From: an uncultured Lachnospiraceae bacterium
Lineage (GTDB): Bacteria > Bacillota > Clostridia > Lachnospirales > Lachnospiraceae
Direction of reading: 5' to 3'
Length of the DNA stretch: 64,000 bases
Assembly (NCBI GenBank): GCA_902801515.1
Contig: CADCII010000014.1
Location: forward strand, 1 to 64,000
Each line of letters begins with the position of its first letter. Within the stretch, counting starts at the first letter, position 1. The notes below the pieces were generated by a model that worked only from the letters and a program-made list of their open reading frames with translations, was not told where the DNA came from and did not search any database. The position numbers were made by a program, and so were the translations under genes. Shown here one piece after another: positions 1-64,000 of this stretch.

Positions 1-900
1 GAAGAGCACACCGTGACGGTAAAGATGACCGACAACGGAAAAGGAGTGCTGGAGCCGGAGATCAAGTACGACGGAAAAGAGAGCCTGACGATCACGAACA
101 ATTATACGGCGAGCGGAACTACCAGCTTCAAGATTTCCAAAGATCTCCAGGGCAGAGACTGGGAGAAAGGAGACAGCTTTACCTTCACTGTAACCGGCTC
201 TGACGGAGCTCCGATGCCGGAGGTGACGACCGGTACTGCAACAAAGGAAGAGAAGGACGTCACATTTGGACCGATCGATCTCACGAACGAAGATGCCGGC
301 AAGACCTACACTTATATGATTACCGAAGACATTCCGAAGGATGCTGTCAAAGGCGTGAAGGATGGTATAACCTATGACGGTCATACCGTAACAGTCACGA
401 TCACTCCGGAGGATGACGGCAAAGGCAATATTACGGCAGAGCCTGTGTATAGCGGAAGTACTACATTTACGAATGTGTACGAAGAAGATACATATGATCT
501 GAGCATCAATAAAACCTTTACCGGTGCTAAGGTTAAGGCTCCTGATAAACTGAGTTTCACTGTGACAGGCCCGAACGGATATAAGAAAACAATTTCCTAC
601 AGCGAGTTTACTGATGGGAAATATGTTCTTAAAGATCTGGAGCCGGGCACCTATACAGTTGTTGAGAATAATGCTGATATCAAGGGGTATACATTAAAGA
701 CGACTGTCAGCGCAGAGAACGGCAAAGTCAAGGTCGGTGAGAGAAAGAGGGCAGACATCAGATTTGTCAATAACTATAGCAATGTGCCCAGAACAGCAGA
801 TGATACACCTCTTCTGAACTGGATCATAACAATGGTCGCTGCATTGTATCTTAGTATTATAGCGGCATACTACAGAAGAAAACTTCTGCGCCGTGCCTGA
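1..900 (+). CDS. Pilin-like surface protein with Spy0128-type isopeptide domains, 3' part only
   Basis: The frame is already open at base 1, so the 5' end lies outside the window; the GTG at 13 is internal. What remains is two beta-rich modules typical of streptococcal-pilin (Spy0128/FctA) and Cna-B-like repeats. In the first, a Lys in the ISKDL stretch and an Asn in FTNVY are placed like an isopeptide pair; the second runs from YDLSINK to VNNYS. The end has a short VPRTADD motif, a hydrophobic helix (LLNWIITMVAALYLSIIAAY) and a basic tail (RRKLLRRA), the layout of a sortase sorting signal. The motif departs from LPXTG: the Gly position is Ala. By inference it is a cell-wall-anchored stalk or adhesin. 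It is unrelated to the catabolic genes further on. Confidence 0.85.
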   Translation, partial: EEHTVTVKMTDNGKGVLEPEIKYDGKESLTITNNYTASGTTSFKISKDLQGRDWEKGDSFTFTVTGSDGAPMPEVTTGTATKEEKDVTFGPIDLTNEDAGKTYTYMITEDIPKDAVKGVKDGITYDGHTVTVTITPEDDGKGNITAEPVYSGSTTFTNVYEEDTYDLSINKTFTGAKVKAPDKLSFTVTGPNGYKKTISYSEFTDGKYVLKDLEPGTYTVVENNADIKGYTLKTTVSAENGKVKVGERKRADIRFVNNYSNVPRTADDTPLLNWIITMVAALYLSIIAAYYRRKLLRRA

Positions 901-924
901 TACTTAAGCAGCAGGAAGAGTACA

Positions 925-958
925 GCCGCCGACTGAGAATATCAGCCGGCGGTTTTTC
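925..958 (+). terminator. Rho-independent terminator of the pilin-like gene
   Basis: Arms 926-936 (CCGCCGACTGA) and 942-952 (TCAGCCGGCGG) pair with one mismatch around a short loop and are followed by five T residues, 25 bp after the stop codon at 900. Confidence 0.85.
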
Positions 959-993
959 CTGCAGCTGCAGACCTGAGTTGACTCCCGAAACAC

Positions 994-1022
994 TGGAAAA
1001 GAAAGTAGTGCTTTGGTATAAT
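994..1022 (+). promoter_or_regulatory. Sigma-A type promoter for the gene at 1056
   Basis: A perfect TATAAT (1017-1022) is preceded at 17 bp by TGGAAA (994-999), which matches 4 of 6 -35 positions. The predicted start lies about 25 bp before the ATG at 1056. A better-looking TTGACT at 978 is too far away, at 33 bp. Confidence 0.6.
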
Positions 1023-1055
1023 GAGTCATTAGTTTGAGAGAGGCAGATCAGTTCG

Positions 1056-1862
1056 ATGACGGATGAAGAGTTAAAGAGAGAAAAAGAACTTCGAAAACAG
1101 GATCAGGCCAGAGCCAGGAAAGAAGAGTGGGAGAAGATCCGAAGTCTCGGAACCGGAGCAAGGATCAGGTATTTCTGGGATTATTACAAGTTTGTCCTTG
1201 TAATCGGCTTTTTCGTGATCATGGCAGTATACTTCATTGCCAATATGATCATCGGTTCGCGGATTGAAAGACTGCTGTATACCTGCATAATGAATGTAGA
1301 TGAGATTGACGCAGATTCAGAACTGCTGGCGAAGGATTTCGAGCAGAGTCTCGGCGGGATCGGAAAATGGGAGAGGGTCGAATTTGATCTGTCGCTCAGG
1401 ATCGATCCTGATTCCAGCGGAACATCGCAGGCGGATGTGGCAAACACTATGAAGATGACCGCTCTTCTCCAGACCGGTACCCTGGATGTCTGCATCGCTC
1501 CGCCGGCCGTCACCAGGTTTCTGCAGGAGCAGGGGATGCTTCTGGAACTTGATGAACTTCCGGAGAGTGAATGGAATCTGGGAGCTGTGGCAGAAGACTG
1601 CCTGTACTACGCGCCTGAGCCATTGTATGATGAGGAGACCGGAGAACTGATCCTGCCTCAGACAGAGGCAGATGGGAGTGCTCAGACTGGTGAGATATCG
1701 GAACGCGCAGAGCATCTCTATGCGGTACGGATCGACCAGGCAGGCGTACTTCAGCGTTATGGAATTCACGTAGGCAATGAAGTATGGTTCTCTGTAATAG
1801 GGAGTTCAGATCACACAGAGATGGCTTCAAAACTGTTTGATTTTCTTCTGGGGCAGGCATAA
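1056..1862 (+). CDS. Single-pass membrane protein of unknown function
   Basis: A 268-residue protein. It has a charged N-terminal cytoplasmic stretch of about 45 residues, with many Lys/Arg/Glu, then one membrane helix near residues 46-68 (FVLVIGFFVIMAVYFIANMI), then about 200 residues predicted outside the membrane. The segment before the helix (RIRYFWDYYKFVLVIGFF) resembles that of the protein at 18798 (KLRWFADYYLFKVILIT), so the two appear to be distant paralogues. No catalytic motif is visible. The ATG at 1056 is the first in frame after the promoter at 994-1022. It probably shares a transcript with the small membrane protein at 1894, 31 bp downstream. Function unknown. Confidence 0.85.
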   Translation: MTDEELKREKELRKQDQARARKEEWEKIRSLGTGARIRYFWDYYKFVLVIGFFVIMAVYFIANMIIGSRIERLLYTCIMNVDEIDADSELLAKDFEQSLGGIGKWERVEFDLSLRIDPDSSGTSQADVANTMKMTALLQTGTLDVCIAPPAVTRFLQEQGMLLELDELPESEWNLGAVAEDCLYYAPEPLYDEETGELILPQTEADGSAQTGEISERAEHLYAVRIDQAGVLQRYGIHVGNEVWFSVIGSSDHTEMASKLFDFLLGQA

Positions 1863-1893
1863 AGATGTGGAACTGTAAACGGGTGAGGATGAT

Positions 1894-2418
1894 TTGCAAG
1901 AGAGGGTATTGGTTATGAACGATGGATATGAAGAGATTCTGGTGAAGAGACAGCCCAGAGCAGTGGATACGGTCCTGAAGATACTGGTGATCGCAGCTGC
2001 AGTGGTTCCGGTCGTATTCGGTCTTGTGTTTGCGTTCCTTCCTGCGATGGCGATTGGCGTCGTACTGGGGTTCCTCGGTTATTATTTTCTTCTTCCCCAA
2101 CTGGACATTGAGTATGAGTATCTGTATGTGGGCGGGGATATTGACATAGATAAGATTATGTCGAAGCGCAAAAGAAAAAAAGTGGCCTCCTATAACAAGG
2201 ACAACCTGGAGATTCTTGCTCCTACAGGGAGTGACCAGCTTGCTTCTTACATGAAGGAAGGCAAAGTCCTGGACTACACCAGCGGCGATCCGGGAGTGAA
2301 AACATGGACAGCTGTCTACGGAAGCGAAAAGGAAGCAGCCATTGTTAAAATGGAGCTTACGGAGGAGATTGCCCAGGATATGAGACGGTATGCGCCCAGA
2401 AAGGTTTTCTTCAGCTGA
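1894..2418 (+). CDS. Small two-helix membrane protein of unknown function
   Basis: About 174 residues. A conserved-looking N-terminal MNDGYEEILVKRQP stretch precedes two adjacent membrane helices (about residues 25-65, rich in Val/Ala/Leu). A hydrophilic C-terminal half follows with a basic KRKRKK patch. The start is uncertain. The TTG at 1894 has a good purine-rich site (GGGTGAGGA, 1881-1889). The ATG at 1915 would give a protein seven residues shorter, has only a weak AGAGGG in front, and fits the first conserved residues better. It resembles small uncharacterised proteins common in Lachnospiraceae; I cannot name a function. Confidence 0.8.
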   Translation: MQERVLVMNDGYEEILVKRQPRAVDTVLKILVIAAAVVPVVFGLVFAFLPAMAIGVVLGFLGYYFLLPQLDIEYEYLYVGGDIDIDKIMSKRKRKKVASYNKDNLEILAPTGSDQLASYMKEGKVLDYTSGDPGVKTWTAVYGSEKEAAIVKMELTEEIAQDMRRYAPRKVFFS

Positions 2419-2431
2419 TCAGTGTGACGCA

Positions 2432-2460
2432 TTGCACGAATCGGTTTTGTGTGTTATCAT
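2432..2460 (+). promoter_or_regulatory. Promoter of guaB
   Basis: TTGCAC (2432-2437) and TATCAT (2455-2460) lie exactly 17 bp apart, 50 bp before the guaB start. The -35 element begins 14 bp after the stop codon of the preceding gene, so guaB is probably transcribed on its own. No purine-responsive riboswitch fits in the short leader. Confidence 0.7.
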
Positions 2461-2491
2461 GTCCGAAACTTTTTTGATCAGGATGAAATGA

Positions 2492-3973
<1,482 letters not shown>

Positions 3974-4008
3974 TACTACGGAGGTGTCAGGAAGGCAGCG
4001 ATGAAGAA

Positions 4009-5091
4009 ATGAGTGGCAGGAGCGATAATCACAACCGACAGGAGCAGAACCGGCGGAGGAACCTCGCGGGGGGACCATCTTCCGCGGAACATTCCAGATA
4101 CTCTTCAGCCGGCAGATCTTCCCACAGGAAGGAAGGGCAGCAGGCAGGAGGGAATCCGTACTATAATCTGACTCCTTATGAGAGATATCTCAGAGAGAAG
4201 AAACGCAAGCGTGCCGGGAGAATTATATTCTGGGTAATCCTGATCGAGGCGGTGTGTCTTGCGGTCGGCGCATTTGTTCTGCTCATGCCCAAGGAAGATC
4301 CGGAACTGGATGAACTGGTCAACAAGAAGGTGAAGTTTGAATACCAGACGGAGACCGACCGTGTTGTTACTTACGGACTCGCGGTTCCCAGACCGAACAT
4401 TGACATTCAGCTGCTGACGGTAAATGACTGGTCCAGGCCCGGGATCAAGGTTGACAGTATAGATAAAGTTATTGTTCATTATCTTGGCAATCCGGAGACA
4501 ACAGCCCAGCAGAATCATGATTATTTCCAGAGTCTGAAGAATCTTCAGAACACCTATATGAGTGCCAACTATGTTGTCGGCACTGACGGTGAGATCATTC
4601 AGTGTGTCCCGGACGGTGAGGTCGCGTGGGCATCCAATGAGGCTAACTATTACTCCATTTCCATAGAGAACTGTCACCTGGATTCTTCCGGAAAATTCAC
4701 AGAGGCGACCTACTGGTCTGATGTGCATCTGGTCGCTTATCTGACCGAGAAGTACGGTCTGGACAGGGATGATATCATCCGCCATTATGACGTTACCGGC
4801 AAAGACTGTCCGAAGTGGTATGTAGAGCATCCGGATGAGTGGGAACAGTTTAAGGATGATGTAATGACATACCGTCAGGAGTGTGCGCAGGCGCAGAGGA
4901 ACATGATCGATGAACTTCTCCATCCGAAGGATGACGATGAGACGGAAGAGGACATCCTGCGGAAATATCTGGACGGACTGAACGCTGAGACGGATGTGCA
5001 GCTTGAGACATCAGACCAGAATCTCTGGGATGATCTTAAGAAGAGAGCGGAGAAGGCTGCGGCGAAAGACGACGCAGAAGACGAAGGTTGA
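4009..5091 (+). CDS. Membrane-anchored N-acetylmuramoyl-L-alanine amidase (Amidase_2/PGRP fold)
   Basis: Predicted to cut the amide bond between muramic acid and the stem peptide, at the cell surface. The N-terminal 65 residues are hydrophilic and basic. A single helix at about residues 71-93 anchors the protein. The amidase domain spans about 150-275, with the expected zinc ligands His157 (IVHYLG), His259 (RHYDVTG) and Cys267 (GKDCP). The C-terminal 80 residues are acidic and probably form helices. The length (360 aa) reflects the added anchor and tail. No ideal ribosome site precedes ATG 4009; the GGAGGTG at 3980 is too far. A mini-frame ATG at 4001 that stops at once overlaps the start. 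It lies 35 bp after guaB and may be co-transcribed with it. Confidence 0.88.
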   Translation: MSGRSDNHNRQEQNRRRNLAGGPSSAEHSRYSSAGRSSHRKEGQQAGGNPYYNLTPYERYLREKKRKRAGRIIFWVILIEAVCLAVGAFVLLMPKEDPELDELVNKKVKFEYQTETDRVVTYGLAVPRPNIDIQLLTVNDWSRPGIKVDSIDKVIVHYLGNPETTAQQNHDYFQSLKNLQNTYMSANYVVGTDGEIIQCVPDGEVAWASNEANYYSISIENCHLDSSGKFTEATYWSDVHLVAYLTEKYGLDRDDIIRHYDVTGKDCPKWYVEHPDEWEQFKDDVMTYRQECAQAQRNMIDELLHPKDDDETEEDILRKYLDGLNAETDVQLETSDQNLWDDLKKRAEKAAAKDDAEDEG

Positions 5092-5095
5092 TACA

Positions 5096-5116
5096 GGGGG
5101 AGGCGGAAGCCTCCCT
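5096..5116 (+). other. GC-rich hairpin with GGAA tetraloop in front of the methyltransferase gene
   Basis: GGGAGGC (5098-5104) and GCCTCCC (5109-5115) form a perfect 7-bp stem closed by a GGAA (GNRA-type) loop. It sits 5 bp after the amidase stop and 6 bp before the ATG at 5122. Only a weak pyrimidine run (TCTCTT) follows, so it may be a weak terminator or a structure that hides the GGGGGAGG ribosome site. Confidence 0.6.
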
Positions 5117-5139
5117 CTCTTATGAGAAAGAGGATCGGT

Positions 5140-6708
5140 ATGGCCAGACTTGAACAGATGCTTGAGATGGTGAAGAAGGACAGGGATGTGAGACAGAACC
5201 TGATCCAGATCAGGCAGAATATATCGGATGAGTCGCTCCGGCGCAATTTCATGTATCTGCTGGGCGGGGACTTTACTCTCCTGACGGATCTTCTGGAAAA
5301 TGAGGATCCCAAGGTGCGGAAGAATGCCGCTCTGATCCTGGGCATGACGGAGGATGAGGATGTCCTTCCGGCTCTGTTTGAAGCATGGGAGAAGGAGGAG
5401 ACTCTCTTTATCAGGGAAGATTACCTGAAGGCAGCTTCGATGCTGGACTACAGAGAGTACCTGCCGAAACTGAAGGAGAGGATCCTGGAGCTGGAAAAGA
5501 TGCAGGAGGAGAGTCAGTCCGTGCAGTCTGCTCAGAAAAATGAGACGGATAATGAGGAGACAGATGTCCGGTCTCTGTGGGATAACAACAAGCATCTGCT
5601 CCTGGAACTGTCCAGGCTCCGCAGTATGGTCAGCCGCTATGAACGCCGCAGGAACCACAAATATGTGAAGATGTCCCCGGCACCGGACGTGATTCTTCAG
5701 ACGAACCGTCTGCATGCTGACGTCACAGCTGCGCAGGTACATACCGGTACCGTCAATACCATGAGAGGAGCAGTTCATGTGAAGGGCGGGGATATAGAGG
5801 AACTTCTGAAGATCCGCACATGGACAGAGATGCTGTTCCCGATTCCGGGTACCAGACCGGTCGCCGGAGATGAGAAGACGATCGCGCAGAAACTCCGCGA
5901 TCTGAAGATCGGTAATTACCTGAAATATCTGCATGAAGAGTCAGACCAGCCGTTCAGATACAGGATCGAGCTGAAGAGCCAGTCGATTCCAAGAGAGAAG
6001 AGAGGAGAGTTCATTTCGCGCATCGCTTCCAGGCTGGACGCACTTCAGAAAGGGACTCTGCAGAATACAGATTCCGGATATGAAGTGGAGCTGCGGCTGA
6101 TCGAGCGCAAAGACAAGAGTTTCATCCCGCTGCTGAAACTTTTCACGATCCCGGACAGAAGATATGCATACAGGAAAGAGACGACTGCCCAGAGCACATC
6201 TGCTTCACTGGCTGCACTTGCTGTGGAACTGGCCCGTCCGTATCTCAAGGATGGAGCCCAGCTCCTGGATCCGTTCTGCGGAACCGGAACTCTTCTGATG
6301 GAGAGATGTATCGCTGCCGGCGCGGATCCGGTCTACGGAGTGGACAGATTCGGGGAAGCGGTCGCGAAGGCAAAGATCAATTCGGAGATCTCACAGAGTT
6401 ATCCGCATGCGCCGTTCCATTTTATAAACAGAGACTTCTTCGATTTTACCCACGAGTATTCATTTGACGAAGTTATCACGGAACTTCCGAAGGAAGAAGC
6501 AGCAGGGGAGAACGGGAAAGAGTTCACAGAGCGTTTCCTGGAGAAGGTCTCAACACTTCTGTCAGGCGGAGCGGTCCTGACGGTCCTCACAGACAATGCC
6601 CTGGCGATGGAAGATGCTCTTAAGAAAGAGCGGGATTTCACGATGGAAGATTCCTTCCTGCTGAATGAGAGGGCAGGGACCACAGAGTTTATTTTGAAAT
6701 ATAAGTGA
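5140..6708 (+). CDS. HEAT-repeat SAM-dependent methyltransferase of the THUMP/UPF0020 RNA methylase type
   Basis: The first 100 residues are helical and HEAT-like (LLENEDPKVRKNAALILG). The middle part resembles THUMP-region RNA methylases. The C-terminal Rossmann domain has the SAM motif LLDPFCGTGTLLMERC, followed by an acidic VYGVDR. By family it should methylate a base in tRNA or rRNA. The usual catalytic motif IV (D/N-P-P-Y/F) is not present; its place is taken by ITELPKE, so activity or target may differ. ATG 5122 would add six residues, but the best ribosome site (AAAGAGG, 5127-5133) serves ATG 5140, which I prefer. The hairpin at 5098-5115 precedes it. Confidence 0.85.
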   Translation: MARLEQMLEMVKKDRDVRQNLIQIRQNISDESLRRNFMYLLGGDFTLLTDLLENEDPKVRKNAALILGMTEDEDVLPALFEAWEKEETLFIREDYLKAASMLDYREYLPKLKERILELEKMQEESQSVQSAQKNETDNEETDVRSLWDNNKHLLLELSRLRSMVSRYERRRNHKYVKMSPAPDVILQTNRLHADVTAAQVHTGTVNTMRGAVHVKGGDIEELLKIRTWTEMLFPIPGTRPVAGDEKTIAQKLRDLKIGNYLKYLHEESDQPFRYRIELKSQSIPREKRGEFISRIASRLDALQKGTLQNTDSGYEVELRLIERKDKSFIPLLKLFTIPDRRYAYRKETTAQSTSASLAALAVELARPYLKDGAQLLDPFCGTGTLLMERCIAAGADPVYGVDRFGEAVAKAKINSEISQSYPHAPFHFINRDFFDFTHEYSFDEVITELPKEEAAGENGKEFTERFLEKVSTLLSGGAVLTVLTDNALAMEDALKKERDFTMEDSFLLNERAGTTEFILKYK

Positions 6709-6790
6709 TGTCATTAGTGCAAATTGTTCTAATAAACGAGGAATAATTTCATTTTTTCAGACATATTGTAGTGCGCTGAGGCCTCGGCTT

Positions 6791-6799
6791 TGCTATACT
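6791..6799 (+). promoter_or_regulatory. Extended -10 promoter for the 5'-nucleotidase gene
   Basis: TGC-TATACT is an extended -10 element without a recognisable -35. It lies between two inverted arms, GCCTCGGCTT (6781-6790) and AAGCTGAGGC (6825-6834), which pair with one G-U. They could form an operator or a leader hairpin. The start codon follows at 6874. Confidence 0.5.
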
Positions 6800-6873
6800 G
6801 GAGTTAACTCTTTGGTACGGCGAAGCTGAGGCTTTTGCTGTGACTGGAAAAAGAATGCGGAAAGGAGACATGA

Positions 6874-8571
6874 ATGAAGAAACAACTTGTAATGCTGTTG
6901 GGACTTGCTATGATCTTCGGAACCACTGCCATGGCGGAGGAACCGGCATCGGAATCGACGGGGCTTAACCAGGATCTCGTTGTGCTTTTCACGAGTGACG
7001 TACACTGCGGAGTCGATCAGGGATTCGGCTATGTCGGCCTGCAGGCTGTCAAGGAGCAGATGGAAGCAGCCGGGAATCACGTTATTCTTGTGGATGACGG
7101 TGACTCCATACAGGGCGAGCCTCTGGGTACTCTGACGACCGGTGAAGAAAGCATCGAACTGATGAATGATATGGGATACGAGATCGCTATCCCCGGAAAC
7201 CATGAGTTTGATTATGGCATGGACCGTTTCCTGGAACTGGCGGAAATGGCAGAATTCCCCTATATCAGCTGTAATTTCAACAAGGAAGGGGAACTGATCT
7301 TTGACCCGTATGTCATCAAGGAGTTCGATGAAGTGAAGGTTGCCTTTGTCGGTGTGACGACTCCTAAGACACTGACAACTTCAACGCCGAAGTATTTCAA
7401 GGATGAGGAAGGCAATTTTATCTACGGATTCTGCCAGGATGAAACCGGAGAGGGTGTGTACAATGCTGTTCAGACAGCGGTGGATGACGCCCGGGCTGAA
7501 GGCGCGGACTATGTCTTCATCATGGGACATATGGGAAATGAAGCGGAGTGCGAGCCCTGGACTTATGCGGATGTGATCCGCAATACTTCCGGAATCGATG
7601 TATTCCTGGATGGACACAGCCATGATATGGACCAGGTTGTCATGCAGGATAAGGACGGCAAGGATGTGTACCGCAGTGCATGCGGCACAAAGATGCAGGG
7701 GATCGGATATGCCCGCATAAGTGCTGAAGACGGCAGCATCGAGACCGGAGTTTATACCTGGAACAATGATGTGCCGGCACCGGAACTGATGGGTATCAGC
7801 AACAGCATGTCGAAAGAGATGGAGGAAGCCACAACCGAACTGGATGAGGCGCTGAGTGAAGTTGTCGCGAAGACAGCGGTTGATCTGGTGATCAATGATC
7901 CGGAGGTAAGAGATGGCGACGGCAATCCGATCCGTATCATCCGTATGGCTGAGACGAATCTGGGCGACCTGTGCGCGGACGCTTATCTGGATCAGAGCGG
8001 AGCGGATATCGCATTCGTCAACGGCGGCGGCATCCGTGTAGACATCCCTGCGGGTGATATTACACTCGGCGATATTCTGAAAGTGCATCCGTTCGGCAAC
8101 TCAATGTGCGTGATCGAAGTGACCGGTCAGCAGATTCTGGATGCTCTGGAGTGGGGCGCCCATGCAGTGCCGGGAGAGAATGGCGGATTCCTGCAGGTGG
8201 CCGGCCTTACCTACGAGATCCATACATATATCGACAGCAGCTGTACGCAGGATGAGAACACCCTGTTTACAGGAGTAGACGGCGAATACCGTGTAAAGAA
8301 TGTCATGGTCGGCGGCGAACCGCTTGATCTTGAGAAGACTTATACACTGGCATCCCACAACTATATGCTGAAGAATCAGGGTGACGGATATACCATGTTC
8401 AGCGGATGCAACATCCTTCAGGATGAAGTGAAACTGGACAACCAGGTTCTGATCGACTACATCACCGGTACCCTTGGCGGAGTCATCGGAGAAGAATATG
8501 CAGATCCGTATGGCCAGGGACGTATCATAGCTGTAGACGAAGCACCTGCTGCAGAGACCGAAACCGAGTAA
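6874..8571 (+). CDS. Secreted 5'-nucleotidase / UDP-sugar hydrolase family metallophosphoesterase
   Basis: Predicted to remove phosphate from extracellular nucleotides. The first 22 residues (MKKQLVMLLGLAMIFGTTAMA) are a signal peptide. The N-terminal metallophosphoesterase domain carries the two-metal motifs: SDVHCG, DDGDSIQG, GNHEFDYG and DGHSHD. The C-terminal 5'-nucleotidase domain has NGGGIRVDIPAGDITLGD and the substrate-stacking region KNQGDGYTMF. The 565-residue length fits a two-domain enzyme with no cell-wall anchor visible; the tail is acidic (AAETETE). The start follows AAAGGAG at 6861-6867. It is monocistronic between the promoter at 6791 and the palindromic repeat at 8583. Confidence 0.93.
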   Translation: MKKQLVMLLGLAMIFGTTAMAEEPASESTGLNQDLVVLFTSDVHCGVDQGFGYVGLQAVKEQMEAAGNHVILVDDGDSIQGEPLGTLTTGEESIELMNDMGYEIAIPGNHEFDYGMDRFLELAEMAEFPYISCNFNKEGELIFDPYVIKEFDEVKVAFVGVTTPKTLTTSTPKYFKDEEGNFIYGFCQDETGEGVYNAVQTAVDDARAEGADYVFIMGHMGNEAECEPWTYADVIRNTSGIDVFLDGHSHDMDQVVMQDKDGKDVYRSACGTKMQGIGYARISAEDGSIETGVYTWNNDVPAPELMGISNSMSKEMEEATTELDEALSEVVAKTAVDLVINDPEVRDGDGNPIRIIRMAETNLGDLCADAYLDQSGADIAFVNGGGIRVDIPAGDITLGDILKVHPFGNSMCVIEVTGQQILDALEWGAHAVPGENGGFLQVAGLTYEIHTYIDSSCTQDENTLFTGVDGEYRVKNVMVGGEPLDLEKTYTLASHNYMLKNQGDGYTMFSGCNILQDEVKLDNQVLIDYITGTLGGVIGEEYADPYGQGRIIAVDEAPAAETETE

Positions 8572-8582
8572 CTAACTTATTA

Positions 8583-8658
8583 AACAAGTACCTAAACAAG
8601 TGCCTGTCACTCGTTCATGAACGAGTGACAGGCACTTGTCCAACAACAGGCACTTGTT
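8583..8658. repeat. Interspersed palindromic repeat, copy 1
   Basis: Bases 8596-8639 form a perfect 44-bp palindrome centred at 8617.5. The outer arm is ACAAGTGCCTGTCAC and the inner arm is TCGTTCA. Imperfect outer arms AACAAGTACCT (8583-8593) and AGGCACTTGTT (8648-8658) extend it. The same outer arm recurs in a second copy at 32316-32363 with a different inner palindrome. No T-run follows, so it is not a standard terminator; it looks like a REP/MITE-type element. Confidence 0.85.
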
Positions 8659-8755
8659 CAGTGAAAATAAACTGTGTTTTTTTAATCACCTGTGGCAGCC
8701 TGGTATGGAAACTGGTATATGTATGACTGAAACAGGTTAAATGGTTTCATTCTGT

Positions 8756-8778
8756 TTGACAGGGGTATCTGATACAAT
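8756..8778 (+). promoter_or_regulatory. Candidate promoter of pta
   Basis: TGA-TACAAT (8770-8778) is an extended -10 element 56 bp before the pta start. A consensus TTGACA at 8756-8761 lies too close (11 bp) to pair with it and may belong to an alternative weak -10 further down (TTATAG at 8782, 20 bp). The promoter region is clear but the exact elements are not. Confidence 0.45.
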
Positions 8779-8834
8779 GCGTTATAGGTAAGTCCCGTTT
8801 GGATTACAGACTGCAATTGTACAGGAGGAATAGT

Positions 8835-9848
8835 ATGAACGAATTTATCGCAGGCATGGTTGAAAAAGCGAAGGTATCCCCGCAGAGGGTATGTTTTCCG
8901 GAATCATTCAGTGTTGATGTCCTGAAGACTGCCGCAGAGGTCGTACGCACGAAGATCGGTACTCCGGTTCTGATCGGAAGTAAGGATGACGTTGAGAAGC
9001 TGGCTGCGGAGAATGGCGTTTCCACAGAGGGTTTTGAATATTTCAATCCGAAGGATGAGGCTTTCATCGATGCCTATGTCGACGATTATATTGCAAAAAA
9101 TGAAGGAAAGCGCAAGAAACCGACTTTGAAGCGCCTTACCTCTGACCCGGTGCGCTGCGGTATGTTCCTGCTGAAGGTAGGCGATGTTGACTGTGTTGCA
9201 GCAGGCAAAGAGTATTCGACCGGTGATGTTATCACGGAAGCCATGCAGGGTGTCGGCCTTCAGGCCGGCGTTCAGGCTGCATCCAGCCTGGGTATCGCAG
9301 ATATCCCGGGATTCGAGGGACCGCAGGGACAGATGCTCGCTATCGCGGACTGCGCAGTGACTGCCCAGCCTGATGTAGAAGCTCTGGCCGGTATTGCTAT
9401 CTCTTCCGCAGATACTGTACGTGATCTACTTGGATGGGAGCCGAGAGTTGCGATGCTTGCATTTTCCACTCTGGGAAGCGCGAAACACGAGACAGTCGAT
9501 GTGGTCATAAACGCAGTTCAGAAGGTCCATGAGCTTCGCCCCGAGATCAAGTGTGACGGCGAGTTCCAGCTGGATTCCGCTATCATTCCGCAGGTTGCTG
9601 AGCACAAGGTGAAGCGTGAGAGTGATGTGGCAGGCAAGGCCAACGTCCTGATCTTCCCGAATCTTCATGCCGGCAATATCGGAGTTAAACTGATCCAGAT
9701 CTTCGGACATGCGAATGCGTATGGCCCGGTCCTTCAGGGATTTGACAAGCCGGTATGCGACTTCTCCAGAAGTGCCCCGGTTGATGAGATGCTTGGAAAT
9801 GTTGCCATGCTCGTGATCCGCGCGGCAGCAGCGAAAAAGAAGGGCTGA
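8835..9848 (+). CDS. pta: Phosphate acetyltransferase (phosphotransacetylase)
   Basis: Converts acetyl-CoA and phosphate to acetyl phosphate, which acetate kinase uses to make ATP; cytoplasmic. The 337-residue product has the short single-domain Pta form. It begins MNEFIAGMVEKAKVSPQRVCFPES and contains the family's NANVLIFPNLHAGNI-like segment (KANVLIFPNLHAGNIGVKL). An in-frame TTG at 8799 would extend it, but AGGAGGAA at 8823-8830 places the start at ATG 8835. No acetate kinase gene is adjacent, which is less usual. A strong terminator follows at 9884. It supports a fermentative, acetate-producing lifestyle. Confidence 0.93.
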   Translation: MNEFIAGMVEKAKVSPQRVCFPESFSVDVLKTAAEVVRTKIGTPVLIGSKDDVEKLAAENGVSTEGFEYFNPKDEAFIDAYVDDYIAKNEGKRKKPTLKRLTSDPVRCGMFLLKVGDVDCVAAGKEYSTGDVITEAMQGVGLQAGVQAASSLGIADIPGFEGPQGQMLAIADCAVTAQPDVEALAGIAISSADTVRDLLGWEPRVAMLAFSTLGSAKHETVDVVINAVQKVHELRPEIKCDGEFQLDSAIIPQVAEHKVKRESDVAGKANVLIFPNLHAGNIGVKLIQIFGHANAYGPVLQGFDKPVCDFSRSAPVDEMLGNVAMLVIRAAAAKKKG

Positions 9849-9882
9849 TGTGGATCGTCTGATCATGAATAGGTGAAGTCTG

Positions 9883-9926
9883 ACTGCTCCCCGGCGCTGC
9901 GGCGCAGGGGAGCAGTTTATTTCTTT
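9883..9926 (+). terminator. Terminator of pta
   Basis: CTGCTCCCC (9884-9892) and GGGGAGCAG (9907-9915) form a 9-bp stem; the loop itself contains a smaller GGCGC/GCGCA pairing. It is followed by a T-rich tract (TTTATTTCTTT). Confidence 0.9.
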
Positions 9927-9949
9927 CAGGATGACCAGGAGGACAGAGT

Positions 9950-12334
9950 ATGTTTCCCGGAACTATGAGATTCAGCTTTTTCAATAAGGGATTCACGATC
10001 CCGGAGTCTTACAGAGACCCGGGAATCCTGTTTGTATTGCGCGGCAGCGCTCAGGTGAAGGTCGGAAATGAGAAGGCTGATCTGGGAGTGTCGGACTACT
10101 ACACGATTAATTCTTATGAGCATTTCTCAGTGGAGACGGGAGAGGACAGCCTGGTCGGTGGCCTTCTGATCGCTTATGACGGGGCAAAGAGTTATCTGGA
10201 TCTTTCACATTATGACATTCGCTGCAGCAGCCTGATGGAGAATCCGGAAGTGCGGGAGCGCATTCGCAGGAGACTGATGCGCCTGTTTGGCAGTTATGGG
10301 AATATTGATAATGAAGAAGCTGCTCCGGCAGCAGCTGCATTCTATGAGCTTCTGTATGATCTGCGCATAAACTGCATGGTGCTTAAGTCAGGAATCCGGA
10401 CAGGAAAAAAGAAAACCGGTATTCCGGCGGAGATCGCAATCCGGAGATATCTGGAAGAGCATTATCAGGAAAAAGTATCTCTGGGGGATCTGTCCAGAGA
10501 AACTTATTTCTCAGAGGCATACCTGTCACGTTTTATCAAACAGCGCTTTGGTCAGAATTTCGGGAAAATGCTTACAGATATCCGTCTGACTCATGCAAGA
10601 CAGCTGCTGGGCGAAGAGAATACCTCTATTCTGCATGTCGCCCTGGAGAGCGGGTTTGCCGATACTGCTGCACTGAACAAGGCATTCGGCGCAGAGTATG
10701 GGATAACGCCGTCTGAGTACAGGAAACAGGAAAGACAGAAGAAGGACCGGACGCAGGAAAAGGAGACCGAGAGTTCGGAACTGGACCGGAAGGTCAGAGA
10801 CTTCTTCCTGAAAGAAGGAGCTGATTACAGGACAGAAGAAGCTGCGGTACAGCGTCTGTTCGCTGATACCAACAAGTTCCGCCGCATGACACCATTCTGG
10901 TCCAGGATGATCAACGGCGGCAGGGCTTCGGATATGCTGAAGGCTGATGTACAGATGCAGATCCTTCATCTGTGCAGAGAGATTGGTTTCCAGTATGTCC
11001 GGATCTGGGATCTGTGGTCTCCGGAGGTTCTGCTCTACAGCGGAAAAGGGAATTATAATTTCTCAGTGATGGATGCGATCATGGCGTTCCTGTATGACAA
11101 CCATCTGCGTCCTTATCTGGAACTGGGATTTAAGCCGATTCAGATTAATTCCGACTATTTCAGGCCAGTCTTCTATGAAGAGCGCAGGCGTCCGTTCGAA
11201 ACGATAGAGGCCTACGCTGACTGTATGGAAGCAATGCTCCGACACTATGAATGGCTTTACGGTCACAGTTTTGTAGAGAGCTGGTATCTGGAAATGTGGA
11301 TGGGGGTGGAAGAGACTGATCTGTCGCTCTATCTGGATAACTTCGATCTTGTGTACAACCGGCTCAAAAACGCGTTTCCGGGTATACGGATCGGCGGAGT
11401 CGGTACGAACCGTGAAAACAGATCGGAATTTGAGGAACTGATCCGTCTGTGGAGCAGGCGGATCAACCAGCCGGACTTTATTTCGGTTTATGTATATCCT
11501 TTTGACAATGGTTTCCTGCGGGAATATACAGATGATCCTGCCTCGGCAGTCTGGAGGACCGGGGATTATAACTGCCTGTTCCTGGATAAGGTGAAACATA
11601 TCATTGAGGAAAATGAACTCAGGACCGGGGAACTGCATATATCGGAGTGGAACTTTACTCCGGGAAGCCGTGACATGATCAATGACAGTTCCTTTAAGGG
11701 AGCCTATGTGGTCAAGTCCCTGATGGAGATGATGGGACGGGTGGATGTTGCCGGATACTGGCCGGGACTGGACCTTACCTCCGGTTACTATGATACAAAG
11801 CATCTGATCGATGGCCGCGGCGGCCTGCTTACAAAAGGCAATATCTGTAAGCCGGCTTTCTATGGTTTCGCTTTCTTCAGCCAGCTGGACCCATATCTCC
11901 TTGCGCTGGATGAGAATATGGTGATCACCACAAACCGCCGGAACAATTACCGGATTGTATGCCATAATTACACACATCCGGCGGAAAGCTATTACGAGCC
12001 CCGGAAGGATGCGGATATCTCTTTAACGGAATCAGATGCGTATTTCAATTACCAGACCCGTGCATTCCGGATTGTGATCAGAAATGCTGAGAACGGCAGA
12101 TACTATGTCAAGAAGCGCCTGCTGGATCGAAGACACGGATGTGTACAGAATGAATGGCAGCAGATGGGACTGTCAGATGCTCTGAACGTCAGGGATATCG
12201 AGTATCTTCAGGGCGTTTGTGTACCCCGGATCACCATGGATACTGTGCATGTACAGAACGGAGAATTAACCATAGATTATACGCTTGAGACAAACGCGAT
12301 CCTGAGCATTCATGTTTTTCCGGAAGGATCGTAA
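9950..12334 (+). CDS. AraC-family regulator fused to a GH39-like (beta-xylosidase-fold) sensor domain
   Basis: 794 residues in three parts. A cupin-like N-terminus covers 1-140. An AraC double helix-turn-helix covers about 160-260, ending GITPSEYRKQ. A glycosidase-like barrel covers about 295-790 and resembles GH39 beta-xylosidase (FSVMDAIMAFLYDNHLRPYL then ELGFKP). The position of the catalytic nucleophile is kept (Glu566 in ISEWNF), but the acid/base Asn-Glu-Pro motif is replaced by EMWMGV (449-454 region). By inference the barrel binds a glycoside ligand rather than cutting it and controls the HTH. The start follows AGGAGGA. It lies directly upstream of the importer/CGD operon at 12640, its likely target. 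Paralogues are at 55288 and 57681. Confidence 0.9.
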   Translation: MFPGTMRFSFFNKGFTIPESYRDPGILFVLRGSAQVKVGNEKADLGVSDYYTINSYEHFSVETGEDSLVGGLLIAYDGAKSYLDLSHYDIRCSSLMENPEVRERIRRRLMRLFGSYGNIDNEEAAPAAAAFYELLYDLRINCMVLKSGIRTGKKKTGIPAEIAIRRYLEEHYQEKVSLGDLSRETYFSEAYLSRFIKQRFGQNFGKMLTDIRLTHARQLLGEENTSILHVALESGFADTAALNKAFGAEYGITPSEYRKQERQKKDRTQEKETESSELDRKVRDFFLKEGADYRTEEAAVQRLFADTNKFRRMTPFWSRMINGGRASDMLKADVQMQILHLCREIGFQYVRIWDLWSPEVLLYSGKGNYNFSVMDAIMAFLYDNHLRPYLELGFKPIQINSDYFRPVFYEERRRPFETIEAYADCMEAMLRHYEWLYGHSFVESWYLEMWMGVEETDLSLYLDNFDLVYNRLKNAFPGIRIGGVGTNRENRSEFEELIRLWSRRINQPDFISVYVYPFDNGFLREYTDDPASAVWRTGDYNCLFLDKVKHIIEENELRTGELHISEWNFTPGSRDMINDSSFKGAYVVKSLMEMMGRVDVAGYWPGLDLTSGYYDTKHLIDGRGGLLTKGNICKPAFYGFAFFSQLDPYLLALDENMVITTNRRNNYRIVCHNYTHPAESYYEPRKDADISLTESDAYFNYQTRAFRIVIRNAENGRYYVKKRLLDRRHGCVQNEWQQMGLSDALNVRDIEYLQGVCVPRITMDTVHVQNGELTIDYTLETNAILSIHVFPEGS

Positions 12335-12639
12335 TTGTGTGGAAGATATAGTCATTTGCAAAATTGACATTTTTTTATCACCCCTCTTCATTTTGAAGAG
12401 GGGTAATCGTTTTCGAAAGTCAAATATCAAAAAAATGCATTGAAATATTGACATTTCACCTGCTTTTTTGTTTCTCCATAGCTGTCTCAGAAGATTCCGG
12501 ATAAAAAATGAGAGTGAAAATGTTAAAGAATGCATCGAGCGAAATGCATTTTAACGGTAAAGTTTAAACATCAGATAAATGTCCGGAGACGATTGCCCGG
12601 GTATGGCGGACTGACCGGACAGCAAAAGGAGGATAAGCA
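12335..12639 (+). promoter_or_regulatory. Regulatory intergenic region upstream of the importer/CGD operon
   Basis: This 305-bp gap has three kinds of repeat. ATTGACATTT occurs at 12363 and 12447, 84 bp apart (eight helical turns). ATGCATT or its core occurs at 12435, 12530 and 12544. The last two sit in an imperfect inverted repeat, TTAAAGAATGCAT (12523-12535) and ATGCATTTTAA (12544-12554). These are candidate sites for the AraC/GH39 regulator encoded just upstream. A clear -10 element could not be assigned. The ribosome site of the next gene is AAAGGAGGAT at 12625-12634. Confidence 0.5.
12381..12415 (+). terminator. Terminator of the AraC/GH39 regulator gene
   Basis: CCCCTCTTC (12381-12389) and GAAGAGGGG (12395-12403) form a perfect 9-bp stem with a 5-nt loop, followed by TAATCGTTTT. 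It is 46 bp after the stop. The T-run is interrupted, so efficiency may be moderate. Confidence 0.7.
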
Positions 12640-14190
12640 ATGAAGAAAAAGTTACTGTCCCTGTTACTTGCGTCTACAATGGTTTTCTCTGCATTCTCAA
12701 TGTGCGCATATGCGGAAGAAGAGGAAGTTGCCGGCGGCGAGGAAGCTGCTGAAGGTTTTGACGATATCGTTGAGATCAATATGGTCGGCCTCGGATTCTT
12801 CGGAGAAGGCGGCAAAGAAGAAGTTCTTGACGCAATCAATGAGATCGCTGAAGAAGAGATCGGCGTTCATGTCAATTATACCATCATGGATGTGCAGACC
12901 TATCTGTCACAGGTTCCGCTGATGATGACCGACACCTCTGATCCGATCGACCTGTGCATGCTGACCTCGATCCCGACCACAAGTTTCTCTACCTTTACGG
13001 CTCAGAATCAGCTGACGGACATCACGGATTACATCGATGAGTATGCTCCTGAGATGGCAGAGCTGATGGCTCCGTACATCGCAGCTACGACAGTCGGTGA
13101 TTCTGTCTACGGCGTACCGGCATATCGTATCTACAACTCCAGCTACTACATTGTTATGAGAAAAGACATCCTGGATGAGCTGGGACTTACCGAGCAGGCT
13201 CAGGCAATCCAGTCCTGGTCTGATTACAAGGCACTCCTTGAGCAGGTTCGTGACGCGCAGGATTCCCTTCCGGCAGAGATGCAGACGACCGCTATGGTCT
13301 GCAACGCGGACGCACAGGGCAACGTCATCAATGGTATGTACATCGACACCGCAACGGATGAGTTCTCCGGCAACTACGGATTCGATGTCCTGAACGATGC
13401 TAACCGTATCATCAAGGTCAATGAGGATGGAAAGGTCGAGAACTATTTCGCATCCGAGGATTATCGTGCAACACTCGAGCGTGTCATCGACTGGTACAAC
13501 AGCGATCTGGTCTACAAAGATGCAGCTACCGCACAGGATACTGCTGATACAGAGATGGCTAACGGAATCACCTTCTCCTATATCGTACAGTCTGAGTTTG
13601 GCGTAGAGCAGGCGAAGGCCAATGCGACCGGTTATGAAGTTGTCTGTGTACCGTACGTAGATGTTCCGATCCAGACTTCCAACGGCAACTCCTGGGGCTG
13701 GGCAGTACCGGTCACTTCCGAAGAGCCGGAAGCAGCTGTGGCATTCATGAACCTGATGTACACCAATCCTGATATCGAGAACCTGTTCGTATATGGTATC
13801 GAAGGACGTGATTATGAGCTCAACGAGGAAGGCGAAGCCTGCCTGCTCGACACCAAGGAATATCAGAACAGCGACTTCTTCTTCGGCAACCAGTTCAACG
13901 CATATCCGGCACAGGGTGCAGGCGGAGACTTCCGTGAAAGAGCACTTGAGAATATGCAGGCAGCTGAGATCTCTCCGTACTATGGCTGTGTTGTGGATAC
14001 CAACCCGGTCGCAAATGAGATCACTGCACTGAAGGCAGTCCTTACCAAATATGAGAACGGCCTGGAGAGCGGATCTTCCGATATCAGTAATCTGGATGCA
14101 ATGCTGAAAGAACTTGATGACGCCGGAATGCAGGATTTCCTGAACTACTATCAGGAATCTCTGGATGCATGGGTCGCAGAGCAGGGCTGA
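12640..14190 (+). CDS. Extracellular solute-binding protein of an LplA/YtcQ-type sugar ABC importer
   Basis: 516 residues. An N-terminal signal (MKKKLLSLLLASTMVFSAFS, then MCAYA) is followed by an acidic linker. Cys22 lies in SMCAYA, not a canonical lipobox, so it is uncertain whether the protein is a lipoprotein or is released at AYA. The body is a family-1 binding protein and the C-terminal part resembles DUF3502 of aldouronate-type binding proteins. It is the first gene of an operon with two permeases and a CGD pair, so the ligand is probably an oligosaccharide or glycoside. No ATPase gene is present; this importer class usually shares an MsmX-like ATPase encoded elsewhere. Confidence 0.92.
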   Translation: MKKKLLSLLLASTMVFSAFSMCAYAEEEEVAGGEEAAEGFDDIVEINMVGLGFFGEGGKEEVLDAINEIAEEEIGVHVNYTIMDVQTYLSQVPLMMTDTSDPIDLCMLTSIPTTSFSTFTAQNQLTDITDYIDEYAPEMAELMAPYIAATTVGDSVYGVPAYRIYNSSYYIVMRKDILDELGLTEQAQAIQSWSDYKALLEQVRDAQDSLPAEMQTTAMVCNADAQGNVINGMYIDTATDEFSGNYGFDVLNDANRIIKVNEDGKVENYFASEDYRATLERVIDWYNSDLVYKDAATAQDTADTEMANGITFSYIVQSEFGVEQAKANATGYEVVCVPYVDVPIQTSNGNSWGWAVPVTSEEPEAAVAFMNLMYTNPDIENLFVYGIEGRDYELNEEGEACLLDTKEYQNSDFFFGNQFNAYPAQGAGGDFRERALENMQAAEISPYYGCVVDTNPVANEITALKAVLTKYENGLESGSSDISNLDAMLKELDDAGMQDFLNYYQESLDAWVAEQG

Positions 14191-14260
14191 CAGAATCTTC
14201 AAATAAAACTTACAAACAACGATTCGGCTGATAATTGATCCTGCATAAGGATTCTTAGTG

Positions 14261-14306
14261 ATGAGGGCGGTCAGAGGCACTGCGTGCCCCGGCTGCCCTC
14301 ATTTTG
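14261..14306 (+). terminator. Attenuating hairpin between binding-protein and permease genes
   Basis: ATGAGGGC (14261-14268) pairs with GCCCTCAT (14295-14302), which is followed by a short T-run (TTTTGC). An inner hairpin GGCAC-TGC-GTGCC (14276-14288) lies inside. It probably lets some transcripts stop here, so that the binding protein is made in excess over the permeases. Confidence 0.65.
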
Positions 14307-14345
14307 CAAGGCATGCTGAATCAGCATTCATAAGGGGATTTGTCT

Positions 14346-15686
14346 ATGGAACAAACTCAGAAAAAAGGAGTCCTGGCCATTCTGACCATACTCCCTGCTT
14401 TGATCGCAGCTGCCGCGATCTTTCTGCTGTGGCGGCTGCCTGTGGCAAGTTACCAGTTTAAGAGAAAGAATTATATCCTCCGGGGAAGATCCCTTCTGAA
14501 GGGAACTACGATCGGAGGCGGTTCGGTGGAGATTCCTCCCTATACAGTCCTGATTCTGTTTGTGATTGCGATGGCAGTGGTCATCGTATTCTCCCTGCTG
14601 CGGGGCAGAATGAAGGAGACTGTCCGGGCTGAGATCGCAGCTGTCGCGGCTCTGGTTGGTTTTATCAGTGCAGTTGTCACGGCTTCAAGCGGTATCAATA
14701 CCGTGCTGAGCGAGATGAAGAAAGTCACCGCAGGCTACGGTCTGATCGTTATTGCCGTACTGAGCCTGATCCTGATCTTCTTCGGGCTGTATGATCTTCG
14801 CAGGAGCAAGGTGCTCTGTGCACTGGACTTTATGGTCCTTCCTGGATTTCTGTATTTTGTCATCAACAACTATATCCCGATGTTCGGCATCTACATCGCC
14901 TTTAAGAAGGTTGACTATTCCAAGGGCCTGTGGGGGAGCGACTGGGTTGGATTCGACAACTTCAAGTACCTGTTCTCTACGTCGGATGCTTTCATCATTA
15001 CCAGAAATACGATCCTTTACAACGTCGCGTTTATCGTGCTCGGCCTTCTGTCCGGCATCGTTGTAGGAATCTGCCTGTCGGAGGTCTACAACAAGTTCTT
15101 CCGCAAGACCTATCAGACAGCGATTCTTCTTCCGCAGCTGATCTCATTTGTCATCGTATCCTACATTGTCTATGCACTGCTCAGCAATGAGACCGGTATG
15201 ATCACAAAACTGATGGGAGGCTCGGTAAACTTCTACGCGGAGAAAAAGTACTGGCCGTTTATCCTGATCTTCATCAACATCTGGAAGCAGCTGGGCTATA
15301 ACGGCATTGTGTTCCTGTCATCCATTATCGGCATTGACTATGGTCTGTATGAGGCAGCCAGAGTTGACGGCGCAACCAAATGGGAACAGATCCGGTCAAT
15401 CACCCTTCCGCAGCTGAAGCCGACAATCATGACACTGTTCCTGCTGCAGGTAGGCCGTATCTTCTATTCGGATTTCGGACTGTTCTATCAGGTCCCGCTG
15501 AACGCAGGAGCCCTGCTGGATGTGACGAACACCATCGACACTTATGTATATCGCGCATTGATGGTCAATAACAATATCTCGATCGCTTCTGCGGCCAGTA
15601 CTTATCAGGCTGTAGTCGGATTCGTTCTCGTTCTGGCTGTCAACATGATCGTCCGCAAGGTCGACCGTGAAAACGCAATGTTCTGA
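14346..15686 (+). CDS. ABC importer permease, LplB type, with extra N-terminal membrane region
   Basis: The permease domain starts near residue 155 (MVLPGFLYFVINNYIPMFG) and contains the EAA loop YEAARVDGATKWEQIRSITL that contacts the ATPase. Usual LplB proteins have about 300 residues. This one has 446, with about 150 additional N-terminal residues that hold four hydrophobic helices of unknown role. The ATG at 14346 follows AAGGGGA; a TTG two codons earlier is also in frame. The partner permease lies 14 bp downstream. Confidence 0.9.
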   Translation: MEQTQKKGVLAILTILPALIAAAAIFLLWRLPVASYQFKRKNYILRGRSLLKGTTIGGGSVEIPPYTVLILFVIAMAVVIVFSLLRGRMKETVRAEIAAVAALVGFISAVVTASSGINTVLSEMKKVTAGYGLIVIAVLSLILIFFGLYDLRRSKVLCALDFMVLPGFLYFVINNYIPMFGIYIAFKKVDYSKGLWGSDWVGFDNFKYLFSTSDAFIITRNTILYNVAFIVLGLLSGIVVGICLSEVYNKFFRKTYQTAILLPQLISFVIVSYIVYALLSNETGMITKLMGGSVNFYAEKKYWPFILIFINIWKQLGYNGIVFLSSIIGIDYGLYEAARVDGATKWEQIRSITLPQLKPTIMTLFLLQVGRIFYSDFGLFYQVPLNAGALLDVTNTIDTYVYRALMVNNNISIASAASTYQAVVGFVLVLAVNMIVRKVDRENAMF

Positions 15687-15700
15687 GGAAGGAGGTATAT

Positions 15701-16603
15701 ATGGAAACAACAGGTGTAAAAGGCACTGGCGATAAGCAATTCCAGGTGCTGATCAACGTAATCCTGATCATACTGACACTGCTCGCAGTGCTGCCGTTCC
15801 TTCTTCTGCTGTCATCGTCACTGACAGATGATACGGTGCTGATGAAGTTCGGGTACAGCTTCATACCGAGGAAATTCTCCACATATGCATATCAGTATCT
15901 GTTCACGACCAACGGAGCCAATGTAATCCGTTCCTACGGAATCACGATGCTGGTGACGGTCATCGGAACCGTGATCTCCCTGATCCTGGCACCGATGCTT
16001 GCATATCCTCTTGCGAGACGTGACTACAAGAGAGCAAAGTTATTTACCTTCCTTGTGTTCTTTACCATGCTGTTCAACGGCGGTATTGTTCCGTCCTATA
16101 TCATGTGGACACAGACATTCCACATCAAGAACACAATCTGGGCACTGATCCTGCCGACTCTTGTCATGAACGGATTCTATGTCATTCTGTACAAGAACAA
16201 TTTTGCGACCAACATCCATCCGGCACTGATCGAAGCTGCGAAGATCGACGGAGCAAGTGAGTGGACGATTTATTTCAAGATCGTACTTCCGCTGTCTCTC
16301 CCGATCCTTGCGACAGTCGGACTGATGGTTGCCCTGGGTTACTGGAATGACTGGACTAACGGTCTGTACTATATCACAGAGCAGAGACTCTATTCTCTGC
16401 AGCTTCTGCTCAAGAGCATCATTGACAATATAAGGAACCTGGCTTCCCTGAGTGTCAATACTGGTTCGGCAGCGGCGCAGATGCCCAGCAATTCGATCCG
16501 TATGGCGATGGCTGTCATCGGTGTCATTCCGATCATGGCGCTGTATCCGTTCTTCCAGAGAGTATTTGTCGCCGGTATCTCACTTGGAGGCGTCAAGGAA
16601 TAA
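15701..16603 (+). CDS. ABC importer permease, LplC/YtcP type
   Basis: 300 residues with about six membrane helices and the EAA loop IEAAKIDGASEWTIYFKIVL. It forms the heteromeric membrane channel with the permease at 14346. The start follows GGAGG at 15691-15695. The stop is only 15 bp before the CGD beta gene, so transporter and deglycosidase are made from one mRNA. This supports import of intact glycoside followed by intracellular cleavage. Confidence 0.93.
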   Translation: METTGVKGTGDKQFQVLINVILIILTLLAVLPFLLLLSSSLTDDTVLMKFGYSFIPRKFSTYAYQYLFTTNGANVIRSYGITMLVTVIGTVISLILAPMLAYPLARRDYKRAKLFTFLVFFTMLFNGGIVPSYIMWTQTFHIKNTIWALILPTLVMNGFYVILYKNNFATNIHPALIEAAKIDGASEWTIYFKIVLPLSLPILATVGLMVALGYWNDWTNGLYYITEQRLYSLQLLLKSIIDNIRNLASLSVNTGSAAAQMPSNSIRMAMAVIGVIPIMALYPFFQRVFVAGISLGGVKE

Positions 16604-16618
16604 CAGGAGGAAACAGTT

Positions 16619-17086
16619 ATGTTTGATCAGTTTCTGATACGTAAGGATTCCCTGGAAAATGTTACAGAGAACGGGCGTGTCACCGGATTTAAGTTTGCGG
16701 TGCGTATCGCAGATTACCGGGGATGTTTCCTCTCTCTGCACAATGGGTATTACCTGACAGTAGACGGCGTTGAATATCCCAATGAACTGCAGAAGTTCCA
16801 GATTAACGGGAAAGAGCCGCGTACCTATGAGGAACTGAAGACCTGCTGCTGGGAACACTGGGACTATGACGACGAAGGCTTTGTCTATGTTCAGAAAGAG
16901 GGCGGCCTTGAAAGCGGAGTACACCATATCGGCATCCAGCAGTCGATCCTGGCACAGTATGGTTATATGCCATGGGACGAAGAGTGGGTCCTGCACCCGC
17001 CTGTTCCCGGAAGCGGCCAGGGCGCGGGCAAGACGGAGACGGTCAGTTTCTTCGACATTGCCCTGTCTGAGGGAGGTAATGAGTAA
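16619..17086 (+). CDS. C-glycoside deglycosidase beta subunit-like protein (DUF6379/CGDB), copy 1
   Basis: 155 residues, a small beta-sandwich-type protein. It has the family features GFKFAVRIADYRG, VDGVEYPNE, INGKEPRTYEEL and a GGLESGVHHI segment. In characterised gut and soil enzymes (DfgAB, DgpBC, CarBC) the small subunit joins a TIM-barrel subunit to split the C-C bond between a 3-oxo-sugar and its aromatic aglycone. This copy has about 20 extra C-terminal residues compared with copies 2 and 3. Its TAA overlaps the ATG of the alpha subunit (TAATG), indicating coupled translation at equal amounts. The actual substrate is unknown. Confidence 0.85.
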   Translation: MFDQFLIRKDSLENVTENGRVTGFKFAVRIADYRGCFLSLHNGYYLTVDGVEYPNELQKFQINGKEPRTYEELKTCCWEHWDYDDEGFVYVQKEGGLESGVHHIGIQQSILAQYGYMPWDEEWVLHPPVPGSGQGAGKTETVSFFDIALSEGGNE

Positions 17087-18138
17087 TGGCGATCAAAAGA
17101 GGAGTTTCCCTGTACAGTTATCAGCAGTCCCAGTTCTTTAAAAAGCTGGACTGGAAGGCCCAGATCCGTGAGGTTCGCGAGGGACTTGGCACTGACGGGA
17201 TCGAGATCATCAATGAACAGTTGATCCGGCATTATCCGTTCCCGACTGAAGAGTTCCTGTATGACTGGCGCAGCTATATGGCACGCTACAATATGCAGGC
17301 GGTGACGATGGATGTCTATCTGGACGTGCATCAGTTCCGCGATCATGTAATGACTCACCGTGAAGCGGCTGAACATCTGAAAAATGATATCCGGCTGGCG
17401 GCAAAGATGGGATTCCAGAATATCAGGACACTGGTGCTGGTTCCGATCGATGTGATCGAGGCGGTACTGCCCACGGCAGAGAAGTATAATGTTAAGATCG
17501 GCAAAGAGATCCACGCCCCGTGGCCGATTAAGCCCGGCAACTTTGTCCAGCCGAAAAAGGGTATGGCTGCGGGAATCAATTTCCGCGCTGTGGATGAGAT
17601 CGTGGAACTGCGTGAGAGGACAGGCAGCAGATACGTCGGACTGGTACCGGATTTCGGTATCTTCCAGCATTCTCCATCTGATGTGGCAATTGCCTATGTC
17701 AAGAGACATGCGAAGAAGCCGGAGGCCGTTGACTGGATCCTGGAAAATGCTCCGGCATACGGACATGATGAACTGATCGACGCAGTTGATGAAAAGTTCC
17801 CGGATCACGGGATCCCGATCAACAACATCGACCGTATGGCGCTCCACAAACCGTGCTGCGCTCCTGAGGATCTGATCGATATCATTCCGTATATAGTAAG
17901 CATCCACGGCAAGTTCTATAATATGACAGAGATTCCGGGAAAACCTGGCTGTTATGAGGACAAATGTATTGATTACGAGACGCCGGTCAGATATCTTCGC
18001 CAGCATGGTTTCGATGGCTATATCAATTCGGAATTCGAGGGTCAGAGGGACCAGCAGGATATGGGCGAAGAAGGCCTGGTCGATGAAGTAGAACAGGTCC
18101 GCAGACATCATGAGATGCTGAAGAGACTTCTCGGGTGA
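17086..18138 (+). CDS. C-glycoside deglycosidase alpha subunit-like TIM-barrel protein, copy 1
   Basis: 350 residues of the sugar phosphate isomerase/epimerase (xylose-isomerase-like) superfamily. Metal-ligand candidates are Glu141 and His143 (KEIHAP), Asp189 (VPDFG), His274 (SIHGKF) and Glu316 (NSEFEG). All are conserved in copies 2 and 3, as expected for a Mn-dependent lyase. His143 is the probable catalytic base by analogy. Its start overlaps the beta stop by one base. Similar folds also act as plain sugar isomerases, but adjacency to a DUF6379 gene favours the CGD role. It needs a 3-oxo substrate, and no Gfo/Idh/MocA-type oxidase gene is present in this operon. Confidence 0.85.
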   Translation: MAIKRGVSLYSYQQSQFFKKLDWKAQIREVREGLGTDGIEIINEQLIRHYPFPTEEFLYDWRSYMARYNMQAVTMDVYLDVHQFRDHVMTHREAAEHLKNDIRLAAKMGFQNIRTLVLVPIDVIEAVLPTAEKYNVKIGKEIHAPWPIKPGNFVQPKKGMAAGINFRAVDEIVELRERTGSRYVGLVPDFGIFQHSPSDVAIAYVKRHAKKPEAVDWILENAPAYGHDELIDAVDEKFPDHGIPINNIDRMALHKPCCAPEDLIDIIPYIVSIHGKFYNMTEIPGKPGCYEDKCIDYETPVRYLRQHGFDGYINSEFEGQRDQQDMGEEGLVDEVEQVRRHHEMLKRLLG

Positions 18139-18142
18139 GTGT

Positions 18143-18778
18143 ATGTTTCAATATGACAATCCCTTTTTTCAGGGAGTGAGAAAACTTCTGGGACTGATCG
18201 TACTGTGTGCGGTATTTCTGGTCTGCTGCCTGCCGGTGTTTACGGCGGGGGCGTCTTTCGCCGCACTCTATGACGCAGTAGAGAAGAATATGAAGCATGA
18301 CAGAGGATATCCTGCCCAGGAATTCTGGGCAGGGTTCCGGACAAACTTCAAAAAGGCGACACTGTGTTTTCTGGTGATCCTGGCTGCGGCAGCCATCTGC
18401 GTGGCAGACCTGAGGGTTCTTCAGGTACTCGCTCAGGCAGGGAAAGTGCCGGCGGGGGTTTCATTTTTCTTCTATGTGCTTCTGATACTGATCGCAGTGT
18501 GGGCCGTCTGGGTGCTTGCGCAGTGCGTGCGGTTTGAGAATACGACAGGTGCCCTGCTGAAAAACGGGCTTGTCCTGATGCTGTTTCATTTACCGTCTTC
18601 TCTGGGTATCCTTGGGATCCTTGCCGCAGGCGTAATGATCATATATCTGCTGCCTGTGACGATACTGGTCATGCCGGGTGTCATGGTCTGGTTCATCACG
18701 ATGCTGACCGAGAAAGTGTTCCGGTCTCATATGACGCCGGAGCAGAGACAGCAGTATGATGAGACAAACCGGTTCTGA
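18143..18778 (+). CDS. YesL/DUF624 family membrane protein
   Basis: 211 residues with about five hydrophobic helices and the typical start MFQYDNPFFQGVRKLLGLIVL. DUF624 proteins are common in operons of LplABC-type sugar importers, but their role is not established; a helper of the transporter is likely. The ATG lies 4 bp after the CGD alpha stop. Confidence 0.88.
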   Translation: MFQYDNPFFQGVRKLLGLIVLCAVFLVCCLPVFTAGASFAALYDAVEKNMKHDRGYPAQEFWAGFRTNFKKATLCFLVILAAAAICVADLRVLQVLAQAGKVPAGVSFFFYVLLILIAVWAVWVLAQCVRFENTTGALLKNGLVLMLFHLPSSLGILGILAAGVMIIYLLPVTILVMPGVMVWFITMLTEKVFRSHMTPEQRQQYDETNRF

Positions 18779-18797
18779 CAATGTCCGGGGGGAGAAG

Positions 18798-19445
18798 ATG
18801 GAACGACTGACTTTCAGACAGAAACTGAGATGGTTTGCGGACTATTACCTTTTCAAGGTTATCCTGATCACGGCAGGAGCAGTGCTTGCGTTTATCCTGC
18901 TGAAACTGGTCATGTTTCCGGGAAGTGTTCCGGAGGCTCAGATCCTGGTCATATCGAAAGTCAGGGGAGACTATTCGGCGGTGGAGAATCTGCTGTCGGA
19001 GAAAATGGGATATCCGGAATCGGATCATGCGGTCCATATCGAATACATGGAGGAGAAAACAGCGTTTTCCGGAACGGTCCTGGGCATGAAGCTCTCTTCC
19101 GGTGAGTTCGACGCAGTCATATCGGAGAGAGAATATTATCATTTTTTCGAAAACTCCGGACTGCTTGCAGATCTGGAGAAAGTGTCCGGAGGAAAAATTT
19201 CGGATCTTCCGGAGGACAGGCTGATCCGCTGCGAAGGCGGACAGGCTGACACGGAATCTTCTGATGCGGGGGAAGAAGTAATCCCCGGCGCAGTACAGCC
19301 GGATTCCTATATCTCAGGGATCAGTCTGGAAGGAAATGAGTTGTATTCTGTATGTACGGAGTATATGGAGGATCCTGTTCTGGGGATCATTCAGTCAACC
19401 GATGATATGGAAGAGGAGAAAGTGATCCTGGAGTGCGCATACTGA
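18798..19445 (+). CDS. Single-pass membrane protein of unknown function, paralogue of the one at 1056
   Basis: 215 residues. A short basic N-terminus (MERLTFRQKLRWFADYYLFK) precedes one helix (about 20-45), then an acidic soluble domain. An in-frame ATG lies at 18756, inside the DUF624 gene, but the GGGGGGAG at 18787-18794 supports ATG 18798. It resembles the housekeeping-region protein at 1056 in the pre-helix segment and overall layout. Within a sugar-import operon it may accompany YesL. No catalytic residues can be named. Confidence 0.8.
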   Translation: MERLTFRQKLRWFADYYLFKVILITAGAVLAFILLKLVMFPGSVPEAQILVISKVRGDYSAVENLLSEKMGYPESDHAVHIEYMEEKTAFSGTVLGMKLSSGEFDAVISEREYYHFFENSGLLADLEKVSGGKISDLPEDRLIRCEGGQADTESSDAGEEVIPGAVQPDSYISGISLEGNELYSVCTEYMEDPVLGIIQSTDDMEEEKVILECAY

Positions 19446-19494
19446 AGGAGAAACTTTCCCTGATATACAGTAAGAAGTTTTTAGGAGGTACGTT

Positions 19495-20373
19495 ATGAAA
19501 GTACTTGGCATCTCCATGGGGAGAAAGAACGAGCGTTGCGACATCTATTGCAAACAGGTACTGATGGGCGTGGAAGCTGCGGCAAAGGCTTCCGGAAAAG
19601 ACATCGAAGTAGAGTTCATCAACACAGTAACCATGGATATCGGACAGTGCCGCGGCTGCGGAGCCTGCAGCAAGGCGCCGGACGGCAAGATCAAATGTAT
19701 CCTGAAGGATGATTACTTGGAACTGGAAGAGAAGGTTCTGGATGCAGACGGCATTATAATTGCAGCACCAGTCTATTCCGTAGGCATCGTCGGACAGCTG
19801 AAGAATTTCCTGGATCGTTTCGGAGCGGCTCATGACAGAGCTTCCATGATTGACGAACAGAATAAGCGCAGAGAAGACGGACGTCCTCTCCTGGATGAGA
19901 GATATTTCAAGGACCGCTACTGCAGTTATGTTGCGGTAGGCGGCGCATGGACTGAAGACTGGACCTGCCTGGGTCTTCCGATGATGCATCTGTTCAGCTG
20001 CTCGCAGACCATGAAGGTTGTCGGACAGATCAATGCCAATGACCAGGGCCGCAAGACCAGCCCGTTCCTGGATGGCAAAGAGGGAACATGTCCGGTATGC
20101 CATCTGAATCTTCTGATGGTGAACGGAACGGATACCGTGACCTGCCCGGTCTGCGGAATCCACGGGAAGATCACTCTGGCCGACGGAAAACTGAAGGTGA
20201 ACTTCCCGCCGGAACAGGTAAAGCGTGCGCGTAATACCATCAACGGTGTGAACGAGCACCATGCCGAGATCGGTGAGATGATGCGCATCTGTATTCCGAT
20301 CCTGCAGGAGAAGAAGGAATTCCTTGCAGAGAAGAAGAAAGAATATATGGCTTACAAACCAAAGTGGTCATAA
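19495..20373 (+). CDS. Iron-sulfur flavoprotein with C-terminal zinc ribbon, copy 1
   Basis: The N-terminal flavodoxin-like domain (MKVLGISMGRKNERCDIYC; APVYSVGIVGQLKNF) belongs to the NADPH-dependent FMN reductase/Isf group. Cys52, Cys55, Cys58 and Cys68 (CRGCGAC then C) form an Isf-like 4Fe-4S motif. A zinc ribbon follows at Cys199, Cys202, Cys217 and Cys220 (CPVC twice), which is not part of typical Isf. By inference it moves electrons to a small organic acceptor, perhaps a quinone or aromatic aglycone. It is the last gene of the importer/CGD operon, after AGGAGGT. The paralogue at 48990 also lies next to a CGD pair. Confidence 0.85.
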   Translation: MKVLGISMGRKNERCDIYCKQVLMGVEAAAKASGKDIEVEFINTVTMDIGQCRGCGACSKAPDGKIKCILKDDYLELEEKVLDADGIIIAAPVYSVGIVGQLKNFLDRFGAAHDRASMIDEQNKRREDGRPLLDERYFKDRYCSYVAVGGAWTEDWTCLGLPMMHLFSCSQTMKVVGQINANDQGRKTSPFLDGKEGTCPVCHLNLLMVNGTDTVTCPVCGIHGKITLADGKLKVNFPPEQVKRARNTINGVNEHHAEIGEMMRICIPILQEKKEFLAEKKKEYMAYKPKWS

Positions 20374-20409
20374 TAGAGGGGACAGGATAGTTTTATCTTC
20401 CTGAATAGT

Positions 20410-20446
20410 GAGGCCCTGCGCTGTCACAGCGCAGGGCCTCCTGTCT
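20410..20446 (+). terminator. Terminator-like hairpin closing the importer/CGD operon
   Basis: GAGGCCCTGCGCTG (20410-20423) and CAGCGCAGGGCCTC (20427-20440) form a perfect 14-bp stem with a 3-nt loop. The following CTGTCTT is only partly T-rich. It lies 37 bp after the flavoprotein gene and could also end the convergent regulator transcript. Confidence 0.75.
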
Positions 20447-20448
20447 TG

Positions 20449-20502
20449 CCGTTTCAAAAAGGAAAAAGAAGATTTGAGCAATCCGGCTGCATACAGTACC
20501 CT
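20449..20502 (+). promoter_or_regulatory. Operator-promoter A of the central regulon, antisense to the PRD regulator gene
   Basis: The operator CCGTTTCAAAAAGG (20449-20462) is followed by 11 bp, then -35 TTGAGC (20474-20479), 17 bp, and -10 TACCCT (20497-20502). This is the exact spacing of sites B, C and D. No plus-strand gene follows; transcription would run into the 3' end of the regulator gene (20533-22470) on its antisense strand. Confidence 0.65.
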
Positions 20503-20532
20503 GTGATAGAGGGTGTGGACCGATATGCGGTA

Positions 20533-22470
20533 CTACATATAATACCGGAGTTTTTCTTCCAGTGCCTGCCTGGTACGGAGACTGCCGATATCTTCCTGCC
20601 GGTTCATCCTGTAGATGCCCCGCTTGATACGGAAGATCAGCGGCCTGTCTTCCACGCGGAAGGCGGCAGTGAGAATGATCCGGATCCTGCAGTTTCCCCA
20701 GTTCATCCTGTGTCTCAGGATCGCGATACACAGCTGGGTACGGTCTGCGGGAGTGAGAGCAAACTGAAAGAGCGCGCCTGACTGGATGGCATTGCTGCAC
20801 AGTGATTCCCGGTGCAGGAGTGATGACGTATATTCGGATCCGACGGCTCCGGATTCTGTCAGTTCGGATGAGAGTTCCTCTATTGCAGAGAATACAGAAG
20901 AAAATTCACAGTTCTCTTTCCAGAGTGCACTGTCGAACAGGGCGTCCATTGAAGGCATCCGGGGGTAGAAGCGCAGGATCATGTTCTCCTGTATATAGGT
21001 TTCGATACTGCGTATATCTGCCGGTGTGATATAGGGAGAGATCTCTACAACATCTGTCCCGGGGTTGTTTGTGACCGGCTTGTGGACAGTAGACAGTACC
21101 AGATCCGTATCGCTGAAGTCGTATGCGCTCTTTGCGTTTACGGGCAGGAGAGTAGTGACATTCAGATAGTTATCAAACGCGCCGAGGATCCGTCTCTTGA
21201 TCGCCCATGCGATGGACATGTGCTGATGGCAGAAGATGACAGTGCGGGGCTTGCATTCCGGATGATGACGAAGAAAGAATTCCAGCGCTCCTGAGGTACA
21301 GTGTGCTATATGCAGGAGTTCCCATTCAGACAGGTGGATTCCTTCCTTCTGGACCCAGATATCTTCCAGCAGCCATGCCAGCTCTGTCTCCAGGAGCAGA
21401 TGCTGTTTAACCTGCTCAGGACGGCTCTGGGAGATCAGATGGTGCACAGGATTCAGAAGATAGCGGATATCCTGCAGGAGAGTGATATAGAAGTCTTCAT
21501 CATTGAAGAAATCAAGACCATAGTTATCCCGGATCGCCTGCAGATAGGCATCTGCCAGTTCGATTGCAGATGAAGAGAATTCCTGACTGACCGTATCAAA
21601 TGAGAGTTTTTCCGGATCCATCATATGACCGGATGCGATCAGCAGATAGATACGGTCCCTCTCCTGCTGCGGAATCAGGAAATGAAGTCTGTATTCCAGT
21701 TCGCCGAGCAGTTCTTCTGCTGCTCTGTCAGCGGCGGCGTCTTCACGGACCACCGGCTCACTTTCCGGCAGAAGATGACCTGAGGTGATGCGTTTGTACA
21801 TGATCGTACAGGCAAGATCCAGTCCTACCATATTGGCGTCTTCCATCAGGATACCGTGACGGTTCAGATATACTGGAATGATGTCTATGATCTGGTCCAG
21901 CAGATCCGGGTCGAGATAGGACATACCGTAGACAGCGTTGCTCCTGCCGTTGTAGTTCCAGTGTTCCATGAACAGGCTGCTGAGCAGTTCCCTGCGTTTG
22001 ATTTCATCCTGTTCGAAGGCGATATCATTGTGCTGCGTTATAACGCGGATTCGCGGTCCGTTCATCATATATCGCAGCCGAAGAAGGCGGATGTCATTTT
22101 CCAGAGTCGTATGGCTGACAAACATGTCGTCTTCCAGATCAAAGCAGCTGATCGGCTCTTCAGCGATGCACAGCTGGATCGCCAGAGCGCGAATGCGGTC
22201 TTCTCTGGTGAAGAATGCTGTTTCGATCCGGTTGATCTCGCGGATCTTCTCCGGATCTTCGGCTTCAAAATAATAGCCCTTGCTGCGGATCGACTCAATC
22301 CGGGCATTGTAGGGTTCAAGTTCATGGTTAATGGTGACAACGTCACTCCTGATCGTACGCGCGGAGGCATTCAGCATCGAGGCCAGATCCTGGCCGGTGA
22401 TCATGCCGCTGCGGCTCTGGATCGTATGAAGGAGTTTGCGCTGGCGAAGCGTGAGATTCAGTGATGCCAT
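20533..22470 (-). CDS. BglG/LicR-type PRD-containing transcriptional activator
   Basis: 645 residues. An N-terminal winged helix-turn-helix covers about 5-65 and a second Mga-like HTH covers about 85-165. Two divergent PRD regions follow (about 200-280 and 305-400). A PTS EIIB-like region has a Cys at 414 (IFCHQHMS), and a C-terminal EIIA-like region covers about 505-640. In such activators PTS enzymes phosphorylate PRD histidines and the EIIB/EIIA residues. Here the usual EIIA Pro-His is not seen (GALFQFAL instead), and no PTS gene is in the window, so control may have changed. It is the best local candidate to bind the CCGTTTTAAAACGG operators. A weak AAAGGT precedes the start. Confidence 0.88.
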   Translation of the reverse strand: MASLNLTLRQRKLLHTIQSRSGMITGQDLASMLNASARTIRSDVVTINHELEPYNARIESIRSKGYYFEAEDPEKIREINRIETAFFTREDRIRALAIQLCIAEEPISCFDLEDDMFVSHTTLENDIRLLRLRYMMNGPRIRVITQHNDIAFEQDEIKRRELLSSLFMEHWNYNGRSNAVYGMSYLDPDLLDQIIDIIPVYLNRHGILMEDANMVGLDLACTIMYKRITSGHLLPESEPVVREDAAADRAAEELLGELEYRLHFLIPQQERDRIYLLIASGHMMDPEKLSFDTVSQEFSSSAIELADAYLQAIRDNYGLDFFNDEDFYITLLQDIRYLLNPVHHLISQSRPEQVKQHLLLETELAWLLEDIWVQKEGIHLSEWELLHIAHCTSGALEFFLRHHPECKPRTVIFCHQHMSIAWAIKRRILGAFDNYLNVTTLLPVNAKSAYDFSDTDLVLSTVHKPVTNNPGTDVVEISPYITPADIRSIETYIQENMILRFYPRMPSMDALFDSALWKENCEFSSVFSAIEELSSELTESGAVGSEYTSSLLHRESLCSNAIQSGALFQFALTPADRTQLCIAILRHRMNWGNCRIRIILTAAFRVEDRPLIFRIKRGIYRMNRQEDIGSLRTRQALEEKLRYYM

Positions 22471-22559
22471 ACAGAGTACCTTTCCCCCGTCTGCCTGCAG
22501 TGCAGGAGACAGGAACTGATCCGCAGGAGGATCACGGAAACAGAAGCAGGTGTGATTTG

Positions 22560-22588
22560 ATTTTATTTTACCACAGAAAATGAGTCAG
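22560..22588 (-). promoter_or_regulatory. Promoter of the PRD regulator
   Basis: Read on the minus strand: CTGACT (plus-strand 22583-22588) as -35, 17 bp, then TAAAAT (22560-22565) as -10. It lies 90 bp before the regulator start, in the gap shared with the divergent MFS gene. No CCGTTTTAAAACGG-like operator is seen here. Confidence 0.5.
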
Positions 22589-22651
22589 CACTAAACAGGC
22601 GCGATGTTTTTGCCGGAATGGCCGACAGGTGACAGAAAGACGAGGTTTCAT

Positions 22652-23806
22652 ATGAAGAAGTACAGCAAAACCAGACTATATCCTGCGATTGCAGCAATCT
22701 CTTTTATTCAGGGACTGCAGTTCTGCGTATCCCCGGTGCTCGGAGATATCCAGGCGCATTATCCGAATGTAAATGTGAGTCTGATACAGATGCTGATCAC
22801 GGCACCCGGCCTGTTCTCGCTGGTAGTGGCGCTGGTATCCGGATGGCTGGTACTTCGAATTACGAAAAAGCAGATGCTCGTCTTCGCAGGTCTGGTTGCA
22901 GGTATAACGGGACTGCTTCCGCTCCTTCATGACAGCTTCACGCTGCTGCTGGTCTCCAGGACCGTGTACGGAATCAGCCTGGGAATTGCGACAACGATGA
23001 ATATGGCTGTGGTCGCGGAATTCTTCGAAGGCCAGGACCGGGTGAAAGCCATGGGCTTCCAGGCAGCCTGTGTCGGAGCGGGTATGGTGGTGACGACTGT
23101 ATGTGCAGGTATCCTCGGAAGAAGCGGATTCCGCAATTCTTATTTCATCAATGTGATCGGGTTTATCTCCATGGTCCTTCTGATCGTATGCCTTCCTGAG
23201 ACGGGAGTCGCGAAGGAGACGAAGACCGAGAAGATCCGGCTTAACGGCAAGGTATTCCTCATGGACCTGTTTGCCCTGCTGGAGTTCTTCTTCCTGATCA
23301 CTTATACGACCAATATCGCAATGCATCTGTCAGGAGCCCTTGCGGGCAATACATCGGTCTCCGGCACTCTGTCCGGGATCTTTTCAGGCGTCCAGATCGT
23401 GGCAGGGATCCTGCTGGGAGTGATCACGGCTAAACTGAAGAAGTATACACCGGCTGCAGCCATGCTGAGTTTCGCTGCAGGTGCTGCGCTGCTGGCGCTG
23501 TTCCCGGGCAATATCGTGATGCTGACGATCAGTTCTATCCTCTGCGGAATGTCGCAGGGCGTGTTTATTCCGACAGCGTCCACCTATCTGTCCAACCATG
23601 TGGCGCCGGTTGCGACCGCTCTGGCAGCCGCTACGATGACGGTTGCAATGAATGCAGGACAGCTGCTATCTCCGGTGATCCTGAATACGACTGCAGCAAA
23701 GATATTCGGAGAGACGACCACCACAGGCGTGTACACGATCAGTGCCGTAGGTATGGCAGTCTGTGCTGCGGCAATGTTCCTGTGGAGACACTTTGCGAAG
23801 GACTGA
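22652..23806 (+). CDS. Major facilitator superfamily transporter, copy 1
   Basis: 384 residues with about twelve hydrophobic segments; VSGWLVLRITKKQ matches the loop between helices 2 and 3 of the family. An in-frame ATG at 22604 would add 16 hydrophilic residues, but ACGAGG upstream and the start MKKYSKTRLYPAIAAISFIQG favour 22652. It is divergent from the PRD regulator and lies upstream of operator B. It may carry a substrate or product of the central regulon; direction of transport cannot be told from sequence. A second MFS gene is at 62346. Confidence 0.9.
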   Translation: MKKYSKTRLYPAIAAISFIQGLQFCVSPVLGDIQAHYPNVNVSLIQMLITAPGLFSLVVALVSGWLVLRITKKQMLVFAGLVAGITGLLPLLHDSFTLLLVSRTVYGISLGIATTMNMAVVAEFFEGQDRVKAMGFQAACVGAGMVVTTVCAGILGRSGFRNSYFINVIGFISMVLLIVCLPETGVAKETKTEKIRLNGKVFLMDLFALLEFFFLITYTTNIAMHLSGALAGNTSVSGTLSGIFSGVQIVAGILLGVITAKLKKYTPAAAMLSFAAGAALLALFPGNIVMLTISSILCGMSQGVFIPTASTYLSNHVAPVATALAAATMTVAMNAGQLLSPVILNTTAAKIFGETTTTGVYTISAVGMAVCAAAMFLWRHFAKD

Positions 23807-23840
23807 TACGGCAGCAGTCTGGCATCCATCAGCCGGATTG

Positions 23841-23894
23841 CCGTTTTAAAACGGAAAAAGAGTATTTGAGCATCCCTTTCTCTTGAGGTACGCT
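23841..23894 (+). promoter_or_regulatory. Operator-promoter B, upstream of the Fe-ADH operon
   Basis: The perfect palindrome CCGTTTTAAAACGG (23841-23854), 11 bp (AAAAAGAGTAT), -35 TTGAGC (23866-23871), 17 bp, -10 TACGCT (23889-23894). The gene start follows 42 bp later. The weak -10 fits a promoter that depends on an activator bound upstream, with the operator centred near -54. Confidence 0.75.
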
Positions 23895-23935
23895 GTGATC
23901 AGATAAGAAAACAGCATTACTGGAAGGAGGAAGGG

Positions 23936-25081
23936 ATGAGTTTTCATTTCTTTGTAAAAAGTAATCTTGAGTTTGGTATCGGTTCAGCTGCGGTTCTTCC
24001 GGAACTGATAAAAAAGTATGACCTGAAGAAGGTCATGGTCATCTATGACGGCGGCGTCAAAGCTGCAGGAATCGCTGAGAAAGTTCTGGCAGAGGTGAAG
24101 AAAGCGGATGTGCCGTATGTGATCTTTGATGACGTAATCCCGAACCCCACCAATGAAGTCGTAGAGACAGCTGCATCTCTTGCGAAGCAGGAGAAGGTTG
24201 ACGGATTTGTTGCAGTCGGCGGCGGCAGCAGTATCGACACGGCTAAGGCTGTGAACGTTCTGATGACGAATCCGGGCACCATCGGTGAGTATGGCGGAAT
24301 GAACATGGTGAAGAATCCATGCCTGCCTCTGATCGCGATCCCGACCACCGCGGGAACTTCCAGTGAGATCACCAATGTAAGTGCCCTGATCGATACCCAG
24401 AAGGTCGTAAAGTATGTTGTGATCGATGACAAGATCACTCCTTCTGATGTGATCGCTGATCCGGAATTCACCAGGACGGCGCCGGCAGGAGTTACGGCTG
24501 CTACGGGTATGGATGCCATTACACATGCGGTTGAGAGCTATATCTCCAATATGGCGACTCTCCTTACAAAGTACAATTCCCTGAAGGGCCTTCAGATTCT
24601 CTATCAGAATGTCGAGAAGGTCGTTGCCAACGGAAATGACATGGAGGCAAGGGAACAGATGATGCTCGGATGCGTCATCACAGGCTTCGGATTCTCCAAT
24701 GCCAACCTTGGATTCGTACACGCCATCGCACATACGCTCAGTGCTCATTTCGGTCTTGCGCACGGCATGGCAAATGCATGTGTGCTCCCCTACGTCATGG
24801 CTTACAATTCGGAAGCAGTTCCGGAGCTTATGGTTGAGCTGGCGGAGGCGATCGGGCTTGAGAAGACCGGCGACATAGAGAAAGACCGTCTGCTTCTGGC
24901 CGATGCTCTGCTGGATCTGATCCGCAGACTGAAGATCAAGACCCTGTCGGAACAGGGCATTGAGAAGAAAGACTTCGAGATGCTGGCGGACGATGTTCTG
25001 AAGGAGCCGGTACTTGGATTCAACCCGCGCCAGGGCGTGACAAAAGAAGATGTAATCGCAATTCTTGAAAAAGCATATTGA
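23936..25081 (+). CDS. Iron-containing alcohol dehydrogenase (lactaldehyde/1,3-propanediol type)
   Basis: 381 residues, normal for the family; interconverts an alcohol and an aldehyde or ketone with NAD(P)H. The nucleotide-binding GGGSSIDTAK and the iron ligands are visible: the Asp and His of GMDAITHAVE, His262 (FVHAIAH) and His276 (GLAHG). It is the first gene of an operon with a 2-hydroxyacid dehydrogenase and an old-yellow-enzyme, under operator B. With the class II aldolase at 29498 it could reduce an aldehyde such as lactaldehyde or glycolaldehyde. It is also a formal candidate for sugar oxidation, though the family is not known for C3 oxidation of glycosides. Confidence 0.92.
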   Translation: MSFHFFVKSNLEFGIGSAAVLPELIKKYDLKKVMVIYDGGVKAAGIAEKVLAEVKKADVPYVIFDDVIPNPTNEVVETAASLAKQEKVDGFVAVGGGSSIDTAKAVNVLMTNPGTIGEYGGMNMVKNPCLPLIAIPTTAGTSSEITNVSALIDTQKVVKYVVIDDKITPSDVIADPEFTRTAPAGVTAATGMDAITHAVESYISNMATLLTKYNSLKGLQILYQNVEKVVANGNDMEAREQMMLGCVITGFGFSNANLGFVHAIAHTLSAHFGLAHGMANACVLPYVMAYNSEAVPELMVELAEAIGLEKTGDIEKDRLLLADALLDLIRRLKIKTLSEQGIEKKDFEMLADDVLKEPVLGFNPRQGVTKEDVIAILEKAY

Positions 25082-25117
25082 GAACCACCTGATGATCCAG
25101 ACAAGGAGGAAATGATC

Positions 25118-26173
25118 ATGGAAAAGAGAAAAATGGCACTGTGCACACCGATCCCGGAAGACAAGCTGGCTTTTATCAAAGAGCAGTGTGATATCACGAT
25201 CTGCGGCGAGCTGAAGCACGGAAAAGGCAATGTTACAGAAGAGATGACCCGTGAGGAGTGCATGGGAAATGAACTGGTTGTCCTGGGTGACGAGTACGCA
25301 GGTGCAGATACCATCAAGGCATGGGCAGACGCGGGGATGAAGTTCCTCGGCGTTGCTAAGGGAACGCCGGCAACCGTCGATTATGACGCTATCGCAGATG
25401 CGGGACTGGAACTTTCCTATACACCGGGCCGCAACCGTGTCGCAGTCGCAGAGTTCACCATCGGCCTGATGATCGCTGCTGCCAGAAAGATGACTCTGAG
25501 CGCAGCCGGCCTTATGAAGGGTGAGCACACTTCTGAGGCATGTGATATCTACGATGTCCCGGATGTCAAGAATGTTACCTTCGGACCGCTGGATGAGAAG
25601 CATCCGTTCGTAGACTACGGTATCGGATTCGAACTGTACGGCAAGAAACTCGGCATCGCCGGATATGGCGCGATCGGCCGTGAAGTTGCTGTCCGTGCGA
25701 AGGCATTCGGCATGGAGATCCTGGCTTACGACCCGTTCCTGGATCCGGAGAAGATCAAGGCAGACGGAGCAGTCCCGGCAGATCTGGACACCATGCTTGC
25801 TGAAAGTGATATCGTCAGCATTCACCTTCCGGTCATTCCTTCCACCAAGGCAACCGTCAATAAAGACTGGTTCAGCAAGATGAAGAAGACCGCGATCCTG
25901 GTCAATACCGCAAGAGCATATGTCGTGGACCAGAAGGATCTGATTGAGGCTCTGGAGAACGGAGACATCGGCGGCGCTGCCATCGACGTATACTGGAAAG
26001 AGCCGGTTCCGGTCAACCACCCGCTGCTGAAGATGCGCAACGTTGTCTGCACGCCTCATATGGCCGGCCTTACCACCGACGTTGACGGATGGTCCGGAAA
26101 GATGATGGGTGATGAAGTCATCGCATACCTGAAGGGCGAGCCGAGAAAGTTCCTGTGGAAGCTCAGGAAATAA
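25118..26173 (+). CDS. D-isomer-specific 2-hydroxyacid dehydrogenase
   Basis: Interconverts a 2-oxoacid and a D-2-hydroxyacid with NAD(P)H. The Rossmann motif is GIAGYGAIGREVA. The catalytic Arg sits in NTARAYVVD, the Glu/His pair in the KEPVP and TPHMAGL regions. The 351-residue length fits. ATG 25112 lies only 1 bp from the AAGGAGGA site, so ATG 25118 (MEKRKM) is the better start. It lies 36 bp after the Fe-ADH gene. In an operon with an alcohol dehydrogenase it could take a 2-oxoacid or a hydroxyacid derived from a sugar or an aromatic side chain; the substrate cannot be read from sequence. Confidence 0.92.
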   Translation: MEKRKMALCTPIPEDKLAFIKEQCDITICGELKHGKGNVTEEMTREECMGNELVVLGDEYAGADTIKAWADAGMKFLGVAKGTPATVDYDAIADAGLELSYTPGRNRVAVAEFTIGLMIAAARKMTLSAAGLMKGEHTSEACDIYDVPDVKNVTFGPLDEKHPFVDYGIGFELYGKKLGIAGYGAIGREVAVRAKAFGMEILAYDPFLDPEKIKADGAVPADLDTMLAESDIVSIHLPVIPSTKATVNKDWFSKMKKTAILVNTARAYVVDQKDLIEALENGDIGGAAIDVYWKEPVPVNHPLLKMRNVVCTPHMAGLTTDVDGWSGKMMGDEVIAYLKGEPRKFLWKLRK

Positions 26174-26227
26174 GTAAAACAGCACCAGAAGTATCGATAA
26201 TCAATATACGGAAAGGAAGAGACTGAT

Positions 26228-28198
26228 ATGGGAGCAAGATGCTGCGCCGGAAAGCAGAAATATCCGCATTTATTTGAACCGATCAGAATCGGAAATATCA
26301 GACTGAAGAACCGCATCATCGCTGCGCCGACCAGCCCCAGTATGATGACCACAGAGGGACATTTTACTCCGGAGATGATCGCGTATCTTGAAGAGAAGGC
26401 AAAAGGCGGTGCCGCAGTTGTAACCTACGGTGAAGCTATCGTTCATTCCGCGACAGGCAAGTCCCACAACAAACAGCTCCAGCTGGACTCCTTCGGAGTC
26501 AGGGAAGGCCTTGCGATCGCGACCCGGAAGATCCATAACGCAGGTGCCTATGCCAACATTCAGCTGTCACACGGCGGAAAATGGGGCGGACTTGCCAGCG
26601 TTGGCGGAACCGTCGGTGCCAAGACCGAAGCCTGGGGCGTCAGCGATGAAGATCTTCCGCAGGGCCACGTGAAAGAGATGCCGAAGGAAATGATCCTTGA
26701 GATCGTGGAATCCTATGGCGCGGCTGCAAAGCTCTGCCAGGAGTGCGGATTTGACATGGTTCAGGTTCATGCAGCCCATGGATGGCTGTTCTCCCAGTTC
26801 CTCTCTCCTGTGGAGAATAAGAGGACGGATGAGTTTGGCGGAAGCCTGGAGAACCGTGCAAGGTTCCTGATGATGTCCCTGGATGCTGTCCGCAAGGCAG
26901 TAGGTCCCAGATTCCCGATTGAATGCCGCATCTCCGGTGACGACCTCACGGATGTAGGCCTGGATATGGACGGCTGCGTGGAAGTCGCGAAGCTGATCGA
27001 GGACAAGGTAGACTTGTTCCAGGTATCCTGCGGCAACCATGAAGATCCGGCGATGTTCTGCCGTACGCACCCGAATGCATTCTTCCCCAGAGGCGTCAAT
27101 GTGTATCTTGCCGCCAATATCAAGAAGAATGTCAGTAAACCCGTTGCCTGTGTCGGATCCCTCAATGATCCGAAGCAGATGGAAGAGATCATCGCAACCG
27201 GTCAGGCGGATATCGTAGAGATCGCCCGCGGTCTGGTAGCGGATCCGTATATCCCATACAAAGCCCTGCACGATCAGGCAGACGACATCACGCCATGTCT
27301 TCGCTGCTATGAGTGTTTCGCAGAAACTGTGAGACAGGAGTCAGTGAAATGTTCTGTCAATCCGACCATGGGACAGCAGCTGGATGCCAAGGCCGGGATC
27401 CCTGCAGCGAAGGAAGTCAAGAGAGTACTGATCGCCGGCGGCGGTCCTGCAGGCATGGAAGCAGCCATCACACTGGCTAAGAGAGGACATGACGTCACAC
27501 TGGTCGAGAAGAACGATGAGCTCGGCGGCAATCTGGCGCCGGCAGGAGCAGCGTTCTTCAAGGAAGATATCCGCAAACTGCGCGTTACCCTCTCAAACCG
27601 TCTTCTGAAGTCTGGCGCGAAAGTTGTGATGAATACGGAAGTGACTCCGGAGTATGTGAAGCAGTTTGATCCGGACACCCTGATCGTAGCGATCGGCTCC
27701 AATGAGCTCCGTCCGCCCATCAAGGGTATGGACCTTCCTCATGTAGTCATGGCAATCGATGCAGAACTGCATCCCGAGAAGCTTGGAAAACGCGTCGCGA
27801 TCATGGGCGGCGGCCTGGTCGGCGGAGAAGCTGCGATCGGTTTCCACCATGAAGGCCATGAGGTCTCGATCATCGAGATGAAGCCGGAAGTTGCCATGGA
27901 AGTGAATTCCTTCTACCGCGGCGGTCTGATGCCGCAGATCGAGAAGGCAGCGACCAGCTACGTTAATACAAAGGTGCTGGAGATCGTTCCGGAAGGCGTG
28001 AAAGTCGAGAAGGATGGCGAGCAGTTTGTGATCGAAGCAGATTCTGTGGTATGCGCACTCGGATTCCGCGCGCCTTACGCAGCAGTCGACGCACTGTGCG
28101 ATGAGGTGGATGAATCCTACATCATCGGTGACTGCCGCAATGTCGGTCAGATCCACCATGCGATCAACCAGGGTTATTACACAGCGCTTCTGGTATAA
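26228..28198 (+). CDS. Old-yellow-enzyme family 2,4-dienoyl-CoA/enoate reductase-like flavoenzyme
   Basis: 656 residues in the DCR/enoate-reductase layout. An FMN barrel covers 1-350. A 4Fe-4S site has Cys357, Cys360, Cys363 and Cys375. FAD- and NAD-binding domains follow (GGGPAGMEAAITLAKRGHD; MGGGLVGGEAAIG). The family reduces activated C=C bonds, including gut reductases of flavonoids, isoflavones and bile-acid intermediates. In the barrel the usual HGYL motif, with the proton-donating Tyr of DCR, reads HGWLF (Trp186), so substrate or mechanism may differ. The His in the SCGNHEDP stretch is kept. It is the last gene of the operator-B operon. Confidence 0.9.
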   Translation: MGARCCAGKQKYPHLFEPIRIGNIRLKNRIIAAPTSPSMMTTEGHFTPEMIAYLEEKAKGGAAVVTYGEAIVHSATGKSHNKQLQLDSFGVREGLAIATRKIHNAGAYANIQLSHGGKWGGLASVGGTVGAKTEAWGVSDEDLPQGHVKEMPKEMILEIVESYGAAAKLCQECGFDMVQVHAAHGWLFSQFLSPVENKRTDEFGGSLENRARFLMMSLDAVRKAVGPRFPIECRISGDDLTDVGLDMDGCVEVAKLIEDKVDLFQVSCGNHEDPAMFCRTHPNAFFPRGVNVYLAANIKKNVSKPVACVGSLNDPKQMEEIIATGQADIVEIARGLVADPYIPYKALHDQADDITPCLRCYECFAETVRQESVKCSVNPTMGQQLDAKAGIPAAKEVKRVLIAGGGPAGMEAAITLAKRGHDVTLVEKNDELGGNLAPAGAAFFKEDIRKLRVTLSNRLLKSGAKVVMNTEVTPEYVKQFDPDTLIVAIGSNELRPPIKGMDLPHVVMAIDAELHPEKLGKRVAIMGGGLVGGEAAIGFHHEGHEVSIIEMKPEVAMEVNSFYRGGLMPQIEKAATSYVNTKVLEIVPEGVKVEKDGEQFVIEADSVVCALGFRAPYAAVDALCDEVDESYIIGDCRNVGQIHHAINQGYYTALLV

Positions 28199-28220
28199 AA
28201 TATAAAACAGACAACACAAA

Positions 28221-28264
28221 AAAGGATCAGCCGTATCCGATGGGACCGGCTGATCCTTTCTTTA
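28221..28264. terminator. Bidirectional terminator between convergent genes
   Basis: AAAGGATCAGCCG (28221-28233) and CGGCTGATCCTTT (28247-28259) form a 13-bp stem. T residues follow on the plus side, and an A-run precedes it that becomes the U-tract for the minus strand. It ends both the old-yellow-enzyme gene and the gene at 28306. Confidence 0.9.
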
Positions 28265-28305
28265 TGCCTGCAGAAGATATATGCGCAGGGCTTGCTGTCA
28301 TCTGA

Positions 28306-29274
28306 TCAGGTCTCCGGATCGAGAGGTCCGGGATCCTTTGGAATCTTAAAATAAGGCCGCTCCGGATGCCAGTAGACATAGGGCGTGTCATGACCGACTT
28401 CGTCAAGTGGGATGAGGCGGCGGAACTTTCCGGTCTTCTCGTCTTCCTCGAGCATCTTCTCAAAGGCGGTATGATCCTTCCCGATATCGGATTCAAACTG
28501 GTTTGCAGGATCCACTTCGATCGCGCCGAACGGACAGATCATGTAGCAGAAGGAACACTCATGGCAGTCATCACACTTGTCTCCCCGGTTTCCGAATACC
28601 TGGGGATCCTTTGACAGATCGATGTATCCCATGGTGCAGTTGTCCATGCACAGATGACATTTCGGATAGCGGCATTTCTCCGGATGCCGTACAAAGGCTC
28701 CCTGCGGATTCGTGGGACACAGCAGCATATTGGAACAGATCATGGCCTGTCGGAACACCTTGTCATTCATCTCCGGATCCGGATAGATCAGTGAAGTATC
28801 CCCGGCTGCGATCTTCGAGCTGTTGACAGCCATCTCATACCCGAATTCCTCCGCTTCCCTGAAGTCTGTCTCATCAGGATGCCCAAAGGTGTAATAGGGC
28901 TTAGGCATACCCGGCATAGTGACATCCCCGTACCAGTCTTTGTAACCGATGGGCAGCAGACCGTGCTCCTTCAGGTTGGGGATCACGATGGGCCAGTACA
29001 GATGCGGCAGAGTCCCGTGGGTGTTGAATCCGAAACACTGTTTTCCGCCCTGATCCGGCATCTTGTCGATAAAATGGTGCATGTTGGGCGTGTCTGCTTT
29101 CCAGACGGGAGAGCCCAGACCGATCAGGTCATAGTCTTTCATCATCTCGTAGGAAGCATCTTTCAGCTTTACGACAGTGACATCAGCGCCGGCTCTGCGC
29201 AGGCCTTTCTCAATGTGGCGGGCGATCAGCATCGTATTGCCGGACTGAGAATAATAGATGATCAGTACTTTCAT
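28306..29274 (-). CDS. EFR1-type flavodoxin / 2x[4Fe-4S] ferredoxin fusion protein
   Basis: 322 residues. The N-terminal flavodoxin domain starts KVLIIYYSQSGNTMLIARHI with the phosphate-binding SQSGNT. Two ferredoxin clusters follow: Cys201, Cys206, Cys209, Cys213, and Cys237, Cys240, Cys243, Cys247 (CHECSFCYMICP). An in-frame TTG or similar start at 29307 would extend it, but GGAAAGGAG precedes ATG 29274. It is a one-protein electron wire, plausibly feeding the flavoenzymes of the regulon. It is divergent from the class II aldolase operon, and operator C lies between them. Confidence 0.9.
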   Translation of the reverse strand: MKVLIIYYSQSGNTMLIARHIEKGLRRAGADVTVVKLKDASYEMMKDYDLIGLGSPVWKADTPNMHHFIDKMPDQGGKQCFGFNTHGTLPHLYWPIVIPNLKEHGLLPIGYKDWYGDVTMPGMPKPYYTFGHPDETDFREAEEFGYEMAVNSSKIAAGDTSLIYPDPEMNDKVFRQAMICSNMLLCPTNPQGAFVRHPEKCRYPKCHLCMDNCTMGYIDLSKDPQVFGNRGDKCDDCHECSFCYMICPFGAIEVDPANQFESDIGKDHTAFEKMLEEDEKTGKFRRLIPLDEVGHDTPYVYWHPERPYFKIPKDPGPLDPET

Positions 29275-29371
29275 GATGAAACTCCTTTCCGGAAAAGTGA
29301 ATTGCATTTCATAAGCCTATTATTGCATGGATTCTCGTTGGATGCACTATCCTGTTTTTGATATCGACTAT

Positions 29372-29429
29372 ATTGCCGTTTTAAAACGGCAATTATCAGA
29401 TTGTTGAATAGAGCAGTGCTGTATATACT
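29372..29429 (+). promoter_or_regulatory. Operator-promoter C, upstream of the aldolase-ACP-thiolase operon
   Basis: The longest operator: a perfect 22-bp palindrome (29372-29393) whose core is CCGTTTTAAAACGG (29376-29389). Then 11 bp, -35 TTGTTG (29401-29406), 17 bp, -10 TATACT (29424-29429). It lies between divergent genes, so the symmetric site could also act on the gene at 28306, although no matching -35/-10 pair is seen on the minus strand. Confidence 0.75.
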
Positions 29430-29497
29430 GGACACAGAGACAGGGGGAATCCCTGAAGAACAATCACAATTCATTTTCAAATAAGGAGAGAATACGT

Positions 29498-30157
29498 ATG
29501 AGATACGAAGAGACCAGAAAGATCGTCCTGGAAGCAATCATGGAAGCAGTCGAGCAGAAACTGATCAACGGAACCTCGGGCAATATCGCCATGCGTACTC
29601 CGGAAGATCCGAATATGGTCTGCATCACCCCCAGCGGCATTCCCTACACAGGAATGAAGCCGGAAGATATCGCAGTCGTTGAGATGCTTGAGGACGGCAC
29701 CAACAAGTGGATCGAAGGCAACTACAAGCCGTCATCTGAAGTTCCGATGCACTGTGCAGTCATGCGTGCAAGGAAGGACGTCAATGCTACTGTCCATACC
29801 CACAGCATGTATGCAACGATCTGCGCGATGGGCGACGATCCGAAACTGGTTCCGATCACTCCTCCGCAGTGCGAATTCACTCCGGTTGGCATCGTCAGCT
29901 TTACCATGCCGGGCTCCAATGATGTAGCCGACAAGGTAAGAGATACCCTGGGCGAGACCGGACGTGTCTGCCTGATCAAGAACCATGGCATGTTCTCCTG
30001 CGGAAAGAACATGAAGGCAGCTATGCATGCAACGGTCTATACCGAAGAGATGGCACAGACCACCGTTATCGCCAAGACGCTCGGCACCTATGAGCCGATG
30101 CCGGAAGAGGCAGTGAAGGCAATGCAGGCTCTGATCGCAGCCGATCAGGCAGTCTGA
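29498..30157 (+). CDS. Class II aldolase / L-fuculose-phosphate aldolase-L-ribulose-phosphate epimerase family protein
   Basis: 219 residues, typical for the zinc aldolase/epimerase family. The zinc and catalytic residues are Glu81 (SSEVPMH), His100 and His102 (VHTHSMY), and His163 (KNHGMFSCG); the phosphate-binding GTSGNI and TPSG motifs are present. It should cleave a ketose or deoxyketose phosphate to dihydroxyacetone phosphate and an aldehyde, or epimerise a pentulose phosphate. With the FGGY kinase at 32538 and the Fe-ADH at 23936, all under the same operator, it makes a sugar-acid or deoxysugar route plausible. It is the first gene of an operon continuing with an acyl carrier protein. 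Confidence 0.92.
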   Translation: MRYEETRKIVLEAIMEAVEQKLINGTSGNIAMRTPEDPNMVCITPSGIPYTGMKPEDIAVVEMLEDGTNKWIEGNYKPSSEVPMHCAVMRARKDVNATVHTHSMYATICAMGDDPKLVPITPPQCEFTPVGIVSFTMPGSNDVADKVRDTLGETGRVCLIKNHGMFSCGKNMKAAMHATVYTEEMAQTTVIAKTLGTYEPMPEEAVKAMQALIAADQAV

Positions 30158-30236
30158 TATACAGCAGTATTTGAATCGAATATAAGGAACACAGATAATC
30201 GTATCAGTAAACAGGAAAGAGTGAAGGAGAAAGATC

Positions 30237-30479
30237 ATGGAAGAAAGAAATGAAGTTCTGGCTAATATCATCAAGTTCGCGGCAATGGCTTATAAGAAAC
30301 CGGAAGAAGAGATCAATGAGAATACCAATGTTTCCGAGGAACTGGGAGTGCAGTCCATGCAGCGTGTCGCTCTGAGCGCTTCCATCGAAAATGAGTATGA
30401 TGTCATGATCCCGGTTGCCCGTATCGGTCAGTTCGAGACCATCGGCGACATCGTAGACTATGTCATGGATGAGATGTAA
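30237..30479 (+). CDS. Acyl carrier protein
   Basis: 80 residues with the four-helix ACP pattern. Ser40 in EELGVQSMQRVAL is the phosphopantetheine site; the usual DSL reads QSM. It is acidic and has a start supported by GAAGGAGAAAG. It is not in a fatty-acid operon: its neighbours are a class II aldolase and a thiolase-like/DUF35 pair. A dedicated carrier of an acyl or aryl-acyl group is therefore likely. Confidence 0.88.
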   Translation: MEERNEVLANIIKFAAMAYKKPEEEINENTNVSEELGVQSMQRVALSASIENEYDVMIPVARIGQFETIGDIVDYVMDEM

Positions 30480-30514
30480 TACAGACGCATTCAGCTTGTG
30501 AAAAGGAGAGAATC

Positions 30515-31804
30515 ATGCTGACGAATGTTAAACTCGGCAAGAATATGAGAAGTGTCTCCATCGTCGGTATCGGCGCGACCCCGTTCTTCAACGGTGTTGA
30601 GAATCCGACATACAAGGGACTGACCAATGGTGAACTGTTTGGATATGCGGCTCTTGATGCCATGGCGGACGCCGGCATAGAGCCCAGAGATGTACAGTAC
30701 TTCTTCCACGGATCTGCCAATCCGCACGTACTGAACAACTGCATTACACCGAACCTGCAGGTTGCAGACTGGTTCGGAATGAGGGGAAAAGGTTCCCTGT
30801 CCCATTCGGAAGGATGCTGCACCGGTTATATCGCGCTTGAAGAAGCAGTGTTTGCAGTAGCCAGCGGCGCCTATGACATCGTATTGAGCGGCGCCTGCGA
30901 CCAGGGTACCGGCATGCCGGACGGAAACACCCCGGATCATATGCGTGTTCCGCTTACCTCAGAGGTTCTGTTCCCGGATCTTGATTCTATCTTCGACCGT
31001 GCATACGGAAGATACCTGGGCGGCGGCCCCGGCATGAATCATGATGACTGGATCAACTATTACGCACATGAGAACGGACTGACCGCAGATCAGATTGATG
31101 ACGTACTGAACCATCAGTCTTATCATTTCCGCAGAAATGCGACCCTGTGCGAGCGTGCGATCCGCAGAACACCGTTCGATGAACTGGCAAAAGAGGCCGG
31201 TTATGATGATGTCTGGGAATACATGAAGTCCCCGTATAACCCGAAGATGTCCCAGTATCTGCGCTCTTCCAGCGACTCCTGCGTTGCGGACGGAGCTGCA
31301 GCCTGCATCGTAGTGCCGACAGAGATCGCAAAACAGTTCAACGCCAAGCCGATCGAAGTCCTTGGATGCGGCGCATCTGTCCTGGATGCAATCGTTCCGC
31401 ACCTGGAGAAGAAGGCAACTGCCGAGGCAGCACGCCAGGTCTATGAGCTGACCGGACTTACAGGCGATGATATCGATCTGCTCTTTGTCAATGACTTTAT
31501 CGGCTCTTCTGCATTCCTTGCAGCTGAGGAAGTCGGTTACCTGCCCAAGGGTGAAGGATGGAAATATGTACTGGACGGCAGACTGGCTTATGACGGCGAC
31601 AAGCCTATGAATACCAATGGCGGCCGTACCTCTTACGGACATGCCTTCGGTGCTTCCGGTATGGCGGATGTCTTTGAAGCTGTTACACAGATGCGCGGAG
31701 AGGCCGGAGACCGTCAGGTCAAGAAACTGCCGAAGCATACCTTCCTGCGTGGATTCGGCGGAGCACAGAATGTGCGCGCTATCATTCTGGAAGCAAATTA
31801 TTAA
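30515..31804 (+). CDS. Thiolase-like (SCP-x/KAS-type) protein acting with a DUF35 partner
   Basis: 429 residues of the thiolase superfamily. The nucleophile is Cys101 (HSEGCCTGYIALE) and His376 lies in SYGHAFGASG. The second thiolase Cys near the C-terminus is missing (FGGAQN). This pattern, next to a DUF35 OB-fold gene, matches condensing or retro-aldol thiolase-like enzymes such as Ltp2 of sterol side-chain cleavage or PhlC of the phloroglucinol acyltransferase. It may make or break a carbon-carbon bond on an acyl thioester carried by CoA or by the ACP at 30237. The reaction is not known. The start follows AAAAGGAGAG. Confidence 0.88.
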   Translation: MLTNVKLGKNMRSVSIVGIGATPFFNGVENPTYKGLTNGELFGYAALDAMADAGIEPRDVQYFFHGSANPHVLNNCITPNLQVADWFGMRGKGSLSHSEGCCTGYIALEEAVFAVASGAYDIVLSGACDQGTGMPDGNTPDHMRVPLTSEVLFPDLDSIFDRAYGRYLGGGPGMNHDDWINYYAHENGLTADQIDDVLNHQSYHFRRNATLCERAIRRTPFDELAKEAGYDDVWEYMKSPYNPKMSQYLRSSSDSCVADGAAACIVVPTEIAKQFNAKPIEVLGCGASVLDAIVPHLEKKATAEAARQVYELTGLTGDDIDLLFVNDFIGSSAFLAAEEVGYLPKGEGWKYVLDGRLAYDGDKPMNTNGGRTSYGHAFGASGMADVFEAVTQMRGEAGDRQVKKLPKHTFLRGFGGAQNVRAIILEANY

Positions 31805-31816
31805 GGAGGGGCGGAC

Positions 31817-32266
31817 ATGAGTGCAGAGAAGATCAAGATAAAGACAGAAGATTTCTGGAACAGGGAGCATGTAGTCGAGAAGTTCTGGAACGGACTGAAG
31901 GAAGGCGTGATCTATGCCAGAAAGTGCAAAGAGTGCGGAGCGATCGAGTTCCCGCCGCATCATGCATGCAATACCTGCGGATATCATGAGACAGAGTGGA
32001 CCACCCTCAAGGGAACCGGCATGCTGAAGAGTTTCGTTTTCACCGGCGTGCTGAATGCCCGCCTGGAACTGGAAGACCGCGGACTGAAATATGTATGCGG
32101 CGAAGTCCAGTTTGATGAAGGCCCTGCTATTAACGCAGTTATCCTGGGAATCAACCGCAAGAAAGCGAGAACGCTCCAGCCGAAGCTGCCGGTCCGTGTA
32201 AAACCGGTCTTCTACGATATGGGAAGATATACAACACTGTTCTTCGAAGTGGATGAGGAAGAGTAA
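31817..32266 (+). CDS. Zn-ribbon OB-fold protein (DUF35)
   Basis: 149 residues. The zinc ribbon is Cys37, Cys40, Cys51 and Cys54 (CKECG, 9 residues, NACNTCG-like). A C-terminal OB fold follows (GTGMLKSFVFTGV; GPAINAVILGI). These proteins form obligate complexes with thiolase-like partners and place the acyl chain. The ATG is 12 bp after the thiolase-like stop, with an AAGGAGGGG site. It is the last gene of the operator-C operon. Confidence 0.9.
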   Translation: MSAEKIKIKTEDFWNREHVVEKFWNGLKEGVIYARKCKECGAIEFPPHHACNTCGYHETEWTTLKGTGMLKSFVFTGVLNARLELEDRGLKYVCGEVQFDEGPAINAVILGINRKKARTLQPKLPVRVKPVFYDMGRYTTLFFEVDEEE

Positions 32267-32303
32267 GCAGAAAGATCTGCGATACAGATAAACAAGAACT
32301 TAA

Positions 32304-32377
32304 GCAAGAGCCTAAACAAGTGCCTGTCACTTGTGCAATATTGCACAAGTGACAGGCACTTGTGCATGCGCTCTTGT
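32304..32377. repeat. Interspersed palindromic repeat, copy 2
   Basis: Bases 32316-32363 form a perfect 48-bp palindrome centred at 32339.5. The outer arm ACAAGTGCCTGTCAC equals that of copy 1 at 8596, while the inner arm (TTGTGCAAT) differs. Outer arms GCAAGAGC (32304-32311) and GCTCTTGT (32370-32377) extend it imperfectly. It sits between the DUF35 gene and operator D. Confidence 0.85.
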
Positions 32378-32395
32378 TCATCGCAGAATCTATTT

Positions 32396-32449
32396 CCTTT
32401 TCAATTAGGAAAAAGCGGATTTGAGGCAGTATGCGGCAGACAGTTATAG
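32396..32449 (+). promoter_or_regulatory. Operator-promoter D, upstream of the FGGY kinase
   Basis: A degenerate operator CCTTTTCAATTAGG (32396-32409), 11 bp (AAAAAGCGGAT), -35 TTGAGG (32421-32426), 17 bp, then TTATAG (32444-32449; TATAGT one base on is an 18-bp alternative). The leader to the ATG is 88 bp. Confidence 0.65.
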
Positions 32450-32537
32450 TATAGACAGAAGATATGAGAATGCTCATTTACGCAGCAGGGCTGCGGATTA
32501 TTCAGGAATAGAGATAACAGATACAGGAGGCGTGAAG

Positions 32538-34097
32538 ATGGAAGCAGGATATTCGTATGTGATCGGAATGGATATGGGCACGACAAACATCAAGGCGATC
32601 GCTCTTCGCTCTGACGGTGCCGTGGTGGCGGAAGCAAGTCTTCCCAGCACACATTACAATCCCGGACTGAACATGCAGGAGCAGGATGCAGAAGAGTGGT
32701 GGGAGCATGTCTGCACGATCCTTAAGTCAGTTACAGGAAAACTGGGGGCGGAAGAGGCACAGAAGATCGGAGGCATCTGTATCAGTTCCCACACCGTTTC
32801 CATGCTGCCGGTTGCAGAGGACGGCACGCCGCTTTACAGAGCTCTGACGGTACAGGACGGCAGGTCCTATGCGGAGATGGAAGAGATCGTACAGAAGGTT
32901 GGTCCGGACCGGTTTGTCCAGATCGTCGGGGGTCAGCCTGCGGTTGCGTTCCTTCCCTGGAAGATCCTGTGGTACAAGCGCCATGAACCGGAACTGTATG
33001 CAAAGACCCGCTGGTATCTGCAGGCCAGCTCCTTTATAAACTACCGCCTGACAGGCGTTATGGTTTCTGACCTCGACCAGGCACTGAGAACGCAGTGCAT
33101 GGACAGAGACACTCTGGAGTGGTCTCCTGAGATCGGGGAAGCTATGGGAGTCGATCTGAATAAGGTCCTTCCCGAGGTAAAACTTTCCCAGGAGGTAATC
33201 GGACAGGTAACGTCTGATGCTGCGAAGGCAACAGGGCTTCCGGAAGGTGCGCCGGTTCTGGGAGGCTGTTCCGATGCGCTGGCTGCCATGGCAGCGATCG
33301 GTCTGAAACGTCTTGGAGAGTGCGGAGAGTCTTCCGGTACAACATCGCTGGTATTTGCGGGAAGCGATATCAAGAGCCCCTCAGACGTGCCGGTGGTCAC
33401 ACGTCCATGCCCGATCGAGACGATCCCGTGGATCTTTGACGCGCCGATCCAGGCATCAGGATCTGCCCTGAAATGGTTTATTGATTCACTTGCCGGACCT
33501 GAAAAGGAAGAGACTGAGAGAAGAGGCATCAACATCTATACCTATTTAAATGAACTGGCTCTGGAAGCGCCTGCGGGCTGCGGCGGTCTTCTGTTCTTCC
33601 CGTATCTGCAGGGAGAGCGCGCGCCGCTGTGGAACAACTATGCCAGCGGCATGTTTATCGGCATGCGCCTGGAGATGACCCGTGCGGAACTGACCCGTTC
33701 CATATTTGAGGGAACTGCCTACGCTCTGCGGCACGTGATCGAGACTCTGAGAGAAGAAGGAGCCCAGATCGACTGCCTGCGTGTCTGCGGGGGCGGTGCC
33801 AGGAGCCGTACCTGGAACATGATCAAAGCATCCATTCTGAATCTGCCGGTCCATGTGCTGAACCAGACTTCAGGCGATGTCCCGGTTGGCGATGCGCTGA
33901 TGGCAGCCAATGTTTCCGGTATGTTTGGCAGCCTTGAGGAAGGCGTGGAAAAATCGATCAAAGTCGATGAGATCATCCAGCCGGATCCGGAATGGGTGAA
34001 GATCTACGATGAGCTGTATCCTTATTTTGTAAAGATGTATAAGAGCCTGGATGCAGATCTGAAGGACATTGATAAAACTCTGGAAGGACTCAGATAA
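32538..34097 (+). CDS. FGGY-family carbohydrate kinase (xylulokinase-like)
   Basis: 519 residues from the ATG with AGGAGG at 32525-32530; upstream in-frame codons overlap the promoter and are not used. The N-terminal ATPase part is GMDMGTTNIKAIAL. The sugar-binding and catalytic Asp region is GGCSDALAAMAAIGL, and the C-terminal FGGY part contains FFPYLQGERAPLWN and CGGGARS. It phosphorylates a sugar or polyol with ATP in the cytoplasm; xylulose-like substrates are the commonest for this subgroup. With the class II aldolase (29498) under the same operator type it completes a kinase-aldolase module. It is followed 35 bp later by an FAD reductase gene. Confidence 0.92.
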   Translation: MEAGYSYVIGMDMGTTNIKAIALRSDGAVVAEASLPSTHYNPGLNMQEQDAEEWWEHVCTILKSVTGKLGAEEAQKIGGICISSHTVSMLPVAEDGTPLYRALTVQDGRSYAEMEEIVQKVGPDRFVQIVGGQPAVAFLPWKILWYKRHEPELYAKTRWYLQASSFINYRLTGVMVSDLDQALRTQCMDRDTLEWSPEIGEAMGVDLNKVLPEVKLSQEVIGQVTSDAAKATGLPEGAPVLGGCSDALAAMAAIGLKRLGECGESSGTTSLVFAGSDIKSPSDVPVVTRPCPIETIPWIFDAPIQASGSALKWFIDSLAGPEKEETERRGINIYTYLNELALEAPAGCGGLLFFPYLQGERAPLWNNYASGMFIGMRLEMTRAELTRSIFEGTAYALRHVIETLREEGAQIDCLRVCGGGARSRTWNMIKASILNLPVHVLNQTSGDVPVGDALMAANVSGMFGSLEEGVEKSIKVDEIIQPDPEWVKIYDELYPYFVKMYKSLDADLKDIDKTLEGLR

Positions 34098-34132
34098 CGT
34101 ACTTGAGCAGGACGTCATGACAGGAGGAAAAG

Positions 34133-35575
34133 ATGATGAGAGAGATGAACTGCGATCTCGCGGTGGTGGCGTGCGGCGCCGGAGGAACTGCTGCATGCGC
34201 ACAGGCGGCGCAGATGGGGCTGAAAGTCATCGGCATAGAAAAAGGCAAGAAGACAGGCGGAGCCGCCAATGGCGGAATGGGCCCTCTCGGTATCAACACG
34301 GATGTCCAGAAGAGAGATCTGAATTCCATCAGCGTGGAAGACGCGTTCCGGATGTTCATGGACTACACCCACTGGAGAGTGGACGCAAACCTGGTCAAAA
34401 AGTATTTCCGCAAGTCTTCCGAGACGATCCGGTGGCTGGAAGATATGGGTGTTGAGTTCTACAAAGCAGCACGTTATTTCCCCGGATCCGAGGCAACCTG
34501 GCACATCGTGATGCCGGAGAACCGCAAACCCGGACCTGGCTGTGCAGGAACCATGATAAAGATCATGACGCAGTATGCCCAGGAACATGGGGCACAGTTT
34601 CTGCTGCAGACTTCTGCGCAGCATCTGCTGATGGAAGACGGACGTGTATGCGGAGTAACCTGCGTGGATAAGGACGGAGAAGAGATCGTAATCCATGCGA
34701 AGGCTGTGATCATCTCTACCGGCGGTTTCGGCGGCAACAAGGAGCAGGTACTGGAGCGGACAGGCTATACCTATAACAAGGACTTCTTCGGATTCTGCAT
34801 TGCAAATATGCAGGGAGACGGGATCCGGATGGCAAGAGAAGCAGGAGCTGCGAAGACGGAAGAGTCCATGGAGCTGGTAGTATCTCCGGGTGGAGCGCTG
34901 AAAGAGTCAGTGCGCGCTGCATTTCATCAGCCGAATCTTCTGGTCAATTATCAGGGCGAGAGATTCTTCAACGAAGAATTCTTTGAGAACAGCACATTTG
35001 CAGCCAATGCCTGCAACCTGCAGCAGGGGCGCTGCGGAATAATGGTCATCGATGACGCGATCCGTGATCTGTATGAAAATGAAGGCGTGGACGTCTCGAG
35101 CTATGTCCTGAACCGGACGGATGCGAAGGGTTTCACGGAAGACTTTGAGAAGGCGCTTGCCTCGAATCCTTACGTCGCGAAGGCGGATACGCTGGAGGAA
35201 CTGGCGCAGAAGATGGGGATCGATGTCCGGACATTTGTACAGACCGTAGAGACCTACAATCACTACTGCGACTCCAGGGACGAACAGTTCGGGAAACGGC
35301 CGGATTATCTCAAACCAATCCGGAAAGCTCCGTTCTATGCCTGCAAGTTCTTCCCGGGTGCCTACGGGACTCTGGGCGGCATTAAGATCAACCACAAAAC
35401 CGAGGTGATCAACGAAGAGTTCAGACCCATTCCCGGACTGTATGCGGCAGGGACAGATACCTGCACGATCTACGGAGACAGTTATATGTTCAAGCTGCCG
35501 GGCAATTCCATGGGATACTCTGTGAATACCGGCAGGATGGCAGCGGAGAGCGCGGCCTCCTACATCCGGGAATAA
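34133..35575 (+). CDS. FAD-dependent fumarate-reductase-like flavoprotein, copy 1
   Basis: 480 residues of the FAD_binding_2 family, which includes fumarate, urocanate and cinnamate reductases and ketosteroid dehydrogenases. The FAD-binding N-terminus is VVACGAGGTAACAQAAQMG, followed by the conserved GGAANGGMGPLGIN block also found in the copy at 60486. A C-terminal FAD contact is PGNSMGYSVNTGR. No heme or covalent-FMN domain and no signal peptide are seen, so it is a cytoplasmic enzyme that needs a separate electron donor. It may reduce an unsaturated acid, or act as the missing sugar oxidase. It is co-transcribed with the kinase. ATG 34136 is an alternative start. Confidence 0.9.
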   Translation: MMREMNCDLAVVACGAGGTAACAQAAQMGLKVIGIEKGKKTGGAANGGMGPLGINTDVQKRDLNSISVEDAFRMFMDYTHWRVDANLVKKYFRKSSETIRWLEDMGVEFYKAARYFPGSEATWHIVMPENRKPGPGCAGTMIKIMTQYAQEHGAQFLLQTSAQHLLMEDGRVCGVTCVDKDGEEIVIHAKAVIISTGGFGGNKEQVLERTGYTYNKDFFGFCIANMQGDGIRMAREAGAAKTEESMELVVSPGGALKESVRAAFHQPNLLVNYQGERFFNEEFFENSTFAANACNLQQGRCGIMVIDDAIRDLYENEGVDVSSYVLNRTDAKGFTEDFEKALASNPYVAKADTLEELAQKMGIDVRTFVQTVETYNHYCDSRDEQFGKRPDYLKPIRKAPFYACKFFPGAYGTLGGIKINHKTEVINEEFRPIPGLYAAGTDTCTIYGDSYMFKLPGNSMGYSVNTGRMAAESAASYIRE

Positions 35576-35590
35576 TTATTCGGATTTTTT
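35564..35590 (+). terminator. Terminator overlapping the end of the FAD reductase gene
   Basis: ATCC plus GAATAA (35564-35576, with a 2-nt bulge) pairs with TTATTC plus GGAT, followed by six T residues. The stop codon (35573-35575) lies inside the stem. Confidence 0.75.
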
Positions 35591-35655
35591 AATGTCATTC
35601 TCCAGGACCGTCAAAAAACAGACCAAATAACGCAACGGACGGATTAAGAACGGAA

Positions 35656-35684
35656 ATGTGAGTTTTGTCCCGTCTGCGTATAAT
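35656..35684 (+). promoter_or_regulatory. Promoter of the second CGD operon
   Basis: A perfect TATAAT (35679-35684) with a poor -35 (ATGTGA, 35656-35661) at 17 bp, so an activator may be needed. The leader before the ATG at 35820 is about 130 nt and contains a strong hairpin (35735-35764). Confidence 0.6.
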
Positions 35685-35732
35685 TAAAACATCAGAAGAC
35701 AAAGTGACATGATTCCTTAGGAAATGATGTGA

Positions 35733-35766
35733 GAATAGGGGGGCGAACAAGTTCGCTCCCCTATTT
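35733..35766 (+). other. Strong leader hairpin before the second CGD operon
   Basis: ATAGGGGGGCGAAC (35735-35748) pairs with GTTCGCTCCCCTAT (35751-35764), with one G-U in RNA and a 2-nt apex. The sequence after it (TTCCAG) is not T-rich, so it is either a weak terminator or a structured leader between promoter and CGD genes. Confidence 0.7.
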
Positions 35767-35819
35767 CCAGAATTGGCAGTAAACCAGGATTCATAGTGAT
35801 ACAGGACAGGAGGAGAACC

Positions 35820-36251
35820 ATGGCATTTGCAATGAAGATGAACTTTGTGGATGTGGTCTGTGACGACTCACTGAAACATTACTATGCAGGCGGACGCAGG
35901 ATGGGTTATCAGTTTGAGATCCGGCTGGGATATTACAGAGGTCATTTTCTGTCTGTTATCGATGAATTCGCGGTCACTGTCGACGGGCAGGAAGTACCGA
36001 ATGAATCGGTTAAGTTCTGCATCAACGGGAAAGAATTCAGCCCCAATGAATTTGACAAGTGCTATACAGAATTCTGGCAGATCATCGAGCCGGCTGTGAT
36101 CCGGGTATTCTGCCCCGGGGGCCTGGCAGAAGGCGAGCATACCATCGATGTAAAGCTGATGTTCCGCTCTCCCTATATGGCGATCGGACCGGATCACGCA
36201 TATATGCCTGTTGACAGCAGTGGAAGCAAGACACTGACCATCACGGATTAA
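35820..36251 (+). CDS. C-glycoside deglycosidase beta subunit-like protein (DUF6379/CGDB), copy 2
   Basis: 143 residues from ATG 35820, which follows AGGAGGAG; the GTG at 35796 has no ribosome site. Family segments: GYQFEIRLGYYRGHFLS, VDGQEVPNE, INGKEFSPNEF and PGGLAEGEHTIDVKLM. It differs from copies 1 and 3 at the N-terminus (MAFAMKMNFVDVV) and has a longer C-terminal strand region. It is encoded 13 bp upstream of its alpha partner. By family knowledge it joins the TIM-barrel subunit to form the lyase acting on 3-oxo-C-glycosides. Sequence differences from the other copies suggest another aglycone. Confidence 0.83.
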   Translation: MAFAMKMNFVDVVCDDSLKHYYAGGRRMGYQFEIRLGYYRGHFLSVIDEFAVTVDGQEVPNESVKFCINGKEFSPNEFDKCYTEFWQIIEPAVIRVFCPGGLAEGEHTIDVKLMFRSPYMAIGPDHAYMPVDSSGSKTLTITD

Positions 36252-36264
36252 GGAGGGGAAGATC

Positions 36265-37251
36265 ATGGCAGACATCAAAGCCGGCATTACTTTATTTTCA
36301 CTGGGAACTGCCTACCTGAAGGGTGAACTCGACCTGGAAGGCGTGATCCGCACGGCGGCTGAAATGGGAGCGGAAGGTTATGAGATCGTAGCATCCCAGA
36401 TGATCCCATCCTATCCCTATGTATCTGATGAATTTGTGGAATTCATCAATGAGATGGAGAAGAAGTACGGCATCCGTCCTGTATGCTACTCCGCACAGTG
36501 CGACAGGGGAATGCTGAAGGACCGCGATCTCACGGAAGATGAGATGGTCTCCAGAGCGATCACGGACATTATATCTGCAAATAAACTTGGCTGCACGGTT
36601 ATGCGTGAACAGTTTCTGCTAGGACCGAACGGATTGAAGCGCCTTGCTCCCTACGCGGAGGCTTATAATGTCCGTGTGGGTATCGAGATCCACAATCCGG
36701 ACAGCCCTGTGACCCCAATCATGATGGAGTACCGGAAAGTGATCGAAGAGTCCGGGAGTAAATATATCGGATTCATCGTGGACTTCGGATGCTTCGCGAC
36801 GAAGCCCAACAAACCTTACTGGGACCGTGCGCTCGAGGCAGGCGTTCCTGAGGAGATCCTTCAGAAAGCGGCTTCCCTTCGCTATGACAATGTACCGCAG
36901 GAAGAGGCATTCTCCATCATGGGACCGTATCTTGGACAGTATCCGGCACTGGGCGGTACGCTCAGCAGCATGTACGGTTTTGTCCAGTTCAGAAAGAGCA
37001 TTGAGAAAGAACTGCAGGGTTTCAGGGAGATCATGCCCTACTGCTTCGAGATGCACGGCAAGTGCCACTATGTGGACGAGAATCTGCATGAAGTATCGAT
37101 TCCTTATGAAGAGATCATTCCGGTTATCGCACAGACAGACTTTGACGGCTTCATCGTGACCGAGTATGAGGATGAAGGCGGATACGGATGCATTGAACAG
37201 ACCTCCCGCCATGTGGCAATGATGAAAAAGATCATTGAGGAATGTAAGTGA
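36265..37251 (+). CDS. C-glycoside deglycosidase alpha subunit-like TIM-barrel protein, copy 2
   Basis: 328 residues, 22 fewer than copies 1 and 3. The metal and catalytic residue pattern is kept: Glu141 and His143 (IEIHNP), Asp173 (IVDFG), His264 (EMHGKC) and Glu300 (VTEYED). The loop between about 174 and 215 is rich in Pro/Lys/Trp and unlike the others, which points to a different aglycone pocket. The start follows AGGAGGGG. Its TGA overlaps the GTG start of the MATE pump, so deglycosidase and exporter are translated together. Confidence 0.85.
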   Translation: MADIKAGITLFSLGTAYLKGELDLEGVIRTAAEMGAEGYEIVASQMIPSYPYVSDEFVEFINEMEKKYGIRPVCYSAQCDRGMLKDRDLTEDEMVSRAITDIISANKLGCTVMREQFLLGPNGLKRLAPYAEAYNVRVGIEIHNPDSPVTPIMMEYRKVIEESGSKYIGFIVDFGCFATKPNKPYWDRALEAGVPEEILQKAASLRYDNVPQEEAFSIMGPYLGQYPALGGTLSSMYGFVQFRKSIEKELQGFREIMPYCFEMHGKCHYVDENLHEVSIPYEEIIPVIAQTDFDGFIVTEYEDEGGYGCIEQTSRHVAMMKKIIEECK

Positions 37252-38636
37252 AAAGTAATACGGGATTTGGAAAAAAGAGACAGACAGGAACGAATATGAC
37301 CGAGGGAAACGCCTTCGGTCTTATTCTGCGTTTTGCGGTTCCTCTGTTTATAGGGAATATCTTTCAGCAGGTTTACAACATGGTCGACTCGGTCGTGGTC
37401 GGCAGGTTTGTCAGCAGTGACGCTCTTGCTGCAGTAGGCTGCGGTGCATCGCCCTTTGGATTCTTTATGACTCTGATCCAGGGGTTCACGGTGGCGGCGT
37501 CCGTGCTGATCTCCCAGGCTTATGGAGCGGGGAATAAGAAACAGCTGCGGCAGGCTTATGTGACGTCTTCCGCGATCACCCTGGCAGCGGGAATCCTGCT
37601 GACCGTAATCGGCACCCTGATCGCAAGACCGCTTCTTATCCTTCTTAAGACGCCGCCGAATGTCCTGGACCAGTCTGTAATCTATCTGAGGACGGTCTGC
37701 ATGGGACTGCTTGCTACCTGCCTCTACAACACCATGGCGTCGTGCCTGCGGGCGGTCGGCAACTCCGTGATCCCGCTGTATGCACTGATTTTTACCAGCC
37801 TGATGAATGTAGCACTCGATCTGCTGTTCGTGATCTCATTTGGCATGGGAGTGTTCGGAGTCGCGCTTGCAACAGTCCTGTCCCAGCTGGTTTCAGGAGT
37901 GCTCTGTCTGGTCTATGCGATGAAGTATTTCCCGGAGTTTTCTCTGCTGAATATCGCCGGATCACTTCACAGACAGATGGCTGCGGAAGTGATGCGCATC
38001 GGAATGCCGTCTTCACTGCAGAGCTCCATCGTATCGATCTCTGCCATGTGCATGCAGAGGGCAGTGAATTCCTATGGATCTACAGTCACCGCCGGGTACA
38101 CCATAGGAAACCGGACAGATCAGCTGTTTTTCTGTCTGTCTTTTGCAATCGGACTGGCGGTGGGAACCTTTGCCGGGCAAAACGCCGGAGCCGGAAACTA
38201 TGACCGGGTGCGTGAGGGTGTAAAGAAGGGATTCCTGATCAGCACAGTCTATACACTGGCTACTGCAGCGATCCTGATCCCGTTTGCGCCGCAGATCTGC
38301 CGGATATTTACAACAGACACAACTGTAATAAACATTGCAGTACCATACTGCAGGCTCATGTCTGCCTTCGCACCGATGCTTGGCATGGTCTTTATCTATC
38401 AGAACGTTCTTCGCAGCTGCTCGGATATCGCACCGACAGTTTGGATGAGCATCACCGAAGTGACATCCAGAGCAATCCTTCCTTTTGTATTCTCCGCTCT
38501 CTGGGGTTATGCGGGAATCTGGTGGGCGACTCCTGTCGGCTGGACTGCCTCAGTTATCATCGGTTTTCTGAGGTTCAGAAGTGGAAAATGGATGCAGAAG
38601 AGCCGGAAGACTCAGGAAAGACTGGAAGGTGCATAA
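37248..38636 (+). CDS. MATE-family multidrug/aglycone efflux pump, copy 1
   Basis: 462 residues with about twelve helices in two halves. Family segments are VDSVVVGRFVSSDALAAVG and the second-half AGQNAGAGNYDRV. GTG 37248 overlaps the CGD alpha stop (GTGA) and has a TTGAGGA site; ATG 37296 is a weaker alternative that would drop 16 residues. MATE pumps use sodium or proton gradients to export aromatic compounds such as flavonoids. Direct coupling to a deglycosidase suggests it removes the freed aglycone. Confidence 0.92.
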   Translation: MKSNTGFGKKRQTGTNMTEGNAFGLILRFAVPLFIGNIFQQVYNMVDSVVVGRFVSSDALAAVGCGASPFGFFMTLIQGFTVAASVLISQAYGAGNKKQLRQAYVTSSAITLAAGILLTVIGTLIARPLLILLKTPPNVLDQSVIYLRTVCMGLLATCLYNTMASCLRAVGNSVIPLYALIFTSLMNVALDLLFVISFGMGVFGVALATVLSQLVSGVLCLVYAMKYFPEFSLLNIAGSLHRQMAAEVMRIGMPSSLQSSIVSISAMCMQRAVNSYGSTVTAGYTIGNRTDQLFFCLSFAIGLAVGTFAGQNAGAGNYDRVREGVKKGFLISTVYTLATAAILIPFAPQICRIFTTDTTVINIAVPYCRLMSAFAPMLGMVFIYQNVLRSCSDIAPTVWMSITEVTSRAILPFVFSALWGYAGIWWATPVGWTASVIIGFLRFRSGKWMQKSRKTQERLEGA

Positions 38637-38673
38637 AATCATAAAATGCAGATGAACTGCGCCCATAACGAAG

Positions 38674-38708
38674 GCCCCCGGCTCCATAAGAGAGCCGGAG
38701 GCTTTTTC
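38674..38708 (+). terminator. Terminator of the second CGD-MATE operon
   Basis: GCCCCCGGCTC (38674-38684) and GAGCCGGAGGC (38692-38702) pair with one mismatch, followed by five T residues. The convergent hydrolase gene ends at 38711. Confidence 0.85.
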
Positions 38709-38710
38709 TG

Positions 38711-39745
38711 TCATCCTTCATAGTCGGGATTCGGAATCTGTGCAAGGGTATCCAGCGCTGCCTGCTTTTCTTCAGCGGATGCAAGGCTGAATCCGCAGAT
38801 GTCACAGAACATCATATGCGGGAACTGGGAGACCATACCTTCCAATGTGGCTTTGCTTCCGTCGAAGGTCATGGCTTTCGAGACAACGCCGCGGATTGCC
38901 TGTGCTGCTTCCGGGATGGCAGAAAGTTTTATCAGTGTGCATTCGCCGGAGAGCATAGGTTCAAAGTTTCCGTTGATAAAATGACTGCAGCGCGGTTCAT
39001 CAAGTCCGTCCGGACCGAAATCACCGAATACATCCTTCAGGAATCCGATGCTGTCCGCGACCCAGTTTGGAATGCGGCTGCATAAGTCTTTGCGCGGGAC
39101 CTCAAGGGAACTGTCGCCCTTGGAGAATCCGTGCGGACCGAAGCCATAGATATGGCTTTCAAATGTGATTCCCTTCTGCGCCAGGGCGGTCATGAACCGA
39201 AGTGAATTCTCCACCGGGACTGTTCCGTCGCATCTTGCGTGGAAGAGGAAGCAGGGAGGCGTCTGAAGATCTACTTCGCCGACGGTGTCAGGTGCAGTAT
39301 CATTGCATCCTATGACATCCTCGGTCACTACAGCGTATCCGAGGACAGCGGCGTTCGGGCGGTTTTTCGCCATCGTGGCTGCTGCTGCGGCAAGGTGGCC
39401 GCCAGCGGAGAAACCGATGACAGCGATCTTGTCCGGCAGGATGTGCCATTTCTTCGCATGTTCCCTGATATAGCTCATCGCCTGTTCATAGTCATCCAGA
39501 GGATTGGGCCACTTTCTGTGTTCGCGGACGGAATAGCGCAGGATAAATGCGTCATATCCGGCGGCCAGATATGACATGGCGACCGGCTCTGCTTCTCTTT
39601 CAGAACACATGCCATAGCCGCCGCCCGGAAGGATCAGGATCGCCGGCCTTGCGGGGATATTGCGGAATTCACCGCCCACAGGAAGTATAAAAGATGTGAG
39701 GGTGACATTTCTTTCTTCATTCAGGCAAATCGTTTCGTACTTCAA
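38711..39745 (-). CDS. Alpha/beta hydrolase, acetylxylan-esterase-like, with C-terminal extension
   Basis: 344 residues; no signal peptide, so cytoplasmic. The oxyanion region is LPGGGYG, the nucleophile lies in GFSAGGH, the acid in HARCDGTVP and the His in GPHGFS. This is the BD-FAE/acetylxylan-esterase-like group that removes acetyl or feruloyl groups from plant glycans. About 100 extra C-terminal residues (from GFLKDVFGDFG) do not belong to the hydrolase core; they include MMFCDICGFSL and have no known role. It starts at a TTG (39745) with AAAGGAG 9 bp upstream. It lies downstream of the esterase at 39835, 89 bp apart, as one operon. Confidence 0.87.
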   Translation of the reverse strand: MKYETICLNEERNVTLTSFILPVGGEFRNIPARPAILILPGGGYGMCSEREAEPVAMSYLAAGYDAFILRYSVREHRKWPNPLDDYEQAMSYIREHAKKWHILPDKIAVIGFSAGGHLAAAAATMAKNRPNAAVLGYAVVTEDVIGCNDTAPDTVGEVDLQTPPCFLFHARCDGTVPVENSLRFMTALAQKGITFESHIYGFGPHGFSKGDSSLEVPRKDLCSRIPNWVADSIGFLKDVFGDFGPDGLDEPRCSHFINGNFEPMLSGECTLIKLSAIPEAAQAIRGVVSKAMTFDGSKATLEGMVSQFPHMMFCDICGFSLASAEEKQAALDTLAQIPNPDYEG

Positions 39746-39834
39746 GATAGTATCTCCTTTTCTTTCTCATTGAGCGCCGGCCACAGACGGTTAACGTTCA
39801 GTGATCGTTCAGCAGTACCTGACGGTGATTCTAT

Positions 39835-41400
39835 TTAGAAAAACTGCGTATGCTTCCGGACCAGCTCCAGAAGCAGCGCATCCTTTTCAGGTGCCATGCC
39901 GCTGCGGTCCTCATCGAACATCATCAGCTGCGGATTCTCACTGGTATAGGGCTCCCAGTGGAGGACATCCGTTGAAGGATTGCCGGTTCTGGCAAATGTA
40001 ACCCACGCCCGGCTGATCTCCTCCTGAAGCCTTTCTGTATACTGATATGCGCAGCACATGGCGGGCTCCATATCTACGTTGCGGAACACGTACGGTATCT
40101 CAGCACAGTGCCATGGCGCAACGCCGCCCATGTAGGGGATGATGGGGCAGAACATATAGGAATAGACCGGTGCGCCTGCCCATTCTGCCCTTGCCTGCAC
40201 AAAGGAACGTGCCGGCGGACGGAACAGAGCGTCCACGCTGAGGGCGTACAGGATATCCTTGTCCGGATAGACCTTCCGGAATTCTTCCAGCACTGTGTCC
40301 GCATCCTCCTGAAACTGGTCACGGATCATCTGAAGTTTCTGTTCTTCCGTATACTGGTTCTTGTCTCCGAGAAAATGCATGAAAGAGAATTCTCCCAGCA
40401 CAGTGCCGTTGATCATGGGGATATGCCGGCTTTCCTCACGGAAGCCCTGAAAACGCCAGGATCCGGTATATACTCCCTCCACCGGCACCGGTTTGAAGAG
40501 CATCATCCCGTCGGGGATACCAAGGTCCTTCGCCGCCTGCTGGGAGGCAGCAGCAATCTGGTCATATGGAAGAATATCGATCTGTCCGATCGTTTCTCTG
40601 GTAAGGCCCAGCAGCTCCACGACACGGTCTGTGATGCGTTTGCTTTCTTCGATTCCTGCCTCCTCTGAGACACTGCCGGATGCGGTCAGTGAACCGCTCT
40701 CTATGATTCCCTTATGAAAAAGACCGTCCGCAATGGGCATCTGAAGCAGCATCTGCACCTTGCCGCCTCCGCCGGACTGTCCGAATACCGTCACATTGTC
40801 AGGATCTCCGCCGAAAGAAGCAATATTGTCCCGCACCCATTCCAGCGCCAGAACGATATCCATCATTCCCAGACAGCCTGTATACCGGTACTGCTCACCA
40901 TAGTCAGACAGATTCATGAATCCGATGCAGTTCAGCCTGTGGTTCAATGACACAACGACGACATCTCCGTAATCACACAGATTATGTCCGTCATAGGCGG
41001 GCTGTTCGATGGAGGAACCAGCGCCGAATCCGCCGCCGTGAAGCCAGACCATGACCGGCCTGCGGGCGTCTTCGTTGATGTGCTTACTCCACACATTGAG
41101 GTACAGACAGTTCTCACTCATAGGCCAATAGCGGTGAGGCATTTCAAATGAATTCTCCGGTGAGCCGTTCTCATCGCCTTCCGGATGCGGATCCTCCGGA
41201 AGAAGAGGACAGATGTAGCCGTAGGATTTCGCCTGCTTCACACCATCCCACGAAGGAGTGGGAGTGGCCGGACGGAACCGCTGCGCCGATGCGTACTGTA
41301 TTCCGTGGAAATGAAAGACGTCGTTTAACTGAAATCCGTGCAGTCCGCCTTTCGGTGTCTGTACGACAGGATAATCCGGCGTTCTGATTACTTTATTCAA
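39835..41400 (-). CDS. Type B carboxylesterase, copy 1
   Basis: 522 residues from a TTG at 41400, which has GGAAAGGAG 9 bp upstream. The frame is open to 41511, but upstream ATGs have no ribosome site and would add an unlikely N-terminus. Carboxylesterase features are SENCLYLNVWS, WLHGGGFGAGS and the nucleophile motif GQSGGGGK, where the usual GQSAGG reads GQSGGG. It hydrolyses esters of a sugar or phenolic acid in the cytoplasm. It is the first gene of a two-esterase operon divergent from the glycoside-hydrolase operon at 41848, with the 447-bp repeat-rich gap between them. Confidence 0.87.
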   Translation of the reverse strand: MNKVIRTPDYPVVQTPKGGLHGFQLNDVFHFHGIQYASAQRFRPATPTPSWDGVKQAKSYGYICPLLPEDPHPEGDENGSPENSFEMPHRYWPMSENCLYLNVWSKHINEDARRPVMVWLHGGGFGAGSSIEQPAYDGHNLCDYGDVVVVSLNHRLNCIGFMNLSDYGEQYRYTGCLGMMDIVLALEWVRDNIASFGGDPDNVTVFGQSGGGGKVQMLLQMPIADGLFHKGIIESGSLTASGSVSEEAGIEESKRITDRVVELLGLTRETIGQIDILPYDQIAAASQQAAKDLGIPDGMMLFKPVPVEGVYTGSWRFQGFREESRHIPMINGTVLGEFSFMHFLGDKNQYTEEQKLQMIRDQFQEDADTVLEEFRKVYPDKDILYALSVDALFRPPARSFVQARAEWAGAPVYSYMFCPIIPYMGGVAPWHCAEIPYVFRNVDMEPAMCCAYQYTERLQEEISRAWVTFARTGNPSTDVLHWEPYTSENPQLMMFDEDRSGMAPEKDALLLELVRKHTQFF

Positions 41401-41564
41401 GATTAGTTTCTCCTTTCCATTGTTTAATCCTGACTCAGGCAGGATCCGTTCTGTGAATCTATTATCTCTCATCAGGAAGAGGAATACTATGCAGATGGTA
41501 ACCTGATACATATCTGCAGATAAACAGAATCTGTCCAGGGAGCAGGAGGACTTCTGTCACAGCA

Positions 41565-41616
41565 CAATGAAAACAGTGACTTTGCTGCAACAATGAAAAC
41601 AACGTCTTTGTTGCAA
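41565..41616. repeat. Two adjacent 26-bp direct repeats between divergent esterase and glycosidase operons
   Basis: Copies 41565-41590 and 41591-41616 abut each other and match at 21 of 26 positions; each starts CAATGAAAAC and ends TGCAA. Spacing is 26 bp (2.5 helical turns). Such tandem repeats are typical AraC-family sites and could control both operons. The rest of the 41401-41847 gap shows no convincing -35/-10 pair. Confidence 0.7.
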
Positions 41617-41791
41617 AAATTAACGCGCAGTACTTCCGGTGGGTATAAAGATGCAAACAAATGACATTCTTTGGTTAATTCATGGCAATTCTGACAAAGA
41701 TAATTATGGTATCGTGATATTTGTAGGAAGTTTAAATTGTATCGCATCAACTCCGTCCGATCAGATTGCGGAATATATGCGGTGATGTTTT

Positions 41792-41830
41792 GAACAGACT
41801 GAAACAGACAGAAACAGACAGAAACAGATA
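41792..41830 (+). repeat. 10-bp tandem repeat in the glycosidase leader
   Basis: The unit GAAACAGACA occurs at 41801 and 41811, with variants at 41792 (GAACAGACT) and 41821 (GAAACAGATA). It is 18 bp before the ATG at 41848 and next to the ribosome site AAAGGAAAG. Copy-number change here could alter leader length. Confidence 0.75.
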
Positions 41831-41847
41831 GAAAGGAAAGACTCAGC

Positions 41848-44502
41848 ATGGCGAATCATATTTTTCCGTTTCTATGGATGCGCGGTGAGGAGGAAAGCAT
41901 ACTGAGGGAAGAACTGTCAAAGATCCGCGAGTGCGGGATCAGCGCAGTATGTGTTGAGGCAAGGCCGCACGATGACTTCTGTGGTCCGGGATGGTGGCAT
42001 GATATGGATATCGTGCTGGATGAAGCGAAGAAGCATGATATGAAGGTCTGGATCCTGGATGACAAGCATTTTCCGACCGGCTACGCAAATGGCGGGATCG
42101 AAAAGCATCCGGAGAGAAAGAAACTTTATCTTGCCTGCTCCACTTCAGATATTTTTGGCAGGAAAGGGAAGCATACTCTTGATATTTCCCGTATGCTGAA
42201 GCCGTCGATCGGTTACTGGGACATCGGCAAACCGGCGGATTACGCTGAGCGGGCGAATAACCGTCTGTACGCGATCCTTGCGCTGCGGTTCACGGAAGGA
42301 GACATATTCTCGGAAGATGTCCTGGATCTGACAGATACGTATGACGGGGAGAGGTTTGCGGATTTTGAACTCCCTGAAGGACAGTGGAGGATACACGTTC
42401 TCTATACGACCAGGACAGACGGCGGAGCCGACAACTATATCAATATGATAGACGCGGAATCTGCCCACACGCAGATCGAAGGCGTCTATGAAGCTCATTT
42501 TGAAAAATACGGTGACCTGTTTGGGTCTGTGATCGCCGGATTCTTCTCCGATGAACCACAGTTTGGCAACATCAGTGCGGTGAACTTCTGGGATACCCAG
42601 ATAGGCCGCTGCCGCATGCAGCTTCCCTGGAGCGCTGAACTGGAAGAAAACCTGCTAAGTCTTTACAAGAGTAAAAATGAGCTGGCAAGATCTCTGCCGT
42701 TCCTGTTCGCGGAATCTTCGGAGCGCCTGATGCGGATGAAGATCCGTCAGGATTATATGGATCAGGTCTCCCTTCTGTATAAGAAGAACTTCAGTGATGC
42801 GATCGGTAAGTGGTGCGAAGAACACCATGTGGAGTACATCGGCCACGTAGTGGAAGACAACGGACTTCATTCCAGGCTGGGCATGGGAGCGGCACATTAT
42901 TTCCGCGCCATGAGCGGACAGCATATGGCTGGCATCGATGACATCGGAGGACAGTACTTCTACGGAGCCGCGAACCTTCAACGGAAGGGCATGACGGATA
43001 CAGACGGGGAATTCTTCCACCATGCACTGGGTAAACTCGGCCCGTCTGAAGGCCATCTTGACCCGAAAAAGAAGGGCCGCACCATGGCGGAACTGTTTGG
43101 TGCGTATGGATGGAGCTTCGGCGTGCGGGATATGAAGTATCTTCTGGAACATTTCCTGGCAAAGGGTGTGAACCATCTGGTGCCTCATGCGTTTTCCATG
43201 GCGGAGTATCCGGACATCGACTGCCCGCCTCATTTCTACGCCAGAGGGAACAATCCGGAATTTCCATACTTTGCGCAGCTTATGAAGTACGCAGAGCGGA
43301 TGTGCACCCTTCTGTCAGACGGACAGCATGTTCCCTCCTGTGCAGTGCTCTATGATGCGGAGGGTGACTGGAACGGTGACAACCTGCCCATGCAGAAGAT
43401 CTGCAGAGTACTGGATGAGAACCAGATCGATTATGATATCGTACCGGTCGATTACCTGGTCCGTCCGGAGCTGATGGCCGGAGAAGTGAAGGACGGGAAA
43501 CTGTATCTGAACGGCATGTGCTTCGAGGCGCTGATCTGCGGATACGCACCTGCCATCCCGCAGGCACTGGCTGATTTTATCAGCTCGAATCCGGAGTTTC
43601 CTGTTTTCTATGTACAGGATCGCCCCTGGAAGGTCATAACGGAGACAGGTGTAAAAGGCCTGAGCCTGGATTCCTGCAGGACAGTCGCTCTGCCTGATCT
43701 GGCAGAGTTCCTGGCAGATACCAGCGCTGCAAAGATTCATATAGAGCGTTCTTCCGATGAACTGACTGTGTACCATTACAGCAAAGACGGACAGATCTTT
43801 GTGCTGCTGAATGAATCCGCCGAGGCACCATACCGTGGACAGGTACTGCTTCCGACGGCAGAGAAACTGTGTGTATACGACGGGTGGACAGACAGGTTCC
43901 TGGAATCGGGCAGCCTGGATGCCACAGTGCATGATACAGCTGACGGCAAAGGATCTGTGACAGAAGTGTCGCTCAGCCTGGCTCCGGGTTCCATGCTGGT
44001 ACTTACAGAGCAGAAGGACAGAGAAACTGACGGCGTCTATGTGCCTTACGAAAGACAGATTGACGGATTGACATGTATCGATCTGTCAGAAGACTGGGAA
44101 GTCAGCAGGGTTAAGGCGAAGGATTATCCTCAGTTTCCGGATCCGGAACATGTTAAGGAACTGGCACCGGTATCGGATACGGATCCGGTGTTCGCTGGTG
44201 TGATCCGGTACGAGAAAACCGTCACACTGGAGAAAACGCCACAGACAGCAGTGCTGCGCGCGGAGAATGTATATGATGTTATGAAACTGACTGTCAACGG
44301 AGTCCAGGTACAGTACTGTCTCGCGCCGCCTTATCAGATCCCTGTGAAAGGACTTCTGACAGCGGGAGAAAACAGGATCTGCATAGAAGTCGCGACAACG
44401 CCGGCGCGTGACCAGCTGTCTCTTCCGCAGCCGCCGTTTGACTTCCAGTATGATGCAATGGATCCCACCGGAATGTTCGGCAAAGTGGGATTGTGGATAT
44501 AG
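41848..44502 (+). CDS. Large glycoside hydrolase-like protein (GH106-like barrel plus jelly-roll end)
   Basis: 884 residues, no signal peptide. The N-terminal barrel (FLWMRGEEESILREELSKI; ARPHDDFCGPGWW; ILDDKHFPTGYANGG) resembles the catalytic part of GH106 alpha-L-rhamnosidase-like and related unclassified glycosidases. Near the C-terminus a galactose-binding-like jelly roll is seen (FAGVIRYEKTVTLEKTP; LTVNGVQV). Acidic candidates occur in GFFSDEPQFGN and GHVVEDNG, but catalytic residues cannot be assigned surely. It is the first gene of an operon with GH43 and GH3, so it probably removes a terminal sugar, possibly rhamnose, from imported glycosides. The family is a guess from partial likeness; that it is a glycosidase is fairly sure. 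Confidence 0.8.
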   Translation: MANHIFPFLWMRGEEESILREELSKIRECGISAVCVEARPHDDFCGPGWWHDMDIVLDEAKKHDMKVWILDDKHFPTGYANGGIEKHPERKKLYLACSTSDIFGRKGKHTLDISRMLKPSIGYWDIGKPADYAERANNRLYAILALRFTEGDIFSEDVLDLTDTYDGERFADFELPEGQWRIHVLYTTRTDGGADNYINMIDAESAHTQIEGVYEAHFEKYGDLFGSVIAGFFSDEPQFGNISAVNFWDTQIGRCRMQLPWSAELEENLLSLYKSKNELARSLPFLFAESSERLMRMKIRQDYMDQVSLLYKKNFSDAIGKWCEEHHVEYIGHVVEDNGLHSRLGMGAAHYFRAMSGQHMAGIDDIGGQYFYGAANLQRKGMTDTDGEFFHHALGKLGPSEGHLDPKKKGRTMAELFGAYGWSFGVRDMKYLLEHFLAKGVNHLVPHAFSMAEYPDIDCPPHFYARGNNPEFPYFAQLMKYAERMCTLLSDGQHVPSCAVLYDAEGDWNGDNLPMQKICRVLDENQIDYDIVPVDYLVRPELMAGEVKDGKLYLNGMCFEALICGYAPAIPQALADFISSNPEFPVFYVQDRPWKVITETGVKGLSLDSCRTVALPDLAEFLADTSAAKIHIERSSDELTVYHYSKDGQIFVLLNESAEAPYRGQVLLPTAEKLCVYDGWTDRFLESGSLDATVHDTADGKGSVTEVSLSLAPGSMLVLTEQKDRETDGVYVPYERQIDGLTCIDLSEDWEVSRVKAKDYPQFPDPEHVKELAPVSDTDPVFAGVIRYEKTVTLEKTPQTAVLRAENVYDVMKLTVNGVQVQYCLAPPYQIPVKGLLTAGENRICIEVATTPARDQLSLPQPPFDFQYDAMDPTGMFGKVGLWI

Positions 44503-44543
44503 ATATAAAAAACAGAGAAGACAAGAACAGGGAGGTACATGAA

Positions 44544-46169
44544 ATGGCAAACAAACTGCAGAATCCGATCATTCCGGGATTTTATCCTGATCCCAGCATC
44601 TGCCGGGTGGGGGATGATTTCTATCTGGCAGTATCCAGCTTTGAGCTGTGTCCCGGGGTGCCGGTTTTTCACAGTAAGGATCTGGCGAACTGGGAACTGA
44701 TCTCACATGCGGTAACTCCTGCAAACGGATTCCATGTCGAAGCCAACTGCGGAGTCGGCGGCGTCATGGCTCCCACGATCAGGTACTGGAAGGGAACCTA
44801 TTACATTATCAACGCCAATTTCTCGGATAAAGGCAATTACATCGTAACAGCCGCAGATCCCCGCGGACCGTGGTCAGATCCTCACTGGATGGACGACGTG
44901 CCAGGAATTGATGCGTCGATCTTCTTTGACACAGACGATAAGTGCTATGTGATCGGGACCGGTGACGTCTGGGAAAATGAAGGCGGCCACATGGAACGAG
45001 GGATCTGGATCGCAGAGTATGACATTGAGAACTTCAAAGTGGTGTCAGAACCGTTTACGATCTTCAACAGCGCACTGCGCGGAGGAGCGGCTCCCGAAGC
45101 TCCGCATATCTACCACATCGGTGATTACTATTATCTGATCTATGCGGAGGGCGGCACGGAGCATTATCATGCTGTCATGTCTGCACGGAGCAAAGAACTG
45201 TTCACCTTCTTTGAACGCAACCCTGCCAACCCGGTTATGACTCACCGCCATATGGGGTTTGCAAGCCCGATCATTAATATCGGACACGCTGACCTGATCG
45301 ATCTGCCGGATGGCAGCTGGTATGCGGTCATGCTCGGATCGAGACTGATCGATGGGGCAGCAAAGAATCTTGGAAGAGAGACATTTATCTGCCCGGTGGT
45401 CTGGGAGAGAGACTGGCCGCTGATGAGCCCGCAGACCGGCAAAGTAGAGTGGGAGTACGACGCACCGGCATCACTGCCCTGGACTCCCTGGCCAAAGCCG
45501 GAGCGCAGAGATGATTTCGACGCGGATACACTCGGTGCGGACTGGACCTTCTGGGGAACTCCCTATGAATCCTACTGGAAGCTGGAGGACAGTGCACTCA
45601 GGATCCGCTGTATCAGCAAGGCAATGACAAAGGATCTGGAGGCGATGGGCTTTGGAGTGAATATATCCAGAGAGAATTACCGTCCGTTTATCGCAAAGCG
45701 CCAGCTCCAGCCATGCTACAGCTTCAGTACACAGATGCATTTCATCCCGAAGGGATCTGAGACAGCAGGACTTGCAGTGCTTCAGGCGATGAACCATCAG
45801 CTGCGCGTTGAGGTCTGTGCAAATGGGGATGAGCAAAAACTCAGGGTCGTCCTGTCGACAGCTGACTGGAATGTCCCGCCTTATTTCCCGGGCTTCGAGT
45901 CTCAGACACAGATAAAGACACTGTTTGAGACACCGTGGAGTGAAGCGTGTACCGTGCTCAGGATCGATATGGTAGGCGAGGACTGGACCGTCTATGCAGG
46001 AACTGCCGAAGACAGTCTCCGGAAACTGTGCAGTGTGGATGGATTACTGATCAATCCGGAGAAAGTTGGCTGCATGGTCGGCACCATGCTGGGAGTATTT
46101 GCATCAGGCAACGGGACGGACAGTGATAATGAGGCAGTTTTTGACTGGTTTGACTGCGGCGAGATTTAA
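44544..46169 (+). CDS. GH43 family beta-xylosidase/alpha-L-arabinofuranosidase
   Basis: 541 residues, cytoplasmic. The five-blade propeller has the catalytic triad Asp16 (FYPDPS), Asp123 (GIDASIF) and Glu185 (AAPEAPH). The C-terminal beta-sandwich (from about residue 330) is the usual GH43 xylosidase C2 domain. The start is ATG 44544 after GGGAGGTAC; the out-of-frame ATG at 44539 is ignored. It should release xylose or arabinose from short oligosaccharides or glycosides. Translation begins 41 bp after the preceding gene ends. Confidence 0.93.
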   Translation: MANKLQNPIIPGFYPDPSICRVGDDFYLAVSSFELCPGVPVFHSKDLANWELISHAVTPANGFHVEANCGVGGVMAPTIRYWKGTYYIINANFSDKGNYIVTAADPRGPWSDPHWMDDVPGIDASIFFDTDDKCYVIGTGDVWENEGGHMERGIWIAEYDIENFKVVSEPFTIFNSALRGGAAPEAPHIYHIGDYYYLIYAEGGTEHYHAVMSARSKELFTFFERNPANPVMTHRHMGFASPIINIGHADLIDLPDGSWYAVMLGSRLIDGAAKNLGRETFICPVVWERDWPLMSPQTGKVEWEYDAPASLPWTPWPKPERRDDFDADTLGADWTFWGTPYESYWKLEDSALRIRCISKAMTKDLEAMGFGVNISRENYRPFIAKRQLQPCYSFSTQMHFIPKGSETAGLAVLQAMNHQLRVEVCANGDEQKLRVVLSTADWNVPPYFPGFESQTQIKTLFETPWSEACTVLRIDMVGEDWTVYAGTAEDSLRKLCSVDGLLINPEKVGCMVGTMLGVFASGNGTDSDNEAVFDWFDCGEI

Positions 46170-46207
46170 TAAGAGATAAAAAATATCTGGATAAGGAGTT
46201 AAATAAG

Positions 46208-48412
46208 ATGAATCTTACTCAGGAACAGAAAGACAGAGTTGAATCCATTCTTTCTCAGATGACCCTGGAAGAGAAGATCGGGCAGGTGAACCTGGAGTCC
46301 CCATCCATCGTCGGAGGATTTGACGTTCCGTTTGAGGAACTGATTGAGATGATGACAGACGGCCGGATCTCCAAAGAAGAGTTTGGCCAGATCATGGCGA
46401 CTTCCACAAGAGATTACCATGAGGATGACATACGTGCCGGAAGAGTCGGAGCCATGATGGGAGATGATCCTGTCAAGGCAAATGAACTGCAGAAGATTGC
46501 GGTGGAAGAGAGCCGTCTTGGCATTCCGCTGATTATGGGATTCGACGTGATCCACGGACTGCGCACAGTCTATCCGATCGCAATCGCAGAGGCAGGGAGT
46601 TTTGACGATGATCTGTTTGAGCGTACAGCCCATATGGCGGCTGTTGAGTCCAGGGCACACGGGATCAACTGGAATTTTGCGCCGATGCTTGACGTAGCCA
46701 GGGACTCACGCTGGGGACGCGTCTCAGAAGGCCCGGGTGAGGATCCCAGGCTTGGAGCACGGTTTGCCCGTGCGAAGATCCGGGGTCTTCAGAATGACCA
46801 GAGTACTAAAGAAAACTACGTGGCGGCATGTGTAAAGCACTATGTGGCGTACGGTGCATGTGAATCCGGTAGAGATTACAACACGACCATGATGCCCGCA
46901 TCCCTGCTGCACAGTGTCTATCTGCAGGCATTCAAGGCTGCGGTGGAGGAAGGCGCTGCCAGCGCCATGGCTTCCTTTAATGACCTGAACGGAGTCCCCT
47001 GCACAGTGAATCCCTACACACTGCGTACGGTCCTGAAAGATGGATACGGAATGGACGGTTTCGTGGTCTCTGATGCCAACGGGATCAAAGAATGTGTCAC
47101 CCATGGGATCGCAGAAGATAACGAAGATGCAGGGATCCAGGCAATGAACGCAGGTCTGGATATGGATATGGGGACACACATTTACAAGGACTTCCTGCAG
47201 AAAGCAGTTGAAGAAGGCAAAGTCTCCATGGATGTGCTGGATGACGCGGTCCGCCGGATCCTGACTGTCAAGATGTGGCTGGGGCTGTTTGACAACCCGT
47301 ATGTTCCGGAAGAGAGCATTGCCGAATATGCAGACGCAGACGTTCCTGCCGCACACTCTGACCTGGCGCTGGAAGCAGCTGAAAAGTCCATCGTTCTTCT
47401 GAAAAATGAGGAGGCTCTGCTTCCCCTTAACAAGGAGACGAAGATCAGCCTGGTCGGTGAACTGTCAGACAGCCGTACCGAGATCATCGGCGCATGGGCG
47501 ATGAGCTGGAAGGAGAGAGACTGTGTTTCCATCCGGGAAGGACTGGAGAAACGCGGCGCCAATGTGAAGTATTTTGCCTGCGGCGGTCCGGAAGGAGATC
47601 TTAACAAAGAAGAGATCGAACAGGCAGCTGAGTGGGGCGATGTGATCGTAGCCGTGCTGGGCGAACTGGACAGCATGAGCGGAGAAGCTTCTTCCAAGGC
47701 AGATATCACACTTCCCGGAAAGCAGAGAAAACTTCTGAAGAAACTGCTTAAAACAGGGAAGAAAGTCGTTCTTGTGCTTATGAACGGAAGACCGCTCGCT
47801 CTTGGCTGGGAAGATGAGAATGTTCCCGCAATCCTGGAGGGATGGCATCTTGGAGTCCGGATGGGTGATGCTGTTGCTGAAGTTCTGCTGGGTGAGAAAG
47901 TTCCGGAAGGAAAACTGAGTTCTTCTTTCCCGGCAGTGAACGGGATCGAGCCGCTTTACTACAACCATCCCAGCACAGGACGGCCGGGCAGTAAGAGCAA
48001 GTTCACTTCCCGCTACCTGGATGCGCCGTTCGCAGCTTTGTATCCTTTCGGTTATGGCCTGAGCTATACCACATTCAGCTATTCAGATCTTACCGTGAAG
48101 GAAGAGGCAGACTGCCTGGAGATCAGTGTGAAAGTTGCCAATACCGGAGACCGGGAAGGTACAGAAACTGTCCAGCTGTATATGCAGGATGTCACAGCCT
48201 CTCTGGTCCGCCCGGTCAAAGAACTGAAGGATTATGCAAGGGTTACCCTCCCTGCAGGCGCTGAAGAGACAGTATGCTTCCGTCTTCCGAAGCAGGATAT
48301 GGGATTCTACAATAATGATGCGGAGTATGTACTGGAAGACGGACTGTTCCGCATCTATGCAGGCGGCAATTCCAGAGACTGCCTGGAGGCAGAGATCCGT
48401 ATTGCATTCTGA
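46208..48412 (+). CDS. GH3 family beta-glycosidase
   Basis: 734 residues without signal peptide. The N-terminal barrel contains GFDVIHG and the nucleophile Asp289 in GFVVSDANG, where the usual SDW reads SDA. The C-terminal sandwich (KSIVLLKNE) and fibronectin-III-like end (YGLSYTTFSYSDL) are complete. It hydrolyses beta-glucosides or beta-xylosides, including phenolic glucosides. It follows GH43 by 38 bp. With the CGD pairs present, it would serve O-glucosides while CGD serves C-glucosides. Confidence 0.94.
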   Translation: MNLTQEQKDRVESILSQMTLEEKIGQVNLESPSIVGGFDVPFEELIEMMTDGRISKEEFGQIMATSTRDYHEDDIRAGRVGAMMGDDPVKANELQKIAVEESRLGIPLIMGFDVIHGLRTVYPIAIAEAGSFDDDLFERTAHMAAVESRAHGINWNFAPMLDVARDSRWGRVSEGPGEDPRLGARFARAKIRGLQNDQSTKENYVAACVKHYVAYGACESGRDYNTTMMPASLLHSVYLQAFKAAVEEGAASAMASFNDLNGVPCTVNPYTLRTVLKDGYGMDGFVVSDANGIKECVTHGIAEDNEDAGIQAMNAGLDMDMGTHIYKDFLQKAVEEGKVSMDVLDDAVRRILTVKMWLGLFDNPYVPEESIAEYADADVPAAHSDLALEAAEKSIVLLKNEEALLPLNKETKISLVGELSDSRTEIIGAWAMSWKERDCVSIREGLEKRGANVKYFACGGPEGDLNKEEIEQAAEWGDVIVAVLGELDSMSGEASSKADITLPGKQRKLLKKLLKTGKKVVLVLMNGRPLALGWEDENVPAILEGWHLGVRMGDAVAEVLLGEKVPEGKLSSSFPAVNGIEPLYYNHPSTGRPGSKSKFTSRYLDAPFAALYPFGYGLSYTTFSYSDLTVKEEADCLEISVKVANTGDREGTETVQLYMQDVTASLVRPVKELKDYARVTLPAGAEETVCFRLPKQDMGFYNNDAEYVLEDGLFRIYAGGNSRDCLEAEIRIAF

Positions 48413-48481
48413 CAGGTTATCCGGTGCAAAACCGGCAGGGCATACGGAAATCAGGATAAAGTGATAAAGGAGAAGAAACAG

Positions 48482-48760
48482 ATGGTAGTAGTCATGAATG
48501 ATGACCGGGTAACGGATGTGGAAGCGTATCTTCCTCATGCGAAGGCATTTGCGAAGGATGCTGTTGAACACGATAAAGGACTCATTTCCATGGAAGTACT
48601 GACGGATCCGTCGGTACCCGGAAGAGTCGTATACCTGTCTCATTTTGAAACGGAAGAAGACTTCCGCAATCATGCCTCAGGCGCGACTTTTCAGAAGCAT
48701 CTGCCGAATCTGGGACCTTATTTCATCTCAGCGCAGGATACGATCCTGACTGTGGTCTGA
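48482..48760 (+). CDS. Antibiotic biosynthesis monooxygenase (ABM/YgiN-like) domain protein
   Basis: 92 residues, a dimeric ferredoxin-like fold. Segments MVVVMNDDRVTDVEAYLPHA, HDKGLISMEVLTDPS and VVYLSHFETEEDFRNHASGATFQKHL match the family, including the usual FxxHxxS-like region. Members act as cofactor-free quinol oxygenases, or just bind aromatic or heme ligands. It follows AAGGAGAAG and is the last gene of the glycosidase operon, which hints at a link to phenolic aglycones. The GTG at 48461 is not needed. Confidence 0.82.
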   Translation: MVVVMNDDRVTDVEAYLPHAKAFAKDAVEHDKGLISMEVLTDPSVPGRVVYLSHFETEEDFRNHASGATFQKHLPNLGPYFISAQDTILTVV

Positions 48761-48801
48761 TTCGTGCAGGATAAAAAAACTGAAAAAAAATAAAGCCTGA
48801 A

Positions 48802-48838
48802 AATTGCCTGACCGCCTGGATTGGGTGGTCAGGCAATT
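48802..48838. terminator. Hairpin after the glycosidase operon
   Basis: AATTGCCTGACC (48802-48813) and GGTCAGGCAATT (48827-48838) form a perfect 12-bp stem. The A-rich stretch before it (AAAAAAACTGAAAAAAAATAAA) gives a U-tract only for the minus strand, so plus-strand termination is likely but less certain. Confidence 0.6.
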
Positions 48839-48890
48839 ATGCTGAAGGGAAAAAGATAAATAATAAGATGTCGGCATATCAGTGTGTTTC

Positions 48891-48896
48891 TATAAT
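48891..48896 (+). promoter_or_regulatory. -10 element of the third CGD operon
   Basis: A perfect TATAAT 94 bp before the flavoprotein start at 48990. No acceptable -35 is found at 16-18 bp (ATGTCG), so an activator may be needed, as for the promoter at 35679. Confidence 0.45.
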
Positions 48897-48989
48897 ATAG
48901 ATACGCGTGAGAAGGTTCTGCGTCTGAGCATGCAAGGTGCGTGGAACCATATCTGTTATTTCAGAAGAGAAGATTAAGGAGAAAATGAT

Positions 48990-50015
48990 ATGCTGCATGT
49001 ATTAGGACTTTCATTTGGAAAAAGGAATGCAAACAGTGACATTCTTTGCAAGGAAGCGCTTTACGGTGTAAGAGAAGCATTTCCGGATGCGGAGATCAAG
49101 TTTATCAATACACAGAGGCTGAAGATCGACCGCTGCATCGGCTGCGGGGCATGTTCCGGCGGTCTGGAGCACGGCAAAGACAATAAGTGCGTAGTGAAGG
49201 ATGATTTCCAGATGGTAGAGAACTGGATCCGCTGGGCGGATTCCATCATTCTTGTAGCTCCGGTCTATGCACTGCAGCCGGTCGGACAGTTCAAGAACAT
49301 GGTAGACCGTTATTCCTGCCGTCATGACACCTCTGCCATCAACTGGGTGCTGGATAAGAGACGCACCGGAGAGATGCCGGGCAATCCGGATGATTTCCCG
49401 CAGCAGAGACTGAGAGTGAAGTCTGTCTCCTATGTCTCCGTCGGCGGCGCTACCACCGAGGACTGGACTTCCATGGGAACGGCAACACTTCATATCTTCG
49501 GTTTCCCGACCATGATGAATGTAGTCTCCAACTACAATGCCAACAGCATGGGCACGATCGGCAATCCGTATCTGAAAGAGGAACTGATCGAGCATATGCA
49601 TGAGATCGGAAAGCGCACCGCGCAGGCATACGGCAAGGACAAGTCTGAGATCGAATACTACAATCCGAAGGATGGAGACGGTATCTGCCCGATCTGCCAC
49701 CAGAGACTTCTTACGATCGAGAGAACCGGAACGAATGTAACCTGCCCGATCTGCGGTACGCACGGAACCATCTCAATCGAAGACGGACAGATCAAGGTCA
49801 ACTGGCCGGCGTCCGAGTTCGAGAGAGCAAGAGGCACCTTCAAGGGACTGCGTGAGCACACTACCGAGATCCAGGGCTTCGGAGCTATCTGCGGACCGAA
49901 GATCATGGCAAACAAAGAGATGCTGGATGAGAAGATGGACAGCCGGATCAAGAAGTTTGACGAAGCGATCGGAGCACTGACCAATCAGGAAGCGGATATT
50001 CCGTGGAATGTCTGA
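48990..50015 (+). CDS. Iron-sulfur flavoprotein with C-terminal zinc ribbon, copy 2
   Basis: 341 residues. The flavodoxin-like domain begins MLHVLGLSFGKRNANSDILC. The Isf-type cluster is Cys49, Cys52, Cys55 and Cys67 (CIGCGAC), and the zinc ribbon is Cys233, Cys236, Cys252 and Cys255 (CPIC twice). It is 50 residues longer than the paralogue at 19495, mainly an insertion at about 185-230. As in the first locus it sits next to a CGD pair (55 bp upstream of the beta gene), so the association occurs twice. By inference it is a redox partner or reductase for the CGD substrate or aglycone. Confidence 0.85.
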   Translation: MLHVLGLSFGKRNANSDILCKEALYGVREAFPDAEIKFINTQRLKIDRCIGCGACSGGLEHGKDNKCVVKDDFQMVENWIRWADSIILVAPVYALQPVGQFKNMVDRYSCRHDTSAINWVLDKRRTGEMPGNPDDFPQQRLRVKSVSYVSVGGATTEDWTSMGTATLHIFGFPTMMNVVSNYNANSMGTIGNPYLKEELIEHMHEIGKRTAQAYGKDKSEIEYYNPKDGDGICPICHQRLLTIERTGTNVTCPICGTHGTISIEDGQIKVNWPASEFERARGTFKGLREHTTEIQGFGAICGPKIMANKEMLDEKMDSRIKKFDEAIGALTNQEADIPWNV

Positions 50016-50069
50016 TAATAAAAAAGTATAGAAACTGGAAACGTTATTGATTCTGCACGGAGGATAAGT

Positions 50070-50462
50070 ATGGTACAGAGAGTGATCTATGATCCAAATG
50101 GCTTCAGGAATGTGGAGAAAGACGGGAAGGTAATCGGATACAGCTTCGGTTACAAAGCACAGTATTATCGCGGATTTTCTCCGTCGATTGTACGTGGTGT
50201 GAAGATCACCGTGGACGGAGAGGAGGCTCCTCAGGACGCAATCCTGTTTACGAACAAGGGAGAGACTTTCACCCTTGACGAGCTGACAACGGTAGTGGAT
50301 GCCGACATGCGCTGGGAGTACGGTGAGTATGCAGTGTTCACCGTTCTGAAGGAAGGCGGACTGGCAGCAGGCAAGCATCATCTCGACACTGAGATTACGA
50401 TCTGCCCGTCTTATATGCCTTTCCCGAATGTTGCAGCTACCGGCATTGATTTCGAGATTTGA
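50070..50462 (+). CDS. C-glycoside deglycosidase beta subunit-like protein (DUF6379/CGDB), copy 3
   Basis: 130 residues, the shortest of the three. Segments: GFRNVEKDGKVIGYSFGYKA, YYRGFSPSIVRGVKITVDGE, KEGGLAAGKHHLD and SYMPFPN. Copy 3 has the N-terminal FRNVEKDGKVIGYSF form, which resembles copy 1 (LENVTENGRVTGFKF) rather than copy 2. ATG 50070 follows GGAGGATA. It lies 13 bp before the alpha gene, the same spacing as in copy 2. Confidence 0.84.
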   Translation: MVQRVIYDPNGFRNVEKDGKVIGYSFGYKAQYYRGFSPSIVRGVKITVDGEEAPQDAILFTNKGETFTLDELTTVVDADMRWEYGEYAVFTVLKEGGLAAGKHHLDTEITICPSYMPFPNVAATGIDFEI

Positions 50463-50475
50463 GGAGGAGTGAAGA

Positions 50476-51528
50476 ATGAGCGATATTAAGAGAAGTATCT
50501 CCCTGTACAGCTATCAGGATGAGTATTATGCAGGACTTCTGGATCTTGAAGGATGCCTGAGAGAGACTGCCAAGACCGGCGCGACCGGCGTAGAACTTCT
50601 TGCTGAGCAGATGATCCGCAATTTCCCGAATCCGATCGAGGATGAAGCGTTCCGTGAGAACTGGTTTGCGATGCTGAAAAAGTACGGACTTACACCGTCC
50701 TGCTATGACGCATTCCTGGAGAACAGACTGTTTGCAAACCGTACCCTCAGCCTGACTGAGCAGGTCAACCAGATGAAACGTGATCTTCGCTGCGCGAAGC
50801 TCCTTGGCTTCCCGGTGATCCGTACGCTGGTTTCCACTCCGATGGATGTCATCGAAGGTTCTCTTGAGTATGCTGAGAAGGTCGGCGTCAAGATCGGTAT
50901 CGAAGTCCATGCTCCGTTCTCACTGAACTCCGGATGGGCTGACGGCTATATGGAGATGATCACCCGCACAGGTACGAAGTATTTCGGATTCATTCCGGAT
51001 ATGGGTATCTTCTGCCGGAACGTCCCGGATGTTGTTGCTGACAAGGCAAGACGTATGGGCGCAACTGAAGAGTGCATCAAGATCGTAGACGATGCTTATG
51101 CAAAACGTGTTGCGAACGGATTCACCAAGATCAAATATGATCTGGATCTGGGCAAGGCTAACATGGAATACCGCATGGCTAACGGAATGGGCGAGATGAT
51201 GGATGCAGTCAAGGCAGCAGGCGGCAACCCGGGCGATCTGTGGTATGCGGGCGTATCCTTCACCTACAGCTGGTCTGAACCGCAGGATCTGATCGACAAC
51301 ATCGATTATATCTTCCATACCCACGCTAAGTTCTACAATGTCCATGAGGACTACAAGGAAACAGCGGTTGCGATTCCGGAAGTCGTCGAAGCATACAAGA
51401 AAGCCGGATATGACGGATTCCTGAGCTCCGAGTATGAAGGAGGAGAGCATCTGCGTGACGTAGGCGTTGATTCCATCGAACAGCTGCGCCGTCATCAGGA
51501 AGCCATGAGAAGAGCGATCGAAGGATAA
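50476..51528 (+). CDS. C-glycoside deglycosidase alpha subunit-like TIM-barrel protein, copy 3
   Basis: 350 residues. The metal and catalytic pattern is Glu143 and His145 (IEVHAP), Asp175 (IPDMG), His283 (HTHAKF) and Glu319 (SSEYEG), aligned with copies 1 and 2. The aglycone-side segment around 176-270 differs, containing RNVPDVVADKARRMG and a Tyr/Trp-rich stretch (WYAGVSFTYSW). The start follows GAGGAGGAGTG. A terminator follows at 51610, then a MATE pump gene. Confidence 0.86.
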   Translation: MSDIKRSISLYSYQDEYYAGLLDLEGCLRETAKTGATGVELLAEQMIRNFPNPIEDEAFRENWFAMLKKYGLTPSCYDAFLENRLFANRTLSLTEQVNQMKRDLRCAKLLGFPVIRTLVSTPMDVIEGSLEYAEKVGVKIGIEVHAPFSLNSGWADGYMEMITRTGTKYFGFIPDMGIFCRNVPDVVADKARRMGATEECIKIVDDAYAKRVANGFTKIKYDLDLGKANMEYRMANGMGEMMDAVKAAGGNPGDLWYAGVSFTYSWSEPQDLIDNIDYIFHTHAKFYNVHEDYKETAVAIPEVVEAYKKAGYDGFLSSEYEGGEHLRDVGVDSIEQLRRHQEAMRRAIEG

Positions 51529-51556
51529 TATAACCGGTTTTTTTGCAATAAATGAC

Positions 51557-51585
51557 TGGACGATTCTTATCTGATATGGTATAAG
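51557..51585 (+). promoter_or_regulatory. Candidate promoter ahead of the second MATE gene
   Basis: TGGACG (51557-51562), 17 bp, then TATAAG (51580-51585). Transcripts would start near 51592 and meet the hairpin at 51610 almost at once, so this may produce a short attenuated leader before the MATE gene at 51754. Confidence 0.45.
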
Positions 51586-51609
51586 AATGAAACGCAGAAA
51601 TGATTCAGG

Positions 51610-51640
51610 AGGACTGCCGCTTCTGCGGCAGTCCTTTTTA
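51610..51640 (+). terminator. Terminator of the third CGD operon
   Basis: AGGACTGCCGC (51610-51620) and GCGGCAGTCCT (51625-51635) form a perfect 11-bp stem with a TTCT loop and a T-run. Confidence 0.92.
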
Positions 51641-51753
51641 CAATACATGTCATAAAGATTCACGCCGCTTAACGTTTTTTGACATGACTCTGAACAGGGA
51701 CGGCCTTTCCGGGCGGATCGGAGAGGGCATAACACTTTGAAGGAGGTCATTTC

Positions 51754-53136
51754 ATGATGAACGTTCTCAGACGACTCTACGAACCGGTCGATATGACAAC
51801 CGGGACTCCATGGAAAAAGATCCTGCTGTTTACGATCCCGATGCTGATCGGAAATATTACGCAGCAGTTATATAACACGGTAGACAGCATCGTTGTCGGA
51901 AAATATGTCGGGGACAACGCGCTGGCTGCAGTGGGCAACGCAGGCCCGATCGTTAACCTTCTGATCTGCCTGTTTGTTGGTATCAGTATGGGTGCAAGCA
52001 TAACCGTTTCCCAGTTTCTGGGTGCGAGAAGACGGGAAGCGCTCTCCCATACCATCGGAAACTGCCTGATTCTGATCATGATATCGACAGTGATCATCAT
52101 GGTGGTGGGAACTCTGATCACGAGACCGCTGCTGGTTGCTCTTCATACCCCTGAGAGCATCCTGGACTGGTGCACGGACTACCTGCATATCATGTTCTGG
52201 GGTGCTGCGGGACTGTCATTTTACAACATTCTCAGCGGAGTTCTGCGAGGCCTTGGAGATTCCATGGCTGCGCTGCTGTACCTGGTGATCGCCAGTATAC
52301 TGAATATATTCCTGGATCTGTTCTTTGTGCGTTCTTTCCATATGGGGGTTGCGGGAGTTGCTCTTGCGACGGTCATCGCACAGGCAATCTCTGCTGTTTT
52401 CTGCCTGCACAGGCTGTATACGATGCGTGACCTGTTTGATCTGAATCGCAGTTATGTCAAATGGAACAGGAAGTATGCGATGAATATTATCCGTCTGGGG
52501 ATCCCGTCAGGCATCACACAGGCGATTCTGTCCATGGCGATGATCCTGGTGCAGTCTCTTACGAATACTTTCGGTGAGCAGTTCATCGCAGCCAATGTTA
52601 TCGTGATGCGTGTGGACGGATTCGCAATGCTGCCGAATATGTCTTTCGGAACCGCCATGACGACCTATGCAGGACAGAATGTCGGCGCGGGAGACTATGA
52701 CAGGGTTACAAAAGGAGCCCGCCAGGGAACGATCCTTGCGATGGCGGTAACCACCGCTATCACCGGCCTGATCCTCATATTCGGCCATACTCTGATGGGT
52801 CTGTTTACCAACACACAGGAACTGATCGACATAGCTGTCCATCTGATCCGAATCCTTGCCGTGGGCTATATCGCCATGGCGGTTCTCCAGTGCCTGTCGG
52901 GCGTGATGCGCGGAGCAGGGGATACCATGACACCCATGTGGATCTCCATCTTCCAGACACTGGGTGTGCGTGTCGTGCTGGCGTATCTGTTTGTGCACCT
53001 GACGAAAACACCCGAGCTTCCACAGGGTGACAGGAATATGATCTATGTGTCACTGATGTGTGCCTGGGTGATCGGAACTCTGGTAACCTGTTTCTTCTAC
53101 TTCAAGGGAGACTGGAAGAAGAAGGCATTAAAGTAA
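51754..53136 (+). CDS. MATE-family efflux pump, copy 2
   Basis: 460 residues, twelve helices. Family segments are VDSIVVGKYVGDNALAAVGN and the second-half AGQNVGAGDYDRV. It shares the start of the mature region (NAFGLILRF versus TPWKKILLFTIP) only loosely with copy 1, so it is not a recent duplicate. AAGGAGGT precedes ATG 51754. It follows the third CGD pair by 225 bp with a terminator between them, so it may be expressed partly by read-through. It probably exports aromatic compounds. Confidence 0.92.
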   Translation: MMNVLRRLYEPVDMTTGTPWKKILLFTIPMLIGNITQQLYNTVDSIVVGKYVGDNALAAVGNAGPIVNLLICLFVGISMGASITVSQFLGARRREALSHTIGNCLILIMISTVIIMVVGTLITRPLLVALHTPESILDWCTDYLHIMFWGAAGLSFYNILSGVLRGLGDSMAALLYLVIASILNIFLDLFFVRSFHMGVAGVALATVIAQAISAVFCLHRLYTMRDLFDLNRSYVKWNRKYAMNIIRLGIPSGITQAILSMAMILVQSLTNTFGEQFIAANVIVMRVDGFAMLPNMSFGTAMTTYAGQNVGAGDYDRVTKGARQGTILAMAVTTAITGLILIFGHTLMGLFTNTQELIDIAVHLIRILAVGYIAMAVLQCLSGVMRGAGDTMTPMWISIFQTLGVRVVLAYLFVHLTKTPELPQGDRNMIYVSLMCAWVIGTLVTCFFYFKGDWKKKALK

Positions 53137-53154
53137 AAGAATAGCAAATAATGA

Positions 53155-53188
53155 GAGGACGGTCATATCGTACCGTCCTCGTCTTTTT
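53155..53188 (+). terminator. Terminator of the second MATE gene, overlapping the next gene's end
   Basis: GAGGACGGT (53155-53163) and ACCGTCCTC (53172-53180) form a 9-bp stem followed by CTTTTT. The stop codon of the convergent gene (53163-53165) falls within it. Confidence 0.88.
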
Positions 53189-53636
53189 CCATAAAATAGT
53201 TGATTACCCTGTCATAACTTGTGATGGTGTCAGAGCGGATCTGCCACAGCATACCGGGGGTTTCGATCACAAACATTTTTTTGGGCTTCATGCTGAAAGT
53301 ATAGAGCAGATTCTTATCTTCCAGCCGAACCTGGACGATCTCATCCGGACGGAGTTCGGCGGTCTTTCCGAATTGTTTCAGCAGGATCTTTTCACCTCTG
53401 TCTGTGACTTCCAGCGATTTGAAGTTCTGTCCAAGCAGAGCCAGGAAATTATACAGCAGAACAAGGGCAAAAATGCCAAGAAGGACGATCAGACAGTACT
53501 GCCAGGCGTTTTTGTCGGGTGTACGGACCACCATAACCAGGACTGCCAGTGATATCAATGCACATGCAAGCCAGATAAGAGCTCCGATTGTTTGTACGAT
53601 ACGGTAGCTTGCAGCTGTTTCTGATCTGAAATTCAT
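53163..53636 (-). CDS. Small two-helix membrane protein of unknown function
   Basis: 157 residues. Two membrane helices (about 17-37 and 47-68) precede a soluble C-terminal domain (SLEVTDRGEKILLKQFG; ELRPDEIVQVRLEDKNLLY), which looks like a PH/YcxB-type beta domain. Such proteins are usually monocistronic and unstudied. The ribosome site is CCAGGAGGC. No link to catabolism is visible. Confidence 0.78.
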   Translation of the reverse strand: MNFRSETAASYRIVQTIGALIWLACALISLAVLVMVVRTPDKNAWQYCLIVLLGIFALVLLYNFLALLGQNFKSLEVTDRGEKILLKQFGKTAELRPDEIVQVRLEDKNLLYTFSMKPKKMFVIETPGMLWQIRSDTITSYDRVINYFMEKDEDGTI

Positions 53637-53946
53637 AATGCCTCCTGGTTTTGCAGAAGCCCTCCTGCCCCGGCTTCCTTTTTTTATTTTACATCATTAA
53701 GATAACAGAGTTTTGTGTTCCGGTCCACGTTAAAAAACACTTTCGATAATTATCCTGCGGGATTCATTTTTCAGGCAGGCTGCAGAAATCTGTTAAAAAT
53801 TAACTTGTTTAAAGCATTAAATAGGAGTAATTCGGGAAGCCGGTTTTTCATGCCATCTCTATAATAGAGTCATATAGATTTTATAAAATGGAATCTATAT
53901 CTGTTTTATAAAAACGGATGTGAAATACTCTGGGGGGAGAATTTCT
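53637..53946 (+). promoter_or_regulatory. Promoter and palindromic operator region of the second carboxylesterase
   Basis: A TATAAT lies at 53860-53865 without a good -35. Downstream of it, ATATAGATT (53872-53880) and AATCTATAT (53892-53900) form an inverted repeat. The palindrome TTTTATAAAA occurs twice, at 53879 and 53904, 25 bp apart. Sites after the -10 would suit a repressor. Near 53656-53677 a short stem (GAAGCC/GGCTTC) followed by T7 may stop plus-strand read-through. Confidence 0.5.
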
Positions 53947-55287
53947 ATGAACAGGATCATACAGACGAAGAGAGGAAAAATCAGGGGAATCGGACAGGAT
54001 GGCTATACGGTCTTCCGGGGGATTCCCTATGCCCAGGCACCTGTCGGGGAGATGAGATGGAGAAAACCGGAACCTGTTGAACCATGGGACGGAGAGTATG
54101 CGGCAGACACTTTCCGCAATATGTGTCCGCAGACTATGCCCGATCCGGAAACACCGTGGGGAGCCGGCTATTATAAAGAGTTTTATTCTGAGAAAGAATA
54201 TATTCCGCCTATGAGTGAAGACTGTCTGTATCTGAATCTCTGGGTGCCGGACAGCGCACAGGAAGGAAGTGCTCTGCCTGTGGCGTTCTATATTCACGGA
54301 GGCGGTTTCTCGGGAGGATATGGCAGTGAGAAGGAATTCGACGGGAAAGCTTTCTGCTCGAAGGATGTCATCCTGGTGACGATCAATTACAGGGTCGGAA
54401 TCTTTGGATTTTTCGCCCATCCATGGCTGGATGAGGAAAATGAAGAAGGCGTGTCGGGAAATTACGGAATACTGGACCAGATCGCTGCGCTTACCTGGGT
54501 ATATGAGAATATCGCAGCATTCGGAGGAAATCCCGAGAACATCACGGTGTTCGGGCAGTCCGCCGGGAGTATGAGCACACAGGTGCTTATTTCCAGCCCT
54601 CTGACCCAGGGGATGATCGCAAAGGCGATCCTTCAGAGCGGGGTAAGCTGCAATGAGCGGATACTGTACACACCTACCCTGGAAGAAGAAGAGAGGATCG
54701 GTGAAGATTTTGTGCAGATCACAGGAGTGTCCTGCCTGGATGAACTGAGAGCGCTGAGCTGGGAACAGCTGATGACGTATAAGGAAAAACTGGACCAGGG
54801 CAATTTTATGAAACTGAAGGATGCTCTGGTACTGGTACCCAATGCGGATGGGTATGTTCTGAAAAAAACTGTCCCTGCGGTCTGGAGAGATGGAGAGATG
54901 GCTGCGATTCCGACTATGGCTGGCGTGACGCTGGAGGATCTGGGAAGCCGTCCTGAAGAAGTGGAAAAAAGAGAATTTGGTGTTCTGCTGGAGGAGTGCA
55001 GACGTTGGAGCACAGGATGTGCGCAGGCATATGGTATCCCTGCTTATGTCTACGGTTTCGCCCATCCGCTTCCCGGGGATGAGTGGGGTGCGAACTCCTT
55101 CCACTCATCGGAACTGTGGTATGTGATGGGAACGCTGGGTCGCTGCTGGCGTCCGATGCAGCAGGATGATTATGACCTGAGTGAAGAGATGGTCACTGCG
55201 TGGACGGACTTTATGAAGACCGGAAAACCATCCGGAGACTGGAGACCATACACGCAGCAGGATCCATATGTGAAGGTCTTCCGGTAA
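53947..55287 (+). CDS. Type B carboxylesterase, copy 2
   Basis: 446 residues from ATG 53947 after GGGGGGAG; the GTG at 53920 lies within the leader. Key motifs: GIPYAQAPVGEMRW, EDCLYLNLWVP, the oxyanion HGGGFSGG, the nucleophile in FGQSAGS and the His in NSFHSSEL. It is shorter than the usual 500 or so residues in the region between nucleophile and His. It is cytoplasmic and may remove acyl groups from phenolic or sugar esters. Its stop abuts the stop of the convergent regulator gene with no base between them (TAATCA). Confidence 0.9.
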   Translation: MNRIIQTKRGKIRGIGQDGYTVFRGIPYAQAPVGEMRWRKPEPVEPWDGEYAADTFRNMCPQTMPDPETPWGAGYYKEFYSEKEYIPPMSEDCLYLNLWVPDSAQEGSALPVAFYIHGGGFSGGYGSEKEFDGKAFCSKDVILVTINYRVGIFGFFAHPWLDEENEEGVSGNYGILDQIAALTWVYENIAAFGGNPENITVFGQSAGSMSTQVLISSPLTQGMIAKAILQSGVSCNERILYTPTLEEEERIGEDFVQITGVSCLDELRALSWEQLMTYKEKLDQGNFMKLKDALVLVPNADGYVLKKTVPAVWRDGEMAAIPTMAGVTLEDLGSRPEEVEKREFGVLLEECRRWSTGCAQAYGIPAYVYGFAHPLPGDEWGANSFHSSELWYVMGTLGRCWRPMQQDDYDLSEEMVTAWTDFMKTGKPSGDWRPYTQQDPYVKVFR

Positions 55288-57660
55288 TCAGGTTTCCATG
55301 GTGATGACCCACAGGCAGACATTGTGAACAGACAGGTGGACTTCCAGTTCCAGATCATTTTCAGTTTCAATGTAGGTTGTGTTCTCCAGAGGTCTGCATG
55401 TTCCCGACAGGTATTCTTCCATATTAGGCCTCAGCAGATGGACCCTTCTCAGATAGCGCTCTTCTTCGAGATTGGATGCCGTCAGGCCTGACAGAAGCAG
55501 GTCATGCAGGCTGCCGTGAGAACGGTCCAGAAGATACCTGTGGATCCGGTATACACCCGGTTCCAGGTCTGTCAGCGTAAAGTGAAAATCGATGGGCGGA
55601 CTATCCTCAAAGTAAGAGTACATGTCTGTCATGGAGATCTTCTCCGAGCGCTGCAGTCTGTGCAGATCCGCGGGGCGTACATAGTAATAGGTCAGGATCT
55701 GGTAACATCCCGGTTCGCTTTTTGTAATGCAGTAGTGTTCTCCGCACCTGACCAGAACGGGACCAAGCTTGGTCAGGAACCGGTACGCGTGATACGCCGG
55801 CAGAGGAATGCCGGATTTGTCCAGAAGGCTGACGCCTGCCTGCGGACGGTTGGTCATGTTGGCGATGGAGAAAGCGATATCATTCAGCATCCAGTAACCG
55901 ACCATCGGTGAGCCTTCACACAGTCGCAGCAGGTTGTGGCAGATGAAAGTCGCCTGATAGCAGGAGGTATTGATGTAGGTATCCGGAATCATGCAGGAAT
56001 TAAACTCTGTGATATAGAGCGGGATATCGCTGCCGAATATCCTGCTGATCTGTTCCTGAACCCAGCTTTGCTGCTTGATAAGAGGACGTTCGACAGAGGA
56101 GAGGTTCCTGCGCTGTGAATTCTCTCCGCTCTCATACTGCATGGCAAAGAAATGAACAGATATAAAGTCGGGATCTGTACCGCTGTCATGCATTTTCGTC
56201 AGGACTTCCAGTAATTCATCCGATGACACACCGGAATTGCACCCGGGCCCACCGAACCTGCAATCCGGAAGATGTCTGCGGAGAACCTGCCGGATCGATA
56301 AGTAATCACTGATATACTGCTCGCAGCTCAGACCGGCAGGTTTATAAAATTCAAATATCCACTTCTTCATCCAGACCGGATCAAAGCGGGAGCATATGTT
56401 TTCCAGAAAAACATCCAGAAGCTTCAGTTCTCTCTCCGTAAAGCGGGAAGGATGCGATTCCGAATCATCGCCTGTCAGCATCTCCATCGTATGGACAGAA
56501 TTACCGCTCAGTTCCACAAACGGGACCAGCCGGTTTTCGTACATATAATTCAGGATATAGAGGACATTTCTGAAGTCGTATTCAGAGGTGTCCAGCAGCT
56601 TCGGGATCAGAGAAGCACTGATCAGTCCTTCCATGCGTACATATGTAAAGTTCAGTTCTGCGCGTGCTGACAGGAGTGTCTCCTGAAAATAAGAGGACAG
56701 CATGTTTCGCGCAAATCCGATATTGATCACACGGCAGAAATCCTGAATAAATTCACTTTCATTCCGAACGCTGACAGAGATGCTGCGTCTGCTGATCAGA
56801 TTGGAAAGTGCAGAGAATTCTTCCGGTTTCACCGGCTCCTCCACCGGAGTATTCTGTTTCTGCCTGCGCAGATCTTCCCTGTATTGTTTGGGAGACATTC
56901 CGTATTCAGCCCTGAAATTCCGGTTGAAGGTAGAGACATTTATAAAACCGCTGCTGAAGGCAATATCTGTAATACTTCGGTCAGTGTAACGGATATCCCT
57001 CACGGCGTGCTCCATGCGTACATGGTTCAGATAACCGCTGAAGCTGCTTCCGAAGTTTTTGCGGAAGAACTTTGAGACATACTGCGGAGTCAGGTGAAGA
57101 TACTCGGATAGATCGGGTAGTGATACCGGATTCTGGTAGTGGGATCCGATATACTCTTCGATCTGCCTGATCCGGCTGTCATATTTTCCGCTGGAATCGA
57201 CATCTGTCCTGGCAGGATTTATCCGGAAATCCTGTGACAGGATATCCAGGAGCTGGAACAGACGCCCTGTGATCGAAAGCGTATGATCTCTGGTGTAATC
57301 CAGATATTCGCTTGACACAGAAGCAAGGATCCTGCGGATAGGATAATAATCTCTGTCCGGTTCAAGCACAGAGTCGCACATGATACGGTGCTCCGGACAA
57401 GCTGTCTGTTCAATAAAGGCAGGCGTGATGCCGATATGCAGAATAATACAGGACGGTTTTGGAATAAGGTCGTAATCCACTCCGCTCCGGATCATGGTCA
57501 GGTCTCCCTGTTCATAATACAGAGCCCTTGCCAGGCCTCGGCTGATCTGCAGGTCTCCGGAGAGAACATAGATGATCTCGAAGGACTGGCTGACACAGGA
57601 CACTCTTGCCTTCAGATGTTTCTGAGCCAGAAAAGTGACCGGGAAATCAATAGTCTGCAT
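55288..57660 (-). CDS. AraC-family regulator fused to a GH39-like sensor domain, copy 2
   Basis: 790 residues from ATG 57660, which has AAAGGAG; ATG 57678 overlaps the ribosome site and is rejected. A cupin-like start is followed by an AraC HTH pair (about 155-260, ending GMSPKQYRED) and a GH39-like barrel (MYENRLVPFVELSG; nucleophile-equivalent Glu in LYITEFNSC). As in the other two, the acid/base Asn-Glu-Pro is absent (WIFEFYKPAG). It is encoded 20 bp after the copy at 57681, so the two regulators form one operon. Possible targets are the esterase gene at 53947 and the FAD reductase operon. Confidence 0.9.
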   Translation of the reverse strand: MQTIDFPVTFLAQKHLKARVSCVSQSFEIIYVLSGDLQISRGLARALYYEQGDLTMIRSGVDYDLIPKPSCIILHIGITPAFIEQTACPEHRIMCDSVLEPDRDYYPIRRILASVSSEYLDYTRDHTLSITGRLFQLLDILSQDFRINPARTDVDSSGKYDSRIRQIEEYIGSHYQNPVSLPDLSEYLHLTPQYVSKFFRKNFGSSFSGYLNHVRMEHAVRDIRYTDRSITDIAFSSGFINVSTFNRNFRAEYGMSPKQYREDLRRQKQNTPVEEPVKPEEFSALSNLISRRSISVSVRNESEFIQDFCRVINIGFARNMLSSYFQETLLSARAELNFTYVRMEGLISASLIPKLLDTSEYDFRNVLYILNYMYENRLVPFVELSGNSVHTMEMLTGDDSESHPSRFTERELKLLDVFLENICSRFDPVWMKKWIFEFYKPAGLSCEQYISDYLSIRQVLRRHLPDCRFGGPGCNSGVSSDELLEVLTKMHDSGTDPDFISVHFFAMQYESGENSQRRNLSSVERPLIKQQSWVQEQISRIFGSDIPLYITEFNSCMIPDTYINTSCYQATFICHNLLRLCEGSPMVGYWMLNDIAFSIANMTNRPQAGVSLLDKSGIPLPAYHAYRFLTKLGPVLVRCGEHYCITKSEPGCYQILTYYYVRPADLHRLQRSEKISMTDMYSYFEDSPPIDFHFTLTDLEPGVYRIHRYLLDRSHGSLHDLLLSGLTASNLEEERYLRRVHLLRPNMEEYLSGTCRPLENTTYIETENDLELEVHLSVHNVCLWVITMET

Positions 57661-57680
57661 AGGATCTCCTTTTATCATTC

Positions 57681-60086
57681 TCAGATCGTGCTGCGGTCGA
57701 TGAGCAGCAGGACCGTCTCCATGGGTGCAAGCATAAGGTCAAGGTTGAGCTCACCGGATGCGGGCACTGTACAGGGCTCAGCAGTTACTTCCGGAGTCGG
57801 AAATCTGCGGAAGAAAGCGTAATCAGAATCATCCAGTGCACTCAGGATGGAAGAATGGTACAGCCAGAGCCTGTGCAGGTTTCCCTTCCCCGGTTCCATC
57901 CGGAGTGCCTTGACCAGGTACTGTCCGGGAGATGCGCCGCGGATCCGGAAGTGAAGCTGCAGCCGGTCTCCGTTTTCAGCGCACCAGGTTTCAAAAGCCA
58001 GAACATCCTCGTCCTCGTGAAGCTGTTCCAGACGCCCGGAGATATGGCGGTAGTGGAAAGCCACCAGCTGGTAACTGAACCGTGACCGGGCAGTTAAAAT
58101 ATGGTGTGTCCCTGCAGACAGAACAGAGTTCCCCAGCTGGGAGAGAAAGGAAAATGCATACAGGGAAGGCTTTCGAAGGCCATGTGTTGAATACAGTCCT
58201 GCGCATCCGAAGAATTCCCGATCCAGAGGCCTGTCGATCTCACCCAGGTCATCCATCATATGATAACCCATGCCGTCCGCTTTTGGCGTATTTACCGTGA
58301 TGAACCGCAGGATAAAGGAAGCCTGAAAGAGGGAGTCGTTCAGAGCGCTTCTGAGAAAATGTGCAAACCCGAATTCTGTGATATAGAGGGGCTGCGTACT
58401 ATAGTAACGGCGGATTATCGCTGTCGTATCCGTGACACGCCTGTCAATCTCATTTTCATCGGTAGTGTACAGGTATTCTCCGCTTCCGTTGTTCTTGGGG
58501 AGAATCAGGCCGTTTACATGGATGCTGGTAAAGTCAAGCCTGCAGCCCAGAGACTGCAGCTGCTCAAGCATACTCTGAAGAGTACCCGGATGGAGAGCGG
58601 CATCAAATCCAAGCCCTCCGATACAGACATCCGGAAGTACTTTCCGCGCAGCGGCTTCAATCTTGCGGAACGCGGACAGAAACTGCCAGAATGTATAATT
58701 CCGGTTATTCTGATAGCTGAAATGAAATTCCAGGACCCATTGTTCCACCGCACTTCTGCCGTAGCGGTTAACTGCTGCCCGCAGGAATTCAGGAAGGATA
58801 AGGACGAGCTTTTCATAATAGAGGTCGATCGAATCGGCATTGAAAGCAAATGTCGAAACCGGCATGCGGTGTCCGGGAACATCTCTGTATCCGAGATCGA
58901 GGAACGGTATCAGCCCCGCACGTATGACAAAATCCAGATTCTGGAACACCAGCTCAAAACCGTAATAGGTTCTGGAGCCGGATACATAGGCGGTGACCAG
59001 ATTGAGAAGACTGTACATGCGGCAGTACCGGAAGGATATGGCACCATTGAACTCATGCAGGACCTTGAGAAACGGATCAAAGAAGAGAGACCCTGCGCTT
59101 CCGATGTTCAGGATAGCCTTCCAGGCATCTGCCGGTCCTGCATCCGGCTTGATCTCTGCTTCAACGACCTCCTTGCGGATGTGGAGAACTGGTTCTGAAA
59201 GAGAGTGCTTTTCTTCAACTGGCTGCACTGCAGTATACAGCATGGAAGAAGGATTCCGGACGATGTCCTCCTCAGGAAGATCCAGGAAGGAGATGGCGTT
59301 CTTTTCCTGCAGTTCTTCCCAGCTGCAGCCATACCTTGCCTCTATGCTCTTGCGGAAGGCAGAGAACGTCTTGAAGCCTGCTATGCCGCATACCTCTTCA
59401 GGAGAAAGATCCGAGTACAGAAGCCATTCACAGGCCTTCTCTGCTTTGATCCGGTTGATATATTCCATGAAGGTGCAGTTCATACTTTTCTGGAAGAAAG
59501 AAGAGAGATACTGCGGAGTGAGGCCGCAGGTCGCAGCGGTTTCCTGCAGGCTGATCTGTTTTTCTATATTAGCAGTGATATAGGCATCCACAGACTGCTG
59601 GCGGGACATAAGTGCACTGTCCGGATTCTCAGAAGCGGATGCAGTCGATTCCAGCATATGGTCCATACTCCCCAGAATCGTAAACAGAAGACGGTTTATT
59701 CCCAGACGGTTGCGGTCTTTCGACTCCTGATACAGCGGGACAAGGGACAGAAGGTCGGGAAGGATTTCAGCCAGCGCAGGAACGTCCGATGAAGAGATGA
59801 TCTCGCTGAGCAGACGGTCTCTTGAGAAGGCTTCCATAAGGAAAACCGGAGACAGCCGGAGTACCAGATATTCACAGTTCTCACTGCCGGAGAGCGTCAC
59901 GAGTCTCCCGCACGGAATCAGGAGAACACCCTGCCCGTCGAATGCATACTGAGTATTGCCCGCGCTGATCTGCGCAGTTCCTGTAAGCGGACACAGAATC
60001 GTATGGGAGGAATGGCAGAAACTGCGTCCCCCCGCTGACTGGTACAGGTCCAGGCTTCTGATGATATCCGTGCCAAAATGTTTCAT
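57681..60086 (-). CDS. AraC-family regulator fused to a GH39-like sensor domain, copy 3
   Basis: 801 residues. A cupin-like ligand domain (1-150), AraC HTH pair (about 165-265, KTFSAFRKSIEARYGCSWEEL) and GH39-like barrel (IRAGLIPFLDLGYRD; Glu in LYITEFGF). Where GH39 enzymes have the acid/base this copy reads WVLEFHFSYQ. It is the first gene of a two-regulator operon with a clear promoter at 60141-60169. Two different AraC/GH39 proteins from one transcript could sense different glycosides. It is divergent from the FAD reductase operon at 60486. Confidence 0.9.
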   Translation of the reverse strand: MKHFGTDIIRSLDLYQSAGGRSFCHSSHTILCPLTGTAQISAGNTQYAFDGQGVLLIPCGRLVTLSGSENCEYLVLRLSPVFLMEAFSRDRLLSEIISSSDVPALAEILPDLLSLVPLYQESKDRNRLGINRLLFTILGSMDHMLESTASASENPDSALMSRQQSVDAYITANIEKQISLQETAATCGLTPQYLSSFFQKSMNCTFMEYINRIKAEKACEWLLYSDLSPEEVCGIAGFKTFSAFRKSIEARYGCSWEELQEKNAISFLDLPEEDIVRNPSSMLYTAVQPVEEKHSLSEPVLHIRKEVVEAEIKPDAGPADAWKAILNIGSAGSLFFDPFLKVLHEFNGAISFRYCRMYSLLNLVTAYVSGSRTYYGFELVFQNLDFVIRAGLIPFLDLGYRDVPGHRMPVSTFAFNADSIDLYYEKLVLILPEFLRAAVNRYGRSAVEQWVLEFHFSYQNNRNYTFWQFLSAFRKIEAAARKVLPDVCIGGLGFDAALHPGTLQSMLEQLQSLGCRLDFTSIHVNGLILPKNNGSGEYLYTTDENEIDRRVTDTTAIIRRYYSTQPLYITEFGFAHFLRSALNDSLFQASFILRFITVNTPKADGMGYHMMDDLGEIDRPLDREFFGCAGLYSTHGLRKPSLYAFSFLSQLGNSVLSAGTHHILTARSRFSYQLVAFHYRHISGRLEQLHEDEDVLAFETWCAENGDRLQLHFRIRGASPGQYLVKALRMEPGKGNLHRLWLYHSSILSALDDSDYAFFRRFPTPEVTAEPCTVPASGELNLDLMLAPMETVLLLIDRSTI

Positions 60087-60140
60087 GGAATACCTCTTTG
60101 TGTTATAATTACACTACTTGTTTGCATCAGTTATTCTATT

Positions 60141-60169
60141 ACTATACCTCATAATTAATAAAATGGCAA
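60141..60169 (-). promoter_or_regulatory. Promoter of the two-regulator operon
   Basis: Read on the minus strand: TTGCCA (plus-strand 60164-60169), 17 bp, TATAGT (60141-60146). It lies 55 bp before the start codon at 60086. Confidence 0.75.
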
Positions 60170-60485
60170 AAAAATTAATCTGATATCCGGGGATGGAGAT
60201 TACTGAAAGAGGACTTAAAAGACAGACTGCGTCAAAAAGTTTATGAAACAGAAGATTTAGGCGTCATAATTACAGACAGCTGCCCCGGGCCGCAGGAAAA
60301 ATGTTAAATCGTGAGTGAAACAGGTTAATTGGAACAGTGCGGCCTTTCTCAACATTAGGTATACTTTCCACAAAGGATTTTTATACTTTCACAGAATGTA
60401 TTTTGAGCAGACTTAAGATTAATACTACCGGGAAACAGCAGGGACAGTACCCTGTATGATCATATTCATCAAAGGAGAAAACATT
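60170..60485 (+). other. Gap upstream of the second FAD reductase operon
   Basis: The 316-bp stretch holds two -10-like TATACT boxes (60360 and 60382) without matching -35 elements, and a TTGAGC at 60403 without a good -10. It lacks the CCGTTTTAAAACGG operator. No gene or strong repeat is seen. The ribosome site AAAGGAG is at 60471-60477. Confidence 0.4.
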
Positions 60486-61889
60486 ATGGCAGATTACACC
60501 ACACAGATTTGTATCGTCGGTGCAGGTCCCACGGGACTTGCGGCAGCAGTTCAGGCAGCAGAGGACGGAGCGGATGTCCTGGTGATCGATAAGGCGGCGG
60601 CTGTCGGCGGTGCTGCGAACATGGGAATGGGCCCTCTGGGCATCGGAACCAAATATCAGAAGAGAGATATGCAGGATATCACAGTGGAGAAGGCATTTGA
60701 CATGATCATGACCTACACCCACTACATGGTAGACGCACGTGTGGTCAAGAGATACTTCGACAAGTATTTCCCGCAGGCAGAACCGACCTGGCACATTGTC
60801 AAGACAGATCAGGGTATCGGACCGAGAGCTGCTTCTTTCATGAACAAAGCACTCTATGCCCATGCACAGGAACTGGGCGTTGAGTTCCTCCTTGAGACAC
60901 CGGCGAAGAAGCTGATCAAGGAAGACGGAGCGGTTACGGGTGTGATCGCGACAACGAAGGATGGCAAGGATATTACCATCGAGGCAAAGGCTGTCATCGT
61001 ATGCACCGGCGGTGCAGGCGGCAACCCTGAATTCATCAAGAAGGAAACCGGATGGGATTTCGGTAAGAATATGTTCAACTTTGCAATCCCGGGTATCATG
61101 GGCGACGGCCTGAAGATGATGTGGGAAGCAGGCGTTGACAAACTTCCTGTCCGCATCGAGCAGGCTGCCAACTTTGAAGGCATCGATGAACTTCCGCAGG
61201 CGATCCCGAATGTAATGCTTCAGCCGAACCTGCTGGTCAATTCACACGGCAAGCGCTTCATGAACGAAGACTACATGCAGAACGCAACCTTCCTGTCCAA
61301 CGCGGTCGGACAGCAGAAGGATGCAGTCGGATTCTCCATCGTGGACAGCTCCATCGTGAAATACTACATCAGAAACGGTGTTGATAATGTATCTCTGGTC
61401 CGTCCGGATCCGGATGTATCCGGCTTCATGGATGGAATCAAGCAGGCGCAGGAGACCGGCAACGAGGGCATCATCGTTGCGGATACCATCGAGGAACTGG
61501 CAGAGAAGGCCGGCATCGATGTCGACAATCTGGTAGATACTGTCGATGAGTACAATGACTACTGCGACAGCGTAGACGAGGAATTCTTCAAGCAGAAGAG
61601 ATACCTGCGTCCGATCACCAAGGCTCCGTTCTACTGCGCGAAGGTCCGTCCGGGCGGATACGGCACTGTCGGCGGCGTGCGCATCAATGAGAACTGCGAG
61701 TGCTGTGACAGCGAGTTCGAACCGATCCCGGGTCTGTATTCCGCAGGCGCGGATGCTTGCAACTTCTATAACGATTCCTACATGTTCCTGCTTCCTGGAA
61801 ACTCCATGGGATGGTCAGTGAACTCAGGACGTATCGCAGGTATGGAAGCAGCCGAGTTCGTTGCAGATGACGACGAAGACGATGAATAA
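60486..61889 (+). CDS. FAD-dependent fumarate-reductase-like flavoprotein, copy 2
   Basis: 467 residues of the FAD_binding_2 family. FAD site: CIVGAGPTGLAAAVQAAEDG, then the GGAANMGMGPLGIG block shared with the copy at 34133. C-terminal contact PGNSMGWSVNSGR. The middle differs strongly between copies, suggesting different acceptors. The tail is very acidic (DDDEDDE). ATG 60456 would add ten residues, but AAAGGAG serves ATG 60486. It is first in an operon with a SnoaL-like protein and an MFS carrier, a layout that suggests reduction of an imported small molecule. Confidence 0.9.
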   Translation: MADYTTQICIVGAGPTGLAAAVQAAEDGADVLVIDKAAAVGGAANMGMGPLGIGTKYQKRDMQDITVEKAFDMIMTYTHYMVDARVVKRYFDKYFPQAEPTWHIVKTDQGIGPRAASFMNKALYAHAQELGVEFLLETPAKKLIKEDGAVTGVIATTKDGKDITIEAKAVIVCTGGAGGNPEFIKKETGWDFGKNMFNFAIPGIMGDGLKMMWEAGVDKLPVRIEQAANFEGIDELPQAIPNVMLQPNLLVNSHGKRFMNEDYMQNATFLSNAVGQQKDAVGFSIVDSSIVKYYIRNGVDNVSLVRPDPDVSGFMDGIKQAQETGNEGIIVADTIEELAEKAGIDVDNLVDTVDEYNDYCDSVDEEFFKQKRYLRPITKAPFYCAKVRPGGYGTVGGVRINENCECCDSEFEPIPGLYSAGADACNFYNDSYMFLLPGNSMGWSVNSGRIAGMEAAEFVADDDEDDE

Positions 61890-61944
61890 TATGCGCTGAC
61901 TGCGGAGCAGCGGAACCGCCGGATCTGCAGAAGAAAACAGCTCT

Positions 61945-61973
61945 TGAGCGGGAGACCGTGTGTCTCCCGCTCA
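61945..61973 (+). other. Intercistronic hairpin
   Basis: TGAGCGGGAGAC (61945-61956) and GTCTCCCGCTCA (61962-61973) form a perfect 12-bp stem with a 5-nt loop. No T-run follows. It is probably a partial terminator or an mRNA-stabilising structure between the FAD reductase and SnoaL-like genes. Confidence 0.7.
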
Positions 61974-62010
61974 GGGTTATGTATAGACAACGTATTGCAG
62001 GGAGGACATC

Positions 62011-62352
62011 ATGCAGGAGAAGAACAAAGAGGTAGTGCGTGCTCTGTATAAGGAGTTTTTCAACGATCATGTCGTGGAGTCGGCAGATAAGTATGTCCGT
62101 GAAGACTATATACAGCACAATCCCGGTGTCGCACAGGGAAGAGAAGCTCTGAAGAACGCGTTTGCCGAGAAGTTCATCGAGCATCCGGATTTCAAACTGG
62201 ATATCAAGATGATGGTTGCTGACGGCGATATGGTATGGGTCTATCTGAAGAATGTAGACCCGGAAGGCAATACCAAATGCCGTGTTGTTGATATGTACCG
62301 TCTGGTGGACGGAAAACTTGCAGAGCACTGGGATGTGCTTCAGCCATGCTGA
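62011..62352 (+). CDS. SnoaL-like polyketide cyclase-fold protein
   Basis: 113 residues of the NTF2/SnoaL-like fold. Segments VVRALYKEFFNDHV, EDYIQHNPGVAQGREAL and VVDMYRLVDGKLAEHWDVLQ are typical of this group of small alpha+beta proteins. Members act as isomerases, hydrolases or cyclases on aromatic or ketonic small molecules. Its stop overlaps the MFS start by 7 bp, so the two are translated together. The function is not certain. Confidence 0.85.
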   Translation: MQEKNKEVVRALYKEFFNDHVVESADKYVREDYIQHNPGVAQGREALKNAFAEKFIEHPDFKLDIKMMVADGDMVWVYLKNVDPEGNTKCRVVDMYRLVDGKLAEHWDVLQPC

Positions 62353-63497
62353 AGAAAGATGAACTGCGGATCGGCGGAAGCGTATTCCTGGTTGCCTTCT
62401 CCATCGGTCTGCATCTGGTAGGGGTTGCGCCGATCCTCGGAGTTCTCAATGAAGTCTATGCGGACAAGGGCACCGCGATGATCCAGATGCTGCAGACGAT
62501 CCCCTATCTGACACTGATTCTGGGTTCCCTGCTTGTGGGGTGGCTCACACATCATATCAGTGTCAAACGGCTGGAACTGATCAGTCTGCTCCTGATCGGG
62601 GTGCTGGGTCTGACTCCGTTCTTTCTGGTGAACTTCTGGGTGCTGTTTGCCACCCGCATGCTGATCGGATTAGGATTCGGAGTGATCAGCCCTCTGAATA
62701 ATACGATCATAACGGTTGCCCTGCCTCCGGAGAAAAGAGCCGGGTTTATGGGACTGCATGTGGTCGCGATGGGAATAGGCGCCATGTCTTCGAGCCTGAT
62801 CGGAGGTTTCCTGGCATCCATCCATTACAGGTATTTTTTCCTGATCTACCTGATGGCATTCGCGGCCTGGTTCTTCGTACAGTTCACCATGAAAGAAGTC
62901 ACTCCGCAGGCCGGACAGTCGCGCGGTATGCGCGGGTACGGCAGGCAGATCTGGCTTCTGTCAGCATGCAGTTTCTTCCACACAATCCTGATCAATGCTT
63001 TCAGCACCAATCTCGGGATCTATGTGCTGCAGAATCTGAAGATGGGGACCGGAGTAACAGGTGCAATCAACACGGTCAATTCCATTCTCGCCCTGCTTGT
63101 CGGGATATTTTTTGCAAAGATCGCCGGATTATTTGGGAAGTATACGATTGTATTTGCCATCGGTGCCGCCGCTCTTGGATTTGGCTGTGCGCTGATGATT
63201 CCGGGGATCGCCGGGATCGTTCTGGCATCGGCAAGCTGCGGTATCTCACTGAGCTGTTTCCAGGCGGGATGCATGCAGCGGATCTCCATGGCAGTGCCGC
63301 CCGATGAAGTGGCCGGAGCAGGAGGCGTCTTCTCTGTCGCCGGAAGTATCGGAGGCCTGATCGGCCCCATCGTGCTTGGATATGCTGCAGCCTTACTGGG
63401 CGGAAATACGCCGGTGCACCAGTTCACGGCAGCTTTTGCAGGATTCGCTGCACTGTTTGTTGTGACGCTGCTCCTGGTCAGGAAAGAAACGGCATAA
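62346..63497 (+). CDS. Major facilitator superfamily transporter, copy 2
   Basis: 383 residues, about twelve helices; VGWLTHHISVKRLEL is the helix 2-3 loop. The ATG lies within the SnoaL-like gene's last codons. Co-translation with a SnoaL-like protein and an FAD reductase suggests it carries their substrate or product. It shows only general family likeness to copy 1 at 22652. Confidence 0.9.
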   Translation: MLKKDELRIGGSVFLVAFSIGLHLVGVAPILGVLNEVYADKGTAMIQMLQTIPYLTLILGSLLVGWLTHHISVKRLELISLLLIGVLGLTPFFLVNFWVLFATRMLIGLGFGVISPLNNTIITVALPPEKRAGFMGLHVVAMGIGAMSSSLIGGFLASIHYRYFFLIYLMAFAAWFFVQFTMKEVTPQAGQSRGMRGYGRQIWLLSACSFFHTILINAFSTNLGIYVLQNLKMGTGVTGAINTVNSILALLVGIFFAKIAGLFGKYTIVFAIGAAALGFGCALMIPGIAGIVLASASCGISLSCFQAGCMQRISMAVPPDEVAGAGGVFSVAGSIGGLIGPIVLGYAAALLGGNTPVHQFTAAFAGFAALFVVTLLLVRKETA

Positions 63498-63538
63498 GCC
63501 GTCAAATAAAAATAAACGGCAATAGCCGTTAAATAAAT
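63487..63538 (+). repeat. Tandem 27-bp hairpin repeat
   Basis: Two copies (63487-63511 and 63514-63538) of a unit that begins AAACGGCA and ends AAATAAA match at 21 of 25 positions. Each can fold as ACGGC/GCCGT. The first overlaps the stop of the MFS gene and the second lies 17 bp before the next ATG. Confidence 0.75.
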
Positions 63539-63555
63539 GAAACAAGGAGGTAAAT

Positions 63556-64000
63556 ATGGCTGTTATCACCATTGACGGGGTAAAGCTCAACGTGCCTGAC
63601 GGAGCCAATGTCCTTGACTGCGCGCTCGAGAACGGCATCTACATTCCCCACCTGTGTCATCACAAGGATCTGAATCCGCTCGGATCCTGCCGGATGTGCA
63701 TCGTTGAACTGGAAGGACAGGAGGGAGTAGTGACATCCTGTACCCTGAAGGCGAAGGATGGAATGGTCATCCATACGAAGACGGAAGAAGTAACCCGTCT
63801 TCGCATGCTTGCTCTGGAGCTGCTTCTTGCCGGACATCCGGAAGACTGCTCAACATGTCCCAAGTACGGCAACTGCGAACTGCAGATGCTCATTCAGTAC
63901 ATCGGACCGAAGACGGGACGTCTGAAGATGCGTGTAAAGGGATTCAAGGAGAATACCGCAAACCCGCTCATCATTCACGACATGAACCGCTGCGTGCTCT
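63556..64000 (+). CDS. [FeFe]-hydrogenase/NuoG-like iron-sulfur subunit, 5' part only
   Basis: The frame is open to the window end, so only the first 148 residues are seen. The N-terminal 2Fe-2S ferredoxin domain (VPDGANVLDCALENG; CHHKDLNPLGSCRMC) is followed by the His-Cys 4Fe-4S region (HPEDCSTCPKYGNCELQ). A further Cys appears in HDMNRCVL, the beginning of a 4Fe-4S ferredoxin pair. This order is found in iron-only hydrogenases, NADH dehydrogenase subunit G and formate-dehydrogenase accessory subunits. The start follows AAGGAGG at 63544-63550. It probably links the flavin reductases to NADH or H2, but the deciding C-terminal domain is not in the window. Confidence 0.88.
   Translation, partial: MAVITIDGVKLNVPDGANVLDCALENGIYIPHLCHHKDLNPLGSCRMCIVELEGQEGVVTSCTLKAKDGMVIHTKTEEVTRLRMLALELLLAGHPEDCSTCPKYGNCELQMLIQYIGPKTGRLKMRVKGFKENTANPLIIHDMNRCVL

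Follow-up and report, generated by a model that had tools for sequence, protein, structure and literature searches.

Three predicted C-glycoside lyases in one island

The window, a stretch of 64,000 nucleotides from the genome of an uncultured Lachnospiraceae bacterium with relatives among plant-digesting bacteria of the gut, is predicted to encode three metal-dependent α-β 3-keto-C-glycoside lyases of the C-glycoside deglycosidase (CGD) family. It is probably a plant-glycoside island, whose three lyases act on C-glycosyl flavones in a pathway coupled to reductases of the flavone reductase (FLR) type. All genes given with coordinates, as well as the hairpin preceding pair 2, lie on the + strand.

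The three β/α pairs proposed in the preliminary description were recovered by Pfam matches at each site, PF19906 for the β subunits and PF01261 for the α subunits; in all three, the PF19906 β gene adjoins an AP_endonuc_2 α gene. Pair 1 consists of a β subunit at 16619..17086 (E 2.9e-37) and a TIM barrel α subunit at 17086..18138, whose closest solved relative is 8qvc (7.1e-45). The β subunit of pair 2 (35820..36251; E 1.3e-38) is of the PuCGD/DgpB type and matches 9m3a_B (8.2e-59) and DgpB (6e-52); its α subunit (36265..37251), of the PuCGD/DgpC type, matches 9m3a_A (1.6e-112) and 7bvr_A (1.6e-109). Pair 3 is made up of a β subunit at 50070..50462 (E 1.2e-34) and an α subunit at 50476..51528, which belongs to a widespread clade. 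For all three α subunits, the best solved relatives are C-glycoside deglycosidases.

The genome contains a fourth CGD pair on contig C20, adjoined by AP_endonuc_2 and Gfo/Idh/MocA genes; its α subunit is 92% identical to DfgA over 260 columns. Across the four pairs, the Glu and His of an E-x-H motif, an Asp, the His and Lys of an H-x-K motif and two late Glu are identical, and each of these positions is conserved in 143 to 146 of 146 collected pairs. The metal pattern described earlier holds: the window α subunits contain the ligands E, D, H, K and E as well as the catalytic His and the supporting Glu, as these are defined in PMC8563793. The equivalent of β Tyr39 is present in 144 of the 146 β subunits, including all four of this genome and hence pair 1 β; in the two exceptions, the catalytic His is gone too.

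In a phylogenetic tree, pair 2 groups with the PuCGD/DgpBC type (clade support 99), and pairs 1 and 3 form two separate clades without a solved member; the characterised enzymes MiCGD, AgCGD1 and MtCGD are absent from this tree, and pair 1 or pair 3 may in fact lie closer to one of these. The other α subunits are only 34-37% identical to that of pair 3. Due to this strong divergence, the pairs are no recent duplicates. For the α subunit of pair 1, an AF2 model (pLDDT 90.1) contains four helices at residues 199-251, which we take as a lid. The top 16 Foldseek matches of this model are all CGD, and the first plain isomerase follows at 1.5e-11; the α subunits of pairs 2 and 3 are nearer to CGD than to plain isomerases as judged from sequence. 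A plain sugar isomerase identity was therefore ruled out by solved-structure matches, the tree and, for pair 1 α, the fold; at the level of sequence, tree and active-site residues, it fails for all pairs. The pairs extend an established enzyme family by new members.

How unusual are three pairs in 35 kb? Among 397 genomes of the family, which constitute our survey, five have at least four CGD copies, so that a capacity announced as unusually broad is indeed uncommon. It is not unique: sets of four and six DgpBC per genome were published for Catenibacillus scindens and C. decagia (PMC11170127), and the arrangement was rejected as a record, as another genome of the survey has four copies within 35 kb.

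Gene neighbourhood and transporters

The order of the genes is as previously described. Presumed operon 1 begins downstream of a terminator-like site (12380-12404) with the solute-binding protein of an ABC importer (SBP_bac_1 and DUF3502; 12640..14190), followed by two PF00528 permeases (14340..15686 and 15701..16603), the second ending 15 nt ahead of β 1. Downstream of pair 1, in the same presumed operon, are genes for a DUF624 protein (PF04854; 18143..18778) and a protein without Pfam match (18756..19445). Pair 2 is preceded by a terminator-like hairpin (35564..35585), and its α gene overlaps by 4 nt with a MATE transporter gene (37248..38636), which is followed by a terminator-like site (38678-38698). 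A second MATE gene (51754..53136; terminator-like site 53155-53180) starts 225 nt downstream of α 3. From this spacing we infer co-transcription and translational coupling of the pairs with the transporters. The hairpin is weak evidence, because the region contains 17 terminator-like sites and shuffled sequences contain 15.2; promoter scans gave no excess over shuffles.

Importer and MATE linkage to CGD pairs is patchy among relatives. The MATE genes adjoin pairs 2 and 3 as had been noted; their interpretation as exporters gains little from this position, because a MATE gene within 6 kb was found for only 6 of 71 pair 3 relatives and 3 of 13 pairs of the pair 2 type.

The island is collinear in another genome of the same genus. 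It also carries GH3, GH43, a weak rhamnosidase match and esterases; a carboxylesterase match at 53920-55287 is the likelier gene at its site, and an antisense ORF at 53881-55104 was rejected. An OYE/BaiCD-like ene-reductase (26228..28198), which scores below curated cut-offs, is a possible further aglycone reductase.

FLR homologues next to pairs 1 and 3

A flavoprotein had been listed among the genes of the locus. Such genes do stand beside pairs 1 and 3, and they can be specified as FLR homologues. The first (FMN_red, PF03358; 19495..20373) belongs to presumed operon 1, the second (48990..50015) is the first gene of presumed operon 3; they are 39% identical. The only PDB match of the 48990 protein at E <= 0.01 is the FLR structure 7d38 (7.2e-37). 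Both proteins consist of an FMN_red domain plus a C-terminal extension, and between these two parts the 19495 protein is shorter by 28 residues (84 bp, in frame) than two relatives. In FLR, mutating the pocket residues G106, W149, H271 and I275 was most costly to activity (PMC7862272). W149, H271 and I275 are present in both window proteins; at the G106 position, 19495 has Gly and 48990 has Ser. In 63 FLR-like ORFs, W149 is kept in 62, H271 in 58 and I275 in 57, and 14 have Ser at G106. FLR homologues may lack apigenin activity, as reported for a second copy of Flavonifractor plautii (PMC8398226).

Across the 397 genomes, CGD and FLR occur together in 24, CGD alone in 10, FLR alone in 11 and neither in 352 (34 CGD and 35 FLR genomes; odds ratio 77, p 2e-22). 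This value was obtained after dropping one genome with a CGD below cut-off; if it is retained, the odds ratio is 70. Leaving out the organism's own genus also gave 70 (p 1e-20). As the genomes are related, these Fisher p-values overstate independence. The genes are linked as well: for 21 of the 55 FLR genes of CGD genomes, a CGD gene is no more than 10 kb away (1.3 expected), and for 12 no more than 2.5 kb (0.39 expected). For clade-wise counts, 79 neighbour loci were left out because they are biased towards pair 3, and identical α subunits were merged, which leaves five pairs of the pair 3 type. In this less biased set, FLR was found within 10 kb for 3/9 pairs of the pair 1 type, 2/5 of pair 3, 3/25 pair 2-like, 1/13 Dfg-like, 0/5 8qvc-like and 0/2 unplaced pairs. 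Eight of the ten pairs that make up the P581a-DgpC1 clade are accompanied by FLR at a distance of at most 1.1 kb. We have not seen this FLR-CGD coupling in print.

C3 oxidation and fate of the aglycone

None of 48 scanned window ORFs is a Gfo/Idh/MocA 3-oxidase, and none of the ten Gfo/Idh/MocA matches in the genome lies on the window contig. Candidates are found on the unlinked contig C39 and, beside the fourth pair, on C20. The best solved match of the C39 protein is 9m37, an entry titled DgpA2 with isoorientin; the C39 protein is 75% identical to Gfo/Idh/MocA proteins of pair 3-type loci (e.g. L025, L027, L048), and homologues at >=45% are present in 39 of 74 such loci. FAD and Fe-ADH enzymes encoded in the window are less likely candidates for this role than the Gfo/Idh/MocA homologues elsewhere in the genome, which fit better.

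Two FAD_binding_2 flavoproteins are encoded at 34133..35575, upstream of pair 2, and at 60456..61889. The nearest NCBIfam family is the vinylphenol reductase VprA (NF053717), on which they score 313.5 and 246.9 bits, under the cut-off of 600. The former gene is missing from the syntenic relative; homologues of the latter are near pair 3-type CGDs in 27/74 loci. Searches of this genome gave no match to phloretin hydrolase (PF18089; the same search was positive in 28/397 genomes) or to BKACE (control positive in 1/14). Breakdown of the aglycone to phloroglucinol and beyond by these two enzyme families is thus disfavoured. In the survey, phloretin hydrolase also tends to accompany CGD (11/34 CGD genomes, odds ratio 9.7); lacking it, as this genome does, is therefore not a rule for all genomes with FLR and CGD.

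Proposed pathway and alternatives

The likeliest substrates of the pairs would be C-glycosyl flavones, which occur commonly in grasses and withstand ordinary glycosidases. A C-glycosyl flavone would be taken up, perhaps via the ABC importer of operon 1, and C3 of its sugar would be oxidised by one of the unlinked Gfo/Idh/MocA candidates on C39 or C20. The metal and the His of the α subunit, together with the Tyr of the β subunit, would then bring about a β-elimination releasing the aglycone and 2-hydroxy-3-keto-glucal, and some hydratase would bring the sugar back into use. The FLR-type reductases of pairs 1 and 3 would reduce the flavone C2=C3 bond, with the flavone serving as electron sink. 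Cleavage and reduction are the steps suggested by homology, conserved residues and linkage; uptake, C3 oxidation and the fate of the aglycone are inferred. As neither phloretin hydrolase nor a BKACE member was found, we propose that the aglycone stays intact once reduced; it may leave through the MATE pumps.

It is rather unlikely that the pairs act chiefly as 3-keto-O-glycoside lyases on common O-glycosides of plants, with C-cleavage as a side activity. PuCGE acts on 3-keto-phlorizin as on 3-keto-C-glycosides (PMC10628242), and the GH3, GH43, rhamnosidase-like and esterase genes fit O-linked material. However, the same study reports that β Tyr39, so widely conserved here, is required for cleaving C-glycosides and far less for O-glycosides, and that the PuCGE α subunit alone has about 1.4% O-activity and no C-activity; nonetheless, 69 of the 74 loci of the pair 3 type have a β gene next to α. 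Of the remaining five loci, at least four start within 100 bases of the point where the available sequence begins.

An import-cleave-export system for flavones, isoflavones and anthraquinones, with one class per pair, appears improbable. The separate clades would suit it, as would the reported specificities: pair 2 belongs to the C8-type PuCGD group, for which 3-oxo-puerarin is a substrate; DfgAB, to which the fourth pair is similar, acts on C6-glycosides (PMC8563793). Yet the FLR neighbours direct two pairs to flavones, and according to PMC11170127, C. decagia, which has a PUE-like DgpBC, leaves both puerarin and aloin unconverted. Of the three classes suggested initially, flavones are thus retained; isoflavones are weakened, as the characterised FLR is described as inactive on daidzein (PMC7862272), and this analysis found no pointer to anthraquinones.

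That one or more of the three pairs lack activity or use other keto-sugars as substrates is very unlikely: the clades of pairs 1 and 3 lack a solved member and the pair 3 β subunit is unusually divergent from other β subunits of its own clade, but all catalytic and metal residues are kept, the median pairwise identity among the pair 3 α subunits is 81% (71 pairs) over many genera, and the island's collinearity extends to a second genome.

Beyond the proposed FLR-coupled cleavage of C-glycosyl flavones, we tentatively consider that CGD, FLR and the VprA-like FAD_binding_2 proteins might form one anaerobic module of this bacterial family, for which a C-glycosyl flavone serves as source of sugar and as electron acceptor at the same time. 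The lyase would free the flavone, FLR would reduce C2=C3 and the FAD_binding_2 enzyme a later double bond; in the present bacterium, with no phloretin hydrolase, export of the spent aglycone would follow. The β subunits would diversify under a nearly fixed α subunit, following the aglycone.

Provided that the linkage is functional, bacteria of the gut and rumen would break a C-C glycosidic bond and reduce the core of the pigment in a coupled process, and natural substrates would be suggested for two CGD clades in which no member is solved. FLR would gain a genomic partner; its electron transfer chain "remains to be explored" (PMC7862272). In addition, one organism would offer lyases of four clades for enzyme work.

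Comparison with known systems

PuCGD/DgpABC of the puerarin-degrading Dorea strain PUE is, together with W974-1 DgpB2C2 (9m3a), closest to pair 2 in both subunits and has the same active-site residues; 9m3a is the closest solved relative. In contrast to this system, no DgpA-type gene was found in the window, and a MATE gene lies downstream of pair 2. EuCGD/DfgABCDE of Eubacterium cellulosolvens resembles the fourth pair on C20 and not pairs 1-3, which belong to other clades. Pairs 1 and 3 are outside the clades of both P581a DgpB1C1 (9m3b) and W974-1 DgpB2C2; a literature search found no publication on the P581a and W974-1 structures. Among solved structures, P581a DgpA2 (9m37) is nearest to the oxidase candidate on C39.

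Compared with FLR of F. plautii (7d38; PMC7862272), residues 10, 14 and 15, which contact the FMN phosphate, differ, and S147 is replaced by Ala; the S147A variant is reported there as slightly more active. Unlike F. plautii FLR, the window homologues are encoded with CGDs. The accessible text of PMC11170127 does not state an FLR-CGD linkage for Catenibacillus scindens and C. decagia; both encode phloretin hydrolase, for which the present genome gave no match. As in the genome studied here, FLR is present in these bacteria, and their DgpA is also located apart from the DgpBC sets.

The C-glycoside deglycosidase pairs

The window spans 64 kb of the 65.4-kb contig C14 and contains three beta-alpha pairs of C-glycoside deglycosidases (CGDs), whose genes start at 16619/17086 (pair 1), 35820/36265 (pair 2) and 50070/50476 (pair 3). 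The preliminary description had recognized these as DUF6379-plus-TIM-barrel pairs, which Pfam bore out: all three betas match PF19906 (C-glycoside deglycosidase beta subunit; E ≤1.2e-34), and each alpha matches the family of xylose-isomerase-like TIM barrels. A search of the whole genome (3.08 Mb) yielded a fourth pair on contig C20. For every CGD subunit, solved CGDs rank first in a PDB sequence search; the alpha of pair 2 matches 9m3a (1.6e-112) and PuCGD (1.6e-109), those of pairs 3 and 1 match 8qvc (1.7e-77 and 7.1e-45). With the AlphaFold model of the pair 1 alpha (mean pLDDT 90.1), Foldseek matches 1 to 16 are CGDs (E ≤4.8e-21); only after these 16 does a plain isomerase first appear (4ovx, 1.5e-11). 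In the PDB search, the Foldseek search (pair 1 alpha) and the alpha tree described below, the copies do not cluster with plain sugar isomerases. The three pairs in the window are real CGDs, and we infer that they are most likely C-glycosyl flavone lyases. The closest named loci to the pair 3 alpha (98-94% identical) come from uncultured Lachnospiraceae and Clostridia MAGs; many further relatives stem, according to their titles, from guts of ruminants or other animals. On these grounds, the family to which the bacterium belongs, and which supplied the 397 genomes used below, is taken to be Lachnospiraceae.

In order to score conservation, 167 alpha-beta pairs were gathered from 161 sources; removal of fused genes, short fragments and pairs with identical alphas left 146. 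Numbered as in PuCGD, E141 and D173 occur in all 146 alphas, H263, K265 and E299 in 145 each (one gap each), E301 in 144, and the catalytic H143 in 143, while Tyr39 is found in 144 of the 146 betas. The metal pattern Glu-x-His, Asp, His, Glu noticed earlier is near-invariant. Residue roles were taken from the accessible part of PMC8563793. For PuCGE, a Tyr to Phe exchange abolished C-glycoside activity and reduced the activity on an O-glycoside by only 59% (excerpt of PMC10628242). Tyr and His are lost together in two distant sequences, L183_7871 and L184_7641. In these PF19906-like pairs the catalytic His of alpha is replaced by Ala and the Tyr of beta by Leu, a coordinated loss that perhaps reflects another reaction. 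Six ORFs of 464-534 aa (in the relative loci L033, L119, L120, L135 (two) and L177) are hit by the beta as well as the alpha profile; these are apparent single-chain fusions like 8qrz.

Coupling to flavone reductase homologues

The new part of this analysis is the coupling of CGDs to putative flavone reductases (FLRs), with a VprA-like flavoprotein as a looser partner. Among the open-access papers found in a text search, only PMC11170127 and PMC8398226 mention both flavone reductase and DgpA, and the FLR-CGD linkage is not stated in the accessible parts of these two. The protein encoded at 48990-50015 (FLR 2) has 7d38 as its only PDB match at E ≤0.01 (7.2e-37), an entry code which occurs in the flavone reductase paper PMC7862272 (seen in excerpt); FLR 1 (19495-20373) is 39% identical to it.

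Among 397 genomes of the family, 35 possess a CGD beta (34 above the cut-off), at least 35 an FLR homologue (E 1e-25) and at least 34 a homologue of the VprA-like FAD_binding_2 flavoprotein at 60456 (E 1e-60); the protein searches scored no more than four or five candidates in each genome, which makes the counts lower bounds, and p-values are rough because the genomes are related. CGD and FLR occur together in at least 24 of the 397 genomes, with an odds ratio of 77 if the genome below the cut-off is dropped, 70 if it is kept, and 70 when the own genus is excluded. For the FLR genes listed in CGD genomes, 21 of 55 have a CGD gene at a distance of 10 kb or less, where random placement predicts 1.3. 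The flavoprotein and CGD occur together in at least 23 genomes (odds ratio 67), the flavoprotein and FLR in at least 29 (345); 9 of the 32 flavoprotein copies listed in CGD genomes have a CGD gene no more than 10 kb away.

The linkage was also broken down by clade. With biased scan loci left out, an FLR is found within 10 kb in 8/10 members of the P581a DgpC1 clade, 3/9 of pair 1, 2/5 of pair 3, 3/25 pair 2-like, 1/13 Dfg-like, 0/5 8qvc-like and 0/2 unplaced loci; within 6 kb, and for all 146 pairs, the values are 21/71 for pair 3 and 4/10 for pair 1. According to part of PMC7862272, FLR accepts flavones and flavonols, but neither daidzein nor the tested anthocyanidins. For this reason, the FLR neighbours point to flavone C-glycosides as the putative targets of pairs 1 and 3.

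The collected loci contain 63 FLR-like ORFs, most of which retain W149 (62), H271 (58) and I275 (57). G106 is Gly in 46 and Ser in 14, the 48990 protein included; the S147 position is Ala in 62, and the exchange of S147 for Ala raised FLR activity slightly (PMC7862272, in part). The FMN phosphate residues 10, 14 and 15 are mostly changed. In FLR 1, an in-frame stretch of 84 bp (28 residues at the end of the flavodoxin-like domain) is missing that is present in the related loci G018:C5 and L090; FLR 1 may be modified or non-functional, or the gap may stem from an assembly error. A third homologue (G000:C20:47997-48902) is located some 12 kb away from the beta gene of the fourth CGD pair.

Phloretin hydrolase (PF18089) was detected in 28 of the 397 genomes (26 above the cut-off) and shares 11 with CGD (odds ratio 9.7), 16 with FLR (25) and 19 with the VprA-like protein (50). 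Because of this co-occurrence, cleavage of the aglycone may follow in other genomes with CGD and FLR; a PF18089 search of the present genome found no such gene. In pair 3-type loci (e.g. L048, L036, L070), NuoF-like genes occur in 18/74 and NuoG-like genes in 16/74, in some cases adjoining a FAD_binding_2 gene; they might supply NADH to an ene-reductase.

Gene order in the window

Gene gaps suggest three transcription units: importer, beta 1, alpha 1, DUF624, an unknown gene and FLR 1 (12640-20373); beta 2, alpha 2 and MATE (35820-38636); and FLR 2, beta 3, alpha 3 and MATE (48990-53136). Sites resembling terminators occur at 12380, 35564, 38678 and 53155; in the first region, 15 such sites compare with 6.9 in shuffled sequence, in the second 17 with 15.2. 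The importer and MATE genes had been proposed as partners of the pairs. The gene order of the window agrees with this, and ABC permease genes are within 6 kb in 6/10 pair 1 loci, but MATE genes are this close in few relatives (6/71 pair 3 and 3/13 pair 2-type loci; some loci are cut short). Between 19.5 and 60 kb, the window is collinear to a contig from another genome of its genus (72-90% nucleotide identity), from which the flavoprotein gene at 34133 is absent. Three AraC-type regulators with a fused GH39-like domain surround the island (9950-12334, 55288-57678, 57681-60086). Preceding GH43 and GH3 genes, 41848-44502 encodes an 884-aa protein without Pfam match; it is weakly alpha-L-rhamnosidase-like and perhaps trims O-linked sugars.

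Clades and subunit divergence

The alpha tree (quick search, SH-aLRT support) comprises 67 rows, namely seven solved chains and 60 of the 146 pairs, picked at 80% identity; it does not include the characterised MiCGD, AgCGD1 and MtCGD. Pair 2 falls into the PuCGD/9m3a clade and the fourth pair groups with DfgA, while pairs 1 and 3 belong to two further supported clades, neither with a solved member. As PuCGD acts on C8-glycosides and EuCGD (DfgAB) on C6-glycosides (PMC8563793, in part), the present genome may cover both positions. The C8 reading of pair 2 calls for caution, since C. decagia possesses a PUE-like DgpBC, yet leaves puerarin unconverted (excerpt of PMC11170127).

The beta/alpha divergence ratio (median of pairwise comparisons) is 1.84 in the pair 3 clade (n=71 pairs), compared to 0.83 for pair 1 (n=10), 0.88 for pair 2 (n=4) and 1.31 for Dfg (n=13). 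Pair 3 of the window has median identities to other clade members of 54.6% for beta and 82.7% for alpha. This high beta divergence fits a role of beta in aglycone recognition; faster drift of beta would be compatible with the same data.

C3-oxidase and comparison with known systems

A scan of 48 window ORFs gave no match to Gfo/Idh/MocA proteins, the candidate C3-oxidases; the ten matches in the genome all lie outside C14. A match on C39 shares 75% identity with counterparts in pair 3-type loci elsewhere and has 9m37, titled P581a DgpA2 with isoorientin, as its best solved match; a second gene adjoins the fourth CGD pair on C20. An apparent operon in L059 and L063 combines two solute-binding proteins, two permeases, CGDs of pair 3- and pair 1-type, a 349-aa protein and a Gfo/Idh/MocA-like protein. 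The window without a linked oxidase resembles Catenibacillus, where unlinked DgpA genes also occur (PMC11170127, in part).

At least four CGD copies exist in 5 of the 397 genomes (11, 8, 6, 6 and, in the present genome, 4). The beta genes number 11 in G123 and 8 in G165, where contig C69 carries four between 15.9 and 36.4 kb; four copies within 35 kb occur in one genome of the 397. The capacity of three neighbouring sets, initially suggested to be unusually broad, is hence uncommon but not unique. Such multiplicity is already known, given the published Catenibacillus sets: PMC11170127 lists four DgpBC sets for C. scindens and six for C. decagia, compared to four pairs in the present genome.
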